A program made the position numbers and the translations under genes. Under the pieces are notes generated by a model. It saw only the letters and a list, made by a program, of their open reading frames with translations. It was not told the DNA's origin and ran no database searches. Positions 1 through 64,000 of a stretch of 64,000 nt of DNA are shown here, one piece after another. This stretch comes from Promicromonospora umidemergens (GTDB lineage: Bacteria; Actinomycetota; Actinomycetes; Actinomycetales; Cellulomonadaceae): contig NZ_JAMTCT010000014.1 in NCBI RefSeq assembly GCF_024171995.1, forward strand, positions 1 to 64,000, read 5' to 3'. Position 1 is the first letter of the stretch; every line of letters begins with the position of its first letter.

Positions 1-631
1 TGAGCCGGAAAGACAGCGCCTCCAGCGCGCCGGCGGTGGGGAGGTTGTCCAGCCAGCGCCACCCGGGGCGTCCCACGATCGCCCCACCGCTGTCACGCGA
101 GTCGCGCAGGAGCTGCAGCGAGGAGGTCAGGAAGCTGACGGTGAAGATCCCGGCGGCGCCGACGGCGACGCCGACATGGATGACCAGCCAGTAGGACTGC
201 AGGGCGGGGAACAGGCCGGTGGCCGGGGTGTAGAACGCGTTGACGGCCAGCACCAGGAACAGCGTCGCGATGCCGGTGACGAAGGTTCCCAGGAAGCGCG
301 CGTCTCGGCGCAGGTTGAGCAGGACGAACGCGAGCAGTGACGCACAGGTACCCACGAGCGTGAACTCGTACATGTTCGACCATGGTGTGCGGCCGGCCGC
401 GACGCCGCGTAGCACGATGGCCGCGATGAGCAGGCTCGTGGCCAGCCACGTCGTGGACACGCCAACGGCCGCGGCGCGCCGGGGCGCGACCACCGCTGAC
501 GCGCCGGTGAAGGCGGGTGCTGCGCGGTGCTCGGCTTGCCGCGAAAGGTCGATCGCGAACGCGATCAGCGCCACCACCAGAACGGTGGCCGCCGACCAGA
601 CAAGGAGCACGCTCAGAGCAGAGATCTCCAT
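1..631 (-). CDS. ccsB: Cytochrome c biogenesis protein CcsB/ResC, 3'-truncated by window edge
   Basis: Integral membrane heme-handling subunit of the system II (ResB-ResC) cytochrome c maturation machinery, which moves heme across the membrane and ligates it to apocytochrome c. The reading frame starts with ATG at 631, preceded on its own strand by GGAAGGGA about 10 bases upstream. The visible 210 residues have an N-terminal membrane segment (MEISALSVLLVWSAATVLVV) and several further hydrophobic spans. They include the family-diagnostic stretch GRTPWSNMYEFTL around residues 80-95 and a later His in SYWLVIHVGVAVG. The heme-binding C-terminal half lies beyond position 1. A resB gene would normally sit just upstream, but none is visible on the minus strand between 632 and 907. 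The location beside copC, ctaG and a TlpA-like thioredoxin suggests a cytochrome/copper maturation cargo. Family assignment is secure. Confidence 0.9.
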   Translation of the reverse strand, partial: MEISALSVLLVWSAATVLVVALIAFAIDLSRQAEHRAAPAFTGASAVVAPRRAAAVGVSTTWLATSLLIAAIVLRGVAAGRTPWSNMYEFTLVGTCASLLAFVLLNLRRDARFLGTFVTGIATLFLVLAVNAFYTPATGLFPALQSYWLVIHVGVAVGAAGIFTVSFLTSSLQLLRDSRDSGGAIVGRPGWRWLDNLPTAGALEALSFRL

Positions 632-907
632 CGAGGGGGTCCCTTCCAAAGATCAGCCATGTCCGACGCCGGAGGTGGGACAGGCGATGTAGTCATCAAC
701 GGCGCGCCGACCGGCAGGGGTGAGTTGTCGCAGGGGCGCGCAGAGGGCTTGCGACGGCATGCCGACGTTCGGGGAATCAGGCAGAGATGAGCCACGATTC
801 CGGCCTCACGCCGACGATGCGGTCGCGGCCAAGCCGCCACGGGGTGCGGGAGCGGCTACGGGGTCAGCGATGTGGGAGAGCGTTCACCATCGAACGGCTC
901 GCCGTGT
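632..907. other. Intergenic stretch, no gene supported
   Basis: Short open frames exist in several phases, but none has a family resemblance or a convincing ribosome binding site. It holds the leader of the minus-strand ccsB gene and the 3' flank of the small membrane-protein gene ending at 908. Confidence 0.5.
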
Positions 908-1324
908 CTACCGTCGACACACACCCCACGACAACGGGTTCGTCGACGTGAACGGAGCGACATCACGCATCACCCAGGTCGGCCACGCGGACGCAGGGAC
1001 GCGTCGGTGCAGCCGGTGCAGCGGCGCACCCCGCCCGGCAGCGAGGAGGACTCCGGCAACCACAAGCGCGCACAGGCACAGCAGGCTGATCGTGTCGTGG
1101 GCATGCGTCCCGGCGCCCGGAGCCGGATCATGGGCCGAGACGGCGCTGTCGCCGCCGAGCCACGCCACCGGTTCCGCGCCCAGCTCAGCCGTCATCGTTG
1201 CTGCCGTTGGGGCGGAAGACTCTCCCGCCGTCGCACCGAGCACACCGGTCAGCGCCAGCAGCACGATCACGAGCACGCGCTGCACGGCGCTCGAGCCTGC
1301 TCGACGTCGGACCGGGACACTCAT
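908..1324 (-). CDS. Small membrane protein, DUF6153-like
   Basis: 138-residue protein. It has an N-terminal hydrophobic segment (residues ~15-33, VQRVLVIVLLALTGVLG), a Ser/Ala/His-rich extracytoplasmic loop (GTHAH around residue 72), and a second hydrophobic segment (ISLLCLCALVVAGVLLAAG) followed by an Arg/His-rich tail. This two-helix layout with a His-bearing loop resembles the actinobacterial DUF6153 proteins often found near copper genes; I assign it by recall of the pattern, not by alignment. ATG at 1324 is preceded by AGGA about 11 bases upstream. It is divergent from the similar gene at 1496, so the two may share a promoter region. Function is unknown; metal handling is inference from His/Cys content and neighbours. 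Confidence 0.65.
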   Translation of the reverse strand: MSVPVRRRAGSSAVQRVLVIVLLALTGVLGATAGESSAPTAATMTAELGAEPVAWLGGDSAVSAHDPAPGAGTHAHDTISLLCLCALVVAGVLLAAGRGAPLHRLHRRVPASAWPTWVMRDVAPFTSTNPLSWGVCRR

Positions 1325-1495
1325 AGTGGGAGCATCCTAAAGGCACAGCCTTGACGCTCCGACCGAGGCGCGAGATCCCAGCACCTATGGGGTTGCGCGC
1401 TGTCATACGCCCCGGCCAGGTCGTCATGGGCGGAAGGTCGCATCACCGCGCCGTGTTGCCAGGCACCGTGTCCGCTCCGTTACTGTTGGCTCGCC

Positions 1496-1942
1496 ATGAG
1501 CCTGACACGTCACCTCCGTTCGCTGCTCGCCGATCCCCGGCGAGAGACTGCGAGCGTCCTGACCGTCATGTTCCTGGTGCTCGCGGTCGTCAGCGTGCAT
1601 GTCCTGTGCAACGTGCACCTGGACGAACCAGCTCAGAGCACGGGGCACTCGCACCAGGCCCCCGTGCCGGACGCAGAGCAGGAGTCGGCGTCCGCGCCGA
1701 CGTCCCTCATCGAGGCAGCTCCCGCACCGCTGGGTGGCGGATCGCACGGCTGCTCCGATCACCACTCGGCGATCGCACAGTGCGACCCGGTCACCCCGAC
1801 CTCGCCGGGGCCCGCCGTGGCGCCGGCTTCCAGCGTGCAATGGCTGGTCTCGGATCTGGCGCACTCGGAGCGCGCGGCCCGGCACATCGGCACGCTCGCG
1901 GCTGCGCCGTCGTTGACTGCGCTGGGGATCTCCCGGACGTAG
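1496..1942 (+). CDS. Small His/Cys-containing membrane protein, unknown function
   Basis: 148-residue protein with one clear membrane segment (residues ~20-40, VLTVMFLVLAVVSVHVLCNV). Downstream is an extracytoplasmic region with several His and Cys residues (HLDEP, TGHSHQ, GGGSHGCSDHHS, AQC), suited to binding a soft metal. It resembles the divergent neighbour at 908-1324 in size and layout and could belong to the same loosely conserved class. It is followed about 110 bases later by the NlpC/P60 gene on the same strand. No enzyme motif is visible. Being a real gene is supported by actinobacterial codon use, a signal-anchor start and conserved context; the metal role is inference. Confidence 0.6.
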   Translation: MSLTRHLRSLLADPRRETASVLTVMFLVLAVVSVHVLCNVHLDEPAQSTGHSHQAPVPDAEQESASAPTSLIEAAPAPLGGGSHGCSDHHSAIAQCDPVTPTSPGPAVAPASSVQWLVSDLAHSERAARHIGTLAAAPSLTALGISRT

Positions 1943-2052
1943 ACCACCACACCCCGTCGGCATCACCCCCTTTGGGTGTCGACCGGATTCGCACGCCCTG
2001 ATCCGGGGCTGCACGTGTGGTTCTACTCCGATCCGAAAGGTCCCCCGCTTTC

Positions 2053-2814
2053 ATGGAGCCCAGCTTCAACCTCACCTCGCCCACTTCCGGTCGTGGTCGT
2101 CATCGGGCGGTCCGCCGTCCCGTCCTGGCCACGGTGGCCCAAGCAGCATCCGAGCACGTGAGCGCGTTCGCCGGTCGCACCGCCGTGGTTGCCGCGGCCG
2201 GTTCCGGCGTGCTGCTGTCCCTGGTGGCCGCGCCCTCCGCGCAGGCCGCACCGGCCACGGAGCTGAGCACCTCGCTGGCCGGCAAGCCCGTCCAGGGCAC
2301 ACTCGACTCGGCAAGCCTCGACGCCCTGACCTCGCAGGCCCGCCAAGCGGTCGCCGCGGCCCCTGTCGTGACCGTCGCTCCCGATGCGGACCTTAAGGTC
2401 GAGAAGACTGCCGTCTCGGTAACTTCCGCTGCGGAGAACGAGGAGTACCGGGCACAGGTCGCTGCCGAGGAGAGCGCCGAACGGGGTTCGGCGGTGGTGT
2501 CGATCGGGATGCGGTATCTCGGGGTGCCGTACCTGTGGGGTGGTTCAACCCCGGCGGGGATGGACTGCTCCGGGTTCACCTCGTACGTGTACGCACAGGT
2601 CGGGATCAACCTGCCACGGACCTCGTCCGAGCAGCGCTACGCCGGACCCGAGGTGCCCGCCTCCCAGGCACGGCCCGGTGACCTGATCTGGTCGCCCGGA
2701 CACATCGCGATCTACGCCGGAGACGGCATGCAGATCGAGGCCCCGGTCCCGGGCCAGACCGTGCGATACACCAGCATCTGGCAGTCCAACCCGACGTTCA
2801 TCCGCGTCGGCTGA
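2053..2814 (+). CDS. NlpC/P60 family cell-wall endopeptidase
   Basis: Secreted peptidoglycan hydrolase expected to cleave stem peptides. I place the start at ATG 2053, with GAAAGG about 8 bases upstream; an in-frame GTG at 2017 would add 12 residues without benefit. The protein has a long N-terminal region with a hydrophobic export segment (TAVVAAAGSGVLLSLVAAPS, ending in AQA). A variable linker follows, then a C-terminal NlpC/P60 domain of about 110 residues. The catalytic Cys is in GMDCSGFTSYVYAQVG and the His in SPGHIAIYAGDG. The domain is complete to the usual C-terminus. A 14-bp perfect hairpin follows the stop. It is separated from copC by that hairpin, so it is probably its own transcript. 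Confidence 0.88.
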   Translation: MEPSFNLTSPTSGRGRHRAVRRPVLATVAQAASEHVSAFAGRTAVVAAAGSGVLLSLVAAPSAQAAPATELSTSLAGKPVQGTLDSASLDALTSQARQAVAAAPVVTVAPDADLKVEKTAVSVTSAAENEEYRAQVAAEESAERGSAVVSIGMRYLGVPYLWGGSTPAGMDCSGFTSYVYAQVGINLPRTSSEQRYAGPEVPASQARPGDLIWSPGHIAIYAGDGMQIEAPVPGQTVRYTSIWQSNPTFIRVG

Positions 2815-2821
2815 CCTGGCC

Positions 2822-2853
2822 ACCGGTGAGGGGCCCCAAGGCCCCTCACCGGT
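2822..2853 (+). terminator. Perfect 14-bp hairpin, probable terminator
   Basis: Arms 2822-2835 and 2840-2853 are exact reverse complements around a CCAA loop. It starts 8 bases after the NlpC/P60 stop. There is no T-tract, which is normal for high-GC actinobacterial terminators. Confidence 0.75.
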
Positions 2854-2942
2854 CGCACGGCCTTGCTTCCTGGACGCGATCCAGACGGTTGGCGCCCCGT
2901 CGGGCGCGGACCCGTCATGCCCACATCCTTGTGAAAGACACC

Positions 2943-3644
2943 ATGCACATCCACCACACGGCACTGATCCCATCTCACCGGCCACGAACCGGGCTCCGGC
3001 AGTACACCCGGCGTGCCGGGGCAGCCGCGCTCTTCGTGATCGGTCTGCTCCTGCTCACCGCGCCACCTGCGACAGCCCACGACCGACTGCTCTCCTCGGC
3101 CCCGGCGGACGGCACCACGGTCACCGCCCTGCCGCCCGAGATCGTCCTGACGTTGTCCGAGGCCCCGTTGGCTACCGGCGCGCAGGTCGCGGTCACCGCG
3201 ACGGACGGATCCATGCTCTCCACCGGCCCGGTCAGCGTCGAAGAGGCAACCGTGACCGTCCCGGTGACCGGGCAAGGACCAGCGGGCACGTACACCGTTG
3301 CCTGGCACGTCGTCTCCTCCGACGGGCACCCGATCGAGGGCGCGGTGGAGTTCGCCCTCGAACCCGCCACGCAGGCGTCACCGTCGCCAACCGCCGACCA
3401 AACCGAGCAGAGCGAGTCCGCCGCCGCCGGCCCGGAAACGGCCAGCGACGAGTCAGCGCCTTCAGCCACGCAAGGGCTCGCGGCCCCGGTCGACTCGCAC
3501 GACAACGGCAGGACGACCGACCCGCTCGTCGTGGTGGCGGTCGGCATCGCCCTCGCTGTGGTGATCCTGATCGTGATCACCTTCGTCACCCGACGACGCG
3601 ACGACGCACCCGAGTCCGGCCGCAGCACCGACACGCTGGAATGA
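2943..3644 (+). CDS. copC: CopC-domain copper resistance protein, membrane-anchored
   Basis: Extracytoplasmic copper-binding protein. I choose ATG 2943 because the upstream in-frame alternative at 2826 runs through the terminator hairpin. The product has a signal peptide (AALFVIGLLLLTAPPATAHD). The mature protein begins with His, as in CopC, where the N-terminal His ligates Cu(II). A CopC beta-sandwich follows (DRLLSSAPADGT, LTLSEAPL, GTYTVAWHVVSSDGHPIEG), whose DGHP motif supplies a second His ligand. A Ser/Thr/Glu-rich linker leads to a C-terminal membrane anchor (LVVVAVGIALAVVILIVITF) and a basic tail. The stop overlaps the ctaG start (ATGA), so the two are translationally coupled; together they resemble a CopC/CopD-type copper uptake or delivery pair. 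Confidence 0.9.
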   Translation: MHIHHTALIPSHRPRTGLRQYTRRAGAAALFVIGLLLLTAPPATAHDRLLSSAPADGTTVTALPPEIVLTLSEAPLATGAQVAVTATDGSMLSTGPVSVEEATVTVPVTGQGPAGTYTVAWHVVSSDGHPIEGAVEFALEPATQASPSPTADQTEQSESAAAGPETASDESAPSATQGLAAPVDSHDNGRTTDPLVVVAVGIALAVVILIVITFVTRRRDDAPESGRSTDTLE

Positions 3645-4663
3645 TCCCAGCCAGTGCCCCAGCCGGGACGATGGCTCAGGCGATGACCGGACAAGTCGCC
3701 GCTGTCGCGGCCCACATTGACGGTCCGGTCTGGATTCCCACTGATCCGCCCTCGTGGGAGACGTATCTGGCGCCCACCATCCAGCCGATCCCGGTGATCC
3801 CGATCATCGGGCTCGCCCTGGCTGCTCTCTATCTGGCCGGAGCCGTCCGGGTCTGGACCACCGGTAGGCGCTGGTCGCCGTGGGCGACGCTGTCGTTCCT
3901 GACCGGGTGCGCGGTGCTGGTGGTCGTCATGGGCGCCGGGGTGGAGGGCTACGGGCTCGAGATGTTCTCCGTGTTCATGTTCCAGCAGCTGACCCTGATG
4001 ATGGCCATCCCGCCCCTGCTCGTGCTCGGCCGGCCCGGCACGCTCCTGCTGCGCGCCGTGCCCCACCACGGCTTCGGCAGGACGGTGCTAGTCGCAGCGC
4101 GGTGGGGGCTGCGTTCCGGAGTCGGGCGGGTGCTCCTGCACCCGGCACTGATGATCCCGGTGTTCCTGCTGTGCTTCTACGCGCTCTACTTCAGCTCGCT
4201 GGCCGGGCGCCTGCTCAGCACCTGGACCGGCCACCTCAGCCTGGAGCTGCTGTTCCTGATCGCGGGAATCCTGTTCACCGTTCCGGTCCTGTCCAGGGAC
4301 CCTCTGCCCAACCCGCAGGGGCACCTCGGTCGAGCGGCCGACATGTTCATCGAGATGCCGACCCACGCCTTCTTCGGCGTCATCGTGATGATGTCCACCA
4401 CCCCGATGGTCAGCGCCTTCACTCACCCGCCGCAGTCCTGGGGAATCGACGTCCTGGCCGACCAGGTCACCGCCGGGGGCCTGGCCTGGTCCTACGGCGA
4501 ACTGCCCGCCCTGATCGTGCTGCTGATCATCTTCGTGCGCTGGCGCAAGGACGAGTCCCGGCAGACCGCCGCCGCCGACCAGCACACCCTGCACGGAGAC
4601 CCGGAGCTGGACGCCTACAACGCGTATCTCCAGCAGCTGGCGGAACGTGACCGGCGATCATGA
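3641..4663 (+). CDS. ctaG: CtaG/caa3-type cytochrome c oxidase assembly membrane protein
   Basis: 340-residue polytopic protein of the caa3_CtaG family, associated with copper delivery to cytochrome c oxidase. About seven to eight hydrophobic spans are visible. Family-typical stretches include FSVFMFQQLTLMMAIPPLLVLG and FIEMPTHAFFGVIVMMSTT, with the conserved His/Met residues near membrane boundaries. ATG 3641 overlaps the copC stop by four bases. The C-terminal ~40 residues are hydrophilic (WRKDESRQTAAAD) and probably cytoplasmic. A thioredoxin-like lipoprotein follows within 50 bases, completing a copC-ctaG-tlpA set consistent with copper insertion into a membrane oxidase. The family is clear; the specific partner oxidase is not in the window. 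Confidence 0.88.
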   Translation: MIPASAPAGTMAQAMTGQVAAVAAHIDGPVWIPTDPPSWETYLAPTIQPIPVIPIIGLALAALYLAGAVRVWTTGRRWSPWATLSFLTGCAVLVVVMGAGVEGYGLEMFSVFMFQQLTLMMAIPPLLVLGRPGTLLLRAVPHHGFGRTVLVAARWGLRSGVGRVLLHPALMIPVFLLCFYALYFSSLAGRLLSTWTGHLSLELLFLIAGILFTVPVLSRDPLPNPQGHLGRAADMFIEMPTHAFFGVIVMMSTTPMVSAFTHPPQSWGIDVLADQVTAGGLAWSYGELPALIVLLIIFVRWRKDESRQTAAADQHTLHGDPELDAYNAYLQQLAERDRRS

Positions 4664-4710
4664 CCACCGGCGATATGCGAACCAGTCGAACCTCCAGGAG
4701 GGGCACACCT

Positions 4711-5361
4711 ATGAGCATCGTGGATAACCCGCCGCGTGGGGCGAAGACACCGGGGAACCTTCGACATGGTCCTGCGGTGGTCGCGTTCTGCGCGGGCCTG
4801 ATCCTGCTGCTTGCCGGGTGTGCGACGGCGGCGCAGTCGGGTGCGGGCCAGGTCGCCGACCAGGGCTTCGTGTCCGGCGACGGTTCGGTGCGAACCTGGG
4901 ACCTCGGTGACCGCGACGGTCCCGTCCGCGTGACCGGGACCGCGTTCGACGGTCAGGAGATCGACACGGACGACTGGGATACCGACGTTCTCATACTGAA
5001 CACCTGGTACGCCGCGTGCCCGCCGTGTCGCGCGGAGGCACCGGACCTGGTGGCTGTTGCCGAGCAGTTCGAGCCGGACGGCGTGCGGTTCCTAGGGATC
5101 AACACCGAGGACGAGGTGCCGACCGCCGAGGCCTTCGAGCGGACCTTCGCCGTCCCCTACCCGAGCATCGGGGACCGCAGCGGCCGGGTCGTCGCCGAGC
5201 TCAACGGCGTCGTCCCGCTGCAGGCGGTCCCGACCACGGTCGTGGTCGACAAGGACGGGATGGTGGCCGCACGCGTCATCGGCCAGATCGAGCGGTCCAC
5301 CCTGGAGAGTCTGGTCGAGGATGTGCTGGCCGAGGACGAGCCCACCGGCGCTGGTTCGTGA
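4711..5361 (+). CDS. TlpA/ResA-like thiol-disulfide lipoprotein
   Basis: Membrane-anchored extracytoplasmic thioredoxin-fold protein that likely reduces disulfides in apocytochromes or copper proteins. I choose ATG 4711 because CCAGGAGGGG lies just upstream; an in-frame ATG at 4660 overlaps the ctaG stop but has no better signal. A lipobox LLLAGC follows the hydrophobic N-terminus, so the mature protein starts at that Cys. The redox-active motif is WYAACPPCRAEAPDL, a CxxC with the ResA/TlpA-type helix. The cis-Pro segment is VPTTVVVDKDGMV near the C-terminus. Context with ccsB and ctaG supports a role in cytochrome or CuA-site maturation. Family assignment is secure; the exact substrate is inference. 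Confidence 0.88.
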   Translation: MSIVDNPPRGAKTPGNLRHGPAVVAFCAGLILLLAGCATAAQSGAGQVADQGFVSGDGSVRTWDLGDRDGPVRVTGTAFDGQEIDTDDWDTDVLILNTWYAACPPCRAEAPDLVAVAEQFEPDGVRFLGINTEDEVPTAEAFERTFAVPYPSIGDRSGRVVAELNGVVPLQAVPTTVVVDKDGMVAARVIGQIERSTLESLVEDVLAEDEPTGAGS

Positions 5362-5380
5362 GAACCCGTCGATGACGTCG

Positions 5381-6109
5381 CTAGTCCCGGTTCGTCGGCG
5401 TGCAGCATCCATCGGCGCAACCCTCGGACGCACCGGCTCCCGAGGTTACGGCCCCGGGCGTAATGGCCTCGGTCGTGCTGGTACCGGTGGTGACCAGGGC
5501 GCTGACGGGGCTGCAGCAGGCATCGCCTCGCCAGGCCTCGATGCCTTCCTTGACGGCGACTCCCGCGATGACCAGCGCTGCCAGGGGATCGGCCCAGGTC
5601 CACCCGAGGGTGGAGTTGAGCAGCAGACCGACCAGGAGCACCGCGGACAGGTAGGTGCACAGCATCGTCTGCTTCGAGTCCGCGACCGCGGACGCCGAGC
5701 CGAGCTCGCGCCCGGTGCTGCGCTCGAACCAGGACAGGAACGGCATGACCACCAGGCTCACCGCCGCCAGCACGATCCCAACCGTGGAGTGATCGGGCTC
5801 GGCCCCACCCAGGAGGGTGCGTGCGGCGTCAACCGTGACGAAGAGTGCCAGGCCGAAGAACGACAGCGCGATGACCCGCATGGCAACGCGCTCACGACGG
5901 TGCGGATCGGGGGCGGCGAACTGCCACGCGACTGCGGCGGCCGACAGTACCTCGACGATGGAGTCCAGGCCGAAGCCGACCAGCGCGGCCGATGATGCCA
6001 TCCGTCCGGCCGTGATGGCGACGACTGCTTCGATGACGTTGTAGGTGATCGTCGCGGCGACGATCCACCGCACCCGGCGCTCCAGCACCGATCGGCGGGC
6101 GGCTCTCAA
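5381..6109 (-). CDS. Cation diffusion facilitator family metal efflux transporter
   Basis: Six-helix CDF antiporter expected to export a divalent metal. The transport-site acidic residues are in FGLDSIVEVLSA (helix 2) and TWADPLAALVIAG (helix 5). The conserved DSKQTMLCTY stretch lies before helix 4-5. Instead of the long cytoplasmic domain typical of zinc CDFs, the C-terminus is short and Cys-rich (GDACCSP and GCADGCCTP), a likely soft-metal ligand cluster. The start appears to be TTG at 6109. It is unusual: TTG overlaps the stop of a 10-codon frame that begins at the stop of the upstream regulator gene, so translation is probably coupled; an internal GTG eight codons on is an alternative. 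It forms an operon with the CmtR-like regulator, which argues for Cd/Pb specificity. Confidence 0.85.
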   Translation of the reverse strand: MRAARRSVLERRVRWIVAATITYNVIEAVVAITAGRMASSAALVGFGLDSIVEVLSAAAVAWQFAAPDPHRRERVAMRVIALSFFGLALFVTVDAARTLLGGAEPDHSTVGIVLAAVSLVVMPFLSWFERSTGRELGSASAVADSKQTMLCTYLSAVLLVGLLLNSTLGWTWADPLAALVIAGVAVKEGIEAWRGDACCSPVSALVTTGTSTTEAITPGAVTSGAGASEGCADGCCTPTNRD

Positions 6110-6134
6110 TGGGCGGGGCCAATACTGATGGTGG

Positions 6135-6503
6135 TCATGAGCAGGTGCATCCCTCGGGTGAGCAGCAGGTCGGGTCGACGGTCACGACCAGCTTGAGCAG
6201 GCCGTCCAGCGCCGGGGCCAGGTGCGGATCGGCGAGGCGGTACCAGGTGCGCCGCCCTTCCGGAATGGCCTCCACCAGCCCGCAACCGCGCAGGCATGCG
6301 AGCTGGTTGGACATCACCTGCCGCGAGACCCCCAACGCAGTGGCCAGATCCGACGGGAACGCCGGCGCCTCACGCAAGGTCAGCATGATTCGCGCTCGCG
6401 TCTCGTCCGACAGCGCGTGTCCCAGCCTCGCCAACGCCGCGGTGTGCGTCAGCGTCACCGTCTCGCCGGTCGCCAGCCCCATCGGGGCACCGCTCTTCTC
6501 CAT
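6135..6503 (-). CDS. cmtR: ArsR/SmtB-family metal sensor, CmtR-type
   Basis: Winged-helix repressor that releases DNA on binding metal. It aligns by eye with mycobacterial CmtR: ALARLGHALSDETRARIMLTL, then the recognition helix SRQVMSNQLACLRGCGLV. That helix carries the paired Cys residues (CLRGC) that form the CmtR Cd/Pb site. The C-terminal CC of VDPTCCSPEGC matches the position of the third CmtR ligand. Two starts are possible: ATG 6503, lying at the edge of a 44-bp palindrome with no room for a Shine-Dalgarno sequence, or ATG 6482, seven codons later and closer to the CmtR N-terminus. It is upstream of, and in one operon with, the CDF transporter. Specificity for Cd(II)/Pb(II) is inference from the ligand pattern. 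Confidence 0.85.
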   Translation of the reverse strand: MEKSGAPMGLATGETVTLTHTAALARLGHALSDETRARIMLTLREAPAFPSDLATALGVSRQVMSNQLACLRGCGLVEAIPEGRRTWYRLADPHLAPALDGLLKLVVTVDPTCCSPEGCTCS

Positions 6504-6545
6504 GCCGCCAGACAGTACACGATCTCGTGTACTGTCTGGCGGCAT
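6502..6545. promoter_or_regulatory. 44-bp perfect palindrome, probable CmtR operator
   Basis: Arms 6502-6522 and 6525-6545 are exact reverse complements (21 bp each) around a 2-bp centre. The core is ACAGTACACGA and its complement. It abuts the regulator's first possible start codon, so repressor binding would occlude the promoter or the 5' end of the transcript. Confidence 0.8.
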
Positions 6546-6627
6546 AGGTAACCACGAGCAGAGCTCCCGGGCCGTCGGGAGAACGCCAGCCGGGCGGTTG
6601 CCGGCTGATCCGGACCGAGACGATTCC

Positions 6628-6675
6628 TGACACGGTTCGTGACACGGTTGCCGTCGTGACACGCGAGCTGACACG
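6628..6675 (+). repeat. Four copies of TGACACG, iteron-like
   Basis: TGACACG begins at 6628, 6640, 6657 and 6669, giving spacings of 12, 17 and 12 bases. It lies in the otherwise gene-free stretch 6546-6869 between the cmtR operator and the insertion sequence. Function unknown; a binding site array is plausible. Confidence 0.45.
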
Positions 6676-6847
6676 GGTGTTGCGCCTATGAACGCCCGCG
6701 CTTGCCGATGATTGCCCACCCATGTGAGGCTGGGCCTACGTCGCTCAGAAACGGCGAGATTCCGCCGTCTATGACGCCCATCAGGGCGAACGCGACCGCC
6801 ACATCAGTCGGCTCTGCGGACGTCGAAGAGTTTCGCTTCACCGAGAA

Positions 6848-6869
6848 GAGGTCGGGGGTCGAATCCCCC
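6848..6869 (+). other. tRNA/tmRNA T-arm-like sequence ending at the IS insertion point
   Basis: AGGTCGGGGGTCGAATCCCCC resembles the T-arm of a tRNA or tmRNA 3' end, but the loop is one base short. With the IS removed, the sequence continues TAGCTCCACC, which resembles a tmRNA acceptor 3' strand. No upstream cloverleaf or tmRNA body is visible, so this would be an attachment-site remnant, not a functional RNA. Confidence 0.3.
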
Positions 6870-7866
6870 TAGGGCGTGTCTCCCATATGTATGGTGAGGT
6901 GCGCGGCAGACTCGGGACGTGACGTCTTCGCGGTACCAGTTGCTGACCGATGAGCAGTGGGAACTGATCGAGCCCCTGCTCCCGTCGAACACGGGCCGGC
7001 GCGGACACCCGTTCTGGAACAACCGGCGCGTGGTCGAAGGGATCGTCTACCGGTACCGGACCGGGATCCCGTGGCGGGACCTGCCGGTCGAGCACTTCGG
7101 ATCCTGGCGCACGGTCTGGAAACGACACCGCCGGTATGCCGGAGACGGCACCTGGGACAACGTGCTGTCCCGGCTGCTTGCTCAGGCCGACACGGACGGG
7201 AAGATCGACTGGACCGTGTCGGTGGACGCCACGGTCAACCGGGCCCACCAGCACGGCACGAACACCACGCGCCCCGAGCAGGACACAGGGGGCGGTCTCG
7301 AACTACACGAACCTCCCCACTGACTTCGTCCACAGCCCGCTGGGCGGAGACCGCGAACCGGCAGGTCACGGCATCGGTCGCTCCCGTGGCGGGCTGAGCA
7401 CCAAGATCCACCACGCGGTCGACGGACGTGGCAGGCCGCTGGCCGCGGTGGTCACCGGCGGGCAACGTAACGACGGCGCGATGATGCTCGAGGTCCTGGC
7501 CGACATCCGCGTCCCACGCACCGGGCCAGGACGACCACGCACCCGCCCCGAAGCGGTACTCGCGGACCGGGCCTACGCCACCGGCCCGATCCGCAAGCAC
7601 CTACGCGGGCGGGGCATCAAGACCGTGATCCCCGAGAAGAAGGACACGACCGCCGCCCGCAAACGCCGCGGCTCGGCCGGCGGGCGGCCACCGGCCCTGG
7701 ACACCGAGCTCTACAAACAGCGCAACGTCGTGGAACGCTCCTTCGCCCTGACCAAGCAATGGCGCGGCCTGGCCACCCGCTACGACAAGCTCGCCACCAC
7801 CTACCGCGCCGCGACCATCCTGTCCGCCTGCCTCATCTGGTCACGCCATATAGGAGACACGCCCTA
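6870..7866 (+). mobile_element. IS5-family insertion sequence (IS427-like)
   Basis: Terminal inverted repeats 6870-6889 and 7847-7866 match at 19 of 20 bases (TAGGGCGTGTCTCC, then C or T, then ATATG). Both outer junctions read CTAG (6869-6872 and 7864-7867), consistent with a TA target duplication or CTAG target of IS427-type elements. The single transposase is encoded in two overlapping frames. Both ends are intact and the element looks recent. Confidence 0.88.
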
Positions 7867-7867
7867 G
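6919..7867 (+). CDS. IS5-family DDE transposase, two overlapping frames
   Basis: The first frame (GTG 6919 to stop 7323) encodes the N-terminal DNA-binding part (LTDEQWELIEPLLP, GIPWRDLP) and the first catalytic Asp (SVDATVNRAHQHG). The second frame, +1 relative to it, runs to the TAG at 7867, which lies in the right inverted repeat. It carries the second Asp (VLADRAYAT) and the Glu (NVVERSFALTKQWRGLATRYDK). The crossover would be near the G-run at about 7287 (ACAGGGGGCGG), a plausible slippage site, as IS427-group elements make a fused OrfAB by frameshifting. An acquired frameshift mutation cannot be excluded by sequence alone. All three catalytic acidic residues are present. Confidence 0.85.
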
Positions 7868-7878
7868 CTCCACCCGGT

Positions 7879-7920
7879 GAAGGCCGCTTAACTGCTCGAA
7901 AGAGCAGGTTAGCGGCCTTC
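7879..7920 (+). terminator. Long hairpin downstream of IS, probable terminator
   Basis: Arms 7879-7897 and 7902-7920 (19 bases, about two mismatches) enclose a GAAA loop. The hairpin lies just outside the right end of the IS and is followed by GGCTTTCCT. It probably belonged to the pre-insertion locus. Confidence 0.65.
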
Positions 7921-8195
7921 GGCTTTCCTCGCGGGAGTGTCCTCGTGGTCGCGTTCGGTTCGACGACCCCTGACACTGGCTCTGTTTTGCGGGACACACC
8001 TGGGCTGACATGGGCAATGTCGGAGGGTCCTGCTAATTTTAGAGAGAGGTAAGGAGCTCGGGATCGGACCTGAGCCACCACCGGTTTCTTCTCTTCGCGG
8101 CATGGAGTGCGGGCCTGTACCTGCGCCACCGCCGAGCCTCCGATCTTGTCTGCTTGCGGGCGTACGCGTGCGCCCGCCGGAAGGATGTCTTTGCG
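7921..8195. other. Intergenic leader of the unknown gene at 8196
   Basis: No gene is supported. A local AT-rich patch near 8033-8053 (CTAATTTTAGAGAGAGG) could hold a promoter for the next gene. GGAAGGA about 12 bases before 8196 is a ribosome binding site candidate. Confidence 0.4.
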
Positions 8196-9197
8196 ATGAC
8201 GATCTATTCTCAGCATGCCCATCGTGGGAAGGCCCAGGTCCTGGCCACCTATCGCGGTCCCGACGGTGTGGTGTCAGCGACGGTGACCAGCATCGAGTCG
8301 ACCGAGCTGGCAGCGCCAGTCGTGGACGCGCTCAACCGGGTCTCGGCGGCCGCGACGGTGCCGGTGAGCGTGTACGACGAACGTGGTGAGACCAACGAGA
8401 TGTACCCGATCGGGCATCTGGCCGCTCTGACCGATGTGGCAGCACGTGCGGACCTGCTCACCACGACTCACAGCACCTGGTACGCCATGGCGACGTGGTT
8501 GCTGCACAAGGCGCTGACTGACCTTGACCATGCCCTGCTGACCGTGCCGGCGCCTGTGCGTACGGCGCTGCAGGCCGAGCTGGAGACCGATGCCAAATGG
8601 CTGCGGTTGGCTTTGGCTGAGTACACGGAGGGCGACGATCTTCCGCAGGATGACGATCGTCGGGTGTGGGACTTTGGCGAGCAGTTCGTCGCACTGGTCG
8701 AGGACGGCCTGGCGGACCGTGATCGGGAGATGCTGGACCGAAATGAAGCGTCTGCCACGCCCCAGGAAGTGACGGAGGCTGCCCACGATTTGCGAGTGCT
8801 GCTGCAGGCGCGTGCCCGGTCGTCTGAGCCCGATGTGGAACTGGACCTGTTCGGACCGGTCGTCAGTGTCGACCCCACGTTCGCGATCGACGTGCCGGAC
8901 GACGAGGAGCGGCTCGAGGTCTCGGTACACGTGCCGGTGCTCGACCCTCGGTGGCGGCGAGGGTGGGAGATATCGCTGCAGCGGTGGGTCGACGACGAGT
9001 TCGACGAGGACGGGTTCGCGACCGCGTCCCACACCGAAGAGGTGCTGTGCTGTGAACTCGAAGAGCGCCCTGAGCTTGCTGACGTCCTCCAGTTGCTCAA
9101 CCAGGCTCGTACCTCGCTCACGGACTGGGCGGGCACCGCGATCGGCGAGGTTCTCCAAGGCACGCGCTTCGTCGTGACGCGGCGAGCGGAGAGCTAG
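8196..9197 (+). CDS. Hypothetical protein, island cargo, no recognised family
   Basis: 333-residue acidic soluble protein that I do not recognise. ATG 8196 is chosen because GGAAGGATG lies 8-14 bases upstream; an in-frame GTG at 8154 is possible. The N-terminal part (residues ~5-60, FATYRGPDGVVSATVTSIES-like strands) looks like a small beta-rich domain. A helical middle has WYAMATWLLHKALTDLDHALL and a run of acidic residues (EYTEGDDLPQDDDRR). The C-terminal third again has beta-type repeats (LEVSVHVPVLDPRWRRGWEIS) and a CCELEERPE segment. There is no signal peptide, membrane span or nuclease motif. It sits alone between the IS5 element and the recombinases, ends before a terminator hairpin, and is therefore likely an independently transcribed accessory gene. 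Mildly lower GC than the core genes suggests transfer. Confidence 0.6.
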   Translation: MTIYSQHAHRGKAQVLATYRGPDGVVSATVTSIESTELAAPVVDALNRVSAAATVPVSVYDERGETNEMYPIGHLAALTDVAARADLLTTTHSTWYAMATWLLHKALTDLDHALLTVPAPVRTALQAELETDAKWLRLALAEYTEGDDLPQDDDRRVWDFGEQFVALVEDGLADRDREMLDRNEASATPQEVTEAAHDLRVLLQARARSSEPDVELDLFGPVVSVDPTFAIDVPDDEERLEVSVHVPVLDPRWRRGWEISLQRWVDDEFDEDGFATASHTEEVLCCELEERPELADVLQLLNQARTSLTDWAGTAIGEVLQGTRFVVTRRAES

Positions 9198-9239
9198 CCG
9201 ACCACGCCACAGCAGACACTGCCTGCTGGCCAGAAAAAA

Positions 9240-9281
9240 CGAAGACCCCGGGCCTGGAATCGTCAGGGCCTGGGGTCCTCG
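9240..9281 (+). terminator. Hairpin terminator after the unknown gene
   Basis: Arms CGAAGACCCCGGGCCTG (9240-9256) and CAGGGCCTGGGGTCCTCG (9264-9281) pair with one bulge and two mismatches. The hairpin lies 43 bases after the stop of the gene at 8196-9197 and follows an A-run (9233-9239). Confidence 0.7.
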
Positions 9282-9449
9282 TGTCCTGCCGTCGGGCGGC
9301 GACCGAGCTCAGGCCAGCGGCTTGGCGGACTGGCTGTCGGCGCGCGGTGTCGAGTCGGGTGTCCTGCGCGGCGCGATAGTCGGCCCCTCGCCGGTTGCGT
9401 GTTCGCACCGACCGCATAGCGTGGCCGCACCTTGGAGGACGGGATTCAT

Positions 9450-10877
9450 ATGGTGTCGGCGGCGGCGGTGTATGTGCGGATCTCGCAGGACCGCTCAGGT
9501 TTGCAGGCGGGTGTGCTGCGGCAGCAGGAGGACTGCCTGGACCTGGCGGCGCGGCTGGGTTTCGAGGACCCCGTCGTGCTCGCCGACAACGACATCTCGG
9601 CCTATGACGGCGGCAGGCGTCCCGGGTATGAGCTGTTGGTGGAGCAGATCCGTGCTGGGGTCACGACCGTGGTCGTGTGGCACGTTGATCGCCTGTACCG
9701 GCAACCGCGCGAGCTGGAGGACCTGATCGGGCTGGTCGAGCGGCATCCGGTCCGGATCGAGGCGGTCCGGGGTGGGGGCCTGGACCTGAACACGGCTGAG
9801 GGGCGGTTGATGGTGCGGCAGCTGGTCGCTGCGGCGGCGTACGAGTCGGGTCACAAGTCCGACCGGATCAAGCGCACAGCCCGCCGCGAGGCCGAGCAGG
9901 GTGCCTGGCACGGCTCAGCCCGGTACGGGTACGGTCCCGGCGGCGTGCTGATCCCCGAGGAAGCGGCCGTGGTCCGGCAAATGGCTGACCGGTTCCTGGC
10001 CGGCGAGTCGCTGCGTTCAATCGCCCGCTGGCTGAACACTTCCGGGATCGCACCCGGTCGGGCGGGGACCGGTACAGCTGGGATCTGGTACCCGTACACG
10101 GTCCGCAGCGTCCTGGCCTCGGCACGGATCTCCGGGCAGCGCGCCTACGCCCCCGGCCGACGCGCGGACCCTGTCGATGGTAGGGAGATCCTGGGGCCGG
10201 GTGACTGGGAGGCGATCATCACCCCGGAACAGACCGCCCGGATCCGAGCGATCGTGGCCGACCCGTCCCGCCGCCCAGCACGCCCCGCGGTGTTGTCACT
10301 CTTGGGCGGGATCGCCAGGTGCGGCAAGTGCGGCGCGGGGCTGACCATCGTGAAGCACACCCCGGCAGCGGGTGGGACCGCGACTCTGCGGTACGCCTGC
10401 CGATCAGATCTCTCCAGGCCCGAGCGTGGAGGAGTGACCATCGGCGCGGCCCACCTGGACGAGCACGTCACGGCCCGGGTGCTGCACCGGCTTGCGGCCC
10501 CGCGTACCTCGGCGCGTGCCGGCTCGACCACGGCAGTACTCGCACAGATCAGCACTCTGAACGCTCGCCTGGCGGAGATCGACCAGGACCGCCAGGACCG
10601 GCTGATTTCGGTCCGGGAGCACACCGCGGCTCGTACGGCCGCGCGAGAAGCCCTGGCTGCGGCCGGAAGGGCTCTGGCGGCCGTGACCGGCGGAGCGGTC
10701 GCGTTGCACGGTGCACCCATCGGCGACCGATCCGGACTGGAGGTGTGGTGGGAGTCGCTGGACGTGCCCGGTCGTCGTGCGGTGATCAAAGCCTTGACGA
10801 ATCGAGTGATCGTGGGACCAGGCCAGCGCGGACGCGGGTTCGACTCCCGCCGGGTGCGAATTACCTACTCCCGCTGA
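9450..10877 (+). CDS. Large serine recombinase (first of a tandem pair)
   Basis: 475-residue site-specific recombinase of the large serine integrase class. ATG 9450 is selected by GGAGG about 12 bases upstream. The N-terminal catalytic domain has YVRISQDRSGLQAGVLRQQ with the nucleophilic Ser and its Arg. Next come the conserved VVVWHVDRLYRQPRELEDLI and the AEGRLMVRQLVAAAAYES helix leading to the recombinase domain. A zinc-ribbon segment is present (GGIARCGKCGAGL, later YACRS), followed by a helical coiled-coil-type region (LAEIDQDRQDRLI) and a C-terminal VRITYSR typical of the class. All expected domains are present, so it may be active. The neighbouring recombinase is a divergent paralogue on the same strand. 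Confidence 0.92.
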   Translation: MVSAAAVYVRISQDRSGLQAGVLRQQEDCLDLAARLGFEDPVVLADNDISAYDGGRRPGYELLVEQIRAGVTTVVVWHVDRLYRQPRELEDLIGLVERHPVRIEAVRGGGLDLNTAEGRLMVRQLVAAAAYESGHKSDRIKRTARREAEQGAWHGSARYGYGPGGVLIPEEAAVVRQMADRFLAGESLRSIARWLNTSGIAPGRAGTGTAGIWYPYTVRSVLASARISGQRAYAPGRRADPVDGREILGPGDWEAIITPEQTARIRAIVADPSRRPARPAVLSLLGGIARCGKCGAGLTIVKHTPAAGGTATLRYACRSDLSRPERGGVTIGAAHLDEHVTARVLHRLAAPRTSARAGSTTAVLAQISTLNARLAEIDQDRQDRLISVREHTAARTAAREALAAAGRALAAVTGGAVALHGAPIGDRSGLEVWWESLDVPGRRAVIKALTNRVIVGPGQRGRGFDSRRVRITYSR

Positions 10878-10949
10878 GTCTCCGGGCGCCGGCGCCTGCC
10901 CGTCCATGCGCGGCAACTATGGCGTTCGGTCGGAACGACGTTCTGACCG

Positions 10950-12305
10950 GTGCGGCCTCTGATCTGGCATGTGACCCATTCAGAACCAGCCCTTCTCTAT
11001 CTACGGATCTCGGTTAACCGGACTGCGGAGCACGCGTCTATCGACCAGCAGCGCGACGACTGCCTCAGGCTCGCAAAACGGCTGGGCCATACCCGCACGA
11101 TCACGTTCATCGACGAGGCGGTCTCCGCATACCAGGAACGCGCCCGGCCCGCTTACCGCCGGCTCCTGGACCACCTGGCACGACGCGTGGGTACTGCGAC
11201 TGTGATCGTGTGGCATCTGGATCGCCTGTACCGGAGACCGGCCGACCTAGAAGAGCTGCTGGACCTGCTTGACACACGAGCAGCGCGAGTGGAGACCGTT
11301 CAGGGTGGTGGCTTCGACCTCAACACCCACGAGGGCCGCCTGTTCGCCCGGCAGCTGGTCGCGTTCGCGAACTACGAATCCGCACACAAAGGAGCTCGTG
11401 TCGCCCGAGCCCAGCAGCAGCGCGCCGCCCAGGGGTTGCTGCACGGCGGGAGCCACTACGGCTACCGCGACGACGGCACCCTGCATCCCGTGCACCGCCC
11501 GGTCTTGCGACGGATCATCGAGGACTACCTGATCGGGGTCGGTGTCTCATCGATCGCCAGGGAGCTCACCCAAGCCGAGGTCCCAACCCCGACCGGAAAC
11601 ACCGTCTGGGGGTACACGACGGTGCGAGCGATCCTGGCCAGCGACCGGCTTCACCAACGATCCCGGTCCCATCCCGGGCGGTGGAGAAGCGTCGTTACCC
11701 CTATCGAGTCGGCGTTGATCCGGGCACAGCTGATCGCACCCCGCAGCGACGCGGCACGGTCCTCGAGCAGTCTCCTGGGTGGGATCGCCCGCTGCGCAGC
11801 ATGCCGTACCCGAATGGTGACCGGTGTGAACAGGCACGCTCGGCGTCGGTACTTCTGTCCAAACGTGCGCACGTGTTCGGCTCGCGCCCGGATCGACGGC
11901 GACCAGCTCGATGCCATCGTTCACGAAGGCCTCCATGCTGAGCTCAGCAGCGGTCAGCAAGCGGTCGGTCTGCTCTGTGACACCGACGAACTGTTGAGCA
12001 CCCTGGAGAACGCAACGGCAGACCTGAACGGCCTGGCTGAGCAGTACGGGACCGCGCGGTTGACCCGCGAGGAACTGCTTCAAGCGCGGACTGTGCCGTT
12101 GAACAGGATCGAAAGTTGCGTCGAGGAGCTGTTGCGTCATCGCCGAGCTCGGATACTCCAGTCCGATCCCGAGGTCCTGCTCGTGACTGGGCAGATACAG
12201 CTGTACCGGCAGCGAGCGCTCGTCGATGCGATCTTTGCTGAGCTGCTCGTGCATGCGCACAGTACCGGGGCCCGGACACGGCTCGATGTTGTATTGAGGA
12301 TCTGA
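10950..12305 (+). CDS. Large serine recombinase (second of a tandem pair)
   Basis: About 450 residues, intact. The catalytic region is ALLYLRISVNRTAEHASIDQQRDDC (Ser in LRIS, conserved Arg following), followed by TVIVWHLDRLYRRPADLEELLDL. The recombinase domain ends with a zinc ribbon (GGIARCAACRTRMV, RYFCPNVRTC). A C-terminal coiled-coil-like region follows. Two GTG starts are possible, 10950 and 10971; the second gives an N-terminus closer to that of the first recombinase. Its stop is only 30 bases from a 29-bp sequence that recurs at the island's right junction, as expected for an integrase gene beside its attachment site. It is likely the enzyme for that site, though either recombinase could be responsible. 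Confidence 0.9.
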   Translation: MRPLIWHVTHSEPALLYLRISVNRTAEHASIDQQRDDCLRLAKRLGHTRTITFIDEAVSAYQERARPAYRRLLDHLARRVGTATVIVWHLDRLYRRPADLEELLDLLDTRAARVETVQGGGFDLNTHEGRLFARQLVAFANYESAHKGARVARAQQQRAAQGLLHGGSHYGYRDDGTLHPVHRPVLRRIIEDYLIGVGVSSIARELTQAEVPTPTGNTVWGYTTVRAILASDRLHQRSRSHPGRWRSVVTPIESALIRAQLIAPRSDAARSSSSLLGGIARCAACRTRMVTGVNRHARRRYFCPNVRTCSARARIDGDQLDAIVHEGLHAELSSGQQAVGLLCDTDELLSTLENATADLNGLAEQYGTARLTREELLQARTVPLNRIESCVEELLRHRRARILQSDPEVLLVTGQIQLYRQRALVDAIFAELLVHAHSTGARTRLDVVLRI

Positions 12306-12335
12306 CCTGCGGACTTGTCTGGCAAGCGAGCCGGG

Positions 12336-12364
12336 GTAGTGCTGTCAGATCCGACACGTGGTAA
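12336..12364 (+). repeat. Putative attachment-site copy 1
   Basis: This 29-base stretch matches 14965-14993 at 25 positions in the same orientation, including an exact 12-base block GACACGTGGTAA at 12353-12364. It lies 31 bases downstream of the second serine recombinase. Confidence 0.6.
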
Positions 12365-12540
12365 CCCCGCAATTCCGGCACACTGACGTGTGCGCGGCAG
12401 CAAGCCAGGGGATATGGCTGGTGTCACCTGTCCGTGCAGCAGTCCCGACCAGCACGAGACGATGGTGCGTTGCGGAACATACCGCAGCTGCAGCTCGACG
12501 CCACAGAATCTCAATCGCCCTCGGTTCTGTTCCGTCTTCT

Positions 12541-12824
12541 AAGCGGGTTCCGGTGAAGGCTCGGGACTGAGCGTAGGCCGTCTCGACTTCGATCGGGACG
12601 GAGTGGTGGAGGGCTTGGTCCAAGCGCTGGTGATTCTTTCAGCGGACCCTGTCCATGGTCGCGTATTCGACCTCGGCTACCGAGGGCCAGGCGGGTCGGG
12701 CGTGGACCAGCTCGGTCTTGTAGGGGCCGTTGACGGTCTCCGGCCAGAGCGTTGTCGTAGCTCGTGCCACGATGCGGACCGAAGACCTGCCGCTGGAAGC
12801 ACCCAAGCCGGTCCTGCTCACCAC
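12541..12824 (-). pseudogene. IS3-family transposase OrfB C-terminal remnant
   Basis: On the minus strand, fragments of the IS3-family integrase C-terminus can be read in successive frames. They are SYDNAL, then (shifted by one extra G) ETVNGPYKTELVHARPAWPSVAEVEYATMD, then (shifted again) RLDQALHHSVPIEVETAYAQ and GTEPRAIE. The order matches intact IS3 transposases, but at least two frameshifts and a stop at 12639 break it. The 5' part with most catalytic residues is gone. The remnant abuts the 3' end of the zinc-binding gene at 12818. Confidence 0.75.
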
Positions 12825-13321
12825 CGCTCGTTATCCGTCTGGCGGCCCTCGTGCCGGTCCAGGTTGTGGTCAGTCATCTCGGTGGTCGCTTCCCACTCGC
12901 TGGTGTGGTCGGGGCCGGTGAACCCGCATGCAGCACAGCGGACATGGTGCACGGTCGTGCCGTCTTCTAGATTGGTCGGAATGACACGTGCGGTCTCCAG
13001 GCGTTGACGCTCTGGCGGCCCGTGACGTGTGCCAGCCGCATTATGCTTGGCGCAGATGGGGCAGGCATCAGGATCTTCCCCGTCGAAGACTGCGGGCATG
13101 ACGACGCGCACCTGCCTGCCGCATAGCGCGATGGCCGACGTCGCGGTTCCCTCGAGGTACACGGGCGCGGTAGGCCGCCTGAACCGAGGACTCGGCACGG
13201 CGTGGACAGGGCCCGGTTCGTCGGGAACTACCGGTTCTGGGGGCGCGCCCAACGCCAGTCGCTTCATGCCGTACCGGGCGTAGGCGGCGCGAACGAGCAG
13301 TTGCCTGTTCACGGCCGCCAT
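12818..13321 (-). CDS. Small zinc-binding phage/ICE-type protein
   Basis: 167 residues from ATG 13321, which overlaps the end of the upstream DUF6221 gene by 13 bases, so the two are co-translated. It has an N-terminal basic stretch and a Pro-rich linker. Then comes a motif seen in many actinobacterial plasmid/phage proteins, a C-C-C set in ALCGRQVRVVMP and DACPICAKH. A second pair is in HVRCAACGF, followed by His residues (TDHNLDRHEG). The four or more Cys/His ligands suggest one or two structural zinc sites. Function is unknown. Its last codons lie against the IS3 remnant, so the native C-terminus may have been altered. Confidence 0.6.
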   Translation of the reverse strand: MAAVNRQLLVRAAYARYGMKRLALGAPPEPVVPDEPGPVHAVPSPRFRRPTAPVYLEGTATSAIALCGRQVRVVMPAVFDGEDPDACPICAKHNAAGTRHGPPERQRLETARVIPTNLEDGTTVHHVRCAACGFTGPDHTSEWEATTEMTDHNLDRHEGRQTDNERW

Positions 13322-13692
13322 TCCTCGTCGTAGTCCGGGTGGTTCGCGTACGTGAGAGCGAGGGCGCGTACGGCAATGCGCAGCCCGTCTTCGAGACCAG
13401 CACGTCGCTGCTCCGGAAGGTCGAGCTCCGCATCGTGCATGCCGATGATCGCCCGCTTCGCTTCGCACTCGGCGAGAGCTCGTCGCGGCGAGACGCCTAC
13501 CATCCAGGTGCCCGTCGGGTGTAGAGCTGTTTCTCGTCGTTTCCACCACGCCGTGAGTTCAGCGTCACTGTGCCCCAGCTGGTCCTGGTGTGCAGCACGC
13601 AGCTCAGGGTCGCTCGGAGCCGACTGCTCAACCGCTTGTGCCGCTGCCTCATCCTCGGCGATGCGCGCCTCCAAGAACTCGATAAGAGTCAT
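13309..13692 (-). CDS. DUF6221 family protein
   Basis: 127-residue protein that matches, from memory, the actinobacterial phage/island family DUF6221. It starts MTLIEFLEARIAEDEAAAQA, has the central RALAECEAKRAIIGMHDAEL, and ends LALTYANHPDYDEEWRP. I start at ATG 13692 to match the family N-terminus; ATG 13704 or 13701 would add four or three residues. No catalytic role is known. It heads a small minus-strand operon with the zinc-binding protein. These genes are typical of integrated actinophage or conjugative elements and support the mobile origin of this segment. Confidence 0.8.
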   Translation of the reverse strand: MTLIEFLEARIAEDEAAAQAVEQSAPSDPELRAAHQDQLGHSDAELTAWWKRRETALHPTGTWMVGVSPRRALAECEAKRAIIGMHDAELDLPEQRRAGLEDGLRIAVRALALTYANHPDYDEEWRP

Positions 13693-14318
13693 ACGGCGCA
13701 TCATGCCGCTTCTGTTCTGATCTCGCCGTAGGCGCACCGCGATCGCCGACGGCGGAGAATGTGGGACACAAGATGTTCGTCCGCTCACTCTTCAAGAGCG
13801 AGAACGCGAAAGGTACGAGCAGACGCAGAGTCGCGTGAACCCGCGCTAGCTAGGCGAACACTCATGGCTTGCGCTCGCCGAAGCGGGTGAGGGTGCCGTC
13901 GTCGATGCCTGCGCCAGTGTCGGGTTTGGGGCCTTGGAAATGGGGGCGGAGTGGTTCTATGCGGTGGTCGATCTGGTCGGCCGCCGCCCGCCGCACTACC
14001 CGAAGAAATTTCAGTGGTAAACCCTGCGCTTGCGGCACATTGGCTCCGGGGACAGGTGTGCAGGCCTGACGCTCAGAGAGTCCGAGCAGAAAATCGTCCT
14101 GTTCGGGTGGCACCGCGACGTCTGCGACGTCTGGCTGCAGCGCCTGGCTGGGCGTCACCCAGCGGCGCGCGGCCCGCGAGCACTACGCCGAGCGGTTGGA
14201 GGAGTTCCGGGAGCTCGCTCCGGACGTCGAGGCGCCGGACGTGCCGGAAGCGGGGGCGCAGCAGGGGAGCAGTGTGCGCCCGGTTCACCCGCTATGGGAC
14301 ATAGCGGCAGTATCGGCC
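13693..14318. other. Degenerate stretch, no gene called
   Basis: Several short frames look like decayed coding DNA but none can be assigned. On the plus strand, about 13,865-14,020 reads GEGAVVDACASVGFGALEM and ends PPHYPKKFQW before a stop. About 14,125-14,340 reads VTQRRAAREHYAERLEEFRE with no credible start. They may be pieces of phage or plasmid genes. Confidence 0.35.
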
Positions 14319-14669
14319 TTACGCGTCGGAGTCCTTCTCTACGACGGCAAGCCGCCCGCCGGTATCCCCCTCGCTGTACCGCCACAGGGGCATCGGCAGG
14401 TTCGGGTCGCTGTGCGGGCCGCGCAGCATCCGGTAGCCGCCCTCGGCCCGCTTCCAGAGCCCCGCCTCGACGAGCCGGTCGATGTCTGCGGCCATCGCCT
14501 CCACGTTGACGCGCAGCTCGGCCAGCCCTTCGTCGGTCACGAAGCCTGTCTGGCCCGCCTTGGACGTCCACGAGCCTGCCCGGACGAACAGCCCGAACGC
14601 TGCCAGCCCGTCAGGACCGCGCAGCGGCTCAAGCTCGTTGATTTCGTGATGCCAGTCGAACGTACCCAT
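14319..14669 (-). CDS. Hypothetical phage/ICE-type protein
   Basis: 116-residue acidic protein from ATG 14669 (MGTFDWHHEINELEPLRG). It contains FGLFVRAGSWTSKAGQTGFV, a winged-helix-like stretch DEGLAELRVNVEAMAADIDRLVEAGLWKRAEGGYRML, and the C-terminal LPMPLWRYSEGDTGG. Similar short proteins with an LFVRAG-W-S start and a DRLVEAGLW helix occur in actinophage and integrative-element replication regions, possibly as primase- or Rep-associated winged-helix modules; that link is from memory and weak. It stands alone upstream of IS3 debris. Confidence 0.55.
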   Translation of the reverse strand: MGTFDWHHEINELEPLRGPDGLAAFGLFVRAGSWTSKAGQTGFVTDEGLAELRVNVEAMAADIDRLVEAGLWKRAEGGYRMLRGPHSDPNLPMPLWRYSEGDTGGRLAVVEKDSDA

Positions 14670-14818
14670 GCACGTGATCCTGGCACACGCGGGCCCTCGA
14701 AGGTGCGCCCACAAGCTAGACGCCCGCTTGATCCAGGGGGGATGGAGACTGCTGCACGGATAGGTAACAACTGACTGGTGGTGCCGACCGGCATCGCTGG
14801 AAGGATGTTCAACCTGCC

Positions 14819-14983
14819 CGTACCCCACCCCACCCCAAAGAGTTCCGTGACGACGTCGTGGCGCGTGGCCATACTCCGACCAGCCAGATCGCGCAGGACT
14901 TCGGGATCAGCGAGTCCTGCTTTCTGCAGCAGCTGAAGACTGATCTCCCGCCTCACCAGCCCGGATACTGCTGTCACATCTGA
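14819..14983 (+). pseudogene. IS3-family OrfA remnant
   Basis: The frame starting at CGT 14819 reads HPKEFRDDVVARGHTPTSQ, then IAQDFGISESCFLQQLK. This is the N-terminal HTH of an IS3-family OrfA (compare YPKEFRDDVV and QIAKDFGIS). It has no start codon and stops at 14983, inside the second attachment-site copy. It is truncated on both sides. Confidence 0.7.
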
Positions 14984-14993
14984 CACGTGGTAA
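14965..14993 (+). repeat. Putative attachment-site copy 2 (island/tadA junction)
   Basis: Matches 12336-12364 at 25 of 29 positions, ending in the exact GACACGTGGTAA block. The next base begins the codons for KTTLLAAL of the disrupted pilus ATPase, so this is the boundary between mobile and chromosomal DNA. Confidence 0.65.
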
Positions 14994-15562
14994 AGACCAC
15001 GCTGCTCGCCGCACTGCTCTCCCTGGTTCCCCACGACGAGCGTGTGGTGACCGTGGAAGAGGCGCGCGAGCTGCGGCCCGCGCACCCGCACGCTGTGCAC
15101 CTCGCTGCCCGACGTGCCAACGTCGAGGGCGCCGGGGCGGTCGACCTCGCGGACCTCGTGCGGAACGCGCTGCGCATGCGGCCCGACCGGATAGTGCTCG
15201 GCGAGTGCCGGGGTGCCGAGGTGCGCGAGGTCCTCATGGCGATGAACACCGGGCACGACGGCGGGTTCGCGACCCTGCACGCCAACGCCGTCGCCGTCGT
15301 GCCGGCCCGGCTGGAGGCGCTCGCAGGGCTCGCCGGGATGACTCGTGAGGCGGTGGCCGCCCAGGCTGCCGGGGCGCTGGACGTCGTGCTGCACCTCCGG
15401 CGGTCGCACGGTGCTCGCTACCTGGCGGAGATCGGGCTGGTGGGGCGTACACCGGGCGGGGAGCTCGCGGTCCGGACAGTTGCACGGTGGGACGGCAGCG
15501 GCGGCTGCGAGGTCGAGCCGAACGGGTGGGCCGAGCTGGCGGGCAGGTACGGGCCGTGGTGA
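14987..15562 (+). pseudogene. tadA: TadA/CpaF pilus-assembly ATPase, 3' half only
   Basis: The frame begins at the P-loop lysine (VKTTLLAALLSLVPHDERVV). It continues through the rest of a CpaF/TadA type II/IV secretion ATPase: the Asp/Glu box VTVEEARELRP, the RPDRIVLGECRGAEV Walker B region, and the His box TGHDGGFATLHANA. Everything N-terminal of the Walker A lysine is missing, so the GTG at 14987 is not a genuine start. An intact family member needs about 200 more residues. The break coincides with the attachment-site repeat, so the gene was cut by island integration; the 5' half is predicted at the island's far left end. Its stop overlaps the GTG of the next tad gene. Confidence 0.85.
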
Positions 15563-16692
15563 GGGCGACGGAGTCACTCGGGGTGGGGCTTCTGGTCGCG
15601 ATCGGTGCCTGGCTGGTGCTGGCGCGCGGTGGGCGCCGCCTGCGGGACGTGCTCGATGCTCAAGGCCAGGGGCTCGGGGCAGACCGCGGAGCGCCGGCCG
15701 GTGCGGATCTGCGGTCTTACGGCTCGTCGACGGCACGGCAAGGTCGCAGGCTCCGCGCCGGACGCGGTCCTGGCAGCGACGTCCGGGTGGTCGTGATGCA
15801 GGTGGTCGCCCTGCTCAAGGCCGGCTCGTCGCCCGGACTCTCCTGGTCCCGCGCAGCAGGTGTCGGCGCTGATCTCATGGGCGTCCCGGACGTCGAGGGG
15901 CTCACCAGGGTGCTCGGGGCCCGGCACGCGGAGGCTGTGGTCGCGGCGACCCGGCTCGCGCTCGATGTCGGCGCCCCGCTCGGGCGGGTCCTGGAACAGG
16001 TCGCCGGAACGCTCGTCGCGGAGGCCGAGTCGAGGGCGGAGCGGGACGCGGCGCTCGCTGGTCCGCGGACGACCGGACGGCTGCTCATGTGGTTGCCGAT
16101 CGCAGGCGGGTTCCTCGGGTGGGGGCTCGGCGCCGACCCGGTGGCCACGGCGACGGACGGCGGCGTCGGCACCGTGGCGGTGAGCCTGGGGCTGGTGCTG
16201 CTCGTGACCGGTCGGGTCTGGTCGGACCGGCTGGTGGTTGCTGCCCGAGGTGCCGATCAGCCCGGCGTGGACATCCAGGTCGTGCTGGAGCTCGTGGCTG
16301 CCGCCGTGCGCTCCGGAGCCGGCGTGCCGAGGGCGCTGGAGGCGACAGCTGCGGCGGTCGGCGGACCTGACGGTGCGGTGCTGACCCGGGTCGCCCACGC
16401 CCTCGTGCTCGGAGCGGCCTGGGAGCGTGCGTGGGCCGACACCCCGGCGGCGCTGGAGCCGATGGTCCGGGCGCTGCGCGGCGCCTGGCTGGACGGCGCA
16501 GCGCCGGGCGAGGCGCTCAGGGCTGCCGGCGAGGAGGTGCGGCATGAGCGGAGGGGCGCGGCCAGAACGGCTGCCGCTCGGCTCGGCGTGCGGCTCGTGC
16601 TCCCGCTGGGCATGTGCTACCTGCCCGCGTTCGTGCTGGTGGGCCTGGTCCCCGTGCTGCTGGCGCTGGGGATCGACCTGCTCGCCGGCTGA
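15559..16692 (+). CDS. TadB-TadC fusion, type II secretion F-domain protein
   Basis: 377-residue inner-membrane platform protein of the Tad/Flp-type pilus system. GTG 15559 overlaps the TadA stop (GTGA). The N-terminal half has a membrane segment (GVGLLVAIGAWLVLARGG) and an F-domain-like helical part (VALLKAGSSPGLSWSRAA, TRLALDVGAPLGRVLEQVAG). It then spans the membrane (LLMWLPIAGGFLGWGLGADP). The C-terminal half repeats the pattern (IQVVLELVAAAVRSGAGVPRALEATA) and ends with a hydrophobic hairpin (LVLPLGMCYLPAFVLVGLVPVLLALG). In most actinobacteria these are two genes, tadB and tadC; here one continuous frame carries both. With TadA broken the apparatus is probably inactive unless the island excises. 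Confidence 0.82.
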   Translation: MRATESLGVGLLVAIGAWLVLARGGRRLRDVLDAQGQGLGADRGAPAGADLRSYGSSTARQGRRLRAGRGPGSDVRVVVMQVVALLKAGSSPGLSWSRAAGVGADLMGVPDVEGLTRVLGARHAEAVVAATRLALDVGAPLGRVLEQVAGTLVAEAESRAERDAALAGPRTTGRLLMWLPIAGGFLGWGLGADPVATATDGGVGTVAVSLGLVLLVTGRVWSDRLVVAARGADQPGVDIQVVLELVAAAVRSGAGVPRALEATAAAVGGPDGAVLTRVAHALVLGAAWERAWADTPAALEPMVRALRGAWLDGAAPGEALRAAGEEVRHERRGAARTAAARLGVRLVLPLGMCYLPAFVLVGLVPVLLALGIDLLAG

Positions 16693-16850
16693 GTCCGCTG
16701 CGCTTGCCGCACCGCGCAGCACAGAGAACTTCGGCGTGCTGACGTACGCCGACGCCGTCCGCCGCCTGGCGGTCGGGGCCCGCTGGAGCGGGCCGTACAC
16801 GGGCCCGCGTGCGGGCTGGGATGCCCGGAAACGGGCGGAGACGAGGAGAC

Positions 16851-17069
16851 ATGACGATGACGACGGCGGTGGCCTGCCCCGACCCGGAGGACCGGTCACA
16901 GGTGGAGGTCGACGAGCGCGAGTCGGAGAGAGGGCTGGCGACCGCCGAGTATGCGATCGCGACGCTCGCTGCCGCAGGGTTCGCCGGTGTGCTGCTGGCC
17001 ATCCTGAAGGGCGGCGACGTGAAGGCGATGCTGACGTCGCTGGTTCAGTCGGCGCTCTCGATCGGCTGA
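16851..17069 (+). CDS. DUF4244 pilin-like protein
   Basis: 72-residue protein with a type IV-pilin-like layout: an acidic/Arg N-terminal leader (ERESERG) followed by LATAEYAIATLAAAGFAGVL, where the Glu five residues after the likely cleavage Gly is typical of Flp pilins. This is the Flp-like subunit seen in actinobacterial Tad clusters. ATG 16851 is chosen for the GAGGAG about 4-10 bases upstream. It is separated by ~160 bases from the TadBC fusion and directly followed by TadE. Confidence 0.85.
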   Translation: MTMTTAVACPDPEDRSQVEVDERESERGLATAEYAIATLAAAGFAGVLLAILKGGDVKAMLTSLVQSALSIG

Positions 17070-17072
17070 CTC

Positions 17073-17417
17073 ATGGCGGAGCGTGAGTCGGAGCGGGGGA
17101 CGGTCACGGCAGAGCTGGCCATCGGGCTGCCCGTCGTGATCCTCGTGCTCGCCGCCGTGCTCACCCTCGCGGCCGCGTCCACGGCACAGATGCGTGCCAT
17201 GGACGCGGCCCGTGCGGGGGCACGGGCGGTAGCGATCGGAGAACAGGAGGCGGCGGTGAGCGCGGCAGTGCTGAGAGTCGGCGGCCCGGAGGCCGAGCTG
17301 GCGCTCACGCACGACGGTGAGTGGGTCCGGGTGACCGTCACGCGGCCGGTGGCGGGTGGCTGGCTGGCCGGGCCGCTGCGGGCTACGGGGACGGCGGCGG
17401 CATGGGTCGAGCCGTGA
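17073..17417 (+). CDS. TadE family pilus pseudopilin
   Basis: 114-residue TadE-like protein. It has a short leader ERESERG, then TVTAELAIGLPVVILVLAAVLTLAA, the TadE Glu-containing hydrophobic helix, and a small extracytoplasmic domain with a VRVTVTRPV strand. ATG 17073 lies three bases after the DUF4244 stop. Its own stop overlaps the GTG of the next gene. It would be processed by a prepilin peptidase not found in this window. Confidence 0.85.
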   Translation: MAERESERGTVTAELAIGLPVVILVLAAVLTLAAASTAQMRAMDAARAGARAVAIGEQEAAVSAAVLRVGGPEAELALTHDGEWVRVTVTRPVAGGWLAGPLRATGTAAAWVEP

Positions 17418-17842
17418 GCACCGGACGGCGTGCTTCCGAGGCTGTTTCCGAGCGTGCTTCTGAGCGTGCTTCCGAGCGTGGCGCCGGCACGGTCCTGGTC
17501 CTCGGGGTCGTCGCAGCGGTCCTGCTGCTCGCGGTCGGGATCGCGGCGCTCGGCGCCGCCCAGAACGCTCGCGGGACGGCGCAGGCCGCAGCCGACCTCG
17601 GCGCCCTGGCCGGCGCCACCGCACTGCGCGACGGGTTCGATCCGTGCGGCACGGCCGGTGGCACCGTGAGGCGCAACGGGGCCGAGATCGCGTCGTGCGA
17701 GGTGTTCGGCGGAGGCGTGGTGCGCGTCGTGGCGACGAGGGAGGTGAGCGGTCCAGGAGGGGCGCTGGGTGAGGCCAGGGCGTCCGCGCGGGCGGGGCCG
17801 CGGGACGGCGGACCACCGACACCGAGAGCAGAAAGGGGATGA
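17414..17842 (+). CDS. Second TadE-like protein of the helicase/secretion neighbourhood
   Basis: 142 residues from GTG 17414, overlapping the TadE stop. The leader contains a near-tandem SERASERASERG run encoded by about three copies of a 12-base repeat. Then comes the hydrophobic helix GAGTVLVLGVVAAVLLLAVGIAALG and AQAAADLGALAGATALRDG, a hallmark of the Rv3654c-like TadE/TadG group that usually closes these operons. Two Cys residues (DPCGTAGG, ASCEVFGGG) could form an extracytoplasmic disulfide. It is followed after ~50 bases by an unrelated ABC transporter operon. Confidence 0.8.
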   Translation: MSTGRRASEAVSERASERASERGAGTVLVLGVVAAVLLLAVGIAALGAAQNARGTAQAAADLGALAGATALRDGFDPCGTAGGTVRRNGAEIASCEVFGGGVVRVVATREVSGPGGALGEARASARAGPRDGGPPTPRAERG

Positions 17843-17896
17843 CATGCGTCCAGTATGGCTCGTAGTATTCCTGCTATGAAAAGTACGGAGGATGCA

Positions 17897-18871
17897 ATGG
17901 GTGCACAGAAGGCGCCTCCGCCGTCGGGCGACGTAGCGCTCGACGTGCGTGACCTACGGATGCGATACGGGACGAAGGACGTGCTTACCGGGGTGTCGTT
18001 CACGGCGCACCGGGGCGAGGTGCTCGCCCTGCTCGGGCCCAACGGCGCGGGCAAGACCACGACCATCGAGATCCTCGAGGGCTTTCGCATGCGGTCGGCC
18101 GGCGAGATCTCGGTGCTCGGTGAAGACCCCGCGCATGCCGGCGAGGCCTGGCGGGCGCGGCTGGGCGTGGTGCTCCAGTCGTGGCGGGACCACAGCAGGT
18201 GGCGGGTGCGAGAGCTGCTCGGATACCTCGCCCGGTTCTACGCGCCCTACGCGACCGCCGACGTCGTGCGGCCGTGGGACGTCGACGAGCTGATGGACGT
18301 GGTGGGGCTCACGGAGCACGCGAGAGCCAAGGTGCAGACGCTGTCGGGCGGACAGCGCCGGCGTCTGGACGTGGCGATCGGGATCGTCGGGCGGCCGGAG
18401 CTCGTGTTCCTCGACGAGCCGACGGCGGGGTTCGACCCGCACGCCCGGCGGGAGTTCCACGACCTGGTGCACCGCCTGGCCGACTTCGAGAACACGACGG
18501 TCCTGCTCACCACGCACGACCTCGACGAGGCCGAGAAGCTGGCCGACCGGATCCTCGTGCTCGACGGGGGCACGATCGTCGCCAACGGGTCGGCCGACCA
18601 GCTCGCCCGCGAGCTGACCACCCAGGCGGAGGTGCGCTGGACGTCGGACGGACGCCGGCACGTCCACGCCGTGACGGAGGGCGACCCCACCCGGTTCGTC
18701 CGCGAGCTGGTGACGAACGACTTGGGCGTCACGGAGCTCGAGGTGAGGCGCGCAAGCCTCGAGGACACCTACATGTCGCTCGTCCACAGGGCCGAGGCGG
18801 ATCAGCCGGATCGGAGCGCCGGCCCCGCGCTGACGGGCCCGTCCGAGCAGACCGAGGAGGTGCAGTCATGA
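17897..18871 (+). CDS. ABC transporter ATP-binding subunit (ABC-2 exporter)
   Basis: Cytoplasmic ATPase of a drug/antibiotic-type exporter. I choose ATG 17897 because GGAGG lies 7 bases upstream; ATGs at 17855 and 17876 are in frame but lack it. Motifs: Walker A GPNGAGKTTT, Q-loop VVLQSWRDHSRW, signature LSGGQRRRLDVA, Walker B LVFLDEPTAGFD, and H-loop LLTTHDLDEAE. A C-terminal regulatory extension of ~90 residues follows. The stop overlaps the permease ATG. Operon with the permease and an XRE regulator. Confidence 0.92.
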   Translation: MGAQKAPPPSGDVALDVRDLRMRYGTKDVLTGVSFTAHRGEVLALLGPNGAGKTTTIEILEGFRMRSAGEISVLGEDPAHAGEAWRARLGVVLQSWRDHSRWRVRELLGYLARFYAPYATADVVRPWDVDELMDVVGLTEHARAKVQTLSGGQRRRLDVAIGIVGRPELVFLDEPTAGFDPHARREFHDLVHRLADFENTTVLLTTHDLDEAEKLADRILVLDGGTIVANGSADQLARELTTQAEVRWTSDGRRHVHAVTEGDPTRFVRELVTNDLGVTELEVRRASLEDTYMSLVHRAEADQPDRSAGPALTGPSEQTEEVQS

Positions 18872-19740
18872 CCGCGACCACAACCACACGGACCGACGCA
18901 CGATGGGCGGCCGTACGGGCGGGCCTCTCCCGCGGCTGGCTCGAGACCAAGTACTCGATCCAGGAGCCGGGCGACGTCGTCTGGATCGTGGCGTTCCCTG
19001 TCATCTACATGGTGGTCCTGCTGTTCATGCGGGGCAGCACAGTGCCCGGAACCGACTTCGCACTGGGTGCCATGGTGCTGCCTAGCCTGGTCGGCATGTC
19101 GATCGGGTTCGGCGGGCTGACCGGGCCCGCCAGCACCATCGCCGTCGACCGCGAGGACGGGACGCTGTTGCGTGCCAAGGCCACGCCCAACGGGATGGTC
19201 GGCTACCTCGTCGGCAAGATCCTCTTGTTCGCGCTGACCACCCTCGTGAGCCTCGTCGCGCTGGTGATCCCGGCCTTCACCGTAGCGGGAGACCTGCGGC
19301 TGGACGCCCGCACAGCGCTTCTGCTGGTGCTGATCTTCGTGGTCGGGATGGTCGCCACGGTACCGATCAGTGTCGCCCTCGGGTCGCTTTTCAAGACGGC
19401 ATCCCAGACCGGGATGCTGTTTCTCGGGTCGATGCTCCTGATCGTCCCCTCGGGGATCTTCTATCCGATCACGGCACTTCCCGAGTGGCTGCAGTGGGTC
19501 GGGCAGGCGTTCCCGTACTACTGGCTCGGGCTCGGTGCCCGGTCGGCGATGCTCCCGGAGAACATGGTCACGGCCGAGATCGGCGAGTCGTGGCGCACGG
19601 CCGAGATGTTCGCGGTGCTCGGTGCCTGGGCGGTCGTAGGTATGGTGCTCGCGCCGATCGTGCTCCGCAGGATGGCCCGGCGGGAGTCGGGCTCCACGGT
19701 GGCAGCGGCGCGGGAGCGCTACATGAGCAAGGGGTACTGA
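18868..19740 (+). CDS. ABC-2 type permease
   Basis: 290-residue six-helix membrane subunit of the DrrB/YhhJ type. Spans begin at VVWIVAFPVIYMVVLLFM, then MVLPSLVGMSIGFGGLTG, ILLFALTTLVSLVALVIPAF and ALLLVLIFVVGMVATVPI. They end with TGMLFLGSMLLIVPSGIFYP and MFAVLGAWAVVGMVLAPIVL. The PSGIFYPITALPEWLQ segment is the family's conserved penultimate loop. ATG 18868 overlaps the ATPase stop. Substrate cannot be told from sequence. Confidence 0.9.
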   Translation: MTATTTTRTDARWAAVRAGLSRGWLETKYSIQEPGDVVWIVAFPVIYMVVLLFMRGSTVPGTDFALGAMVLPSLVGMSIGFGGLTGPASTIAVDREDGTLLRAKATPNGMVGYLVGKILLFALTTLVSLVALVIPAFTVAGDLRLDARTALLLVLIFVVGMVATVPISVALGSLFKTASQTGMLFLGSMLLIVPSGIFYPITALPEWLQWVGQAFPYYWLGLGARSAMLPENMVTAEIGESWRTAEMFAVLGAWAVVGMVLAPIVLRRMARRESGSTVAAARERYMSKGY

Positions 19741-19977
19741 GTGGTGGCAGAGCAGTCCGACGTCGTCCACAACCGCATAGCGATGCTGCGTGCCGAACGC
19801 GGCATCTCGCGGCGTGAGCTGGCGGAGGCGCTCGGGGTGCACTACCAGACCGTCGGGTACCTCGAACGAGGCGAGTACAGCCCGTCGCTGTACCTCGCGC
19901 TGCGGATCGCCGAGTACTTCGACGTCGCCGTCGAGGTGGTGTTCTCGACGAGCCCGTTCAAGCGGCTGGGCGAATAG
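19741..19977 (+). CDS. Short XRE-family transcriptional regulator
   Basis: 78 residues from GTG immediately after the permease stop (no gap). It is one HTH domain: NRIAMLRAERGISRRELAEALGVHYQTVGYLERGEYSPSLYLALRIAEYFDVAVEVVFS. This size and YLERGEYSPS form is typical of the small regulators that accompany ABC-2 exporters and probably regulate the operon they close. A long terminator hairpin follows directly. Confidence 0.9.
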   Translation: MVAEQSDVVHNRIAMLRAERGISRRELAEALGVHYQTVGYLERGEYSPSLYLALRIAEYFDVAVEVVFSTSPFKRLGE

Positions 19978-20042
19978 TGGTTGTGGGCGCGATGGTTGCG
20001 CGTCTGTGTCCCTGACAGGCGCAATGATCGCGCCCACAACCA
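19978..20042. terminator. Long bidirectional terminator hairpin
   Basis: Arms TGGTTGTGGGCGCGATGGT and its near-complement close a stem of about 24 bp (19978-20001 with 20019-20042; two mismatches) around a 17-base loop. It lies between convergent genes, the XRE regulator and the CocE hydrolase, and would serve both. Confidence 0.8.
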
Positions 20043-20049
20043 AGGTGGG

Positions 20050-22089
20050 TCAGCGCGGGACGATCACCGACCGTTCCGGGAGCAGCGACTCCCGGCTCAC
20101 CTCGTTCACGGACGGCACCAGGCTGCGGGCCGGCGCGAAGCTCGCCATCGGCCCGGACACCGGCAGGCGCAGGCTGGTCCTGCGGAGGTCGATCGAGTAC
20201 TGCGTCGCGGCGCGGTCCACGGTCACTGTGGCGCCCCGGTCAGTACCCATGATCACGAGCCCCAGCTGGTGCCCCGCAGGCACCACGACGTCGTTGGTCT
20301 GCATCTCGACGGTCAGGGTCTGGGTCCCCGCGCCGTCGAGCCGGGCCCAGCCGCGCCCGAGCACCTGCAGCTCGGTGGACCCGATGTTCCGGATGACGTC
20401 GCGGTAGCAGGCGTCGTCTATCCCGGCTGACTCCCCGTAGCACGACTCGGTATCGAGCGTGGTGGCCCCGTCGCCCGCTGCGAGCACCCGGTCCAGCACG
20501 CCGTAGTCGACGAGCCCCACGGTGATCTGCCCGGTCGGCGCCCCGTGGGTCACGGTGGTCGTCACCGCCGCAGCCCCCGACAGACGCAGGTCCGACGTCA
20601 AAGTCCCGGTGCGGAACAGCAGGCGGTTCGGGTTGGCCCCCGCGGTCAGGGCGGCATTGAAGTTCTGGCCAGGAGCGTTCACCCAGCCGACGTCGGCTGC
20701 CCGGCCGCGGGCGCCGAGCGCGAGGCTGCCGTCGGCGCCGGGCCGCAGCCGCGCCGTGCGGTCGGTGACCGGCCAGGTGTCCGAGGTGACCACCTCGTTC
20801 GGCGCCACCTCGACCCGTACGGCGGGCTCGTCGGTGATCCCGTTGTCCACGCCGAGCAGCTCGTGGTCGAACCAGCGGTGCAGCGTCTCCACCCACTCGG
20901 CGCGATCCGAGTCGAACGGGTCGACGTGCCCGAGCCGTGTGAGCCAGAGCTTGCGCTCCACGCCCTGCTCACCGAGCGCCGTCCACCAGCGGGAGAAGTT
21001 CGGTGTGTCCACGTTGGTGTCCTGTGCGCCGTGCACGACGAACACGCTGGCCGTCACCTGCGACGCGTCGAAGACCGGGCCGGAGCGGTAGTCGCGTTCG
21101 TCCCAGAAGGAGTTGTGCGCGCCGGACGCGTCGTCGGCCGCTGCGTTCAGCGCCTCCGTGATCGACGCGCAGTCCGTCGGGACGTGCCGGTTCCTGGCCA
21201 CGTAGCTCATCAGGAAGCGCGGGTAGTTCGCCGAGAACGGCAGGCCCTGGGCGCGGTCGTAGTCGTACCAGGAGCTGATCGCACCGATCGGCACGATCGT
21301 CTCCAGCCCCTCTGCCCCGGTCGCGGCCACGCCGTTGGCGAGCGTCCCGTCGTAGGACTTGCCGAGCATTCCTGTCTTTCCGGTGGTCCAGTCAGCGACC
21401 ACCGGCTCTCCGGTGGCCGGGTCGACGGCGCTCGCGTTCCCGTTCAGCCAGTCCACGACTGCCTTGACGGACAGCACGTCGGAGCGTCCGCCGTGGTCGG
21501 TGCAGCCCGTGGACCACCCGGTCCCGGCCATGTCGACCGCCACGTACGCGTACCCGCGGGGCACGAAGTAGTTGTCGTAGAAGAGCGGGAACAGCGTGGG
21601 GTCGCCCGTCTCGTCGTACTGCTTGAGCTCGCTCTCGTTGCCCCGGCCGCAGCAGGCGTAGTACGGGCTGGCGTCCATCACGACGGGCACCTCGGCGACG
21701 CCGTCGAGCTCGGCCGGGCGGATGATGTCGGCTCGGATCTCCTCGAGGTCGCCGTCGCCGTCGAGGTCCGGTGCGATCACGCTCACCGACTCGCGGATCG
21801 CCCCGGCGTAGTCGTAGACGGCCTCCGTAGCGCCGTCGTCGCCAAGGACATAGGCGTTCTCGCCGGCCTCGCCCTCCGACCCGGCCTCGCCCTCCGACCC
21901 GGCCTCGACAGCCGGGCCAGGCTCGACCGCCGCGACGCGCTCCGCCACGGCGGGCGGTACCGCGCCCGCAGTGGCATCAGTGGAGGGGGCAGCGCCGGCG
22001 GGGAGCGTCCCCGCCGTCAGTGCGAGCCCGGTGAGTGCGGAGACGACGAGTGCGGCGACCCGCTTCGCCCGGACGTGGTGGACTCGCAT
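20050..22089 (-). CDS. Secreted CocE/NonD-type hydrolase, Xaa-Pro dipeptidyl-peptidase
   Basis: 679-residue exported alpha/beta-hydrolase of the S15/CocE family, likely removing X-Pro dipeptides. ATG 22089 has GGAG 8 bases upstream; an ATG 13 codons earlier lacks it. A signal peptide (VAALVVSALTGLALTAGTLPAGA) precedes an acidic linker with a duplicated GSEGEA. The nucleophile elbow is GMLGKSYDGTLANG with Ser in GKSYDG. The acid is probably Asp in HGAQDTNVDTPN and the base His in TRLGHVDPF. The C-terminal ~230 residues form the jelly-roll domain (LRLSGAAAVTTTVTHG). Cys pairs (YYACCGRG, STGCTDHGG, DCASI) suggest disulfides. Its own promoter is upstream; a hairpin terminator is downstream. Confidence 0.88.
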   Translation of the reverse strand: MRVHHVRAKRVAALVVSALTGLALTAGTLPAGAAPSTDATAGAVPPAVAERVAAVEPGPAVEAGSEGEAGSEGEAGENAYVLGDDGATEAVYDYAGAIRESVSVIAPDLDGDGDLEEIRADIIRPAELDGVAEVPVVMDASPYYACCGRGNESELKQYDETGDPTLFPLFYDNYFVPRGYAYVAVDMAGTGWSTGCTDHGGRSDVLSVKAVVDWLNGNASAVDPATGEPVVADWTTGKTGMLGKSYDGTLANGVAATGAEGLETIVPIGAISSWYDYDRAQGLPFSANYPRFLMSYVARNRHVPTDCASITEALNAAADDASGAHNSFWDERDYRSGPVFDASQVTASVFVVHGAQDTNVDTPNFSRWWTALGEQGVERKLWLTRLGHVDPFDSDRAEWVETLHRWFDHELLGVDNGITDEPAVRVEVAPNEVVTSDTWPVTDRTARLRPGADGSLALGARGRAADVGWVNAPGQNFNAALTAGANPNRLLFRTGTLTSDLRLSGAAAVTTTVTHGAPTGQITVGLVDYGVLDRVLAAGDGATTLDTESCYGESAGIDDACYRDVIRNIGSTELQVLGRGWARLDGAGTQTLTVEMQTNDVVVPAGHQLGLVIMGTDRGATVTVDRAATQYSIDLRRTSLRLPVSGPMASFAPARSLVPSVNEVSRESLLPERSVIVPR

Positions 22090-22212
22090 GGCGTGCTCCT
22101 TCGCGACGGACGGCCTGGCCACAGGCACCGTATCGACTGGATGCCGCCTGGGGAATACCGTCGCGTTACCTCCCGGTAAGAATTTCTTGCCCGATCGCCC
22201 GCCTCGCTGCGG

Positions 22213-24723
22213 TCAGCGGGCGTCGGTGAGTGCGACGGCCTGCGGGTCGTGGGACAGCACGGCGTCCAGGAGCCGCACCGCCGCCGCCTTGTCGAGCGGC
22301 GCGTTGTACGAGCCGCACTTCGGCGACTGCACGCACGCAGGGCACCCGTCGGCGCAGGGGCAGGCTGCAATCGCGTCGCGGGTGGCGCGGAGCCAGGTCG
22401 CGCCCAGGTCGTAGGCACGTTCCGCGAAGCCCGCACCGCCCGGATAGGCGTCGTAGACGAACACCGTGGCCTCGCCGGTGTCCGGGTGCAGCTCGGTCGA
22501 CACCCCACCGAGGTCCCAGCGGTCGCACGTCGCGAGCAGCGGCAGCAGACCGATCGACGCGTGCTCGGCGGCGTGCAGCGCGCCGGGCGTCTGCTCGGGG
22601 GAGATGTCGGCGGCGCGTAGCACGAACTCGGGTACCGACCACCACACCGCGACGGTGCCGAGGGTGTGCTCTGGCAGCTCGAGCTGCTCCGTCCCCAGCA
22701 CCTGCATGTCCGGGACGCGGCGCCGCTGAAAGCTCACCACCTGCGACGTCACCTCGACCGGGCCGAGACCCCACGTGACGGGCCCCCACTCCTGAGTGAC
22801 CAGGTCGTGGCCGGGGCCGTCCCCGCCCTGCGCGTCGACGACGGCGCCGGACTCCTCGGCGTCCTCGCCCCACCCTTCGATGGCCACCGACATGACCGAA
22901 CGTGACCAGGTGCCGTAGTCGAGCCTGCGCCGCTGCACGACGGCGGTGTGGTCGGTGAGATCGAGGTGTGCCACCACGTAGGTGGTGCCCTGGTGCACGT
23001 AGACGGCGCCGTCGTGGACCTGGCCGTCCGCCGACGCCGCGTCGACGGTGCCCAGCATGCGACCGGTGCCCTGCTCCACCACACGCACGGGGGAGCCGCC
23101 GGCTCCGCGCAGGTCGGTGAGGCCCGCGGCGGACTGGTGATGTGTCCAGTACCACCCGGACGTCCGACGCCGGAGCGCACCCCGGGCGACCAGCACCTGC
23201 AGGATCCCGCGCACGTGGGCGGGATCGCCGAACGCCGCGAGGTCCTCCGCGCGCAGCGGCGCCTCCTGGGCCGCCGCGCACAGGTGCGGTGCGAGCACGT
23301 GCGGGTTCGCGGGGTCGAACACCGTCGCTTCGAGCGGGGCGTCGAACACCGCCTCGGGGTGGGTCACGAGGTAGGTGTCCAGCGGGTCCTCGCGCGCGAC
23401 GAACGCGACAAGGCCGTCCGCGCCCGCGCGCCCCGCCCGGCCTGCCTGCTGCCAGAGCGACATGCGCGTGCCCGGCCACCCGGCGATGAGCACCGCGTCC
23501 AGACCGGAGATGTCCACGCCGAGCTCGAGCGCGTTGGTCGTCGCCAGGCCGAGCAGGTCACCGCTGCGGAGCGCCTGCTCCAGCTCGCGGCGTTCCTCCG
23601 GGAGGTAGCCGCCCCGGTACGCGGCGATCCGGCGGGCGGCGTCGGGGGCGGCGTGCCGCAGGTGGTCGCGGGCCTGCTGTGCCACCGATTCCGCTCCGCG
23701 GCGGGACCGGGTGAACGCGAGGCTGCGGGCGCCGGCCGCGGACAGGTCGGCGAGCAGGTCGGCGACCTCCGCGGTGGCGGACCGGCGGGGATGCTCCGGC
23801 GGGGCCTCGGTGGCGACGGCCTCGGCCTCGGGGTCGGCGTCGGCCGGTGGGCGCCAGCTCGTGATCTCCGGGGGTTGCCACAGCACCACGGTGCGGCGTC
23901 CGGCAGGGGAGGCGTCCTCGGTGACCGCGGTGACGTCGTCGGGCGCTACGCCGATGAGGCGGGCCGCGCTGACCGCGGGCTCCGCCGTCGTCGCCGAGGC
24001 GACGACGAACGTGGGCGAGCCCTCCCCGTACCGCGCGGCGAGGCGCGCGAGCCGGCGCAGCACCAGGGAGACGTGCGCGCCGAAGACGCCGCGGTAGGCG
24101 TGCCCCTCGTCGACGACGACGTAACGCAGCCCCTTCAGGAGCCGCGACCAGCGGCGGTGGCTCGGCAGCAGCGAGTAGTGCAGAAAGTCCGGGTTGGTGA
24201 GGACGACGTCGGCGTGGTCCTGCACCCAGGAGCGCTCCTCGCGCGAGGTGTCGCCGTCGCACGTCGCGACGCGGACGTCCCGGGTTCCGGCAGCGTCGAG
24301 GACGCGTTCGAGCGCACCCAGCTGGTCGGCGGCCAGCGCCTTGGTGGGGCTGAGATAGATCGTCGTGGGGCGGACGTGCGCCGACTCGATGTTGCCTGGG
24401 TCGAGCGTGGCGGCCGCCGCTGCGGTCCGGACGGCGGACAGCGCCGGCAGCCAGAACGCCAGCGACTTGCCCGATCCCGTGGACGTCGCGAGCGCGGTGT
24501 GCCGGCCCTGGTGGACGAGGTCGGCGGCCACCGCCTGGTGCGTCCACGGCCGGTCGACGCCGAGCCGCCGGTACCCCTGCACCACCGTCGCGTCTGCCCA
24601 GCGCGGCCAGTCCACGTGCTGCGCCGTGCGCTCCGGGAACGTGCGGGACGCCGTCAGCCGCTCGGCGCGCGCGCCGCCCGCGAGGAGCACGTCGAGAAGC
24701 GGGTGGAGGGGGGCGTCGGACAC
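22213..24723 (-). CDS. DEAD/DEAH-box helicase with DUF1998 zinc-cluster C-terminus
   Basis: 836-residue superfamily 2 helicase of the actinobacterial Rv3649 type. Q-motif region RPWTHQAVAADLV; Walker A STGSGKSLAFWLP; motif Ia YLSPTKALAADQ; DEAH-type box VVDEGHAYRG; motif III VVASATTAEP; helicase C-domain LEQALRSGDLLGLATTNALELGVDISGLDAVLIAGWPG and motif VI QQAGRAGRAG. The C-terminal DUF1998 part carries a Cys cluster (CADGCPACVQSPKCGSYN). The family is usually adjacent to tad genes, as here, although an ABC operon and a peptidase gene intervene. Role in DNA repair (MrfA-like) is known for relatives; it is inference here. Confidence 0.92.
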   Translation of the reverse strand: MSDAPLHPLLDVLLAGGARAERLTASRTFPERTAQHVDWPRWADATVVQGYRRLGVDRPWTHQAVAADLVHQGRHTALATSTGSGKSLAFWLPALSAVRTAAAAATLDPGNIESAHVRPTTIYLSPTKALAADQLGALERVLDAAGTRDVRVATCDGDTSREERSWVQDHADVVLTNPDFLHYSLLPSHRRWSRLLKGLRYVVVDEGHAYRGVFGAHVSLVLRRLARLAARYGEGSPTFVVASATTAEPAVSAARLIGVAPDDVTAVTEDASPAGRRTVVLWQPPEITSWRPPADADPEAEAVATEAPPEHPRRSATAEVADLLADLSAAGARSLAFTRSRRGAESVAQQARDHLRHAAPDAARRIAAYRGGYLPEERRELEQALRSGDLLGLATTNALELGVDISGLDAVLIAGWPGTRMSLWQQAGRAGRAGADGLVAFVAREDPLDTYLVTHPEAVFDAPLEATVFDPANPHVLAPHLCAAAQEAPLRAEDLAAFGDPAHVRGILQVLVARGALRRRTSGWYWTHHQSAAGLTDLRGAGGSPVRVVEQGTGRMLGTVDAASADGQVHDGAVYVHQGTTYVVAHLDLTDHTAVVQRRRLDYGTWSRSVMSVAIEGWGEDAEESGAVVDAQGGDGPGHDLVTQEWGPVTWGLGPVEVTSQVVSFQRRRVPDMQVLGTEQLELPEHTLGTVAVWWSVPEFVLRAADISPEQTPGALHAAEHASIGLLPLLATCDRWDLGGVSTELHPDTGEATVFVYDAYPGGAGFAERAYDLGATWLRATRDAIAACPCADGCPACVQSPKCGSYNAPLDKAAAVRLLDAVLSHDPQAVALTDAR

Positions 24724-24801
24724 GCTGGACAGTCTCGCACCCGGAGCCCCGGGACCGGAGCGACCGCACGGGTCGCTCCTGTCCCGGGAGTCCCTCCGAG
24801 G

Positions 24802-26364
24802 TCAGTCGCGGAAGGTCTCGATCCGCGCGCCGAGCTCGATGAGGCGCTCGGCCAGCTGCTCGTAGCCCCGGGCGATGATGTCGACGTCGCGCAGCACCGA
24901 CGTCCCCGTGGAGGCGAGCATCCCGAGGAGGATGACGACGGCCGGGCGCAGGGCCGGGGGGCAGCTCACCTCGGCGCCGCGCCAGCGCGTCGGGCCGGTG
25001 ACCTGGAGCCGGTGGGCGTCCATGAGCTGCACGTCCGCGCCGAGACGGGTGAGGTCGGTGAGGTGGATGGCGCGGTTCTCGTAGACCCAGTCGTGGATGA
25101 GCGTGCTGCCGGTGGCCCGCGCCGCGATAACGGCGAAGAACGGCAGGTTGTCGATGTTCAGACCGGGGAACGGCATGGAGTGGATCTTGTCGATCGGGGC
25201 GCGCAGCTCGCTCGGGTGCACCGTGACGTCGACCAGCCGGGTGCGGCCGTTGTGCGCCAGGTATTCCGGGGTGATCGTGTGCTTCTGGCCCATCTCGGCG
25301 AGAGTGGCGAGCTCGATCTCCATGAACTCGATCGGCACCCGCGACACGGTGATCTCGGACCCGGTCACGATCCCGGCGGTCAGCAGGCTCATCGCCTCGA
25401 CCGGGTCCTCGGAGACCGTGTACTCGACGTCGGTCTCGAACCGGGTCCTCCCGTGCACGCGCAGCGTGGTGGTGCCGATGCCCTCGATGCGTACGCCCAG
25501 CAGCTCCAGGTAGAAGCACAGGTCCTGGACCATGTAGTTGGGGCTCGCGTTGCGGATGGTGGTCACGGCGTCGCGGCCGGCGGCAGCCATCAGCGCGTTC
25601 TCGGTGACGGTGTCGCCGCGTTCCGTGAGGACGATCGACAGGTCGCCGGTGCCGGGCGTGGCCGTCGCCTGGTAGTGCCCAGCGGTCGCGACGACGTCGA
25701 GCCCGAACGGGCGCAGCGCGATCATGTGCGGCTCGACGGTGCGCGTCCCGAGGTCGCAGCCCCCGGCGTACGGGAGCTCGAAATGCGGCTCGAGCCCGAG
25801 CAGCGGGCCGAAGAACATGATGATCGAACGGGTCCGGACCGCGGCGTCGACGTCGATGGCCGCCAGATCGAGCGACTCGGGGCGGACGATCTCGAGGTCG
25901 CGACCGTTCGGGGCCCACGTGGCGCGCACGCCGATGGAGCGCAGGACGTCGAGGATGCGGTCCACCTCGACGATCCGGGCGACGTTGCGCAGCACCGTGC
26001 GACCGTGGTTGAGGAGCGACGCGCACAGCAGCGCCACGGCGCCGTTCTTGGACGAGTTCACCTCGATCGTGCCCGAGAGCTGGTGCCCGCCCTCGATGCG
26101 AAGGTGGGTTCGCCTGGCGGCGCCGGCGGTGATGAGCTCTGAGTCGAGAGCGGCACTGATCCGGCCGATCATCTCAAGGCTGAGATTCTGTGCACCCTGC
26201 TCGATCCGGTGCACGGCGCTCTGGCTCGTGCTCAGCCTCTCGGCAAGCTGCGCCTGGGTGAGGCCACGGTGCTGACGCGCACCGCGAACCAAGGAACCTA
26301 CCTGTGCGGCGTCCACCACGGGAATCGATCCGGTGAGTGGGCGGTCGGGGCTAGCGATAGTCAC
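24802..26364 (-). CDS. murA: UDP-N-acetylglucosamine 1-carboxyvinyltransferase with N-terminal XRE domain
   Basis: 520-residue fusion. Residues ~22-78 are an XRE HTH (VRGARQHRGLTQAQLAERLSTSQSAVHRIEQG). From ~residue 85 a complete EPSP-synthase-fold MurA follows (LRIEGGHQLSGTIEVNSSKNGAVALLCASL). The first committed step of peptidoglycan synthesis transfers enolpyruvate from PEP to UDP-GlcNAc. The catalytic loop is AGGCDLGTRTVEPH; the Cys used by fosfomycin-sensitive MurA is present. The C-terminal Arg in MDAHRLQVTGPTRWRGAEV is in place. The HTH is a known actinobacterial arrangement for the second MurA-like paralogue, so this may not be the sole MurA. A dyad at 26375-26394, just upstream, could be its own operator. 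Confidence 0.9.
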   Translation of the reverse strand: MTIASPDRPLTGSIPVVDAAQVGSLVRGARQHRGLTQAQLAERLSTSQSAVHRIEQGAQNLSLEMIGRISAALDSELITAGAARRTHLRIEGGHQLSGTIEVNSSKNGAVALLCASLLNHGRTVLRNVARIVEVDRILDVLRSIGVRATWAPNGRDLEIVRPESLDLAAIDVDAAVRTRSIIMFFGPLLGLEPHFELPYAGGCDLGTRTVEPHMIALRPFGLDVVATAGHYQATATPGTGDLSIVLTERGDTVTENALMAAAGRDAVTTIRNASPNYMVQDLCFYLELLGVRIEGIGTTTLRVHGRTRFETDVEYTVSEDPVEAMSLLTAGIVTGSEITVSRVPIEFMEIELATLAEMGQKHTITPEYLAHNGRTRLVDVTVHPSELRAPIDKIHSMPFPGLNIDNLPFFAVIAARATGSTLIHDWVYENRAIHLTDLTRLGADVQLMDAHRLQVTGPTRWRGAEVSCPPALRPAVVILLGMLASTGTSVLRDVDIIARGYEQLAERLIELGARIETFRD

Positions 26365-26374
26365 AAGGACGACT

Positions 26375-26394
26375 GTAACTCATATGTGAGATAC
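26375..26394. promoter_or_regulatory. 20-bp dyad upstream of HTH-murA
   Basis: GTAACTCATATGTGAGATAC pairs GTAaCTCA with TGAGaTAC around a TATG centre (7 of 8 positions). It lies 11 bases upstream of the fusion gene's start, a position suited to autoregulation by its XRE domain. Confidence 0.45.
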
Positions 26395-26415
26395 GGCTAT
26401 CCATGGTTGCCGACG

Positions 26416-26964
26416 TCACAGGTCGAAGAGCGTGGGCTGCTCCAGGTAGACGCCCTCCGTCGCCAGCATGCGCAGCTTGGTGCGCGGGCCACCGCGGGCC
26501 GAGAACCCGCCGACTCGGCGGCCGGCCGCCAGCACGCGGTGGCACGGCACGATCGGCGGGAACGGGTTGCGGCCCATCGCCTGCCCGACCGCCTGGGCTG
26601 CTCCGGGTGCACCGAGCTCGGTCGCCACCTCGCCGTACGTGCGGGTCTCGCCCGGCGGGATGGCGCGCACCACCTCGTACACGCGGCGGTCGAAGTCCGG
26701 GACGGCGCTCATGTCCAGGTGGATCTCGGCGAGGTCCCCGACGCCGTCGTCGAGCAGGCGGGTCAGGGCCGTGACCGCCGCGGCAACAGGTGCCGGCGAC
26801 GCCTCGACGGAGCCCGGGTACCAGCCGCGCACGGCGCCACGGACCTGCTCGGCGCCGCCGTGGGGCAGTGCAGAGCCGACGATCTCCGCGTTCTCGTTCC
26901 AGACGAGCGCGCACTCACCGATCGCCGTCGGGATCACCGCGAACTCGAGCGTGTTGCGATCCAT
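26416..26964 (-). CDS. ogt: Methylated-DNA-protein-cysteine methyltransferase
   Basis: 182-residue suicide repair enzyme that removes O6-alkyl groups from guanine. The active site IVPCHRVLAAGRRVGGFS contains the acceptor Cys. The upstream helix TYGEVATELGAPGAAQAVGQAMGRNP is the DNA-binding HTH with the Arg finger region. ATG 26964 (MDRNTLEFAVIPT) fits the family; an in-frame ATG at 26988 would add eight residues. It is a single-gene unit downstream of the DUF4143 ATPase and upstream of murA on the same strand. Confidence 0.92.
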   Translation of the reverse strand: MDRNTLEFAVIPTAIGECALVWNENAEIVGSALPHGGAEQVRGAVRGWYPGSVEASPAPVAAAVTALTRLLDDGVGDLAEIHLDMSAVPDFDRRVYEVVRAIPPGETRTYGEVATELGAPGAAQAVGQAMGRNPFPPIVPCHRVLAAGRRVGGFSARGGPRTKLRMLATEGVYLEQPTLFDL

Positions 26965-27013
26965 GCGCCACACCATAGGCCGCACCACTGACGTTGGTCC
27001 GGACGGTCGTCGC

Positions 27014-28249
27014 TCAGTGCCAGATCGAGGCGATCGGCATGGCCCAGATGCGGTCCCCCATGGGGTATGTCGTGTCGCCGGTGTGGAAGACGACTCCCCG
27101 CTTGAACGAGCTGCCGAGGGAATCTCGTAGCCATTCGAGATGGCGCGCGGCCTGGGGCTTCACCGCGTTCGCGGCCTTGATCTCGATACCGACGACAGTT
27201 CCCCCTCGGCCTTCGAGGAGGAGGTCGATCTCGTGACGCCCGTCTGAGTCCCTGAGATGGAAAGCGTCGACGCGGGGGTGGCTCAGGGCCACTAGCGGGA
27301 GAATCTGTGCTGCGACAAATGTGTCGATGGCTCGCCCAAGAAGGTCTCCGCTCGACAAGATGGTGCTCTTGTCGGCCCTGATCAGGCTTGTCGCGAGACC
27401 GGTGTCGGCGACGTAGAGCTTTGGAGTTCTGACGAGCCGCTTGAGACGGTTCGAACTCCATGCCGGGACTCGCTCGATGATGCGAAGGTCGTCGAGCAGG
27501 TCGAGATAGACGTTGACGGTCCGACCATCTATCCCGGCTGCTTCCGTCAAGGTCCTGTTCTGTGGGACACCGGCGGTTGACAGTGCGACGGCATGGAGCA
27601 ACGCGGAGAGGCGATCTGGCGAACGCACGTCAGCGAGGGCCGCTACGTCTCGGTGCACCAGCTGGTCGACATATCCGGGGTACCAGGCGTCACGAGCGCG
27701 TTCGGTGAGACGGAACGCCTCGGGAAACCCGCCCTGGATCGCGTACGTGATGTAGTCGACGATCGTCGGCGCGGATCGAAGCGTGGCTGGTGACGGGTCC
27801 TCGTCGCCAAAGAGTCGCTGGAGAAAGTTCGCGGCGTTCGGCGAAGCTTCGATCTCGCCGCGGGCGAGACTGTGCATTCGAAATGGGATCACGCGCCCGG
27901 TCCCCGGCCAGACGGCTCCGGTCCGGCGAGCGCGCACGCTGCCGGTTATCAGGAACCGTCCGCCTCCAGAACCTGAGTCGACGGCCCGCTTGATTGCGGC
28001 GAGCGACTCCGGGACCTCCTGCCACTCGTCGATCAGGGTAGGTAGGTCCTGAGCAGCGAGCAGGGCATCCGGGGCTGCTGCGAACGCCCGAGCACGCTGC
28101 TCGTCGTCCAGGCGCAGGATCGATGACGCGCGGCGGGCGGCCGTCGTGGTCTTGCCGCACGCTCGGGGGCCGGTGAGCATCACTGCTGCCAGTTCGGGGA
28201 ACACGTCATCGAGCAGCGAGTCGACATATCGTTCCACGTAGGCTGCCAC
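27014..28249 (-). CDS. AAA ATPase with DUF4143
   Basis: 411-residue protein of the widespread AAA+DUF4143 family of unknown physiological role. Walker A TGPRACGKTTTAAR, Walker B LPTLIDEWQEVP, sensor FLITGSVRA. Then the linker helices LVHRDVAALADVRSPDRLSALLHAVA and a winged-helix-like TLTEAAGIDGRTVNVYLDLLDDLRIIERVPAW. The C-terminal DUF4143 nuclease-like fold contains LYVADTGLA, HEIDLLLEGRGGTVVGIEIKAA (Glu/Asp-x-Lys pattern of PD-(D/E)XK proteins). All motifs are intact, unlike the related ATPase at 37434. Four 23-bp repeats lie 10 bases upstream of its start. Confidence 0.88.
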   Translation of the reverse strand: MAAYVERYVDSLLDDVFPELAAVMLTGPRACGKTTTAARRASSILRLDDEQRARAFAAAPDALLAAQDLPTLIDEWQEVPESLAAIKRAVDSGSGGGRFLITGSVRARRTGAVWPGTGRVIPFRMHSLARGEIEASPNAANFLQRLFGDEDPSPATLRSAPTIVDYITYAIQGGFPEAFRLTERARDAWYPGYVDQLVHRDVAALADVRSPDRLSALLHAVALSTAGVPQNRTLTEAAGIDGRTVNVYLDLLDDLRIIERVPAWSSNRLKRLVRTPKLYVADTGLATSLIRADKSTILSSGDLLGRAIDTFVAAQILPLVALSHPRVDAFHLRDSDGRHEIDLLLEGRGGTVVGIEIKAANAVKPQAARHLEWLRDSLGSSFKRGVVFHTGDTTYPMGDRIWAMPIASIWH

Positions 28250-28258
28250 AGGGCCCCT

Positions 28259-28346
28259 TGATGTAGTTCCTGCACGGGTACTAATGCAGTTCTAGCACGC
28301 CCCCTGATGTAGTTCTAGCGCAGCCTCCAATGCCGATCCGGCACAG
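28259..28346 (-). repeat. Four tandem 23-bp-period repeats upstream of the DUF4143 ATPase
   Basis: Units start at 28259, 28282, 28305 and 28328, exactly 23 bases apart. The first 19 bases of each are conserved (TGATGTAGTTCTAGCACG-like); the fourth is degenerate (CAATGCCGATCCGGCACAG). They directly precede the ATPase gene, so they may be an operator array or promoter-embedded repeats. Confidence 0.75.
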
Positions 28347-28356
28347 CGTCCCCCGG

Positions 28357-28617
28357 TCAGCCGGCGGCCCAGCGGGCCGCGAGGCCGCTCGCCTTCTCCG
28401 TCGCGTCGGGACCGCTGCTCGCGGACGCCGCGAGGTCGCCGGCCGCGGCCAGGCCTGCCGCGAAACCCACGGCGTACGTGGTGACCGGCGCGGCGGGCCG
28501 GGCGACGGCGTGCGCGGCGTCGCGGGCCAGGTCGAGCACCGCCGGGACGTCGATGGTGCCAGGGGGAAGGTCCAGCTCGGCCTCCAGGGCTTCTACCCAG
28601 CTGTCGAGGTCTGTCAT
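28357..28617 (-). CDS. DUF6457 protein, molybdenum-cofactor-associated
   Basis: 86-residue protein from ATG 28617 (MTDLDSWVEALEAELDLPPG). The family, recalled as DUF6457, is short, acidic at the N-terminus, and has the helix IDVPAVLDLARDAAHAVARPAAPVTTYAVGFAAGLAAAGD. It is regularly found next to or fused with MobA. Its start overlaps the mobA stop (ATGA). Role unknown. Confidence 0.75.
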   Translation of the reverse strand: MTDLDSWVEALEAELDLPPGTIDVPAVLDLARDAAHAVARPAAPVTTYAVGFAAGLAAAGDLAASASSGPDATEKASGLAARWAAG

Positions 28618-29258
28618 CTCGGGTCCTTTCGGTGGTCGTCGTCGGTCGTGGCGCCCAGCCGGGCCGCGTCGGCCGGGGTGTCGATGTCGTCGCTCCAGCC
28701 TGTCTGGTCCGGCACCTGCGTGCAGCGCAGTCCGGCGACCAGCCGCTTCATCGGGGCGCCGTCCGCCTCGATCCCACTGAGGGCGACGTCGAGTGTCGCG
28801 CGCCGGTACAGCCCGACCAGCCACTGGGGCCGGCCGTCGCGCACCAGGTAGGCGCCGTCGACGGGTTCACGTGAAACCGCCTGCTCCAGGAGCGCGACCG
28901 CCCCGGCGGCGTGCGGCACGTCCACCGCCAGGAGCAGCACCCAGGGCGTGCTCCGGGTAGGCAGGGCGCGCAGCCCTGCGGCCAGGCCCGCGACGGGCCC
29001 GCCGAACGGCGGATCCTCCTGCGTGAGCACGATCCGCGATCCGGCACCGCCCGTAGTGGCCCCCGGCAGCACCCCCGCGAGCTCGGGCGGGCCCACGGCC
29101 ACGACCGTCCGGGCGCGCTCGCTCGCGGCGAGCGCCCGGTCGAGGAGCCGCGCGCCGTCGACGACGAGGCTCGCCTTGGACGCGCCGCCGAGGCGGGTGG
29201 CTCGGCCACCGGCCAGCACCACGGCGTCGTACTCGACCCGGGGTGGCGGTCCCGTCAT
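28614..29258 (-). CDS. mobA: Molybdenum cofactor guanylyltransferase-like protein
   Basis: 214-residue nucleotidyltransferase that adds GMP to molybdopterin. Starts at ATG 29258, overlapping the moeA stop. The nucleotide-binding signature is VVLAGGRATRLGGASKASLVVDG. The second conserved block is DPPFGGPVAGLAAGLRAL, and the metal-binding Asp lies in VLLLAVDVPHAAG. The C-terminal QVPDQTGWSDDIDTPADAARL is typical of MobA. It would supply bis-MGD for the nitrate reductase encoded at 33350, two kilobases away. Confidence 0.88.
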   Translation of the reverse strand: MTGPPPRVEYDAVVLAGGRATRLGGASKASLVVDGARLLDRALAASERARTVVAVGPPELAGVLPGATTGGAGSRIVLTQEDPPFGGPVAGLAAGLRALPTRSTPWVLLLAVDVPHAAGAVALLEQAVSREPVDGAYLVRDGRPQWLVGLYRRATLDVALSGIEADGAPMKRLVAGLRCTQVPDQTGWSDDIDTPADAARLGATTDDDHRKDPR

Positions 29259-30565
29259 CGCAGCATCAGCACCTGGACGGGGTCGCCGATGCGCACCTTC
29301 TCCACGTCGGGCGGGACGAGAGCAAGGCCGTCGGCGGCGGCGAGCGCGGACAGCGCGTGGCCGGAACCGGCGGGCACGACGCCGGCTGCGCTCGCCGTGG
29401 TGCTGTCGGCCGCACCGTCGTCGGGGAACGGGACGAGCCGGACCGGGACGACGCGTAACCGCCCGGGCGAGCCGGACCAGCTGGCGGCGGCGGTAAGGGT
29501 CGGGCGGCGGCGCCCCGAGCCCTGCTCGCCCCGGAGCCGGTCGATCGCCGGGTGCGCGAACAGCTCGAACGACGCGTACGCCCCCACCGGGTTGCCCGGC
29601 AGCGCCAGCCACGGCACACCGCGCCAGCGGGCCAGGGCCTGGGGCTTGCCGGGGGACATCGCGACGGTGGCGACGTCGACGTCGGACACGCCTGGGCCGC
29701 CCGCCGAACCCAAACCCGGCGCCGCCAGGGCCTCCCGCACCACGTCCGCCGCACCCGCGGAGACGCCGCCGGCCGTCACGATCAGGTCGGCTCCCGACCG
29801 CCCGGTACCGCCGGCCGAGCGCACGGCTTCGTCGAGCGCGGCCCGGAGCGCCGCCAGATCGTCGGGCACCGGCCCGAGCCGGACGACGTCGGCGCCGGAC
29901 GCACGGGCCGCCGCCGCGAGCATCGGCCCGTTGGAGTCGGTGATCTGCCCCGGCCCGAGCGCTTGACCGGCCGGCACCAGCTCGGACCCGGTGGAAAGAA
30001 CGACGACCAGCGGCCGGCGTCGGACCGGAACGCGCACCGCACCCGACGCCGCCAGGGCGCTCACGAGCGCTGCCGTCACCTCCGTCCCGGCGTGCGCGAG
30101 AAGGTCCCCCTCGCGTACGTCCTCACCCCTGCACCGGATGTGCGCCCGGGGCCGCCGGGCGAGCGTCACCGACGACTCCGCCCGGGGCACGCCCGCGACG
30201 AACCGGCCGGTCGAGGTGTGCTCAACGGGCACCACAGCGTCCGCACCGGACGGGAGCGGGGCACCGGTCATGATCCGCACGGCCTGCCCCGGCCCGACCG
30301 CGGCCAGGCCGCTCCCGCCTGCCGTCACGTCGCCCGTCACCTCGAGGGTGACCGGGCTGCCGTCGTGCGGCAGGTCCGCCAGCCGCACGGCATACCCGTC
30401 CATCGCCGCGCCGTCGAAGGGCGGGACGGAGGTCGCGGCGTACTGGTCCTCGGCAAGGACCGAGCCGAGTGCGCTCTCGAGGTCCGTCTCCACCGCCGGC
30501 AGCGGCGTGACCAGGGCGAGCGCGTGCTCGACATGCTCGGTGACGCTGCGCGCCTGCGGCTCCAT
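29255..30565 (-). CDS. moeA: Molybdopterin molybdenumtransferase
   Basis: 436-residue MoeA, which inserts molybdate into adenylylated molybdopterin. Family blocks in order: ATSVPPFDGAAMDGYAVRLADL, VRIMTGAPLPSGADAVVPVEHT, RGEDVREGDLLAHAGTEV, VVVLSTGSELVPAGQALGPGQITDSNGPMLAAAARASGADV, LIVTAGGVSAGAADVVREAL, then the ALPGNPVGAYASFELF motif and a C-terminal domain IV (PDVEKVRIGDPVQVLMLR). Each quoted block is a separate portion of the chain. ATG 30565 fits the usual N-terminus; ATG 30577 is possible. First gene of moeA-mobA-DUF6457, divergent from a VOC gene. Confidence 0.92.
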   Translation of the reverse strand: MEPQARSVTEHVEHALALVTPLPAVETDLESALGSVLAEDQYAATSVPPFDGAAMDGYAVRLADLPHDGSPVTLEVTGDVTAGGSGLAAVGPGQAVRIMTGAPLPSGADAVVPVEHTSTGRFVAGVPRAESSVTLARRPRAHIRCRGEDVREGDLLAHAGTEVTAALVSALAASGAVRVPVRRRPLVVVLSTGSELVPAGQALGPGQITDSNGPMLAAAARASGADVVRLGPVPDDLAALRAALDEAVRSAGGTGRSGADLIVTAGGVSAGAADVVREALAAPGLGSAGGPGVSDVDVATVAMSPGKPQALARWRGVPWLALPGNPVGAYASFELFAHPAIDRLRGEQGSGRRRPTLTAAASWSGSPGRLRVVPVRLVPFPDDGAADSTTASAAGVVPAGSGHALSALAAADGLALVPPDVEKVRIGDPVQVLMLR

Positions 30566-30655
30566 GGGTCCGACCATAGGACAGTGGGAGGCGGCAGTCG
30601 TCCCCGAGCCCGCACAGCCTGCCGTCGCGCACGGTGAGCAGCGATAATCTCGCGC

Positions 30656-31045
30656 ATGCGCCTCCACCACGTCCAGGTCGCCTGCCCGCGCGACGGCGAG
30701 GACCTCGCCCGCCGCTTCTACGGGGACGGCCTCGGCCTGACCGAGGTCCCCAAGCCCGAGGCGCTCGCCGGTCGCGGCGGCTGCTGGTTCCGGGACTTCG
30801 ACGAGGACGGCCGCACGATCGCCGAGATTCACGTCGGCGTGGAGGAGCCGTTCGCACCCGCCCGCAAGGCACACCCGGCCCTCGTGGCCGACGACGTAGC
30901 GCACCTCGAGTCCGTCGGCGCCCGCCTCGTGGGCCTCGGGTTCGAGGTCACGTGGAAGGACCGCCACACCTTCGACGGCTACGAGCGCTTCCACGCGTTC
31001 GACGGTGCGGGCAACCGCGTGGAGGTCCTCACGCCGGTCGGGTGA
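30656..31045 (+). CDS. VOC-fold glyoxalase/dioxygenase family protein
   Basis: 129-residue single-unit VOC protein. It begins MRLHHVQVACPRDGEDLARRFYGDGLGL, has metal-ligand candidates His5, the Glu in AEIHVGVEE and His/Glu near the C-terminus (ERFHAFDGAGNRVEVLTPVG). The substrate cannot be predicted; many such proteins are uncharacterised lactoylglutathione-lyase-like enzymes. Divergent from moeA with a ~90-base shared promoter region. Its 3' end overlaps, on the opposite strand, the remnant of a Fic toxin gene. Confidence 0.85.
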   Translation: MRLHHVQVACPRDGEDLARRFYGDGLGLTEVPKPEALAGRGGCWFRDFDEDGRTIAEIHVGVEEPFAPARKAHPALVADDVAHLESVGARLVGLGFEVTWKDRHTFDGYERFHAFDGAGNRVEVLTPVG

Positions 31046-31175
31046 CGCTCAAGGCAGCGCGTGCGAAGGTGAGGTCCGACTCGGCGGCGTTCAGGCCACT
31101 CGGAGACGTGGCGCCGACGAGGTTGCGTAGGATCCCGGTGGGCTGGTCGACGTAGGGATCGTGGAACTCACTCAA
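31029..31175 (-). pseudogene. Truncated Fic toxin gene, N-terminal remnant
   Basis: A TTG at 31175, overlapping the stop of the antitoxin gene, opens a 48-codon frame. It reads EFHDPYVDQPTGILRNLVG and then SGLNAAESDLTFARAA before running into unrelated sequence and a stop at 31029. This matches the N-terminus of Fic/cell-filamentation proteins (DPY--P-TGVLRN-LG and AE-DLT-ARL). The whole HPFxxGNGR catalytic core is missing. The toxin was probably lost by deletion reaching the VOC gene. Confidence 0.7.
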
Positions 31176-31698
31176 TGCCGTAGCGCGCCCGTGTGATGCG
31201 GACGAGCTCGTCCTCGTCGATCTTGCCGCTCACGAAGGCGACGGCGTCCGAGCGCGCAGCGTCTGTGACCGGGAGACCCTCCATTTTGTTGCTGTGCATC
31301 GCCTCTTCGACGATCCGCAACCGTTCAGCTCGTTGCATGGTTCGAAAAGCGATGACGTCGATCATCGCCACGCGTCGGTACGAGTTGACCTTCGTGAACG
31401 GGATCTGACCGGACTCAAGCAATTTGACGAGTGTCGGGCGGGAAACCCCAAGTATGTCCGCGGCTTCCTGGGTGGAGAGCATGCGTGCGTGATCCATGAG
31501 CGTGACCGAACTGCCAGTCCGCAGGGACCTGGTCGCGGAGTCGAGCAGCCTGCGCAGCTGTTCCGGAAGATCGACGGCCTCGCCGCTCTCCGTGTGGAGC
31601 GATAGGTGGCCAGGCTCGGAGAGGAGCTCGCCGATCTGGGTCAGTGCCTCCAGATCATCCACGGACGGCGTGATCGTGTTCTCATCGATCGTCGACAT
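31168..31698 (-). CDS. HTH-VbhA-like Fic antitoxin, orphaned
   Basis: 176-residue two-domain antitoxin. Residues ~73-112 are an excisionase-type HTH (MLSTQEAADILGVSRPTLVKLLESGQIPF). Residues ~125-176 resemble the antitoxin VbhA, with the class I Fic-inhibitory motif (S/T)xxxE(G/N) as S136-NKM-E140-G141, followed by DAARSDAVAFVSGKIDEDELV. The inhibitory Glu of this motif normally blocks the ATP site of the partner Fic toxin. ATG 31698 is preferred over an earlier frame start because it has GGTG upstream and matches a compact N-terminus. The partner toxin survives only as a fragment immediately downstream. Two direct AGTCGAAA repeats upstream may be its autoregulatory site. Confidence 0.8.
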   Translation of the reverse strand: MSTIDENTITPSVDDLEALTQIGELLSEPGHLSLHTESGEAVDLPEQLRRLLDSATRSLRTGSSVTLMDHARMLSTQEAADILGVSRPTLVKLLESGQIPFTKVNSYRRVAMIDVIAFRTMQRAERLRIVEEAMHSNKMEGLPVTDAARSDAVAFVSGKIDEDELVRITRARYGIE

Positions 31699-31710
31699 GA
31701 CACCACCGTA

Positions 31711-31727
31711 AGTCGAAAAAGTCGAAA
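31711..31727. promoter_or_regulatory. Direct repeat upstream of the Fic antitoxin
   Basis: AGTCGAAA occurs at 31711-31718 and 31720-31727, a 9-base period, within 30 bases of the antitoxin start. A candidate HTH-binding site. The remaining stretch to 31958 contains no gene and holds the narK promoter. Confidence 0.4.
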
Positions 31728-31958
31728 CTGCTAGACGTGGCAAGTCCTCGGCTGGGTGGCGGGGCAACCTCTCACACCGCGAAGTGGCGCCCTGTGCGTT
31801 CTTCCTTACGGTCGATTAACTGCTCTTTGTCAGGCGATGAAACACCGCCTCCCTAGGTTCATGGCGTCGGTCCGACGTCGGGCCGGTCCCGGACACGGCA
31901 CCTGTCGTTCCGGGCGCGCCCGGCGTCGTCGGGCATACGCCCATGCAGGGAGGACGAC

Positions 31959-33347
31959 GTGTCCACTCCGACAGCACGCGACGACCAGGCCAAGGCCGCG
32001 AGCGAGCCCGCCGGCTCGACCGCCACCGGCACCACGGCCGGCATCCCGGAGACGGCATCAAGATCGGCCGTCCAGCGGTACACCGGACGCTGGATCGATC
32101 ACTGGGATCCCGAGGACAAGACCCTGTGGGAGGACGGCGGACGCCGGACCGCCCGCCGTAACCTCGTGCTCTCGATCTTCGCGGAGTTCCTCGGGTTCGG
32201 CACCTGGGCCCTGTGGTCGATCGTCGTGCCGCAGCTGCCCGCTGCGGGCTTCGACCTCACCGTCGACCAGATGTTCTGGCTCATCTCGGTGCCCGCCCTC
32301 GTCGGCGCCACGCTGCGCATCCCCTACACGTTCGCGGTCCCCGTGTTCGGCGGCCGTAACTGGACGATCGTCTCGGCGCTGCTCCTGCTGCTGCCGATCG
32401 GCGCGCTGATCTTCACGGTCAGCGATCCGACCACCCCGTTCCCCGTGCTGCTCGGTGCGGCGGCGCTCGCGGGCCTGGGCGGCGGCAACTTCGCGTCCTC
32501 GATGGCGAACATCTCGTTCTTCTTCCCCGAGAAGGAGAAGGGCGCTGCCCTCGGCTGGAACGCCGCCGGCGGCAACATCGGCACGGCGGCCGTCCAGCTC
32601 GCGGTCCCGCTCGTCATCGTGACCGGCGCGGGCGTCGCGCTCGATCGGGCCGGGCTCATCTTCATCCCGTTCATCCTGCTCGCCGCGTTCCTCGCCTGGC
32701 GCTGGATGGACAACCTCAGCACCGCCAAGGCGGACCCACGCTCGTTCGGCGTGGCGGTCCACGACAAGCACACGTGGATCATCAGCTTCATCTACATCGG
32801 CACGTTCGGTTCGTTCATCGGGTACGCGGGAGCCTTCCCGACACTGCTCAAGGGCGAGTTCCCCGACGTCGCGCTGCCGCTCGCCTTCATGGGCGCGCTC
32901 GTCGGGTCGATCGCCCGCCCGCTCGGCGGCATCCTCGCCGACCGGGTCGGCGGCATGATCATGACCATCGCCTCGTTCGGCGTGATGGTGCTCGGCGCCG
33001 TGGGCGCCATCTGGGCGCTGGGGTCCGGCAGCTTTCCCGTGTTCTTCGGGTCCTTCCTCATCCTGTTCATCGCAACGGGCGTCGGCAACGGCTCGGTCTA
33101 CCGGATGATCCCCGCGGTCTTCCGGGTGAGCGGCGGGACGGCGAAGGCCGCCGCCGGGTGCATCGGCATCGCCGGCGCGATCGGCGCGTTCGGCGGGTTC
33201 CTCATCCCCCGCGGGTTCGCGCTGTCCACCTCGGTGGCCGGGTCGCTCGTGCCGGCGCTGTGGCTGTTCATCGGGGTGTACGCCGTGATGGCCTTCGTGT
33301 GCTGGTTCGTCTACGGACGCGGCGCCATGGCAGAGGCTCGGGTCTGA
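31959..33347 (+). CDS. narK: Nitrate/nitrite transporter, NarK-type MFS
   Basis: 462-residue, 12-helix nitrate importer or nitrate/nitrite antiporter. GTG 31959 has GGGAGGA about 8 bases upstream. The first 70 residues are a hydrophilic cytoplasmic extension (WIDHWDPEDKTLWEDGGRR), common in actinobacterial NarK. Signature segments are LAGLGGGNFASSMANISFFFPEKEKG and, in the second half, the matching FIATGVGNGSVYRMIPAVFR; both are nitrate signatures of the family with their Gly-rich helices. Arg in LRIPYTF and in IARPLGG are the expected substrate-binding Args. First gene of the nitrate operon; two bases separate it from the reductase. Confidence 0.92.
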   Translation: MSTPTARDDQAKAASEPAGSTATGTTAGIPETASRSAVQRYTGRWIDHWDPEDKTLWEDGGRRTARRNLVLSIFAEFLGFGTWALWSIVVPQLPAAGFDLTVDQMFWLISVPALVGATLRIPYTFAVPVFGGRNWTIVSALLLLLPIGALIFTVSDPTTPFPVLLGAAALAGLGGGNFASSMANISFFFPEKEKGAALGWNAAGGNIGTAAVQLAVPLVIVTGAGVALDRAGLIFIPFILLAAFLAWRWMDNLSTAKADPRSFGVAVHDKHTWIISFIYIGTFGSFIGYAGAFPTLLKGEFPDVALPLAFMGALVGSIARPLGGILADRVGGMIMTIASFGVMVLGAVGAIWALGSGSFPVFFGSFLILFIATGVGNGSVYRMIPAVFRVSGGTAKAAAGCIGIAGAIGAFGGFLIPRGFALSTSVAGSLVPALWLFIGVYAVMAFVCWFVYGRGAMAEARV

Positions 33348-33349
33348 CC

Positions 33350-35611
33350 ATGCTCGCTTCCCCCGGAACCACCGTCGACTCGCACTGCCCCTACTGCGCC
33401 CTGCAGTGCGGGATGTCGCTGACGCGGCTCCGAGCGGACGTAGCGGGCGCACCCGAGGTGCAGCCCCGCGACTTCCCCACCAACCGGGGCGGGCTGTGCC
33501 AGAAGGGGTGGACGTCGTCGGCGGTGCTCGGGGCGTCCGACCGGCTCACCACCCCGCTGGTCCGGGCCGAGTCCGGCGAGCTGGAGCCGGCGAGCTGGGA
33601 CGTGGCGCTCGACCTGGTCGCGTCCCGGCTTGCCGCCCTGGCCGCCGAGCACGGACCAGAGTCGGTGGCGGTGTTCGGCGGGGGCGGGCTGACCAACGAG
33701 AAGGCCTACGCACTCGGCAAGTTCGCGCGCACCGTGCTGCGCACCCCGAACATCGACTACAACGGCCGGTTCTGCATGGCCTCCGCTGCGGCCGGGATGA
33801 ACAGGTCCTTCGGCGTCGACCGCGGGCTGCCGTTCCCGCTGGCCGACGTCGGGGGCGCGCAGGCGGTGCTGCTCCTCGGCTCGAACCTCGCCGAGACCAT
33901 GCCACCGGCCGTGCAGCACCTCGCGGGGGCGCGGGCGGCGGGCGGGCTCGTCGTCGTCGACCCGCGGCGGTCCGCGACGGCGCGGCTTGCGAGCGATCCT
34001 TCGTCGGAACAGCCGGCAGAGGGCGTGCACCTCGCGCCCGTGCCCGGCACGGACCTCGCGGTGCTGCTCGGGCTCCTGCACGTGGTGCTCGCGGAAGGTC
34101 TCGCCGACCGGGAGTACCTCGCGGAGCGCACCACCGGGTTCGACGACGTCGCCCGGTCCGTCGCGGGCTGGTGGCCCGAGCGCGTCGAGACCGTGTCGGG
34201 CGTCCCCGCCGACGACCTCCGGCGCGTGGCTCGGCTGCTGGCCGCCGCCGCCCTGGTGCACAGCGGCACCGGCGCCTACGTGCTGACCGGCCGCGGCGTC
34301 GAGCAGTCCACGCAGGGCACCGCGACCGTCACGGCGTCGATCAATCTCGCGCTCGCCCTGGGCCTGCCTGGCCGCGTCGGGTCCGGGTACGGCGCGATCA
34401 CGGGGCAGGGCAACGGGCAGGGCGGCCGGGAGCACGGCCAGAAAGCCGACCAGCTTCCCGGCTACCGCAAGATCGACGACCCGGCGGCGCGCGAGCACGT
34501 CGCCGCCGTCTGGGGCGTCGACCCGGAGACTCTGCCAGGGCCCGGCCTCCCGGCGGTGCAGCTGCTCAGGTCCCTCGGAACGCCGACGGGTCCGCGCGCG
34601 CTGCTCGTGCACGGCTCCAACCTCGTCGTCAGTGCCCCCAACGCGAACCGCGTCGTCGACCGCCTCAAGAGCCTCGACCTCCTGGTGGTGTGCGACTTCG
34701 TCCCCAGTGAGACGGCGCTGCTCGCCGACGTGGTGCTCCCCGTGACCCAGTGGGCCGAGGAGGAGGGCACCATGACGTCGCTCGAGGGGCGGGTCATCCG
34801 CCGCCGGGCCGTCGTGGCGCCGCCGGGCGAGGCACGGTCTGAGCTGTGGATCCTCGCCGGTCTGGCGCGCCGCCTCGGCGCGCCCGAGGCCCTGGCCTTC
34901 CCGACCGACCCCGCGGCGGTGTTCGACGAGCTGGCCCGCGCCTCCGCCGGCGGCGTGGCCGACTACTCCGGGCTCTCCCACGCCCGGCTCGACGCCGACG
35001 AGGCGTCCGGCGGCCCTGGCCTGTTCTGGCCGGTCCCGGCCCGCCCTGCCGACATGTCGGACCCGCAGGTCACCGGAGTGAAGCGTACGTCCGACACGAA
35101 CGGGCATCCCGGGACACCTCGGATGTTCCTCGAACGGTTCGGCACGCCGGACGGACGGGCGCGCATGGTCGCCGTCGACCACGTGGGGCCGAGCGACGAC
35201 GTACGGCCCGGCGCCCCGTTCTACCTTGTCACCGGCCGGGTGCTGCAGCACTACCAGTCCGGCGCGCAGACGCACCGCGTCGCGGAGCTGGAGCGCCTCG
35301 TGCCCGAGCCGTACGTCGAGCTGCACCCGGTGCTGGGTTCCCGGATCGGTGTGCCCGACGGCGCCCGCGTGCGCCTGACCAGCTCGCGGGGCAGGGTCGA
35401 GGCGACGGCCCGCTGGACCGACGCCGTCCGCCCCGACACCGTCTTCATGCCGTTCCACTGGAGCGGTACCGGATCCGTCAACCAGGTCACGACCGACGCC
35501 ACCGACCCGATCTCCGGGATGCCGGAGTTCAAGGTCTGCGCCGTGGACGTCTCGGTGGTCGAGCCCGCCGAGAGCCCGGCGTCCGCACTACAGAAGGAGC
35601 TCTCGACATGA
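33350..35611 (+). CDS. nasC: Assimilatory nitrate reductase, molybdopterin catalytic subunit
   Basis: 753-residue cytoplasmic molybdopterin oxidoreductase that reduces nitrate to nitrite. The N-terminal [4Fe-4S] ligands are C13, C16, C20 and C50 (HCPYCALQCGM, GGLCQKGW). Mo-bisMGD domains follow (YNGRFCMASAAAGMNRSFG, LLLGSNLAETMP, ITGQGNGQGGREHGQK, ETALLADVVLPVTQWAEEEGT). The C-terminal dinucleotide-binding domain has TGRVLQHYQSGAQT and VFMPFHWSGTGSVNQVT. Residues ~568-584 (DMSDPQVTGVKRTSDT) are foreign: they are encoded by a palindromic element and interrupt the usual WP-HPGTPR-F segment. Start ATG is two bases after narK. Its stop overlaps the next gene. Confidence 0.92.
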   Translation: MLASPGTTVDSHCPYCALQCGMSLTRLRADVAGAPEVQPRDFPTNRGGLCQKGWTSSAVLGASDRLTTPLVRAESGELEPASWDVALDLVASRLAALAAEHGPESVAVFGGGGLTNEKAYALGKFARTVLRTPNIDYNGRFCMASAAAGMNRSFGVDRGLPFPLADVGGAQAVLLLGSNLAETMPPAVQHLAGARAAGGLVVVDPRRSATARLASDPSSEQPAEGVHLAPVPGTDLAVLLGLLHVVLAEGLADREYLAERTTGFDDVARSVAGWWPERVETVSGVPADDLRRVARLLAAAALVHSGTGAYVLTGRGVEQSTQGTATVTASINLALALGLPGRVGSGYGAITGQGNGQGGREHGQKADQLPGYRKIDDPAAREHVAAVWGVDPETLPGPGLPAVQLLRSLGTPTGPRALLVHGSNLVVSAPNANRVVDRLKSLDLLVVCDFVPSETALLADVVLPVTQWAEEEGTMTSLEGRVIRRRAVVAPPGEARSELWILAGLARRLGAPEALAFPTDPAAVFDELARASAGGVADYSGLSHARLDADEASGGPGLFWPVPARPADMSDPQVTGVKRTSDTNGHPGTPRMFLERFGTPDGRARMVAVDHVGPSDDVRPGAPFYLVTGRVLQHYQSGAQTHRVAELERLVPEPYVELHPVLGSRIGVPDGARVRLTSSRGRVEATARWTDAVRPDTVFMPFHWSGTGSVNQVTTDATDPISGMPEFKVCAVDVSVVEPAESPASALQKELST
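35051..35098 (+). repeat. In-frame palindromic element, copy 1 (inside nasC)
   Basis: GACATGTCGGACCCGCAGG through GTCCGACACG; outer arms pair over 10 bases with one wobble. It is read as DMSDPQVTGVKRTSDT in the nasC frame. The phase is identical to the copies in nirD and the SUMT gene. Confidence 0.75.
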
Positions 35612-37233
35612 ACCTGCGTGTCCCCGTGAAGGTCGTCGTGGTGGGCTTCGGGATGGTCGGCTCGCGGCTGGTGGACGAGCTGCTGCGTCGTGAGCCGGAG
35701 GCGTTCGACATCACGGTGCTCGGCGCCGAGCCCTACGAGCCGTACAACCGGGTGCTGCTGAGCGACGTCGTGGCCGGGCGCACCGACATCGCCACCATCA
35801 CGATGCCGCTGCCCGACGGCGCCCGGGTCACCGTGCACCGCGGCGTCACCGCGACGTCGATCGACCGTGGATCGCGCGTGGTGACCGCCGACGACGGCAC
35901 GACGCACCCGTACGACCACGTGGTGCTCGCGACCGGCGCGGCGGCCCGCATCCCGCCGATCCCGGGCCTGCGCACGGCCGACGGCGGCCTGCCCGCCGGC
36001 GTCCACGCGCTACGGAACCTCGACGACGCCCGCGAGATCGTGGCCGCTACCGTGAACTCGCCGCGTGCCGTGGTCGTGGGAGGCGGAGTGCTGGGACTGG
36101 AGGCCGCCGTCGGCCTCGCCGGCCGCGGCCTGAGCGTGACGCTGGTCCACAGCACGCGGTCCCTCATGGAGCGCCAGCTGGCTCCGGAGGCGGCCGACGT
36201 GGTCCGGGCCGGCCTCGAGGAGCAGGGCGTCACCGTGCTGCAGCGCTGTCGGTCCAGGGAGGTGCTCGTGGCGGGCGGGCGCGCCGTGGGCGTCCGGGTC
36301 GAGCGCGGCTCGGGACAGCGCGACGAGGTGGTCGACGAGGTGGTCGCCGCCCGACTGATCGTCCTCTCCATCGGCACGGTCCCGGAGACCGGCCTCGCCG
36401 CGGCGGCGGGGCTGACGACCGAGCGCGGCATCGTCGTCGGTCACGACCTCGCCAGCCCCGACGACCCGCGCGTCCACGCGATCGGCGACTGCGCGCAGCC
36501 GCCGAGCGGATCGCGCGGGCTGGTCGCCGAGGGCTGGGACCAGGCGCGCCGCCTGGCTGAGCTGCTGGTCTCGCAGGTCGAGCCGGTCACCCCGCCTACC
36601 GCGTCCCACCACCTCCGCCTGCCGCGCACCGGCGCCCGGCCCAGCATGGCCGTGCGCCTTGGCGCCCTGCTGGCGGGAGGTGCCACCACCCGCGCGCAGT
36701 CGGACCGGGGGATCGAGACGCGGGGCACCGACGTCGTGAAGGTCAAGGGCGGTGCGCTCAGCGTCACCACGATGGGGGTCTGCGGGCCGTCGCGCCCGGA
36801 CGGTGCCACCCAGCGCGCGGTGCGCCTGGCCGACCCTGCGGCCGGCCGGTACGTGGAGGTGGTGGTGGCGGACGGCATGCTCGTTGGCGCGACCTGCGTG
36901 GGCGATCCGCGGGTAGCCGCCGACCTCACGGCCGCCTACACCCGCCGTACGCCTGTCCCGCTCGACCCCGCGTTCCTGCTGCTGACAGCGGTGATGTCGG
37001 CGGCGGCTCCGGCGTCGTCCCCCGAGCACATGCCGGAGGACGCGGTGGTGTGCCGCTGCAACGGCGTGACCAAGGGCGACATCGCCGAGTCGTGCGGGGC
37101 GGGCGCGCACACGGTCGAGGAGGTCGCGCGCGACACCCGGGCGACGACGGGCTGCGGGTCCTGCACGGACGCGGTGTGCGGGCTGGTCGACTGGCTGGGC
37201 GAGAGCAAGGAGGCGATCCCGGAGCCGGCGTGA
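35608..37233 (+). CDS. nasB: FAD-dependent NAD(P)H oxidoreductase with [2Fe-2S] BFD domain (NasB-like)
   Basis: 541-residue electron-donor subunit for the assimilatory nitrate reductase. ATG 35608 overlaps the nasC stop. The N-terminal FAD motif is VVVVGFGMVGSRLVDEL with EPYEPYNRVLLSDVVAG (NirB/NasB-type). The NAD-binding motif is AVVVGGGVLGLEAAVGLAGRG. FAD-domain end VHAIGDCAQPP. A C-terminal BFD-like [2Fe-2S] domain provides four Cys: VVCRCNGVTKGDI and TGCGSCTDAVC. There is no siroheme domain, which distinguishes it from NirB at 40875. Role as electron-transfer partner is inferred from gene order and architecture. Confidence 0.88.
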   Translation: MNLRVPVKVVVVGFGMVGSRLVDELLRREPEAFDITVLGAEPYEPYNRVLLSDVVAGRTDIATITMPLPDGARVTVHRGVTATSIDRGSRVVTADDGTTHPYDHVVLATGAAARIPPIPGLRTADGGLPAGVHALRNLDDAREIVAATVNSPRAVVVGGGVLGLEAAVGLAGRGLSVTLVHSTRSLMERQLAPEAADVVRAGLEEQGVTVLQRCRSREVLVAGGRAVGVRVERGSGQRDEVVDEVVAARLIVLSIGTVPETGLAAAAGLTTERGIVVGHDLASPDDPRVHAIGDCAQPPSGSRGLVAEGWDQARRLAELLVSQVEPVTPPTASHHLRLPRTGARPSMAVRLGALLAGGATTRAQSDRGIETRGTDVVKVKGGALSVTTMGVCGPSRPDGATQRAVRLADPAAGRYVEVVVADGMLVGATCVGDPRVAADLTAAYTRRTPVPLDPAFLLLTAVMSAAAPASSPEHMPEDAVVCRCNGVTKGDIAESCGAGAHTVEEVARDTRATTGCGSCTDAVCGLVDWLGESKEAIPEPA

Positions 37234-37240
37234 CCAAGCG

Positions 37241-37304
37241 TCGCCTACCCAGCGATCGGGTCCATAAGCTGCAACAGAAGTGGGCCGGATCGCTGGGTAG
37301 GCGA
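37241..37304. repeat. 17-bp perfect inverted repeat with 30-base loop
   Basis: TCGCCTACCCAGCGATC (37241-37257) and its exact reverse complement (37288-37304) bracket 30 bases. It starts 8 bases after the nasB stop. It could terminate the narK-nasC-nasB transcript or mark the end of the segment inserted before nirB. Confidence 0.7.
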
Positions 37305-37352
37305 GCAGGCGCCACCTGCCGCGTCCCCTCGTGCATGTCTCGCCGGAGACGG

Positions 37353-37396
37353 TAACATCGATGTTAGTAACTTCAATGTTACTAACATCGATGTTA
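37353..37396. promoter_or_regulatory. Three tandem 14-bp palindromes, operator array
   Basis: TAACATCGATGTTA (37353-37366), TAACTTCAATGTTA (37368-37381) and TAACATCGATGTTA (37383-37396) sit at a strict 15-base period. The outer two are perfect palindromes. They end 5 bases before an ATG at 37402 that opens the truncated ATPase locus. Confidence 0.8.
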
Positions 37397-37433
37397 GTGA
37401 GATGGCGGATGTCGGGGTACCGGGGCGCCCAGC

Positions 37434-38693
37434 GTGTTCTTCACGGCGTCCGGCCGGTCGATCAGGGACGACCTCGCGGCGTTTGCTGAGGACGTCGCGA
37501 CATCCACGCTGCCCGGCGCGGAACTGTTTGCCGGGGATCCGCCGTCGAGCTGGGACAATGCCTTCCGTCTGCTCGCAGCAGCGCTACCGGCGGACGGGCC
37601 ATCGATCGTGGTTCTGGACGAGCTGCCCTACGTGACGTCCGCAGACCGGGGCTTCGAAGGAGTGCTGCAACGGCACTTTGACCGTGAGTTCAGCAGGCGG
37701 CCTGTGCTCCTGATCGGGATCGGCTCCGACCTGGCAATGATGGAGGCGCTCAACGACTACGACCGGCCCTTCCACCAGAGGGCGACCGAGATGGTGGTGC
37801 CGCCGCTGTCGCCTTCCGAGGTTGGACGGATGCTCTCCCTCGAAGCCGGTGACGCTCTGGACGCCTATCTCGTGACTGGTGGCTTCCCGTTGATCTGTCG
37901 TGACTGGGGGCAGGGCAACGACCTGTGGTCATTTCTCGAGTCAGCCCTCACACACGCGACGTCGTCGCTCCTGGTCAGTGCTGAGCGTTCGCTGGCTGCC
38001 GAGTTTCCGGGTGATGTTCAGGCCCGTCGTGTGCTGGAAGCGATCGGACAGGGCCAGAGACGCTTCAGCGATATCGGCTCGAAGGCCGGGGAGATCAAGG
38101 GCACGCCTCTCACCAGATCATTGGAGCTGTTGAGGGCAAAACGTGTAGTCACGGCAGAACGCCCGCTCTCGCTCAAGACTTCGGCCGATACGAGATATCG
38201 GATCGATGATCCGTATCTCCTGTTCTGGCTTCGATTCCTGGGGCCGCACCTCGCCGAGATCGAACGAGGCCGCGGTGACAGGGTGCTCCAGCGGATCCGT
38301 GACGAATGGACACGATGGCGTGGGCGTGCGATCGAGCAGGTCGTCCGGGAGTCGATCGCACGAATGTCCCACGAGGGCTTGCAGGTACCCGCTGACGCTG
38401 CGATGGCGGTCGGAGGTTTCTGGAATCGCACCAACACCGTCGAGGTCGACCTCGTTCTGGCCGACAAGGAACCGGTCGCGAAGAGCATCTTCGGCGTCGG
38501 CTCGGTCAAGTGGACTACCAAGCCCTTCGGTGTCAAGGAACTAGAAGATCTGCTCGCGCATCGCACCCAGGTGCCTGGCGCAACCGGCAGCACTGGCCTC
38601 GTCGTTGTCAGCCGTACCGGCGTCGACGACCGGGTCCGTGCGTCCGGGGCTGTGGTGCTCGGCCCTGACGATCTGCTTGCCCAATGGGCATAG
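37434..38693 (+). pseudogene. Archaeal-type (DUF234/COG1672) ATPase lacking its Walker A N-terminus
   Basis: The 420-codon frame starts (GTG 37434) at FFTASGRSIRDDLAAFAEDV, which in complete homologues follows about 45 residues carrying the P-loop (VGR and GRRRVGKS-type motifs). What remains is intact: Walker B SIVVLDELPYVTS, LLIGIGSDLAMMEALNDYDRPFHQRA, DALDAYLVTGGFPLICRDW, the winged-helix region, and the C-terminal DUF234 nuclease-like fold (NTVEVDLVLADKEPV, VGSVKWTT). An ATG at 37402 with MADVGVPGRP is in a different frame, so a deletion appears to have fused the promoter to mid-gene. Without Walker A it should not bind ATP. It interrupts the nitrate locus between nasB and nirB. Confidence 0.75.
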
Positions 38694-38802
38694 CCGCTGC
38701 GGGTGCACCATTCTTCCGACCGACAGGTTGAACCATGTCTGACCGACAGAATGTTCCCGCTTTGATCGCCATGTTGCCGGGCCGGGCCTGCCGCTGCAAC
38801 GG

Positions 38803-39480
38803 TCACACCGGCCGGGTCCACTCCAGCGTGTAGCGGAAGAACAGCCGGCGCCGGAGCCGCGCTCCCGGCGGCACCCGGCGCACCGCCCGAGAGATGTCCG
38901 CGAACGTCTCAGCGGGGTCGCGCATCGGCAGCGGCGGGCCGCCGTCGTCCACAGGTGCCGTGACCGGCCGCGGATGCCTGACCATCCCGACCAGCGGGTT
39001 GAGCAGCGAGGACGGCAGGTCCCAGGCGAGGTCGGTCAGCGTTTCCGCCCGCGCCAGGCCGACGACGAGCAGCCGGCCGCCGGGCTCCAGCAGCTCGGCC
39101 GCGTGCCGCAGCGAGGCCTCCAGCGGCAGGTGATGCAGGACCGCGACCATGGTGATCGTGTCGAACGTGCCGTCGACCTTCTCGAACCGCGCGTGGCGCA
39201 CGCTCACCACCGGGTCGCCGGCGAACCGCTCGGTCGCGACGCCGGCCATGGCGGCGTCGGCCTCCACGCCCAGGGCCTCGTCGAAGCGTCCTCGTAGCCG
39301 GCTCAGCAGCAGGCCGGCGCCGCAGCCGACGTCGAGCGCCCGCCGCCGTCGGGTTGGGAGCCGCCGCAGGATCCAGCCGTGGAAGTGGTCGTTGTGGCTC
39401 CACGGGTGCCTGTCGTTGACCCGGCGAAGCCACCGACCGCCGGCTCGGACGATCGGGTTGGGCACGGTCCGGATGTCCAT
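38803..39480 (-). CDS. Class I SAM-dependent methyltransferase
   Basis: 225-residue Rossmann methyltransferase. ATG 39480 begins MDIRTVPNPIVRAGG. Motif I is RALDVGCGAGLLLSRL, the acidic residue after beta-2 is in ALGVEADAAM, and motif post-I to IV is FDTITMVAVLHHLPLEASLRHAAELLEPGGRLLVVGLA. The C-terminus (PGARLRRRLFFRYTLEWTRP) resembles ubiquinone/menaquinone-type or small-molecule methyltransferases; the substrate is unknown. It is divergent from the Fic gene with an 84-base shared regulatory region containing the Fic-type operator. Confidence 0.85.
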   Translation of the reverse strand: MDIRTVPNPIVRAGGRWLRRVNDRHPWSHNDHFHGWILRRLPTRRRRALDVGCGAGLLLSRLRGRFDEALGVEADAAMAGVATERFAGDPVVSVRHARFEKVDGTFDTITMVAVLHHLPLEASLRHAAELLEPGGRLLVVGLARAETLTDLAWDLPSSLLNPLVGMVRHPRPVTAPVDDGGPPLPMRDPAETFADISRAVRRVPPGARLRRRLFFRYTLEWTRPV

Positions 39481-39499
39481 GTGGTCACCGTAGCGGCGC

Positions 39500-39553
39500 G
39501 AAACTTGGAGTAAGGCGGCCTCGTTAATCCAAGTTTCGCCGAAACTTGGATTA
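39500..39553. promoter_or_regulatory. Operator repeats in the methyltransferase-fic divergent region
   Basis: TAATCCAAGTTTC (39525-39537) and GAAACTTGGATTA (39541-39553) form a perfect 13-bp dyad around GCC. A third half-site GAAACTTGGAGTAA lies at 39500-39513. All sit within 65 bases of the Fic start and 75 of the methyltransferase start. Confidence 0.8.
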
Positions 39554-39564
39554 GCGTGGGGTGC

Positions 39565-40770
39565 ATGCTCCAAGTTCCTGTGTTGCAGCACGAGGACGAG
39601 TACTGGGTGGCCGAGTCCGACGGCATGACGAGTCGTGCGCGGATGGCGCAGGCTTCCGGACCGTCTCGCTCGACGGTCCCGCCTCAGATCGCGGACTGGG
39701 CGCCCGATGTCGCAGCCGACCTCGCCGCCGACACTGAGGAAGCGGCTGCCGCACTGAGCAGGTTCGACGACTACGCCCGCGCGGTGCTCGGGGAGTCGAG
39801 CCCGTCGCTCGGGCCGATGAGCTCCATCCTGCTCCGGACCGAGTCCACGTCGTCCTCGCAGATCGAGGATCTGACGGTGGGCGCAAGGCAGCTCGCACTG
39901 GCGGAGATCGACCAGTCGACGTCGGACAACGCACGGACCGTGGTCGCGAACGTCCGCGCCATGGAGGCGGCGCTCGATCTGGCAGACAGCCTCGACACCG
40001 CCGCCGTGCTGGAGATGCACCGCGCACTGTTGTCGGGCCAGCGAGGTTGGGAGGAGCACGCCGGCCAGTGGCGCGACCAGCTCGTCTGGATCGGGACGAG
40101 TCCCGTGAGTTCTCGCGGCGCGTCCCATGTCGCGCCCCAGGCAGAGCTTGTGCCCGGGGCCATGAACGAGCTGATGAGGTTCGTCCGCCGGGACGACCTT
40201 CCCGTCGTCGTGCAGGCCGCCGTGGCACACGCGCAGTTCGAGAACATCCACCCCTTCACGGACGGGAACGGCAGGACAGGCCGCGCGCTCGTGCACGCGA
40301 TGTTGCGCGCCAGGCGGTTGGTGACGAGCACGACGGCACCTGTCTCGGCGGGCCTGTTGAAGGACACCGACAGGTATTTTCAGGCGCTCTCGGCCTACCG
40401 CGACGGGGATGCGCGACCGATCGTCGAGCAGTTCTCCGCCGCTTCGCGGTTCGCCGCGACGGCAGGCGCCCGACTGATCGACGACCTCGCGGCACAGCTC
40501 GAGCAGTCTCGTGACCAGATGTCCGGACTCCGTCCGCAGGCCTCGGCGTGGAAGGTCCTTCCACACCTGCTCTCCCACCCTGTGCTCAATGCGAGCTACC
40601 TGTCCGCCCAGGTCGGCATGGGGGCCCAGAGCGCGCAGAACGCGCTCGGCCAGCTGGTCGATGCCGGCGTGCTGGAGGAACAGACGGGTTTGCGCCGCAA
40701 TCGGGTCTGGCAGCACCCGGGCATCCTTGGAGTGCTCGACCACTTCGCGCAGAGCCTGATCCGCGCCTGA
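39565..40770 (+). CDS. Fic family AMPylator with C-terminal winged helix
   Basis: 401-residue Fic-domain protein that likely transfers AMP from ATP to a target hydroxyl. ATG 39565 is preferred; a GTG three codons earlier is possible. The catalytic motif HPFTDGNGRTGR (residues ~229-240) is complete. An intramolecular inhibitory-type motif lies N-terminal (SSQIED, residues ~97-102), the class II position, though Asp replaces the usual Gly/Asn. The DUF4172-type N-terminal region precedes it. The C-terminus (ASYLSAQVGMGAQSAQNALGQLVDAGVLEE) is a winged helix, so it could bind the dyad immediately upstream and autoregulate. It is likely accessory DNA inserted in the nitrate locus. Confidence 0.88.
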   Translation: MLQVPVLQHEDEYWVAESDGMTSRARMAQASGPSRSTVPPQIADWAPDVAADLAADTEEAAAALSRFDDYARAVLGESSPSLGPMSSILLRTESTSSSQIEDLTVGARQLALAEIDQSTSDNARTVVANVRAMEAALDLADSLDTAAVLEMHRALLSGQRGWEEHAGQWRDQLVWIGTSPVSSRGASHVAPQAELVPGAMNELMRFVRRDDLPVVVQAAVAHAQFENIHPFTDGNGRTGRALVHAMLRARRLVTSTTAPVSAGLLKDTDRYFQALSAYRDGDARPIVEQFSAASRFAATAGARLIDDLAAQLEQSRDQMSGLRPQASAWKVLPHLLSHPVLNASYLSAQVGMGAQSAQNALGQLVDAGVLEEQTGLRRNRVWQHPGILGVLDHFAQSLIRA

Positions 40771-40874
40771 CCCGAGCACGCTCACCAGCCCACGCTCGGC
40801 CCTGTGAGGAAGATGTTCGGCCCGGGTAACGACCGGCGCACCAGCGCGAAAAACCCGCGCCCTACGGTCAAGAC

Positions 40875-43469
40875 ATGGTCAATTCCGGCATATCTCAGCA
40901 CCTTGTCGTGATCGGCGGTGGCATGGTCGCGCAGCGGCTCGTCGAGGCGCTGCGCGCCCGGGACGACGCCGGTCGCTACCACGTCACGGTCTTCGCGGAA
41001 GAGCCCCGCGCGCCCTACGACCGGGTCGGCCTGACCCGCTGGTTCGAGGAGGGGCCAGAGGGCATCGCCCTGGGCGACCAGGCGCTCTGGGCCGACCCGC
41101 ACGTCACCCTGCACACCGACCGGAAGATCGACTCGATCGACCGCGAGGCGAAGACCGTAACGGACCGCCTGGGCCACGTGCACGCCTACGACGAGCTGGT
41201 GCTCGCCACCGGTTCCAGCGCCGCGATGCCGCCCATCCCGGGCAACGACCTGCCGGGCGTCTTCGTGTACCGCACCATCGACGACGTCGCGGCCCTGCGC
41301 GGCTGGGTGGAGGAGAAGCGCAGGAGCTACCCGGAGGGCAAGCCGGTGCGCGGGGCCGTGATCGGCGGCGGCCTGCTCGGCCTGGAGGCCGCCGGGGCGC
41401 TGACCGCACTGGACGCGCAGGCCACCGTCATCGAGTTCGGCACCCACCTCATGGGCGTGCAGGTCGACCTCGGCGGCGGCCAGGCGCTCAAGCGCCTGAT
41501 CAACGGCAAGGGCATCGGCGTCCGCGCCGAGACCGCGACCAGCCAGCTGAAGCCGCACCGTCGCACCGGGCACGTGGGCCGGCTGGACTTCGCCGACGGC
41601 GGCCGGCTCGACGTCGACGTCGTCGTGGTGGCCACCGGCGTCCGGCCTCGCGACGAGCTGGCCCGCGCGGCCGGCCTGCCGGTCGGCGAGCGCGGCGGCG
41701 CCGTCGTCGACCTGTCGTGCCGGACCGAGGACCCGCACGTCTGGGCCGTTGGCGAGGTGGCCTGCATCGAGGGCCGCTGCATCGGCCTGGTCGCGCCCGG
41801 CAACACGATGGCCGAGGTGGTCGTGGACCGGCTGCTCGGCGGCCTCGCCGAGTTCCCCGGTGCCGACACCGCCACCAAGCTCAAGCTCTCCGGCGTCGAC
41901 GTCGCCTCGTTCGGCGACGCGCACGCCCGCACCGAGGACGCCGTCGAGGTGGTCTGGGCCGACCCGGTGGCCGGCGTCTACAAGAAGCTCGTCCTGTCCG
42001 ACGACGCCCGCACCCTCCTGGGCGGCGTCTTCGTTGGCGACGCCGGACCGTACGCGAGCCTGCGCCCGATGCTCGGCGCCGAGCTGCCCGGCGACGACCC
42101 GAGCGCGTTCCTCCTCCCCGAGGGTGGCGGCGCTCCGAACCTGGAGCTGCCGGACGAGGCGAACGTCTGCTCGTGCAACAACGTCTCCGCAGGGGCGATC
42201 CGCGGCGCCGTAACCCAGCACCAGTGCACCGACGTCCCGGGCGTGAAGGCCTGCACCCGGGCCGGCACCACCTGCGGCGCGTGCCTGCCGCTGGTGAAGA
42301 AGCTCGTCGACACCGAGCTGGAGCGCGCGGGCATCGAGGTCAGCACCGCGCTGTGCGAGCACTTCGACCTGTCCCGCGCCCAGCTGTTCGACGCCGTCCG
42401 GGTCGCCGACCTGCACTCGTTCAGCGACATCGTGGCCCGGTTCGGGACCGGCACGGGCAGCCGCGGCTGCGACATCTGCAAGCCGGTGGCCGCTTCCATC
42501 CTCGCCTCGCTGGGCAACGGCCACATCCTGTCCGGCGAGCAGTCCACGCTGCAGGACACCAACGACCACATGCTCGCCAACCTGCAGAAGGACGGCACGT
42601 ACTCGGTGGTCCCGCGGATGCCCGGTGGCGAGGTGACCCCCGAGGGCCTCATCACGGTGGGCCAGGTCGCCAAGGACTTCGGGCTGTACACGAAGATCAC
42701 GGGCGGCCAGCGCATCGACATGTTCGGCGCACGCGTGGAGCAGCTGCCGGACATCTGGCGGCGGCTGGTCGACGCAGGCTTCGAGTCCGGGCACGCGTAC
42801 GGGAAGTCGCTGCGCACCGTGAAGTCGTGCGTCGGGTCCACGTGGTGCCGCTACGGCGTCCAGGACTCCGTTGGCATGGCCGTCGAGCTGGAGCTGCGCT
42901 ACCGCGGCCTGCGCTCGCCGCACAAGCTCAAGATGGGCGTGTCCGGCTGCGCCAGGGAGTGCGCGGAGGCGCGCGGCAAGGACGTGGGCGTGATCGCCAC
43001 GGACAAGGGCTGGAACGTCTACGTGGGCGGCAACGGCGGGCAGACGCCGCGGCACGCGAAGCTCCTCGCCGAGGACCTGACGTCCGAGGAGCTCCTGCGC
43101 ACCATCGACCGGTTCCTCATGTACTACGTCCGCACCGCCGACCGGCTGCAGCGCACGGCGCCGTGGATCGAGGAGGTCGACGGTGGCCTGGACGGCGTGC
43201 GCGAGGTCGTCATGGAGGACTCGCTCGGCATCTGCGCCGACCTGGACGCCGCCATGGCCCGTCACGTCGAGAACTACGAGGACGAGTGGAAGGCAGTGCT
43301 GGAGGACCCGGAGAAGCTGCGCCGGTTCTCGTCGTTCGTCAACGCCCCGAAGGGCGCCGACCCGTCCCTCGCCTACGTCGAGGAGCGCGGCCAGCGCCGC
43401 CCCGCGACGTCGGAGGAGCGCGCGACCGGCGTCGTCATCGCGGGCCCCAGGCTGGAGGTACGAGCATGA
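40875..43469 (+). CDS. nirB: Assimilatory nitrite reductase, large subunit
   Basis: 864-residue siroheme nitrite reductase, converting nitrite to ammonia with six electrons from NAD(P)H. ATG 40875. N-terminal FAD domain (LVVIGGGMVAQRLVEAL, EEPRAPYDRVGLTRWF), NAD domain (GAVIGGGLLGLEAAGALTAL), then two BFD-like [2Fe-2S] segments (VCSCNNVSAGAIRG, TTCGACLPLVKKL; and a second, GSRGCDICKP). The sulfite/nitrite reductase half has the [4Fe-4S]-siroheme Cys set SCVGSTWCRYG and SGCARECAEARGKD. Length matches the family. The stop overlaps nirD. It is preceded by ~100 bases with its own promoter, since the fic gene ends at 40770. Confidence 0.95.
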   Translation: MVNSGISQHLVVIGGGMVAQRLVEALRARDDAGRYHVTVFAEEPRAPYDRVGLTRWFEEGPEGIALGDQALWADPHVTLHTDRKIDSIDREAKTVTDRLGHVHAYDELVLATGSSAAMPPIPGNDLPGVFVYRTIDDVAALRGWVEEKRRSYPEGKPVRGAVIGGGLLGLEAAGALTALDAQATVIEFGTHLMGVQVDLGGGQALKRLINGKGIGVRAETATSQLKPHRRTGHVGRLDFADGGRLDVDVVVVATGVRPRDELARAAGLPVGERGGAVVDLSCRTEDPHVWAVGEVACIEGRCIGLVAPGNTMAEVVVDRLLGGLAEFPGADTATKLKLSGVDVASFGDAHARTEDAVEVVWADPVAGVYKKLVLSDDARTLLGGVFVGDAGPYASLRPMLGAELPGDDPSAFLLPEGGGAPNLELPDEANVCSCNNVSAGAIRGAVTQHQCTDVPGVKACTRAGTTCGACLPLVKKLVDTELERAGIEVSTALCEHFDLSRAQLFDAVRVADLHSFSDIVARFGTGTGSRGCDICKPVAASILASLGNGHILSGEQSTLQDTNDHMLANLQKDGTYSVVPRMPGGEVTPEGLITVGQVAKDFGLYTKITGGQRIDMFGARVEQLPDIWRRLVDAGFESGHAYGKSLRTVKSCVGSTWCRYGVQDSVGMAVELELRYRGLRSPHKLKMGVSGCARECAEARGKDVGVIATDKGWNVYVGGNGGQTPRHAKLLAEDLTSEELLRTIDRFLMYYVRTADRLQRTAPWIEEVDGGLDGVREVVMEDSLGICADLDAAMARHVENYEDEWKAVLEDPEKLRRFSSFVNAPKGADPSLAYVEERGQRRPATSEERATGVVIAGPRLEVRA

Positions 43470-43906
43470 CCGCCAACGACGTGTCAGAGGTACAGGCCAC
43501 CGGAGTGACCTGGGGTTCTGACGGCTCGGCGGTGGCCAGGTGGGAGCGCGCGTGCTTCCTCACGGACCTGTTCCCCGAGCGGGGTGCGGCGGCGCTGTTC
43601 GGCAACGTACAGGTGGCGCTCTTCCGGCTGCCGGAGGACCCGCTGGACCCCGCCGACGGCGGACCGGTCTACGCGGTCCAGAACCTCGACCCGTTCTCCG
43701 GGGCGTACGTGATGTCCCGCGGGATCGTCGGTACGCGCGCCGGTGTGCCCACGGTGGCCGCTCCTGTCTACAAGCAGGTGTTCTCCCTCGTCACCGGCGA
43801 GTGCCTGGTGGCAGCGGACAAGGCCCCCCAGGGCGACCTTCCGCCGGACCTCAGGACCTACGAGGTGGAGATCCGGGACGGCGTGATCCACGTAGGCCTG
43901 CCGTGA
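43466..43906 (+). CDS. nirD: Nitrite reductase small subunit, Rieske-like
   Basis: 146-residue NirD of the Rieske-fold family, partner of NirB. ATG 43466 overlaps the nirB stop. The core runs WERACFLTDLFPERGAAALFGNVQVALFRLP, AVQNLDPFSGAYVMSRGIVG, YKQVFSLVTGECL and YEVEIRDGVIHVGL. The cluster ligands of true Rieske proteins are absent, as usual for NirD. Residues 5-21 (DVSEVQATGVTWGSDGS) are not part of the family core; they are encoded by a palindromic element that lengthens the N-terminus. The stop overlaps the next start (GTGA). Confidence 0.92.
   Translation: MTANDVSEVQATGVTWGSDGSAVARWERACFLTDLFPERGAAALFGNVQVALFRLPEDPLDPADGGPVYAVQNLDPFSGAYVMSRGIVGTRAGVPTVAAPVYKQVFSLVTGECLVAADKAPQGDLPPDLRTYEVEIRDGVIHVGLP
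43478..43528 (+). repeat. In-frame palindromic element, copy 2 (5' end of nirD)
   Basis: GACGTGTCAGAGGTACAGG through TCTGACGGCTCG. TCAGA...TCTGA and CAGGCCAC...GTGACCTG pair around CGGA. Read in the nirD frame as DVSEVQATGVTWGSDG, the same phase as copies 1 and 3. Confidence 0.75.
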
Positions 43907-44742
43907 CGCCCTCGACGACGGGGCGGGTGACGCTCGTCGGGGGTGGGCCCGGGGCATCCGACCTGCTGACCCTGCGGGGGTGGCGGGCGCTGCAGGCGGC
44001 CGACGTCGTCGTCGCCGACCGGCTGGGGCCCGTCGAGGTCCTCGCCGAGCTGCCGCCGCACGTCCGCGTGGTCGACGTCGGCAAGGAGCCCGGCCGGCAC
44101 CCCGTGCCCCAGGAGCGCATCAACGAGCTGCTCGTCGAGCACGCTCTGGCGGGTGCCCACGTGGTCCGGCTCAAGGGTGGCGACCCGTTCGTGCTCGGCC
44201 GCGGCGGCGAGGAGGTCATCGCGTGCGCGGCCGCCGGCGTGCCCGTCGAGGTGGTGCCGGGCGTGACCTCCGCCGTCGCCGTGCCGGGCCTGGCCGGGAT
44301 CCCGCTCACCCACCGCGGTGTCACCACGGGCTTCCACGTGGTCTCGGGCCACTGCGCACCCGACGTGTCAGACCCCCAGGCCACCGGAGCGACCCGCACG
44401 TCGGACACGTCGGGGCCGCTCGACGACGCCGCCGTCACCTGTGTGCGGGACGCCACGGCTACTCTTGTCGTATTGATGGGGGTGCGGTCCCTCGGCGCGA
44501 TCGTGGCGCAGTCCCTGGCCGCCGGCGCCGATCCCGGAACCCCTGTGGCGATCGTGGAGAACGGTTCCACGTCGGAGCAGCGCGTCACACGGGCGCGTCT
44601 CGAAGAGGCGGCCGATGTGGCAGCGGCCCGTGGTGTGCGGTCACCCGCGGTCGTCGTCATCGGCCGCGTGGCAGCGGCGGGACTCCTGGTCGAAACGGTG
44701 GAGGGTACGAGTGAGCGACGTCTGGCAGGTGCCGGTGTCTGA
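43903..44742 (+). CDS. cobA: Uroporphyrinogen-III C-methyltransferase (SUMT)
   Basis: 279-residue SAM-dependent enzyme that methylates uroporphyrinogen III to precorrin-2 for siroheme, the cofactor of NirB. GTG 43903 overlaps the nirD stop. Signature motifs: VTLVGGGPGASDLLTLRGWRALQAADVVVADRL, GKEPGRHPVPQERINELLVEHA, VVRLKGGDPFVLGRGGEEV, EVVPGVTSAVAVPGLAGIPLTHRG. Residues ~154-170 (DVSDPQATGATRTSDTS) replace or extend a loop between VVSGH and LVVLMGV and are encoded by the palindromic element. The C-terminal ENGSTSEQRVTRARLEEAADVAA is normal. Position after nirBD ties siroheme supply to nitrite reduction. Confidence 0.92.
   Translation: MTPSTTGRVTLVGGGPGASDLLTLRGWRALQAADVVVADRLGPVEVLAELPPHVRVVDVGKEPGRHPVPQERINELLVEHALAGAHVVRLKGGDPFVLGRGGEEVIACAAAGVPVEVVPGVTSAVAVPGLAGIPLTHRGVTTGFHVVSGHCAPDVSDPQATGATRTSDTSGPLDDAAVTCVRDATATLVVLMGVRSLGAIVAQSLAAGADPGTPVAIVENGSTSEQRVTRARLEEAADVAAARGVRSPAVVVIGRVAAAGLLVETVEGTSERRLAGAGV
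44361..44412 (+). repeat. In-frame palindromic element, copy 3 (inside the SUMT gene)
   Basis: CGACGTGTCAGACCCCCAGG through CGGACACGTCG; the outer arms CGACGTGTC and GACACGTCG are perfect complements. It is read as DVSDPQATGATRTSDTS in the SUMT frame, the same phase as copies 1 and 2. Confidence 0.8.
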
Positions 44743-45886
44743 GGTCGCAGCGCCCGCGCACGCCCGGGCGACGCACCCGACGCTGGGTCAGGTCATGGCC
44801 GGCGCGACAGTTCTCGTCACGGCGGAGCGCCGGGCCGCCGAGCTCGCGGCGGCCCTGGAGCGGCGCGGTGCCACGATCCGGCACGCGCCGGCGCTGAGCA
44901 TGATCCCGCACGTCGACGACGAGACCCTGATCGCGGCGACGCGGGCGATCGTCTCGGCCCCGCCCGACGTCGTCGTGGTCACCACCGGGATCGGCTTCCG
45001 CGCCTGGATCGAGGCCGCCGACGCGCACGGCATCGCGGAGCCGCTCCTCGGCCTGCTCGCCGGGACCCGGATCGTCGCGCGCGGCCCGAAGGCCCGCGGC
45101 GCGATCCAGGCCGCCGGGCTGCACGCGGACTGGGTCGCCGAGTCCGAGACCTCCGCGGAGGTGGCGGAGGTGCTGCTGAGCGAGGGTGTACAAGGACTCC
45201 GCATCGCCATCCAGCACCACGGAGCGGGCGCCGACGGCCTGGACGAGGTGTTCGAGAAGGCCGGCGCGCAGGTCGCGAGCCTCGTCGTCTACCGGTGGGG
45301 TCCGGCGCCCAACCCGGCGGCGGTCCGCGACTCGGTGCACGCGGTGGCCGACGGCGAGATCGACGCCGTGGTCTTCACCTCCGCCCCTGGTGCCGAGGCG
45401 TGGCTGCGGGTCGTCGAGGGGGAGCGGCTGCTCGACCGGGTCCGCGCGCGGTTCGTCGACGGCGGGATGGTCGCGGCCGCCGTCGGGCCCATGACGGCGA
45501 AGCCCTTGGAGCAGCGGGGGATCGTGCCGCTGCAGCCCGAGCGCGGGCGCCTCGGGGCGCTGGTCCGCGCGCTGGTCGGGCACTACGAGCACATCGACTC
45601 GGTGGCGCTGGGCACGGTCGCCGGGTCACTGGTGATCCGCGCACGCGTCGCGGTGCTGGACGGACAGGTGCTGCCCCTGTCGCCGACCGGGGTCGCGGTG
45701 CTGCGGCTGCTCGCCGCCGCCGAGGGCGACGTCGTGTCGCGCGAAGAGGTGCTGGCCGCGCTGCCGGGCGACTCACAGGACACGCACGCCGCCGAGGTCG
45801 CCGTCGCGCGGCTGCGCGAGGCTGCCGGACGCCGCGACCTCATCCGCACGGTGGTGAAGCGGGGCTACCGCATCGAGCTGGCGTGA
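44711..45886 (+). CDS. nnaR: HemD-like/winged-helix protein, NnaR-type nitrate assimilation regulator
   Basis: 391 residues from GTG 44711, with GGAGGG about 8 bases upstream; overlaps the SUMT 3' end. The N-terminal ~260 residues have the uroporphyrinogen-III synthase fold (VLVTAERRAAELAAALERRGATIRHAP, LRIAIQHHGAGADGLDEVFEKAGAQ, DAVVFTSAPGAEAWL). The C-terminal ~95 residues are an OmpR/PhoB-type winged helix (LSPTGVAVLRLLAAAEGDVVSREEVLAAL, IRTVVKRGYRIEL). This architecture is that of Streptomyces NnaR, described as a co-activator of nitrate/nitrite genes with GlnR. Either siroheme/heme intermediate sensing or residual synthase activity is possible. It closes nirB-nirD-SUMT. Confidence 0.85.
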   Translation: MSDVWQVPVSEVAAPAHARATHPTLGQVMAGATVLVTAERRAAELAAALERRGATIRHAPALSMIPHVDDETLIAATRAIVSAPPDVVVVTTGIGFRAWIEAADAHGIAEPLLGLLAGTRIVARGPKARGAIQAAGLHADWVAESETSAEVAEVLLSEGVQGLRIAIQHHGAGADGLDEVFEKAGAQVASLVVYRWGPAPNPAAVRDSVHAVADGEIDAVVFTSAPGAEAWLRVVEGERLLDRVRARFVDGGMVAAAVGPMTAKPLEQRGIVPLQPERGRLGALVRALVGHYEHIDSVALGTVAGSLVIRARVAVLDGQVLPLSPTGVAVLRLLAAAEGDVVSREEVLAALPGDSQDTHAAEVAVARLREAAGRRDLIRTVVKRGYRIELA

Positions 45887-45930
45887 CGCTCCGCTCGCGA
45901 CCTTCGCGAGCTTTCTCGCTGCCGACAGCA

Positions 45931-45986
45931 TCGTTCTCTCGTTCCCGCTCGTCAGGGAGCATGAACAGGGAGAGGGGACGTCCTCG
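45931..45986 (+). promoter_or_regulatory. Conserved upstream block of ECF unit A
   Basis: TCGTTCTC (45931) and GTCAGGGAGCATGA (45951) followed by a GGGAGAGGGG purine run, with 36 bases from GTCAGGG to the start codon. The same elements at the same 20-base spacing precede unit B, so they likely contain a shared, perhaps autoregulated, promoter. Confidence 0.6.
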
Positions 45987-47813
45987 ATGACGCAGTGGGA
46001 GGTCGAGCTCACCGAGCTCGCGACGAGACGTGGCGGGGCGCTCGTCGGGTACGCGTACTCGTTGTGCCAGGACCGGGCACAGGCCGAGGACCTGGTGCAG
46101 GACGCGCTGGTGAAGGTGTTCTCGCGCCTGCGCCGCCCGACCGGGTCGGGCGACGGCGGGCAGGACGTCGTGCACCTGGATCAGCCGCAGCGCACGAACA
46201 CGGAGGGGTATGTTCGCCGGGCGATCCTGACGATCTATCTCGACGGTTACCGGCGGCAGAAGAACTGGTCCGGCTTCAAGCACCTCCTGGCCGACGACGA
46301 CCGGTCGCCGGCCGCGGACCGGGTCGCCACCGCGCGGGTCGACGTCGGCGTGGCCCTGGCCCAGCTCTCCCCACGGCAGCGTGAGGCCGTGGTGCTGCGC
46401 TTCTTCGAGGACCTGACCGTGCCCCAGATCGCGGCGGCCCTCGGGACGAGGCCGGGCACCATCAAGCGGTATCTGTCGGACGCGATGGAGCTGTTGCGCG
46501 CCTCGCTCGCAGAGGTCGTGGCGCCCGAGACGGACAGCTCGCTGGACGAGCGGCTCGACGTGGTGGCCGGCGCGGTGCGGCGCCGTCGGGCAACGAAGGT
46601 GGGCGCTGTGGCGGGCGTGTCGATGGTCCTGGCCGTGGCGCTCGTCTGGGGTGCGTGGGCGGTCGAGCCGTGGATCCGGTCGGAGCCGCTGCCGGCGGAC
46701 GACAAGGTCGAGTACACGCCGGGTTACGTGCCGGGCAACTGGTCCGACGATGCCGGCGTGTACTGCGGGATGCCGGTCGAGGAGCTCGAGGCGTTGGACG
46801 CTGGCACCTTCGAGGTGGAGGTCACCGGGGGTCTTGCTCCGCGAGCGGATGGCACCTCCACCTCCTGGGAGGTTCCGGTGACGGTCACCGGGACCGTTCC
46901 CGACGACATGGCCGACGACGAGCGCGGGTACTTCATGACCTCACCGCTGATCGTGTGGGCCCAGGACGGCCGGGTCGTCGACCTCGGCACCGGGTGGCGC
47001 GAGATGGACTCGGAGGTCTCGTCGGCACTGTCGGAGGAGGGCGCCTGGAGCGGGCCGGCGACGGCGGGCAACTCGACGACGTGCCTGGAAGACACCCTCG
47101 TGGAAGGCGGCGTCGGTGACGAGTACGACAACGAGCGCCCCGGGGCGAGCTACGAGCTACGCGTGGTCATGACCGACAGCTCCGCCTCCGGACAGGCTGA
47201 TGGGCAGCCCGATCTCCTGGTCAGCGATCCGGCCACCGTGGACCTGGACAGCGGTGTCGCGTCGGCGCCGACCTTCGGGGCGCCGTCGGGCGACTGCAGC
47301 GGGGCCGCCTACGCGGGCCGGGGCCTGAGGGCGCAGGATCTCCCGGAGCGGACGAGAGCCGCCACCGCCGAGCTCCTCGCAGCGGTCATCACCTGCGACG
47401 AGAGAAAGGTCGCCGAGCTCGGCGGTGCGCTGGACACGGCGCCCCTCTCGCAGTCGGTGTCGCCGTCGGTCAACGAAGTGTTCGCGCTGCCCGAGGCCGA
47501 CGGCCAGGTCCCGTACGCGACCGTCGCGCGACTCCTGACCGAGACCCGCCCAGCCGTCGACGCGTCGGGACTGGCCTGGCCCTGGCCCCGGGTGTCCAGG
47601 TCGGTCGACGACGACGCGGCGTGGCAGGAGGCGATCGACGCCGGCGCCATCACCGAGGAGCAGGCCGCGACCGACCGCGCGAAGGGCGTCTACACGGGAT
47701 GGCGGCTGGAGGTCGACGACAACGGCGAGCCGAGCCCGGTGACCTGGCGGGGCTTCTACGAGGGCGACGACAGCTGGTGCTCCAGGCCGGACGCCGAACC
47801 GGGGTGCAGCTAG
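45987..47813 (+). CDS. ECF sigma factor fused to a transmembrane ectodomain (unit A)
   Basis: 608 residues. Residues 1-175 are a complete SigE-type ECF sigma factor: region 2 AQAEDLVQDALVKVFSRL and YVRRAILTIYLDGYRRQ, region 4 LSPRQREAVVLRFFEDLTVPQIAAALG and TIKRYLSDAMELL. A linker ends in RRRRATKVG, then one membrane span (~205-227, GAVAGVSMVLAVALVWGAWAV). The extracellular part has the CGM module (VYCGMPVEELEAL, LIVWAQDGRVVDLGTGW, paired Cys, YELRVVM) and a C-terminal module (GDCSGAAY, EVFALPEADGQVPYATVARLL, AWQEAIDAGAITEEQA). The sigma domain is thus tethered to the membrane in the same chain; release or membrane-local action is inference. Unit A starts the five-unit array. Confidence 0.85.
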   Translation: MTQWEVELTELATRRGGALVGYAYSLCQDRAQAEDLVQDALVKVFSRLRRPTGSGDGGQDVVHLDQPQRTNTEGYVRRAILTIYLDGYRRQKNWSGFKHLLADDDRSPAADRVATARVDVGVALAQLSPRQREAVVLRFFEDLTVPQIAAALGTRPGTIKRYLSDAMELLRASLAEVVAPETDSSLDERLDVVAGAVRRRRATKVGAVAGVSMVLAVALVWGAWAVEPWIRSEPLPADDKVEYTPGYVPGNWSDDAGVYCGMPVEELEALDAGTFEVEVTGGLAPRADGTSTSWEVPVTVTGTVPDDMADDERGYFMTSPLIVWAQDGRVVDLGTGWREMDSEVSSALSEEGAWSGPATAGNSTTCLEDTLVEGGVGDEYDNERPGASYELRVVMTDSSASGQADGQPDLLVSDPATVDLDSGVASAPTFGAPSGDCSGAAYAGRGLRAQDLPERTRAATAELLAAVITCDERKVAELGGALDTAPLSQSVSPSVNEVFALPEADGQVPYATVARLLTETRPAVDASGLAWPWPRVSRSVDDDAAWQEAIDAGAITEEQAATDRAKGVYTGWRLEVDDNGEPSPVTWRGFYEGDDSWCSRPDAEPGCS

Positions 47814-47870
47814 CCTCCGGCGTCCCCGCAGTCGGTACGGGCTCGACGGTTTTTCTCGTCACCCGCATCA

Positions 47871-47925
47871 TCGTTCTCCTCTCCCCACCCGTCAGGGAGC
47901 ATGAGAGGGAGAGGGGGCGTCCGAC
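47871..47925 (+). promoter_or_regulatory. Conserved upstream block of ECF unit B
   Basis: TCGTTCTC (47871) and GTCAGGGAGCATGA (47891), same 20-base spacing as upstream of unit A, then GGGAGAGGGGG before the ATG at 47926. Confidence 0.6.
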
Positions 47926-49734
47926 ATGGCGCAGTGGGAGACGGAGCTCGAGGAGCTCATGGCGCGGCGCAGCCGCGCGCTGGTCGGCTATGCGTTCACG
48001 CTGACGCGCGACGTGCCGCGGGCCGAGGACCTGGTGCAGGACGCGCTGGTCAAGGTGTTCTCGCGCCTGCGCCGTCCGGCCGAGACCGGCGGCGGCGGCG
48101 GAAAGAGCATGCACCTGGACCAGGACGAGCCCCGGCTGACCAACGTGGAGGGCTACGTGCGCCGGGCGATCCTGACCATCTACCTGGACGGCTACCGGCG
48201 GCAGAGCAGCTGGACGGGCATCAAGCACCTGCTCGCCGACGACGCCTTCGCGCCCGCGGCGGAGCGCGCCGCGACGGCAAGGGTCGACGTCGGTGTGGCG
48301 CTCGCGCGCCTGTCCCCGCGGCAGCGCGAGTCGGTGGTGCTGCGGTTCTTCGAGGACATGACGGTGCCCCAGATCGCGCAGACGCTCGGGACGAGCCCGG
48401 GCACCATCAAGCGGCACCTGTCCAACGCGATGGAGCTGCTGCGCACGTCGCTCGCCGAGATGAACGTGCCGGAGATGGAGACCTCCTTCGAGGACCGGCT
48501 CGGCGCCGTATCGGGTTCGGTCCGTCGCCGTCGGGCCGTGAAGGTCGGTGCCCTCGGCGGGGCCACGCTGGTGGTGGCGGGTCTGCTGGCCGTCGCCGCG
48601 CTGTGGGGGCCAGACCGCCTCCTGTCGGAGCCGGTGCCGCCGGCCACCCCGAGCCCCGGGGTGTCGAACGGGGCGGTCGGCGCCGGCTGGGCGCCCAGCG
48701 GCTGGCGCGCGAAGGGCCCGCAGTTCTACTGCGGCATGGAGGTGACGGAGCTGGTGTCGTCGTCCGACACGGTGCGATTGGAGCTCACTGGTGACGCCGA
48801 GCTCGTGGAAGGTGTGGAAGATGGCACGGGGCCCCCGGACGACCATCTGGCCGCGCCCATCCGGATCACCCGGACCGGGGCCGATGGCCTGTCCCTCGAC
48901 GGCCAGTTCCCCCAGCTGGTCTTCGCGCAGGACGGTCTGGTGGTCGACATCAGCGGGGGCTGGAACGAGGGCGGCGGGTACGTCCTGCCCGACGCCGGTG
49001 AGTCCGCGGAGGCCGTCGCCGAGGCGAGCGCTACCACCGCATGCGGACAATGGACGACGAACAGCGCGCTGCCCTTCGAGACGTACCTGGACGCGCGCCC
49101 GGCGGGCACCTACGACGTCTACGCGGTGCTGCCGTGGAGCGAGTACTCGGGCCCGAGCGACTTGACCGGTACAAGCCGCTTTGCCGTCAGCGGGCCGGTC
49201 ACCATGGCGGTTCCGGCACTCGAGGTGCCGGAAGAGGAGCCGCTGACCGTGGACATCCGCGACGGCTACCAGCCGCCGTGGCTCGAGGGGACGAACCTGG
49301 CCTGTGGGGCCTATGCGTCCGGAATCCCGGGAGACTGGCAGGTGCCCTGGGCGGGATCGATCCTGGAGCTGAGGGCCGAGGACCAGCTGGAGGGCGCCCC
49401 CCAGGACAGGGTGACGGTCACGTTCACCGAGACGGAGGGAGAGGCCGTCGACACGACTCGTACGCCGTTCACGACGGTCTGGCTCAGTGACGGGCGTGTG
49501 GTGGGTGTCGGCCGCGACGTCTGGTCCGATCCGGTGGAGCCCCTTGGCGTCGACGCGAAGGGCGAGACGTCCGTCGTCGTGTCGATCGAGCCCGACCGGA
49601 CGTGTCTCAAGAACCCGGACGCCGAGCTGCCCGCCGGGGGCTACGACGTGTACGCCCTCGCGGAGCTCGATCCGGGCGCGGGGGGCGAGCGGGAGCTCAT
49701 GCTGACGAACGCCGTCTACTACGCCGTGGACTGA
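47926..49734 (+). CDS. ECF sigma factor fused to a transmembrane double ectodomain (unit B)
   Basis: 602 residues, paralogue of unit A. The sigma part (1-178) has PRAEDLVQDALVKVFSRL, YVRRAILTIYLDGYRRQ, LSPRQRESVVLRFFEDMTVPQIAQTLG and GTIKRHLSNAMELL. RRRRAVKVG leads into one membrane span (~207-228). The ectodomain contains two CGM-like modules in tandem. The first is FYCGMEVTELVSSS, LVFAQDGLVVDISGGW and GTYDVYAVLPW. The second is DGYQPPWLEGTNLACGAYASG, TVWLSDGRVVGVGRDVW and GGYDVYALAELD. The C-terminal EVFALPE module of unit A is absent. Each module carries two Cys suited to a disulfide. Ligand unknown. Confidence 0.85.
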   Translation: MAQWETELEELMARRSRALVGYAFTLTRDVPRAEDLVQDALVKVFSRLRRPAETGGGGGKSMHLDQDEPRLTNVEGYVRRAILTIYLDGYRRQSSWTGIKHLLADDAFAPAAERAATARVDVGVALARLSPRQRESVVLRFFEDMTVPQIAQTLGTSPGTIKRHLSNAMELLRTSLAEMNVPEMETSFEDRLGAVSGSVRRRRAVKVGALGGATLVVAGLLAVAALWGPDRLLSEPVPPATPSPGVSNGAVGAGWAPSGWRAKGPQFYCGMEVTELVSSSDTVRLELTGDAELVEGVEDGTGPPDDHLAAPIRITRTGADGLSLDGQFPQLVFAQDGLVVDISGGWNEGGGYVLPDAGESAEAVAEASATTACGQWTTNSALPFETYLDARPAGTYDVYAVLPWSEYSGPSDLTGTSRFAVSGPVTMAVPALEVPEEEPLTVDIRDGYQPPWLEGTNLACGAYASGIPGDWQVPWAGSILELRAEDQLEGAPQDRVTVTFTETEGEAVDTTRTPFTTVWLSDGRVVGVGRDVWSDPVEPLGVDAKGETSVVVSIEPDRTCLKNPDAELPAGGYDVYALAELDPGAGGERELMLTNAVYYAVD

Positions 49735-49827
49735 TCGGGCAGGCAGCGAAGCCGCAGACCAACGAAACCTCCCGGCGGCGCGTCATGGTGCATGTGGAGA
49801 CGATGACAGCACACACGCACCCGGGAG

Positions 49828-50412
49828 GTGGCCATGGCGGGATGGGAGAGCGAGCTCGATGAGCTCATGCGAGTGCGCGGCAGCGCGCTCGTCCGCTACG
49901 CCTACATGCTCTCGGGCGACCGCGCGCTCGCCGAGGACCTGGTCCAGGACGCGCTGGTCAAGGTCTACTCGCGGCTGCGCGGCCGGCCCGCCGTCTCCGG
50001 GGCGGTGGGCGTGCCCGAGGGCAGCCGGGCGCACGACCTCGACTCCCCGTTCACGAACGCCGAGGGCTACGTGCGACGGGCGGTGCTCACCATCTACCTG
50101 GACGGCTACCGCAAGCGGCAGCGCTGGACCGGGATCAAGCATCTCCTGGCAGACGACCTCAGCAGCCGTGGTGCTGACCATGCCGCCTCGGCGCGGATCG
50201 ACGTGATGGCGGCGCTCGCGCGGCTCGGCGCTCGCGAGCGGGCCTGCGTCGTGCTCCGCTACTTCGAGGACATGACGGTGCCGCAGATCGCGGAGGTCCT
50301 GGGTACCGCCCAGGGAACTGTCAAGCGGTACCTGTCTGATGCCACCAAGAACATGCAGGAGTTCCTGCGCCCCGACGACTTCCGACCTGCCGAAGGGAGG
50401 GCTGCCCGATGA
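49828..50412 (+). CDS. ECF sigma factor (unit C)
   Basis: 194-residue SigE-type ECF sigma factor without a membrane segment. ATG 49828 with GGGAGGTGG upstream; an ATG six bases later is possible. Region 2: LVRYAYMLSGDRALAEDLVQDALVKVYSRLRG and AEGYVRRAVLTIYLDGYRKR. Region 4: LARLGARERACVVLRYFEDMTVPQIAEVLGTAQGTVKRYLSD. The stop overlaps the start of its membrane partner (ATGA). Upstream, GAAACC followed by CGTCAT after 14 bases (about 49765-49790) is a possible ECF-type promoter. Confidence 0.9.
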   Translation: MAMAGWESELDELMRVRGSALVRYAYMLSGDRALAEDLVQDALVKVYSRLRGRPAVSGAVGVPEGSRAHDLDSPFTNAEGYVRRAVLTIYLDGYRKRQRWTGIKHLLADDLSSRGADHAASARIDVMAALARLGARERACVVLRYFEDMTVPQIAEVLGTAQGTVKRYLSDATKNMQEFLRPDDFRPAEGRAAR

Positions 50413-52160
50413 ACATCGACCGTAACGACAGCTGGAACGACGACGACTTCCTGAGCGGCGCGCTCCGTGGCGCCGCCGACAACATTCCCGGTGGGGAGGT
50501 GGACGACCTGCACATCTCGTTCGGAGTGGTGCGTGACCGCGTGCGGCGCCGTCGCGCCGCCAAGATCGGCAGCCTCGCGGGCGTCAGCCTCGTGCTGGTG
50601 GGCGGGATCGCCTTCGGCGCTACCAAGACGCCGCTGCTGGACAGCGATGCGCCGGTGCTTCCCGGCGAGTCCCAGAGCGCGTTCATGACACCGGGACCGG
50701 ACGACTCCGCGAGCGATACCGCGACCCAGGCGCCGGAGCCGGTCCCGAGTGGGCCGCCCGCCCGGGACATCATCCAGTTCGACTACACGCCCCCGTGGCT
50801 CACGGAGATCGACAGTGGGCGCCTGACGTGCGGCATGCCCGTGGACGAGCTCGAGTCGACGGCGGCCGGTTGGTCGGTCACAGCGGCCGGTGACATCTAC
50901 TCCAAGGTCGAGAACTACTCGGGCGTCTCGTCACCAGCCTTGGGCATGGCGGCGACGTTCCAAGGAGGGGATGGCTCGCTCGACGTGGCTCCGACTCTCG
51001 TGTGGAGCCAGGACGGCGTGGTGGTGGACCTGGGCTTGAACGTCTTCGAAGGGGCCGGCCCGCAGACCGAGCCGCTGCTCGGATCCGGGGGCGGAGCCGT
51101 CGAGGCCCAAGGCCGTTCGGCGTCATCGTGCATACCGACCGGGACGAGCGACGTCTTCGAGACATCGCTCCCGGACGGCGACTACGAGGTGCGCGTGGTC
51201 GCCTTCCCGGAGGTCGTCTCAGGCCAGTGGGGGACGGCGGTGAGCGAGCCGGTAGAGGTCCGCTTCGACGGCACCGGCGTGCACAGCCCGACCGGGACAC
51301 GCGGCGGCACGGCGACCATCGAGCCCCTGGCGCCCAACGAGGACGAGCTGACCCGGTTCGTGCTCGACCGCAGCACCGACTGGGTCCTGGCGCAGCAGGA
51401 GCAGAGCAACTACAGCTCGACCGATCCCACGCGGGTCACCGCTCAGTGCGAGAGCGTGAGCACCGGAGACTCGGTGCCGTTCGAGATAGTGGTGCCGTCG
51501 ACCCAGGATGTGGTCGGCTCCGGCTCCATCGATTGCGACGCCACCGAGCAGGTCACCGACGTCGAGGTGCCGGACGTCGGCGGGGAGGTCCTCGACATCC
51601 GGCTGGGTGATGTACCCGACGGCGTCGTGCGGCTCGAGGCCGTCCTCGCCCCGAGCGGCGGTGACGGGGGTGACGCCGCAGCTGACTGCTCGGCCAGCGG
51701 CCTGACCATGGAGTACGACCCGAGCCGTTCGCCGAGCGAGGGCGCGAGCACGACCGCGCGGGCCATCGTGACGGCGGCCCAGGACTGCGACGTCGACCGG
51801 ATGGTCGAGCTGGCCACGCAGCACCCCACGGAGCTGATGGTCACCGCCGAACCCGCTGAGGAGGTCTTCGCCCTGCCGGAGGGCGACGAGCAGCACTACC
51901 GCACCCTGGTCGCCCTGCTGGCCGGCACCGGTGGCGCGTTCGACGGCGCGGACACCGCCAACCGGAACGTGGTGTGGCCGCGGGTCGCCACCGAAGAGTT
52001 CCGCGACTCCGACGAGGCGTGGCGGGAGGTTGTGACCGCGGGCCTGCTCACCGAGGAGCAGGCTGACGCCCAGCGGGCCGACGAGCTGTTCGGCTACACA
52101 GGGATGGAGGTCGCCATCGATGAGGCGGGGGCCTGGAGGATCTACGCCGCCACCCCTTGA
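50409..52160 (+). CDS. Membrane-anchored ectodomain protein, putative anti-sigma/sensor (unit C)
   Basis: 583 residues, one membrane span (~51-70, IGSLAGVSLVLVGGIAFGA) after a short cytoplasmic segment ending RVRRRRAAK. The extracellular part has three recognisable parts. First is the CGM module (LTCGMPVDELESTAAGWSV, LVWSQDGVVVDLGLNVF, YEVRVVAFPE). Then a middle beta-rich region (FVLDRSTDWVLAQQEQSNY). Last is the C-terminal module (DCSASGLTMEYDPSRSPS, EEVFALPEGDEQHYRTLVALLAGTGGAF, SDEAWREVVTAGLLTEEQADAQ). No zinc anti-sigma motif (HxxxCxxC) is present, so the way it restrains its sigma factor is unknown. Same architecture as the unit E protein. Translationally coupled to the sigma gene. Function inferred from pairing and from the A/B fusions. 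Confidence 0.8.
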   Translation: MNIDRNDSWNDDDFLSGALRGAADNIPGGEVDDLHISFGVVRDRVRRRRAAKIGSLAGVSLVLVGGIAFGATKTPLLDSDAPVLPGESQSAFMTPGPDDSASDTATQAPEPVPSGPPARDIIQFDYTPPWLTEIDSGRLTCGMPVDELESTAAGWSVTAAGDIYSKVENYSGVSSPALGMAATFQGGDGSLDVAPTLVWSQDGVVVDLGLNVFEGAGPQTEPLLGSGGGAVEAQGRSASSCIPTGTSDVFETSLPDGDYEVRVVAFPEVVSGQWGTAVSEPVEVRFDGTGVHSPTGTRGGTATIEPLAPNEDELTRFVLDRSTDWVLAQQEQSNYSSTDPTRVTAQCESVSTGDSVPFEIVVPSTQDVVGSGSIDCDATEQVTDVEVPDVGGEVLDIRLGDVPDGVVRLEAVLAPSGGDGGDAAADCSASGLTMEYDPSRSPSEGASTTARAIVTAAQDCDVDRMVELATQHPTELMVTAEPAEEVFALPEGDEQHYRTLVALLAGTGGAFDGADTANRNVVWPRVATEEFRDSDEAWREVVTAGLLTEEQADAQRADELFGYTGMEVAIDEAGAWRIYAATP

Positions 52161-52205
52161 TGTGATCGCTTGAACCGGACGGCTGGATCGTGTCCCAACG
52201 CTTTC

Positions 52206-52241
52206 TGTGCCCCGCTCGTATCAGTGTGTGAGCGGGGCACA
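52206..52241 (+). terminator. Perfect 12-bp hairpin after unit C
   Basis: TGTGCCCCGCTC (52206-52217) and GAGCGGGGCACA (52230-52241) enclose 12 bases. It lies 46 bases after the unit C stop and before unit D. Confidence 0.75.
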
Positions 52242-52307
52242 GGGGCCCGCCGCGGCGAATGGGACGAACATGACCGGTGAGGCCTTCAGACAGCGGGCGG
52301 GGGCATC

Positions 52308-52859
52308 ATGAGCACCCGCTGGGACGAGGAGCTCACGGACCTCGTCACGAGCAGAGGGCGCGCCCTCGTCGGGTACGGGTACGCGCTGACGGGTGACGTC
52401 CGGCGGGCAGAGGACCTGGTCCAGGATGCTCTGGTGCGCGTCTTCCGGCGGTTCCGCCGTCCCGAGGCCGCGGGCACGTCCGGTCGCACCGAGTTTCCCC
52501 TGAACGACGACGGAAACCACGCGGGCATCGAGGCCTACGTGCGCCGGACGATGCTCAACCTCTACATCGACGAGAGCCGCCGGTTCGCGCTGTGGCGCAA
52601 GGCCGAGCCCAAGCTGGCGGGGCCGGACCGGATCAAGGCGCCGGCGTCGGACATCACTGCCCGCGCGGACGTGACGGCAGCGTTGCGGGGGCTGAGCCCG
52701 CGCCAGCGTGCGTGCGTGGTGCTCCGGTTCTACGACGACCTGACCGTGCCCCAGATCGCCACGACCCTCGGCATCTCGCAGGGCACCATCAAGCGATACC
52801 TGGCCGACGGGATCCACGCGCTGCGTGGGGTGCTGGTGCCGGAAGGAGAGCTCACATGA
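52308..52859 (+). CDS. ECF sigma factor (unit D)
   Basis: 183-residue SigE-type ECF sigma factor. ATG 52308 follows a G-rich stretch (GCGGGCGGGGGCATC). Region 2: LVGYGYALTGDVRRAEDLVQDALVRVFRRFRRP and YVRRTMLNLYIDESRRFALW. Region 4: LSPRQRACVVLRFYDDLTVPQIATTLGISQGTIKRYLADGIHALRG. It is more divergent from A-C in the linker. Stop overlaps its partner's start. Confidence 0.9.
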   Translation: MSTRWDEELTDLVTSRGRALVGYGYALTGDVRRAEDLVQDALVRVFRRFRRPEAAGTSGRTEFPLNDDGNHAGIEAYVRRTMLNLYIDESRRFALWRKAEPKLAGPDRIKAPASDITARADVTAALRGLSPRQRACVVLRFYDDLTVPQIATTLGISQGTIKRYLADGIHALRGVLVPEGELT

Positions 52860-53884
52860 GCGGGCACGACGATCTTGGGTTCGACGCCGACCTCGGCCAC
52901 GGCCGCGACGTCCTGAAGCAGACCATCGGTGCGCTGGTCGACGGGGCCGCACCCTCCGGCGTGCCCAGTACCCCGGAGGAGAACCTCGGCCTCCTGCGTC
53001 GCCGGGTGCGTACCTGGCGTATCGCCAAGGCGGGGGCGGTAGGGCTGACCAGCGCCGTCGTGGTGGGTGTGCTCGCCTTCAGCACCGCACAGGCCTCGAC
53101 CTGGACCCGGTCGGAACCGCTGCCCGGCCGGCCCACCGTGCAGAGCACCGAACGGGGGCCGGCGCCGTCGGAGATCCCGACGACGCGCATGTCGCCCAGC
53201 CCGACGGCGTCCGCGAGCCCGTCGCCATCGCCGTCGCCGTCCAGCACGCCCGAGGCGACGCCGTCGGGAGCCGCTTCCGTCGATCCGACACCGGAGGTGA
53301 GTGCGTCGCCTGCGGAGACCGAGGAGCCTGTGGACCTGATCACCGCGCCGTTCGACGACGGGTACCAGCCATGGGGGGACGCGTATCCCGTGTGGTGCGG
53401 CATGCAGGACGAGGATCTGGTGTCGACGAGCCCGTCGGTGTCGATCGAGATCGTCGGCGACCTGACCTACGAGGGTGGGGAAGACGGACCCAGAAGCGTC
53501 CCGGTCCGGCTCACGGGGGAGATGCCGGGGTACGTCGAACCCGGAAGCGAAGGCGCCACCGAGACCATCGGGAACGAGGCGCTGCTGATCTGGTCGCAGG
53601 GCGGTCGGGTGGTTGACCTCGGCCAGTCGTGGAGGGAGGGCAACTACGAGATCCCGCCCGCGCTCAACGACACGGGGGAGTGGACCGGTGAGGCCTACGC
53701 GTCGTCCTACAGCACCTGCGTCGAAGCGGACAGCTCGGGGGACGGCATGTTCTACGACAACGTGCGCGCGGCTGGGACCTACCAGGTCCGCGCCGTTCAG
53801 GTGCACAACATCGGCGACCCCGGCGCCAGTACCAACGAGGAGTACCTGGTGATCAGTGACCCCGTCACGGTCACCGTCCCCTGA
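52856..53884 (+). CDS. Membrane-anchored ectodomain protein (unit D), short form
   Basis: 342 residues. Cytoplasmic segment DVLKQTIGALVDGAAPSG (shared with unit E as LLKQTFGAMAGG) then RRRVRTWRIAKAG and one membrane span (GAVGLTSAVVVGVLAFSTA). A Pro/Ser-rich stalk (ASPSPSPSPSSTPEATPSG) precedes a single CGM module (VWCGMQDEDLVSTSPSVSIEIVG, LLIWSQGGRVVDLGQSW, STCVEADSSG, YQVRAVQVHN). The EVFALPE module is absent. It is the minimal version of the ectodomain and defines the CGM module's boundaries. A palindromic repeat begins at its stop codon. Confidence 0.8.
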   Translation: MSGHDDLGFDADLGHGRDVLKQTIGALVDGAAPSGVPSTPEENLGLLRRRVRTWRIAKAGAVGLTSAVVVGVLAFSTAQASTWTRSEPLPGRPTVQSTERGPAPSEIPTTRMSPSPTASASPSPSPSPSSTPEATPSGAASVDPTPEVSASPAETEEPVDLITAPFDDGYQPWGDAYPVWCGMQDEDLVSTSPSVSIEIVGDLTYEGGEDGPRSVPVRLTGEMPGYVEPGSEGATETIGNEALLIWSQGGRVVDLGQSWREGNYEIPPALNDTGEWTGEAYASSYSTCVEADSSGDGMFYDNVRAAGTYQVRAVQVHNIGDPGASTNEEYLVISDPVTVTVP

Positions 53885-53932
53885 CGTGTCAGACGCCCGG
53901 GTCACCAGCGTGACCTGGGCGCCCGACATGTC
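53883..53932. repeat. Palindromic element, copy 4 (intergenic)
   Basis: GACGTGTCAGACGCCCGGG through CCCGACATGTC; the two 23-base arms match at 19 positions around CAGC. The would-be peptide DVSDARVTSVTWAPDMSG matches copies 1-3, but this copy is not in frame with the unit D gene. It overlaps the end of the convergent MpaB gene, whose last codons derive from it. Confidence 0.75.
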
Positions 53933-55184
53933 GGGGAGGTTCTGACAGGTAGCTCGCCAGGATCGCGTCGCTGCGGCGTCGGCCCCACCGGTCGAGGCGC
54001 TCGCGGCCCCACCGAGAGCGTCCGAGCAGGTGGTAGCGCCACACGTTGAGCGGCAGCAGGTAGGCGTGCGCCCATGGTGGGCGCAGCGGCAGGCCGAGCT
54101 CGCGCATGCTGCGCACCCCGAGGAACGCCGTGAGCATCGACAGCAGGCGCTCGCGCTCGAACCGGGCGCGCCACGGCTGCCACCAGGACGGGCCGGGGTA
54201 GGTCCGGTCGGCCTGCGCTGCGACCACCGCCCGGGCCAGCCGCGGCCCGGCGTCCGAGATCCCCGCCTGCGCGAGCAGCACGTGATAGTTCATGCGGTGT
54301 CGCGCCCACTCGTCGTCGACCAGGAAGTCGGCGTGCACGCCCAGCAGGTGCCCCACCCACTTCCACAGGTGCATCAGCGCCCGGCTGTCCGACGGCGGGA
54401 TGCGCACCCCGAGCGCCCGGCACCCGACTATCAGGGCACCGTCGAACAGTCCGAGGGTCGCCGCCTGGTCGGCCTGGTTGATCGGCAGGCCCCAGCGCGC
54501 GGTGTCCCAGCGGTCCGGCCCGGTGCGGTCAGCGAAGGAGGCGCCGACCAGCGCGTGCATCGCCCGGACCTGCACGGTGGCTCGCCAGGCGGGGCCGTAG
54601 GGCCGGAGCGCTCCGGGCTCGGACAGCCCGACCGTCCACTCCTGCGTCTCCGCGAGCCGACGCAGTGTGCCGCCGGTCAGCGCGCCCGTCGCCACGAGCA
54701 GGTCAGTGGGACCGCCGAACCGGTACCCGCCCACGAGCGAGAGCTGGAGCAGCACGTCGCCCGCGTTCTGCCCGAGCCGTCGCTGCACGGCGGCGCCGGC
54801 CTCGACGAGATCCCAGTCCACCCAGTCCGGCACGGTGGTGGCCTCGTCGAGAAAGTGGCGCAGCGCCTCTGGTACGTCCACGCTGAGACCGATCTCATCG
54901 TCGGCGCTGTGCGAACGGCCGGTCAGCGCCGCCCGGAGTCGCGCGTGGGTCACCCGGCCCGGTGCTCCGGCCGGCAGGCGCATGGCGGTGGCGAGGGCCG
55001 CCCCGACGTCGTCCTCCTCGAAGAACGCGCGGCCGATCCGGTCCAGCAGAGCCTCGTCCACGCTGCGTACGTGCCCGAGCACGCGCAGCGGGTGGCCGAT
55101 CCGTGTCCCGCGCGCCTCTGCGGAGCGGAACCGGAGCGGGTACGCCGCGGTGGGCCGCCCGGCGTCGTCCGTGCTGCTGACCAT
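53889..55184 (-). CDS. MpaB-like oxygenase (DUF2236)
   Basis: 431-residue protein of the oxygenase MpaB/latex-clearing-protein-like family, heme-binding alpha-helical enzymes. ATG 55184 has AGGGAG close upstream; longer in-frame extensions read through antisense DNA and are unsupported. Conserved stretches are VPDWVDWDLVEAGAAVQRRLGQNAGDVLLQLSLVGGYRFGG, PYGPAWRATVQVRAMHALVGASF, WGLPINQADQAATLGLFDGALIVGCRALG and LMHLWKWVGHLLGVHADFLV, each a separate helix pair with the expected His and Arg. The final ~15 residues (RHVGRPGHAGDPG) are encoded by palindromic copy 4 and are not family sequence. It interrupts the ECF array and reads against it. Confidence 0.85.
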   Translation of the reverse strand: MVSSTDDAGRPTAAYPLRFRSAEARGTRIGHPLRVLGHVRSVDEALLDRIGRAFFEEDDVGAALATAMRLPAGAPGRVTHARLRAALTGRSHSADDEIGLSVDVPEALRHFLDEATTVPDWVDWDLVEAGAAVQRRLGQNAGDVLLQLSLVGGYRFGGPTDLLVATGALTGGTLRRLAETQEWTVGLSEPGALRPYGPAWRATVQVRAMHALVGASFADRTGPDRWDTARWGLPINQADQAATLGLFDGALIVGCRALGVRIPPSDSRALMHLWKWVGHLLGVHADFLVDDEWARHRMNYHVLLAQAGISDAGPRLARAVVAAQADRTYPGPSWWQPWRARFERERLLSMLTAFLGVRSMRELGLPLRPPWAHAYLLPLNVWRYHLLGRSRWGRERLDRWGRRRSDAILASYLSEPPRHVGRPGHAGDPGV

Positions 55185-55298
55185 CTCCCTATCCTGGCCT
55201 GCCTGCTCGCGTACCCACAGGAATCCGATGCCGAGCTGCCCCAACCTCGGGGCGAGCTGGTTCGTCGATACGGTCAGGACAGCAGGAAGGAGCCGGCA

Positions 55299-55901
55299 AT
55301 GGGCTGGCACGAAGACCTGGAGACGCTTGCAGCGCAGCGCGGCAGCGTGCTCGTCGGGTACGCGTACACGTTGTGCGGCGACGTCCGGCAGGCCGAGGAC
55401 CTGGTGTAGGAGGCGTTGGTCAAGTACTGCTCCCGCCTCGTGCGGCCGGATGGTCGGCGAGACGCCACCGCGTCGGGCATGCGGACGGTTCCGCTGGACG
55501 GGCCGGAGCGCCGGCCCGAGAGGCAGGCCGTGGAGTTCGCCGAGGCGTACGTGCGTCGCATGGTGCTGAACCTCTACCTGGACGGCTGGCGCCGCCGGAA
55601 GAGGTGGGCAGTCATCGAGCCGCGGATCGCCACCGACGACCGGGTGCGGTTTCCCGACTCGGGCATCACCGCCCGGGCCGACGTGGTGCAGGCGCTCTCG
55701 CGGCTCTCGCCCCGGCAGCGGGCGTGCGTGGTGCTGCGCTACTTCGAGGACATGACGATCGAGCAGGTGGCGCAGACGCTCGGGAACGCCCCGGGCACCG
55801 TCAAGCGCCACCTCCATGACGCGCTGCACGTCCTGCGGGACGTGCTGGAACCGGCTGGATCGGCCGCTGGATCGGCCACGGCAGAGGGAGCATTGCGATG
55901 A
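55299..55901 (+). pseudogene. ECF sigma factor with in-frame stop (unit E)
   Basis: From ATG 55299 (AGGAAGGAG upstream) the frame encodes MGWHEDLETLAAQRGSVLVG and VRQAEDLV. It then meets TAG at 55407-55409 exactly where units A-C have CAG (Gln of EDLVQDAL); one base change explains it. After the stop the frame is intact to 55901, through FAEAYVRRMVLNLYLDGWRRR, LSPRQRACVVLRYFEDMTIEQVAQTLG and TVKRHLHDALHVL. Restart at TTG 55416 would lack most of region 2.1-2.2, which contacts core polymerase. So it is inactive, suppressed, or a sequencing error. Its coupled partner gene is intact. Confidence 0.8.
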
Positions 55902-57691
55902 ACCAGCACGACGACGGCCGGGGCCAGGACCACGGCTGGGTGGATCCGGCGGAGGCCGGTCTCCTGAAGCAGACGTTCGGCGCGATGGCGGGCGGGGTGG
56001 ACCCGGCTTCCCCCACGGGCCCCGCCGCGACGATGTCGGTGATGAGCAAGCGGGTGCGACGGCGTCGGACGGTGAAGCTGGGCGGGCTCGGCGGTGGCGC
56101 TCTCGCGCTGGTGGGCGCGCTGGTGCTCGGGGCGGGGCAGCTGGCGCCCGCCTCACCGGACCGGTCCGAGCTGCTGCCGGGGTCGCCCTCGTCCTCCTCC
56201 ACGCCGACGTCCTCGCCTGTGCAGGCGGACACGCCGGACTTCAAGGTCAAGGACGGCTACCAGCCGCCCTGGCTGGAATGGAGCGACCTGACGTGCGGCA
56301 TGCCGGTGGCCGACTTGAAGTCCACGGCCTCGGGCTGGTCGGTGGCGCCGGCCGGTGACATCTACGCCCGGACGACGGATCTCGGGGACGCCCCTTCGAC
56401 GTCGTGGCGAATGGCGGCGGCGATCGAGGAGGGACCGGGCGTGCTGGACTCCTCCCTCGCCCTGGTGTGGAGCCAGGACGGCAAGGTGGTGGACCTCGGG
56501 CCCGATGTGTTCGGCGCTGCTGGCCGACCGGACCCCGTGCCACTGATCAGTTCCGACCCGGCGGCCTACCTCGAGGCTCACGGCGCTGGGGCTTCGACCT
56601 GCGCTCCGACTGGGACCGGCGTCGATCCGGTCTACGAGGCGCGTCTGCCCGAGGGCGACTACGACGTGCGGGTGGTCGCCTTCCCGCACGACGGCTCCGG
56701 GCAGGACGGCTCCGGCACGTTGGGTGCCACGGTGGTGAGCGAGCCGGTCGCGGTCCACATCGACGCCGTCGGAGCGCACAGCCGCACCGGGACCAGGGGC
56801 GGCGAGTCGACCATCGAGCCTCCGGAGCCGGTACCCGGTGAGATCTCGCGGTTCGAGCTGGACCGTTCCACCGACTGGGTCACGGCGAGCATGACGTACC
56901 GGCGCCATCTGCCGGCGCCCGCGGTGTCCGTCACCGCTCGGTGCGAGAGCACCAACCCGGCAGACACCGTGCCGTTCGAGGTGGTGCTGGAGTCGACCGG
57001 CCAGGCGTACAGGTCCGGTGAGGTCGTCTGCGACGGTACGGAGACCGTGCTGCCCTTCGGCGCTCTCGGCATCAGCGGCGGCGCGATCGACCTCCGGGTG
57101 CCGCACGGGCAGACCGTGCCCGACGGGGTGGCCCGGTTCTCGGCGGTGCTCGCGCCCTCGGCCAGTGCCGATGGCACGGATCCGGCCGGAGACTGTTCGG
57201 CGAGCGGGCTCGACGTTGCCGACGACCCGCTGAGCTCGCCGAGCGACGCGGCGACGGACACTGCCGATGCCATCCTGGACGCCGCTCTCGCCTGCGACTC
57301 CGGGGAGCTGATCGAGCTGGCGGCGGCATCCGGCGCCGAGCTGATGGTCCCACGGGAGGCACCGGAGGACACCTTCGCGCTTCCCGAGACCGCTGCGCTG
57401 CCGTACCGCACGTTGGCCGCCTTGCTGGGCGGCACCAGCGGTGCGCTCCGCACTGGTCAGAGGGACGACGGAGAGCCGGAGCCCGTCGTGTGGCCGCGGG
57501 TCGCGGTGGAGGAGTTCGCAGACTCCGACGAAGCCTGGCAGGAGGTCGTGGACGCCGGTCTGCTCACGGCCGAGGACGCGGCCGCCCAGCGCGCCAACAC
57601 GACGCACGGGTACCAGGGAATGGTCGTGAGCATCAACGAGGACGGCACCTGGCGGAGCTACTACGCCGTCGGGGCATTCCCCCGCCAGTAG
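55898..57691 (+). CDS. Membrane-anchored ectodomain protein (unit E), long form
   Basis: 597 residues, ATG overlapping the sigma stop. Cytoplasmic segment GLLKQTFGAMAGGVDPAS, then SKRVRRRRTVKLGG and one membrane span (GGGALALVGALVLGAGQL). Modules in the same order as unit C: DGYQPPWLEWSDLTCGMPVADLKSTASGWSV, LVWSQDGKVVDLGPDVFG, YDVRVVAFPHDG; a middle beta region (FELDRSTDWVTASMTYRR); and DCSASGLDVADDPLSSPSDAATD, EDTFALPETAALPYRTLAALLGGTSGAL, SDEAWQEVVDAGLLTAEDAAAQ. Units C and E are the closest pair in the array, evidence of duplication. Function inferred as for unit C. Confidence 0.8.
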   Translation: MNQHDDGRGQDHGWVDPAEAGLLKQTFGAMAGGVDPASPTGPAATMSVMSKRVRRRRTVKLGGLGGGALALVGALVLGAGQLAPASPDRSELLPGSPSSSSTPTSSPVQADTPDFKVKDGYQPPWLEWSDLTCGMPVADLKSTASGWSVAPAGDIYARTTDLGDAPSTSWRMAAAIEEGPGVLDSSLALVWSQDGKVVDLGPDVFGAAGRPDPVPLISSDPAAYLEAHGAGASTCAPTGTGVDPVYEARLPEGDYDVRVVAFPHDGSGQDGSGTLGATVVSEPVAVHIDAVGAHSRTGTRGGESTIEPPEPVPGEISRFELDRSTDWVTASMTYRRHLPAPAVSVTARCESTNPADTVPFEVVLESTGQAYRSGEVVCDGTETVLPFGALGISGGAIDLRVPHGQTVPDGVARFSAVLAPSASADGTDPAGDCSASGLDVADDPLSSPSDAATDTADAILDAALACDSGELIELAAASGAELMVPREAPEDTFALPETAALPYRTLAALLGGTSGALRTGQRDDGEPEPVVWPRVAVEEFADSDEAWQEVVDAGLLTAEDAAAQRANTTHGYQGMVVSINEDGTWRSYYAVGAFPRQ

Positions 57692-57713
57692 CTCGTGATC
57701 GCATCGCACCGCC

Positions 57714-57753
57714 GGTCGAGCTCGTCGAGACCTGTCTCTCGACAAGCTCGACC
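57714..57753. repeat. REP-like palindrome
   Basis: GGTCGAGCTCGTCGAGA (57714-57730) and TCTCGACAAGCTCGACC (57737-57753) pair at 16 of 17 positions around CCTGTC. The GGTCGAGCTTGTCGAGA-type sequence is a common dispersed palindrome in actinobacteria. It lies between unit E and the aminopeptidase and may terminate unit E. Confidence 0.75.
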
Positions 57754-57792
57754 TGCGGCGGGGCCTGATCAGCAGGGCGACATAATGGCTCG

Positions 57793-59217
57793 GTGACTGC
57801 CCAGACATCTCCCGCCCGGTCCGTCGACCCCATCCAGCCCTCCGTGGTCCCGGACGCAGCCCGCGAGCACGCAGCCGACCTCGGCGCCTTCGTGGCCGCG
57901 TCGCCGTCGTCCTACCACGCGGCCGAGGAGGTGGCCCGGCGCGCGGAGGCGGCGGGCTTCACCCGCCTCGCGGAGGACGCCGCCTGGCCCGTGGCTCAGG
58001 GCGGGCGCTACGTGGTGGTCCGCGACGGCTTGGTCATCGCCTTCACCGTGCCCGACGCCGCAGGCCCCACCACGGCGTTCACCATCGTGGGCGCCCACAC
58101 CGACTCCCCGAGCTTCAAGCTGAAGCCCAAGCCGACCACCCACGGCGCCGGCGGCTGGTGGCAGGTAGGCGTCGAGGTGTACGGCGGCCCGCTGCTCAGC
58201 TCCTGGCTCGACCGCGAGCTGGAGCTGGCCGGGCGGATCGTCACCCACGACGGCACCGAGCACCTCGTGCGCACCGGCCCGATGCTGCGCATCCCGCAGC
58301 TCGCGGTCCACCTGGACCGGGGCGTCAACGACAACGGGCTCACCCTGGACAAGCAGCGCCACACCCAGCCCGTCTGGGGTCTGGGGGACGCGGAGAGCGC
58401 CGACGTCCTCGGGGCGCTCGCGGCGGACGCCGGCGTCGACCCCGCGACGATCGGCGGGTACGACGTGGTGCTGGCCGACACACAGCCGCCGCGCGCGTTC
58501 GGCGCCGGGCAGGCCCTGTTCGCGTCGGGGCGGCTGGACAACCTGCTCTCGACCCACGCGGGGCTGACGGCGCTCCTGCGGGCCTCGGCACAGGAGCCTG
58601 GCGGGGTCTCGGCGGGCTCGACCGGCGGGGCGGGCTCGGCCGGCGGGGCGGGCTCGATCGGCGGGGCGGGCTCGACCGGCGGGGAAGGCTCGATCCAGAT
58701 GTTCGCCGCGTTCGACCACGAGGAGATCGGCAGCGCGTCCCGCTCTGGCGCGGCGGGTCCGTTCCTCGAGGAGGTGCTGGTGCGCATCTCGACCGCTCTT
58801 GGCGCGACGGCGGAGGAGCGGGCGCGGGCGTTCGCCGCGTCGCTGCACGTGTCGTCCGACGTCGGCCACGCCGTGCACCCGAACTACGCCGAGCGGCACG
58901 ACCCGGCCAACCATCCGGTGGCCGGCGGCGGCCCGATCCTCAAGATCAACGCGAACCAGCGCTACGCAACGGACGCGCACGGTGCGGCCGCGTGGAGCGT
59001 GGCCTGCGCGGCGGCGGGGGTGCCCACCCAGGAGTTCGTCTCCAACAACACGCTGCCGTGCGGTTCGACGATCGGACCGATCTCCGCGACCCGTCTGGGT
59101 ATCCGCACTGTGGACGTCGGCGTGCCAATCTTGTCGATGCACTCGGCCCGCGAGCTCACCGCCGTCGTCGACCCGTGGTACCTGGCGCGCGCCATGGAGG
59201 CCGTTCTCGTCCGCTGA
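57793..59217 (+). CDS. M18 family aminopeptidase
   Basis: 474-residue cytosolic di-zinc aminopeptidase (aspartyl/leucyl type). GTG 57793. Metal and catalytic residues sit in TIVGAHTDSPSFKLKPKP, LHLDRGVNDNGL-type segment (AVHLDRGVND), MFAAFDHEEIGSASRSGA, SSDVGHAVHPNYAERHDP and ILSMHSARELTAVVDP. Between ASAQEPGG and IQMFAAFD there is a Gly/Ser-rich insertion of about 27 residues (SGSTGGAGSAGGAGS-like) encoded by an 18-bp minisatellite; it sits on a surface loop before the catalytic Glu and probably does not disturb the core. Otherwise typical length. Confidence 0.92.
   Translation: MTAQTSPARSVDPIQPSVVPDAAREHAADLGAFVAASPSSYHAAEEVARRAEAAGFTRLAEDAAWPVAQGGRYVVVRDGLVIAFTVPDAAGPTTAFTIVGAHTDSPSFKLKPKPTTHGAGGWWQVGVEVYGGPLLSSWLDRELELAGRIVTHDGTEHLVRTGPMLRIPQLAVHLDRGVNDNGLTLDKQRHTQPVWGLGDAESADVLGALAADAGVDPATIGGYDVVLADTQPPRAFGAGQALFASGRLDNLLSTHAGLTALLRASAQEPGGVSAGSTGGAGSAGGAGSIGGAGSTGGEGSIQMFAAFDHEEIGSASRSGAAGPFLEEVLVRISTALGATAEERARAFAASLHVSSDVGHAVHPNYAERHDPANHPVAGGGPILKINANQRYATDAHGAAAWSVACAAAGVPTQEFVSNNTLPCGSTIGPISATRLGIRTVDVGVPILSMHSARELTAVVDPWYLARAMEAVLVR
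58612..58683 (+). repeat. 18-bp minisatellite, four units, in the aminopeptidase gene
   Basis: Four adjacent copies of GCGGGCTCGACCGGCGGG (58612, 58630, 58648, 58666) differ only around bases 10-11. They encode AGS(T/A/I)GG repeats. The 18-base length preserves frame, so copy number can change without inactivation. Confidence 0.85.
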
Positions 59218-59512
59218 ACCGTCGAATCCCCCTGTAACCGGGGGGAACACCTCTAATCGGAGTGACCTGCGGTTATGCATGTTCCGTTGGTTCTGTCCCG
59301 GTCTACAATTGGCGTAATTCGGGCGCTAGTTGGACGTTTGTCCAAAAAAGATCAGGGCTGACCTGCGAAAACGTACGCTCTAGGTTGACCATTGGTCTGG
59401 AAGAAAATACCTAGTACCGTCCGGATGCAGGGACCCCAGGGGGGTGATACCACTGTGGTCATCCGAGCCGTGAACTCGGCAAAAGAGAAATGCCGGACCC
59501 CAGGAGCCCCCG
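59218..59512. other. Regulatory region before the HTH/TPR gene
   Basis: Contains a short stem TCCCCC/GGGGGA (about 59227-59245) just after the aminopeptidase stop. An AT-richer segment follows, with the dyads TTGGAC-GTTT-GTCCAA (59331-59346) and GACCATTGGTC (about 59386-59396). No gene is supported. The dyads are candidate sites for the HTH protein encoded next. Confidence 0.5.
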
Positions 59513-61129
59513 TTGCCTCGTGCCACCGTTCGCACTTGCGCCCGATGCGGTTGTGTACTCAGCCGTTACAACTCCGAAGCGCGTTGCGCCGCATGCCGGC
59601 GCACCGAGTCGGTTCCCGTAGTCTCCCTCCCCAGCGTGCCGACGCGGGTCTGGCAGGACGAAGCAGTCCGGTCCGCACTCGCCGACTGGGACTTCGGTCA
59701 GGTCAGCCGCATGGTGCGGCAGCTCGTCCCTCTGCGTCAGGAGGACGTCGCGGCCCTGACCGGGCTGAGCCAGTCCTACCTGTCGATGCTGGAGTGCGGC
59801 GACCGCCGTCTCACCGACGTCTCGCGCGTGGTCCAGTTCCTCACCGGCCTTGGCACGCCACCGGACCTCGTCCGGCTCCCGCTCCCGGGCATCAGCCCTC
59901 TGCCCGACGCCGCTCCCGCGTGCACCGCCGCGTCAGGCCAGCCGTCGGCGCCGGAGCCGGTCACGCCGACGGCGCCCGATCCGACGCTGCCGTGGACCGC
60001 GGACCGGATGCTCACCGCGCTCCGTCTGGCGCACGTCGCCGACAACACGGCCGACTGGCTGCCCACGGACGCCAACGGCCCCGTGTCGGCGACGGCGATG
60101 AGCGACGCGGCGGGTACGGACACCCCGCGTCCGGCGTCGGGCATCGCGCTGAACTCGATGATCCAGCGCTGGGACGCCGAGCAGGCCGAGCCGCTGCGCC
60201 GAGCCACGGCTGGCACCCGCGTCTCGCACGAGCTGTGCGGGCACCTCCAGGGCACGCTGGACGAGCTGCGGGTCATGGACAAGGGCTCGGGCAGCGGGGC
60301 GGTGGCCGACCTGGCCCGCGCCCACCTCGCCCTGGTGGTCCGCGTCCTGGAGCGCAGCACGTACGACGAGGTGACGGGCCGCCGGCTCACCGCCGTCGCC
60401 GCCGACACCGCCACGCAGGCAGGCTGGTTCGCGTTCGACGCGGGGCGTCCGGACGCGGCGCGCGCCTACATGCTCGCCGGTCTGCGGGCCGCGCACGCGG
60501 CGGCCGACGACCGGCTCGGCGCCGGTGCTCTCTCCTACCTGGCGATCCACGGCTACTCCAGCGGTGACCCGCGTGACGCGGTCCGCGCCGCCGAGGCGGG
60601 CCGACGCCGGATCGCCCGGCTCGACGCCCCGCACCTCTCGGCGACGCTGCTCACCCGGCAGGCGCGCGGCCACGCCGCCGCTGGCGAGGGCGAGGCCGCG
60701 CGGCGGGCGCTCGGCGAGGCCTCCGAGCTGTGCGCCCGTGGCCGCGGCGAGGACGACCCGCACTGGCTGTACTGGATGAACGAGGGAGAGATCCACGGGC
60801 AGTCCGGGTCGGCGCACCTCGCGCTCGGCAACACGGCGCGTGCCGTGGAGAGCTTCGGCCACGCCATCCAGGCGGAGCGTGCGGGTGAGCGCCGGACGCA
60901 CGGGCTGTTCCTGAGCCGGGCGGCGCAGGCGCACGCCAGGGCGGGCGACCTCGACGCCGCGTGCGCGGCCGGCGACGAAGCGGTGAGCATCGCGGAGACC
61001 GTGCAGTCCGCACGGCTGCGCGAGCACCTGCGGGATCTCTCGGCCGACCTCCGGCGCGGCGGGCCGTCGAGGCGGTCCGGGATGGGTGCCCGGGTGCTGG
61101 CCGAGCGGATCGCGGCACTCGCGTCGTGA
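59513..61129 (+). CDS. HTH regulator with zinc ribbon and TPR-like repeats
   Basis: 538-residue regulator. TTG 59513 is the start, with AGGAG 7 bases upstream. An N-terminal zinc ribbon (VRTCARCGCVLSRYNSEARCAACRR) precedes an XRE HTH (LRQEDVAALTGLSQSYLSMLECGDRRLTDVSRVVQFLTGLG). A Pro/Ala linker leads to a long helical C-terminus with TPR-like units (TQAGWFAFDAGRPDAARAYMLAGLRAAHAA, ALSYLAIHGYSSGDPRDAVRAAEAG, HLALGNTARAVESFGHAIQAE). This architecture is common in actinobacteria (Streptomyces-type helix-turn-helix regulators) and may sense a small molecule or peptide. It is coupled by GTGA overlap to a HAD phosphatase. Confidence 0.85.
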   Translation: MPRATVRTCARCGCVLSRYNSEARCAACRRTESVPVVSLPSVPTRVWQDEAVRSALADWDFGQVSRMVRQLVPLRQEDVAALTGLSQSYLSMLECGDRRLTDVSRVVQFLTGLGTPPDLVRLPLPGISPLPDAAPACTAASGQPSAPEPVTPTAPDPTLPWTADRMLTALRLAHVADNTADWLPTDANGPVSATAMSDAAGTDTPRPASGIALNSMIQRWDAEQAEPLRRATAGTRVSHELCGHLQGTLDELRVMDKGSGSGAVADLARAHLALVVRVLERSTYDEVTGRRLTAVAADTATQAGWFAFDAGRPDAARAYMLAGLRAAHAAADDRLGAGALSYLAIHGYSSGDPRDAVRAAEAGRRRIARLDAPHLSATLLTRQARGHAAAGEGEAARRALGEASELCARGRGEDDPHWLYWMNEGEIHGQSGSAHLALGNTARAVESFGHAIQAERAGERRTHGLFLSRAAQAHARAGDLDAACAAGDEAVSIAETVQSARLREHLRDLSADLRRGGPSRRSGMGARVLAERIAALAS

Positions 61130-61878
61130 TCGCACCGGTCACCTCCCGCGACGTGGCCAGGGCCCTCGTGCTCTGGGACATCGATCGGACGCTCGTCTAC
61201 GTCGGGGAGGTGGACCGGACGGCATACCGGGAGGCGTTCGCAGAGGTCGTGGGTCGACCCGCCGAACGCCTCCCGGCGAAGGGCACCGGCGTGACCATGC
61301 CGCTGGCGATCCGCGGGCTGCTGGAGGACAACGGCGTCAGTGCGCGCGAGGCGGAAGAGCTGCTGCCGCACATGCTCGAGGTGGTACCGCTGCGCTTCGC
61401 CGCGCATACCGAGGACGTGCGACGCCTCGGCTTCGTGCTCCCTGGTGCCATGCAGGCGCTCAAGGCCGTCGCGGCCGAGCCAGGCCTGGTGCCGACGGTC
61501 GTGACGGGAAACCTCGAGGCGAACGCCCTGATCAAGCTCCGCGCCTTCGGCATGGACCGCTACGTGCACGCCGCGCTGGGCGGCTACTCGTCCGACGACG
61601 CGCACCGGCCGGCTCTCGTGGCGGTCGCCCAGCGCCGTGCGGGGGACCGGTACGGCAGCACCTTCTCCGCCGGCAACACCGTCATCGTCGGGGACTCCCT
61701 CGAGGACGTGCGCACGGGGCTCGAGGGGGGCGCGCACGTGATCGCCGTGGCATCGGGTACGACGTCGGCGGACCGGCTCGCGGAGGCGGGCGCCGACGTG
61801 GTGCTGCACGACCTCACCGACGCCGCCCGGCTACTCCAGGAGATCCGGGAGCTCACAACGGACGCGGGACCCCGCTGA
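61126..61878 (+). CDS. HAD-superfamily hydrolase
   Basis: 250-residue phosphatase of the HAD family. GTG 61126 overlaps the regulator's stop. Motif I LVLWDIDRTLVYV (DxDxT), a helical cap (YREAFAEVVGRPAERLP), motif II PTVVTGNLEANALIKL, motif III with Lys in the ALVAVAQRRAG region, and motif IV VIVGDSLEDVRTGLEGG. Phosphoglycolate-phosphatase-like; substrate unknown. Cotranscribed with the HTH/TPR regulator. Confidence 0.88.
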   Translation: MIAPVTSRDVARALVLWDIDRTLVYVGEVDRTAYREAFAEVVGRPAERLPAKGTGVTMPLAIRGLLEDNGVSAREAEELLPHMLEVVPLRFAAHTEDVRRLGFVLPGAMQALKAVAAEPGLVPTVVTGNLEANALIKLRAFGMDRYVHAALGGYSSDDAHRPALVAVAQRRAGDRYGSTFSAGNTVIVGDSLEDVRTGLEGGAHVIAVASGTTSADRLAEAGADVVLHDLTDAARLLQEIRELTTDAGPR

Positions 61879-61995
61879 GCGCAGGCAGGAACCGGGTGCG
61901 GGCACCCACGGCCCTGACATAGTGACTGCCGTCACATGTGGGTAGACTCTGGTCTCTTCCCGCCATCGACGTTGCCGGCGGGGGTGCATAGGCCT

Positions 61996-62016
61996 TGCAC
62001 GGGTCAACCCCGTGCA
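61996..62016. promoter_or_regulatory. Small hairpin in the hppA leader
   Basis: TGCACGGG (61996-62003) and CCCGTGCA (62009-62016) pair around TCAAC, about 50 bases before the hppA start. It may form in the 5' leader; a TAGACT hexamer at about 61943 could be the -10 box. Function unknown. Confidence 0.4.
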
Positions 62017-62066
62017 GGGCAACACACTTTCTGGGGGAACTCCCCGGAGCTCGTCGAGGAGGACGA

Positions 62067-64000
62067 ATGCTCGAAGACGGCATTGTTTTCGGCGCAGGCA
62101 GCTACACCACCGTGGCGGTGATCGCCGTCATCGCGGTTGCCGCACTCGGGTGTGCGTTCGTGCTGCGTCGCCAGGTGCTCGCCGCACCCGATGGAACCGC
62201 CAAGATGCAGGACATCGGCCGGGCCGTGCAGGAGGGGGCCTCTGCCTATCTGAAGCGACAGTTCCGCACGCTCATACTGTTCGCGGCTGTCGTGTTCGGG
62301 CTGCTCTTCCTGTTGCCGGGCGACAGCGGCGTACGGATCGGCCGCTCCATCGCGTTCGTGTTCGGCGCCGGCTTCTCCGCGGCGATCGGCTACCTCGGCA
62401 TGTGGCTCGCGGTGCGCGCGAACGTCCGCGTCGCCGCGGCCGCCACGCGTCCCGGCGGCCGGGCCGAGGGCGCCCGGATCGCGTTCCGCACCGGCGGCGT
62501 CGTCGGCATGTCCGTGGTGGGCCTCGGTCTGCTCGGCGCCGCGCTCGTCGTGCTCGTGTACGACGTCGACGCGCCCGCCGTGCTCGAGGGCTTCGGCTTC
62601 GGCGCCGCACTGCTCGCCATGTTCATGCGGGTCGGCGGTGGCATCTTCACCAAGGCCGCCGACGTCGGCGCCGACCTGGTCGGCAAGGTCGAGCAGGGCA
62701 TCCCTGAGGACGACCCCCGCAACGCAGCGACCATCGCCGACAACGTGGGCGACAACGTCGGCGACTGCGCAGGCATGGCCGCCGACCTCTTCGAGTCCTA
62801 CGCGGTGACCCTCGTGGCCGCCCTCATCCTGGGCAAGGCCGCCATGGGCGAGCAGGGCCTCGTGTTCCCCCTGATCGTCACCGCGATCGGGGCGTTCGTC
62901 GCGCTGCTCGGCGTGTTCATCACCCGGATCCGCGGGAACGAGAGCGGCCTCGCCGCGATCAACCGCGGGTTCTACGTCTCCGCGGTCGTCGGTGCAGTGC
63001 TGGCCGGTATCGCTGCCTTCGCGTACCTGCCGTCCTCGTTCGACCAGGTGCCCGGTACCGCAGACCTCTCCGGAGTGACCGCCGACCCGCGCGTCGTGTC
63101 GGCGCTCGCCGTCCTCATCGGTGTGGTGCTCGCGGGCGTGATCCTCTGGGTGACCGGCTACTTCACCGGCACGGACAAGAAGCCGACGCTGCACGTGGCC
63201 GCGACCTCCCGGACGGGTGCGGCGACCGTCGTCCTCTCCGGTATCGGCGTGGGCTTCGAGTCCGCCGTGTACACGGCGGGCATCATCGCCGCCGCGATCT
63301 GCGGCGTCTTCCTGCTGGCCGGCGGGTCCGTCCCGCTCGCGCTGTTCCTCGTCGCCCTCGCGGGCTGCGGCCTGCTCACCACGGTCGGCGTCATCGTCGC
63401 CATGGACACGTTCGGCCCGGTCAGCGACAACGCCCAGGGCATCGCCGAGATGTCCGGCGACGTCGACGAGGAGGGCGCACAGATCCTCACCGACCTGGAC
63501 GCCGTCGGCAACACCACCAAGGCCATCACCAAGGGCATCGCGATCGCCACGGCGGTGCTCGCGGCGACCGCGCTGTTCGGCTCGTACGCCGACGCGGTCT
63601 CCCACGCGCTCGCGCAGGTGAGCAACGTGGGCACCGGTCTGGTGACCTCGATGCTCAGCTACGAGATCATCTCGCCGGTCACGCTCGTGGGCGTGATCCT
63701 CGGTGGCGCAACGGTGTTCCTGTTCTCCGGGCTCGCCGTCGACGCCGTGACGCGTGCCGCCGGCGCCATCGTGTTCGAGGTGCGCCGCCAGTTCCGCGAG
63801 CACCCGGGCATCATGACGTACCAGGAGCGCCCCGACTACGCCAGGGTCGTCGACATCTGCACCCGGGACTCGCTCCGCGAGCTCATCACGCCGGGGCTGC
63901 TCGCGGCGTTCGCCCCCATCGCGGTGGGCTTCGGGCTCGGGGTCGGGCCGCTGGCAGGGTTCCTGGCCGGTGCCATCGGGACGGGCGTGCTCATGGCGAT
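62067..64000 (+). CDS. hppA: Membrane-bound proton-translocating pyrophosphatase, 3'-truncated by window edge
   Basis: Multi-span membrane enzyme that couples pyrophosphate hydrolysis to proton pumping. ATG 62067 has GAGGAGGA 6-13 bases upstream. Visible motifs: DVGADLVGKVEQGIPEDDPRNAA (substrate site), ADNVGDNVGDCAGMAADLFESYAV, ATSRTGAATVVLSGIGVGFES, DTFGPVSDNAQGIAEM. The ion-selectivity stretch is GNTTKAITKG; Lys at the A/K switch position and Thr three residues later indicate the K+-independent, H+-pumping subtype. About 645 codons are present; roughly 100-150 more are expected past 64000. Confidence 0.93.
   Translation, partial: MLEDGIVFGAGSYTTVAVIAVIAVAALGCAFVLRRQVLAAPDGTAKMQDIGRAVQEGASAYLKRQFRTLILFAAVVFGLLFLLPGDSGVRIGRSIAFVFGAGFSAAIGYLGMWLAVRANVRVAAAATRPGGRAEGARIAFRTGGVVGMSVVGLGLLGAALVVLVYDVDAPAVLEGFGFGAALLAMFMRVGGGIFTKAADVGADLVGKVEQGIPEDDPRNAATIADNVGDNVGDCAGMAADLFESYAVTLVAALILGKAAMGEQGLVFPLIVTAIGAFVALLGVFITRIRGNESGLAAINRGFYVSAVVGAVLAGIAAFAYLPSSFDQVPGTADLSGVTADPRVVSALAVLIGVVLAGVILWVTGYFTGTDKKPTLHVAATSRTGAATVVLSGIGVGFESAVYTAGIIAAAICGVFLLAGGSVPLALFLVALAGCGLLTTVGVIVAMDTFGPVSDNAQGIAEMSGDVDEEGAQILTDLDAVGNTTKAITKGIAIATAVLAATALFGSYADAVSHALAQVSNVGTGLVTSMLSYEIISPVTLVGVILGGATVFLFSGLAVDAVTRAAGAIVFEVRRQFREHPGIMTYQERPDYARVVDICTRDSLRELITPGLLAAFAPIAVGFGLGVGPLAGFLAGAIGTGVLMA

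Follow-up and report, generated by a model that had tools for sequence, protein, structure and literature searches.

The window, a 64,000-bp stretch of a Promicromonospora genome, carries the nitrate-assimilation genes nasC and nirD and a SUMT gene, each holding in frame one copy of a short palindrome (family F1), together with a fourth copy in a convergent setting and single palindromes of other families (Table 1). A preliminary description had placed four F1 copies in the window, and all four were found where it had put them. The fourth sits directly 3' of the stop codon of a forward-strand reading frame ending at 53884 and overlaps the 3' end of a reverse-strand frame (53889-56156). Rfam gave no match in the window.

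Table 1. Palindromic elements of the window, with the covariance-model score of each F1 copy
Element	Position	Setting	In-frame reading	Score (bits)
F1 copy 1	35051..35098	in frame in nasC (33350-35611, +)	DMSDPQVTGVKRTSDTNG	55.4
F1 copy 2	43478..43528	in frame near the nirD N-terminus (43466-43906, +)	DVSEVQATGVTWGSDGS	63.3
F1 copy 3	44361..44412	in frame in the SUMT gene (43903-44742, +)	DVSDPQATGATRTSDTSG	65.2
F1 copy 4	53883..53932	between convergent reading frames		74.1
F3 palindrome	37242..37303	behind a gene		
F5 palindrome	19978..20042	between convergent gene ends		
F7 palindrome	57710..57758	behind a gene		

The copies had all been called palindromic, which suits the intergenic one (18 of 24 pairs) better than the three genic ones, which are imperfect (14-15 of 24 pairs). 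The latter were also said to share strand and phase; all three are open in frame and their phase is identical, whereas strand says little for a palindrome. That they interrupt normally contiguous stretches did not strictly hold elsewhere, as the NasC and SUMT copies fall in linkers and the NirD copy in the N-terminal region, segments whose length also varied in the alignment with other genera. The SUMT insert corresponds to a predicted disordered loop (residues 153-169, pLDDT < 50 in the structure model), and the NasC linker is a hot spot at which Isoptericola, Oerskovia and Cellulosimicrobium hold elements with other interiors. Were the inserts ordinary conserved sequence, distant genera should carry the same peptide at the same sites; in the other genera aligned, F1 was absent from them. 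Within the genus, the nasC copy was decayed or missing in P. thailandica L036 and L031/L032, and seven other Promicromonospora aligned at the nirD site had decayed or related sequence at the same place.

Further copies had been expected in the rest of the genome, and 65 were detected as distinct sites merged from 127 covariance-model matches (E ≤ 0.1). With up to 2 mismatches allowed, a degenerate pattern built from the window's copies gave 41 matches in the genome, 27 of them forward and 14 reverse, and the reversed control pattern gave 0. In an alignment of 24 copies, the observed pairing, covariation score and number of two-sided changes per cell lay above all 500 shuffles; two weaker measures were equalled or exceeded by 6 and 2 of the 500, respectively. 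Gene calls came from our own codon-score script, supplemented by hand with two coding copies that it missed (window 44358 and L144); one copy flagged as in frame (L119) was counted as non-coding because a stop codon precedes the element. Counted in this way, 55 of the 65 copies were non-coding and 10 lay in frame in genes, all in the phase reported for the window. The centres of 47 of the 55 non-coding copies were within 60 bp of a stop codon, compared with 9.5 expected under random intergenic placement. We looked for a T-rich terminator tail and saw no T-run after the hairpins, which makes termination doubtful.

The F1 element belongs to a class of 42-bp palindromes of one family, the Cellulomonadaceae, with ends TGTCAG...CTGACA and a self-complementary interior (21-bp arm) peculiar to each genome. 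This wider class, its fixed geometry and the bracketed gene described below go beyond what the window alone could show. The exact 42-mer pattern occurred in 28-96 copies in 12 of 12 Cellulomonadaceae genomes, which were picked for high counts, with 0 control matches. It matched 6 of 29 Cellulomonadaceae genomes in an order-wide sample versus 8 of 318 others (7 of these 8 were single matches, and the controls likewise gave 7 single matches); in a phylum-wide sample, 5 of 346 genomes matched. Pattern matches per genome reached 211, and spanned 2 to 211 among the species of a single genus. An earlier family-wide count, in which 79 of 150 genomes matched and the control gave 6 matches in 5 genomes, was rejected as inflated by conserved-stretch matches: several genomes had 51-bp matches inside a region of about 3 kb that is conserved between species and that we take to be an rRNA operon (23S). 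That pattern also misses families starting TGTCAGC or TGTCAGT; we therefore required at least 5 pattern hits (hand tally) or the exact 42-mer.

In 38 copies from another Promicromonospora genome, G005, self-complementarity was at least 84% out to 24 bases from the centre, with 61-100% at the innermost four positions, and no unpaired GTAG or CGTC tag was present in the palindrome. These copies diverged little among themselves in a sample chosen for exact ends, and their divergence of 0.12 versus 0.34 for the copies of the window's genome is, because of that selection, a biased comparison. Insertion sites in CopA and in a LUD-domain gene were common pairwise among three species of one genus, with different interiors. 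The cleanest filled/empty pair, judged by eye, showed a 48-bp insertion with an ambiguity of about 1 bp and no target-site duplication, and no insertion event was caught; both points count against the mobile reading favoured below.

The single phase of coding copies extended beyond the window's genome. At other loci 52 of 208 copies were coding, spread over 36 genes so that copies within one gene are not independent, and 51 of the 52 were read in one frame (A), the phase of the window's genome; this count leaves out L222:2771 (two end mismatches, frame B), and the label G067 also includes L222, which comes from G048. In the sole frame-B copy (G244, L229) the gene ends inside the element. Of the 51 frame-A copies, 41 had frame C open as well, and none of these 41 used it. 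The explanation that only one frame is open thus fits the Promicromonospora consensus, where stops in the other frames suffice for the phase, and fails in other genera. A general excess of open interiors in frame A was ruled out by frame C being at least as open in G150, G158 and G073, and selection on the peptide is accordingly preferred there. For Promicromonospora the peptide argument is weakened: in both G005 and the window's genome, reading frame A gives the less hydrophilic peptide, and 85% of the G005 frame-A readings contain a cysteine.

Elements of this class bracket an uncharacterised gene of about 310 residues, whose product appears to combine an AbiEi-like DNA-binding part with a DUF559/PD-(D/E)XK-like tail. 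Among 26 genes scoring at least 160 bits, a denominator that includes five partial or unbracketed cases, 21 had 42-mers within 223 bp on both sides, versus 13 of 2004 other genes at a limit of 400 bp (Fisher, 1e-36); so close a spacing leaves little room for a second gene, such as an AbiEii toxin, inside the unit. Outside Promicromonospora, the gene was present in 19 of 27 genomes with at least 5 pattern hits and in 3 of 110 with fewer (p = 3e-14). Two observations run against the favoured reading: eight further genomes with at least 5 hits lacked the gene, and within Promicromonospora it occurred only in G005, five others (G006, G008, G009, G010 and G011) having 24-124 hits without it. Genome G158 held two interior families and two genes, each gene bracketed by a different family, as had been predicted before the second locus was fetched. 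Enzyme identity correlated with interior similarity (Mantel r = 0.40, p = 0.0002, 19 units), a correlation that may be partly due to shared ancestry; of 23 units compared, 22 lie in two syntenic loci and that of G005 elsewhere. Among 17 genes bracketed by two elements, no transposase was seen in the 9 inspected by eye or the 6 searched with Pfam. The window's genome had no orthologue of the bracketed gene, so its F1 copies look like relics. It did hold an AbiEi/DUF559-type paralogue (contig C39, locus L413) bracketed by F3 palindromes, and 4 of 9 paralogue loci passed the bracketing test versus 1 of 300 random places.

The N-terminal ~190 residues of the product resemble type IV toxin-antitoxin AbiEi antitoxins and have the AbiEi fold, with a match to structure 6y8q (Foldseek E = 2e-6), PADLOC AbiEi profiles in 20 of 20 aligned members and Pfam AbiEi_4 in 13 of 20 at E ≤ 1. 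Unlike those antitoxins, the product has a C-terminal DUF559-like part and its gene stands alone between its palindromes. For this part, weak Pfam DUF559 matches in 6 of 20 members (best E 0.035), weak Foldseek PD-(D/E)XK matches (E ≥ 0.16) and a motif of invariant E208, E254 and D256 with near-invariant D240 in the 20 aligned sequences suggest a putative nuclease.

The closest parallel is REPIN-RAYT of Pseudomonas, E. coli and others, in which, according to PMC3116915, each genome carries many small palindromic elements whose dedicated gene lies between repeats of its own kind, no distinct gene occurs in more than one copy, gene diversity is linked to element diversity and gene phylogeny is largely congruent with the species. 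The 42-mer class shares this abundance, the self-flanked single-copy gene, the gene-element link and the species-congruent inheritance; the pairing of a repeat family with a vertically inherited gene of its own, which it flanks, thus recurs here with an unrelated gene. It differs in host range (Cellulomonadaceae), in the gene (AbiEi-like plus DUF559/PD-(D/E)XK-like, as opposed to the Y1 HUH transposase) and in the element, one 42-bp full palindrome with TGTCAG ends where a REPIN is a REP doublet. PMC3733652 describes GTAG/CGTC-tagged REPs close to gene 3' ends, whether the neighbouring genes converge or run in the same direction; these REPs can provide the stop codon, and some copies are intragenic, including repeats within one gene; the CGTC families have no known transposase. 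The 42-mers likewise lie near gene 3' ends and are sometimes intragenic, and differ in lacking both the unpaired tag and the short-looped stem of 8-9 bp. PMC3733652 does not contain the string "actinobacteri" (0 occurrences), and its available portions hold no statement of a single fixed reading frame for these REPs. Rickettsia and Wolbachia palindromic elements (RPE/WPE; RPE size 105-146 bp, PMC2229807) are translated in frame inside conserved proteins and apparently tolerated (PMC2229807, PMC3733652), and the likeness in principle proposed for the window's repeats stood, as these are dispersed palindromes of which some are translated in frame as part of conserved proteins, 10 of 65 in the window's genome and 52 of 208 elsewhere. 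Compared by description and size, the present class differs in its fixed 42-bp geometry, genome-specific interior and bracketed gene, no dedicated gene being mentioned in the accessible parts of either paper.

We consider it probable that the window's repeats are relics of a REPIN-like class in which each palindrome family is tied to, and spread by, the dedicated gene that it brackets, and we infer a REPIN-RAYT-like system with an unrelated enzyme. In the proposed mechanism, each family would be tied to one vertically inherited gene, whose AbiEi-like part would recognise the element and whose DUF559/PD-(D/E)XK-like part would cleave DNA; new sites would gain copies through cleavage followed by repair, or through integration of a hairpin, and the current interior would replace that of older copies. 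New copies would survive mainly at harmless sites, directly 3' of stop codons, where the hairpin may terminate transcription, or inside flexible protein loops, read in a frame that would yield a soluble linker peptide.

Other readings explain parts of the data. AbiEi antitoxins bind inverted repeats, and the palindromes might be dispersed, immobile operators of an AbiEi-like regulator, which would control its own gene through the copies there and organise or terminate transcription genome-wide; the N-terminal fold, the copies on both sides of the gene, where inverted repeats could be operators, and those behind stop codons agree with this. The rise from 2 to 211 hits within one genus, the low divergence of G005 copies (given their selection for exact ends) and the in-frame copies within unrelated proteins look instead like copy spread, and neither a nuclease-like tail nor intragenic sites would be required of a regulator; we hold this reading to be unlikely. 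Somewhat more doubtful still are selfish RPE-type palindromes moved by some other activity, with the bracketed gene a passenger or a tolerant defence gene: in-frame insertion and several copy-rich Promicromonospora lacking the gene would fit, whereas bracketing of 21 of 26 genes, the two G158 families and the gene-interior correlation are not expected of a passenger.

Movement of REP/REPIN elements by RAYT, the Y1 tyrosine transposase, would produce much the same picture in a genome, with copies close to gene 3' ends, providing stop codons and sometimes lying inside genes (PMC3733652); yet an unpaired GTAG or CGTC tag is missing from the palindrome, and 13 of 13 Promicromonospora genomes lacked a match to PF01797, the repeat-flanked Y1 (HUH) transposase of that system, with the control positive in 5 of 14 known genomes, which makes this account highly improbable. 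Equally improbable is that these are ordinary terminators, alike by convergence. Proximity to stop codons favours it, as do different hairpins in other species at two of these sites, but the conserved primary sequence of dispersed copies, their constant ends and length, the in-frame genic copies, the bracketing of one gene family and the lack of a T-run contradict it as a full account; termination may be a side function. A function specific to nitrate assimilation, the pathway to which the preliminary description had tied the repeat, is scarcely credible: 3 of 10 coding copies do lie in neighbouring nas genes, but only 10 of 65 copies are coding, most sit behind genes, the other identified hosts (helicase, DNA glycosylase, GH39, PIG-L, pseudouridine synthase) are unrelated, and the genes stay open in sister species with copies decayed or missing. 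What endured of that first reading is a dispersed in-frame palindrome with many more copies in the genome.

Returning to palindromes spread by their bracketed gene, we give about even chances to a broader form of the idea, in which a large class convergent with REPIN-RAYT consists of AbiEi-type proteins with a nuclease tail that each maintain and spread a private full-palindrome family, interiors being overwritten genome-wide while insertion sites persist and proteins keep gaining the same-frame loop peptide. If true, REP-like repeats would arise by two unrelated enzymatic routes, and the spread of tiny gene-less palindromes and their place at gene ends would be accounted for. Orphan AbiEi/DUF559 proteins are common in actinobacteria; they would acquire a role, and many genes labelled as orphan AbiEi antitoxins or DUF559 proteins would be element-spreading enzymes. 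With its two gene-element pairs in one genome, G158 offers a natural specificity experiment. The elements are also a recurring source of in-frame loop insertions in conserved enzymes, nearly always in one frame, which makes linker evolution by mobile DNA testable.

Palindrome family F1 lies in the window at all four positions given in the preliminary description, and its three genic copies are open in a common phase, reading GAC GTG TCA ..., as had been claimed there. NirB of the window shares 97% identity with its nearest named database records, which come from Promicromonospora. The whole-genome search proposed in that description revealed further copies throughout the 6.6-Mb genome: a degenerate pattern matched 41 places (reversed control, 0), and a covariance model built from 24 copies gave 127 matches at E ≤ 0.1 among the best 150 candidates, a set that may miss weaker copies, which merged into at least 65 sites. 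Rerunning the covariance search on 719 kb of the window's genome surrounding these sites returned the identical 65 sites. The arms co-vary (46 cells with two-sided change vs a shuffled mean of 26.9, with 0/500 shuffles reaching 46), and each copy is therefore either maintained or rendered self-complementary.

The coding versus intergenic count, likewise proposed there, was made on calls from our own codon-score gene finder and placed 10 of the 65 F1 copies within genes (8 called, 2 added by hand) and 55 outside; since coding DNA makes up 88% of the sampled sequence, F1 is strongly depleted from genes. The centres of 47 of the 55 non-coding copies were ≤60 bp from a stop codon, whereas 2000 draws of random intergenic placement averaged 9.5 and peaked at 20; 15 copies occupied convergent gaps versus 2 in divergent gaps, whose summed length is twofold greater. 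In eight cases the distance from centre to stop codon was exactly 23 bp, so that the stop codon falls on the margin of the element itself. Two sites of this kind were compared with other Promicromonospora species: some have F1 there, some a palindrome of a different family, some a hairpin followed by a short T-run, and some no visible occupant. The site behind the stop codon thus behaves like a terminator slot with a changing occupant.

Among the aligned genera, the F1 insert in NasC and SUMT was confined to Promicromonospora, at a linker whose counterpart in other genera is short and varies, and it was decayed or gone in P. thailandica (L036) and in two loci filed as P. iranensis (L031, L032). 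In the SUMT model the insert forms a loop with pLDDT <50. The nirD-SUMT junction holds an F1 element in L036 and L108, in frame as the SUMT N-terminus, a palindrome of family F8 used in the same way in L033 and L034, and nothing in the window, L031, L032 and L035. Palindromes with other interiors (central self-complementary parts) are likewise read in frame at the NasC linker of Isoptericola luteus (a tandem pair), of Oerskovia enterophila and, in less perfect form, of Cellulosimicrobium and Krasilnikoviella; the ends TGTCAG...CTGACA are retained in the first three of these.

Features of the window and of compared loci
Location	Feature	Remark
35051-35098	F1	nasC
43478-43528	F1	nirD
44361-44412	F1	SUMT
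53883-53932	F1	intergenic
19978-20042	other palindrome family
37242-37303	other palindrome family	F3
57710-57758	other palindrome family
53889-56156 (-)	gene	enters F1 element in another frame than usual
37434-40785	ATPase-like, methyltransferase-like (-) and Fic-like genes amid nas genes (by eye)	possible insertion into the nitrate cluster
45987-55901	tandem series of similar sigma-factor-like and large secreted-protein-like genes (by eye, ORF list)	looks like repeated duplication
L033:13047-13102	F8	nirD-SUMT junction
L034:13074-13135	F8	nirD-SUMT junction
L031:19948-20005, L036:20700-20757	C-terminal tail of convergent gene from element	usual frame, TGA inside (LSDAQVTEVA, DVSDAQVTGAT)

Elements with these ends usually measure 42 bp. 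Exact 42-mers numbered 28-96 per genome in 12/12 genomes picked for high counts (control, 0), with interiors that were genome-specific among the matches listed and with frequent tandem copies at a period of 60-63 bp. In the order sample, 14/347 genomes contained a 42-mer, 6 of them among 29 Cellulomonadaceae, the remainder being seven single hits (the control also gave seven single hits) and one genome, G244, with seven; in the phylum sample there were 5/346, of which one was the window's genome, G553 had four hits and the other three had one each. From these counts the class is largely limited to one family. The four palindromes of G553, from another family of the phylum, are near-identical (TGTCAGGCACTTAACCGAA...) and share the ends and length of the class, and one of the seven in G244 (family f8; L228, L229) terminates a gene inside the element, in the otherwise unused second frame.

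Coding copies accounted for 52 of 208 in the fetched loci of 11 genome sets and were spread over 36 genes, 51 of them in the frame that gives [L/V]-S-[D/E/G]...[S/P]-D-[N/T/S] or a near variant. Wherever the CTGACA end is intact, its TGA stops the second frame. The third frame is unused, yet 41 of the 51 copies leave it open as well. The used frame gave the more hydrophilic peptide in 8/10 genome sets and contained cysteine in no more than one third of the open readings in 9/10, whereas the unused third frame nearly always contained it. Hydropathy was reversed in G005 (a Promicromonospora) and the window's genome, and 85% of used-frame readings in G005 had cysteine. Selection on the peptide is our preferred account of frame choice outside Promicromonospora, while within that genus stops in the other frames suffice. 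Orthologues of different species share insertion sites, which coincide at the same residue in some cases and lie a few residues apart in others (CopA-type ATPase, LUD-domain protein, biotin carboxylase, NADH dehydrogenase G C-terminus), yet each bears its own genome's interior. This points either to interiors having been replaced or to insertion repeated at hot spots.

An element lay ≤400 bp away on each side of 17/2008 genes of the fetched loci, and four of these genes (four genomes, three genera) belong to one protein family. A profile over 150 genomes separated orthologues (≥160 bits) from paralogues (≤81 bits) and yielded 26 genes in 23 genomes, five partial or split. Elements within 223 bp, mostly paired, bracketed 21 of the 26, compared to 13/2004 other genes at ≤400 bp (Fisher, 1e-36); the elements in G021 are only weakly palindromic (11-12 of 21), and around G045 and the second copy in G017 the bracketing palindrome is a different one, with CGTCCG ends. 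Synteny placed 22/23 compared units in two loci, with G005 elsewhere. For the product (~310 residues; AlphaFold pLDDT 83.8), the structure search returned 6y8q, an AbiEi antitoxin (E = 2e-6), as well as Rv2827c 1zel (8e-4), and PADLOC AbiEi profiles recognized 20/20 aligned members. Its C-terminus shows the pattern L-D-x-x-W ... E-x-D-G-x-G-H ... with conserved acidic residues, which we take to be DUF559-like; Pfam DUF559 matched weakly (6/20 members, best E 0.035), as did PD-(D/E)XK enzymes in the structure search. NCBIfam gave no match for the five members searched, nor did a PDB sequence search with the protein. In G075 and G068 the gene falls into two reading frames that overlap, and it matches partially in G128 and G099 (element on one side) and G105 (42-mers on both sides by coordinates), signs of gene decay alongside persisting elements.

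With moderate confidence, we favor a REPIN-like element driven by a nuclease, in which the putative nuclease encoded by the bracketed gene would drive the spread. Outside Promicromonospora, the gene was present in 19/27 genomes with ≥5 pattern hits versus 3/110 with fewer (p = 3e-14), one of the three being G056, whose element type escapes the pattern. The two gene copies of G158, the second seen once its locus was examined, are bracketed by different interior families, one each, as expected from the two families (each 42 bp) and two gene copies of this genome, an expectation that was not recorded in advance; G139 likewise has two genes and two families. Enzyme identity correlated with interior similarity (Mantel r = 0.40, p = 0.0002, 19 units), a correlation to which shared ancestry alone could contribute in part. 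Against the nuclease-driven mechanism, five copy-rich Promicromonospora genomes (G006, G008, G009, G010, G011) lack the gene; no insertion event was observed among the sequences compared, and no target duplication at the compared sites. The peptide figures of G005 and the window's genome, contrary to those of the other sets, also lower the confidence slightly. The class resembles REPs, for which PMC3733652 describes intergenic preference with intragenic tolerance, in preferring intergenic sites and tolerating intragenic ones, and resembles REPIN-RAYT in the relation of gene to repeat, as described in PMC3116915. Among the titles and abstract openings listed by searches of open PMC text, none described the 42-bp class or AbiEi/DUF559 genes bracketed by palindromes.

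In the window's genome the profile search recovered paralogues of the gene (54 and 47 bits) but no orthologue, and the pattern matched 8 times, compared with 211 times in G005; judging from these counts, the window's elements are most likely relics. This genome also holds at least eight further dispersed palindrome families, F2-F9 (L111-L162 and the window; 2-7 copies each in 0.72 Mb), mostly directly behind stop codons, with one copy each of F4 and F6 within a called gene. Because palindromes of F3, a family with a copy in the window, flank one of the paralogues, on contig C39, on both sides, and 4/9 paralogue loci passed the bracketing test (the other five failed) versus 1/300 random places, the bracketing arrangement is suggested to extend beyond one element family.
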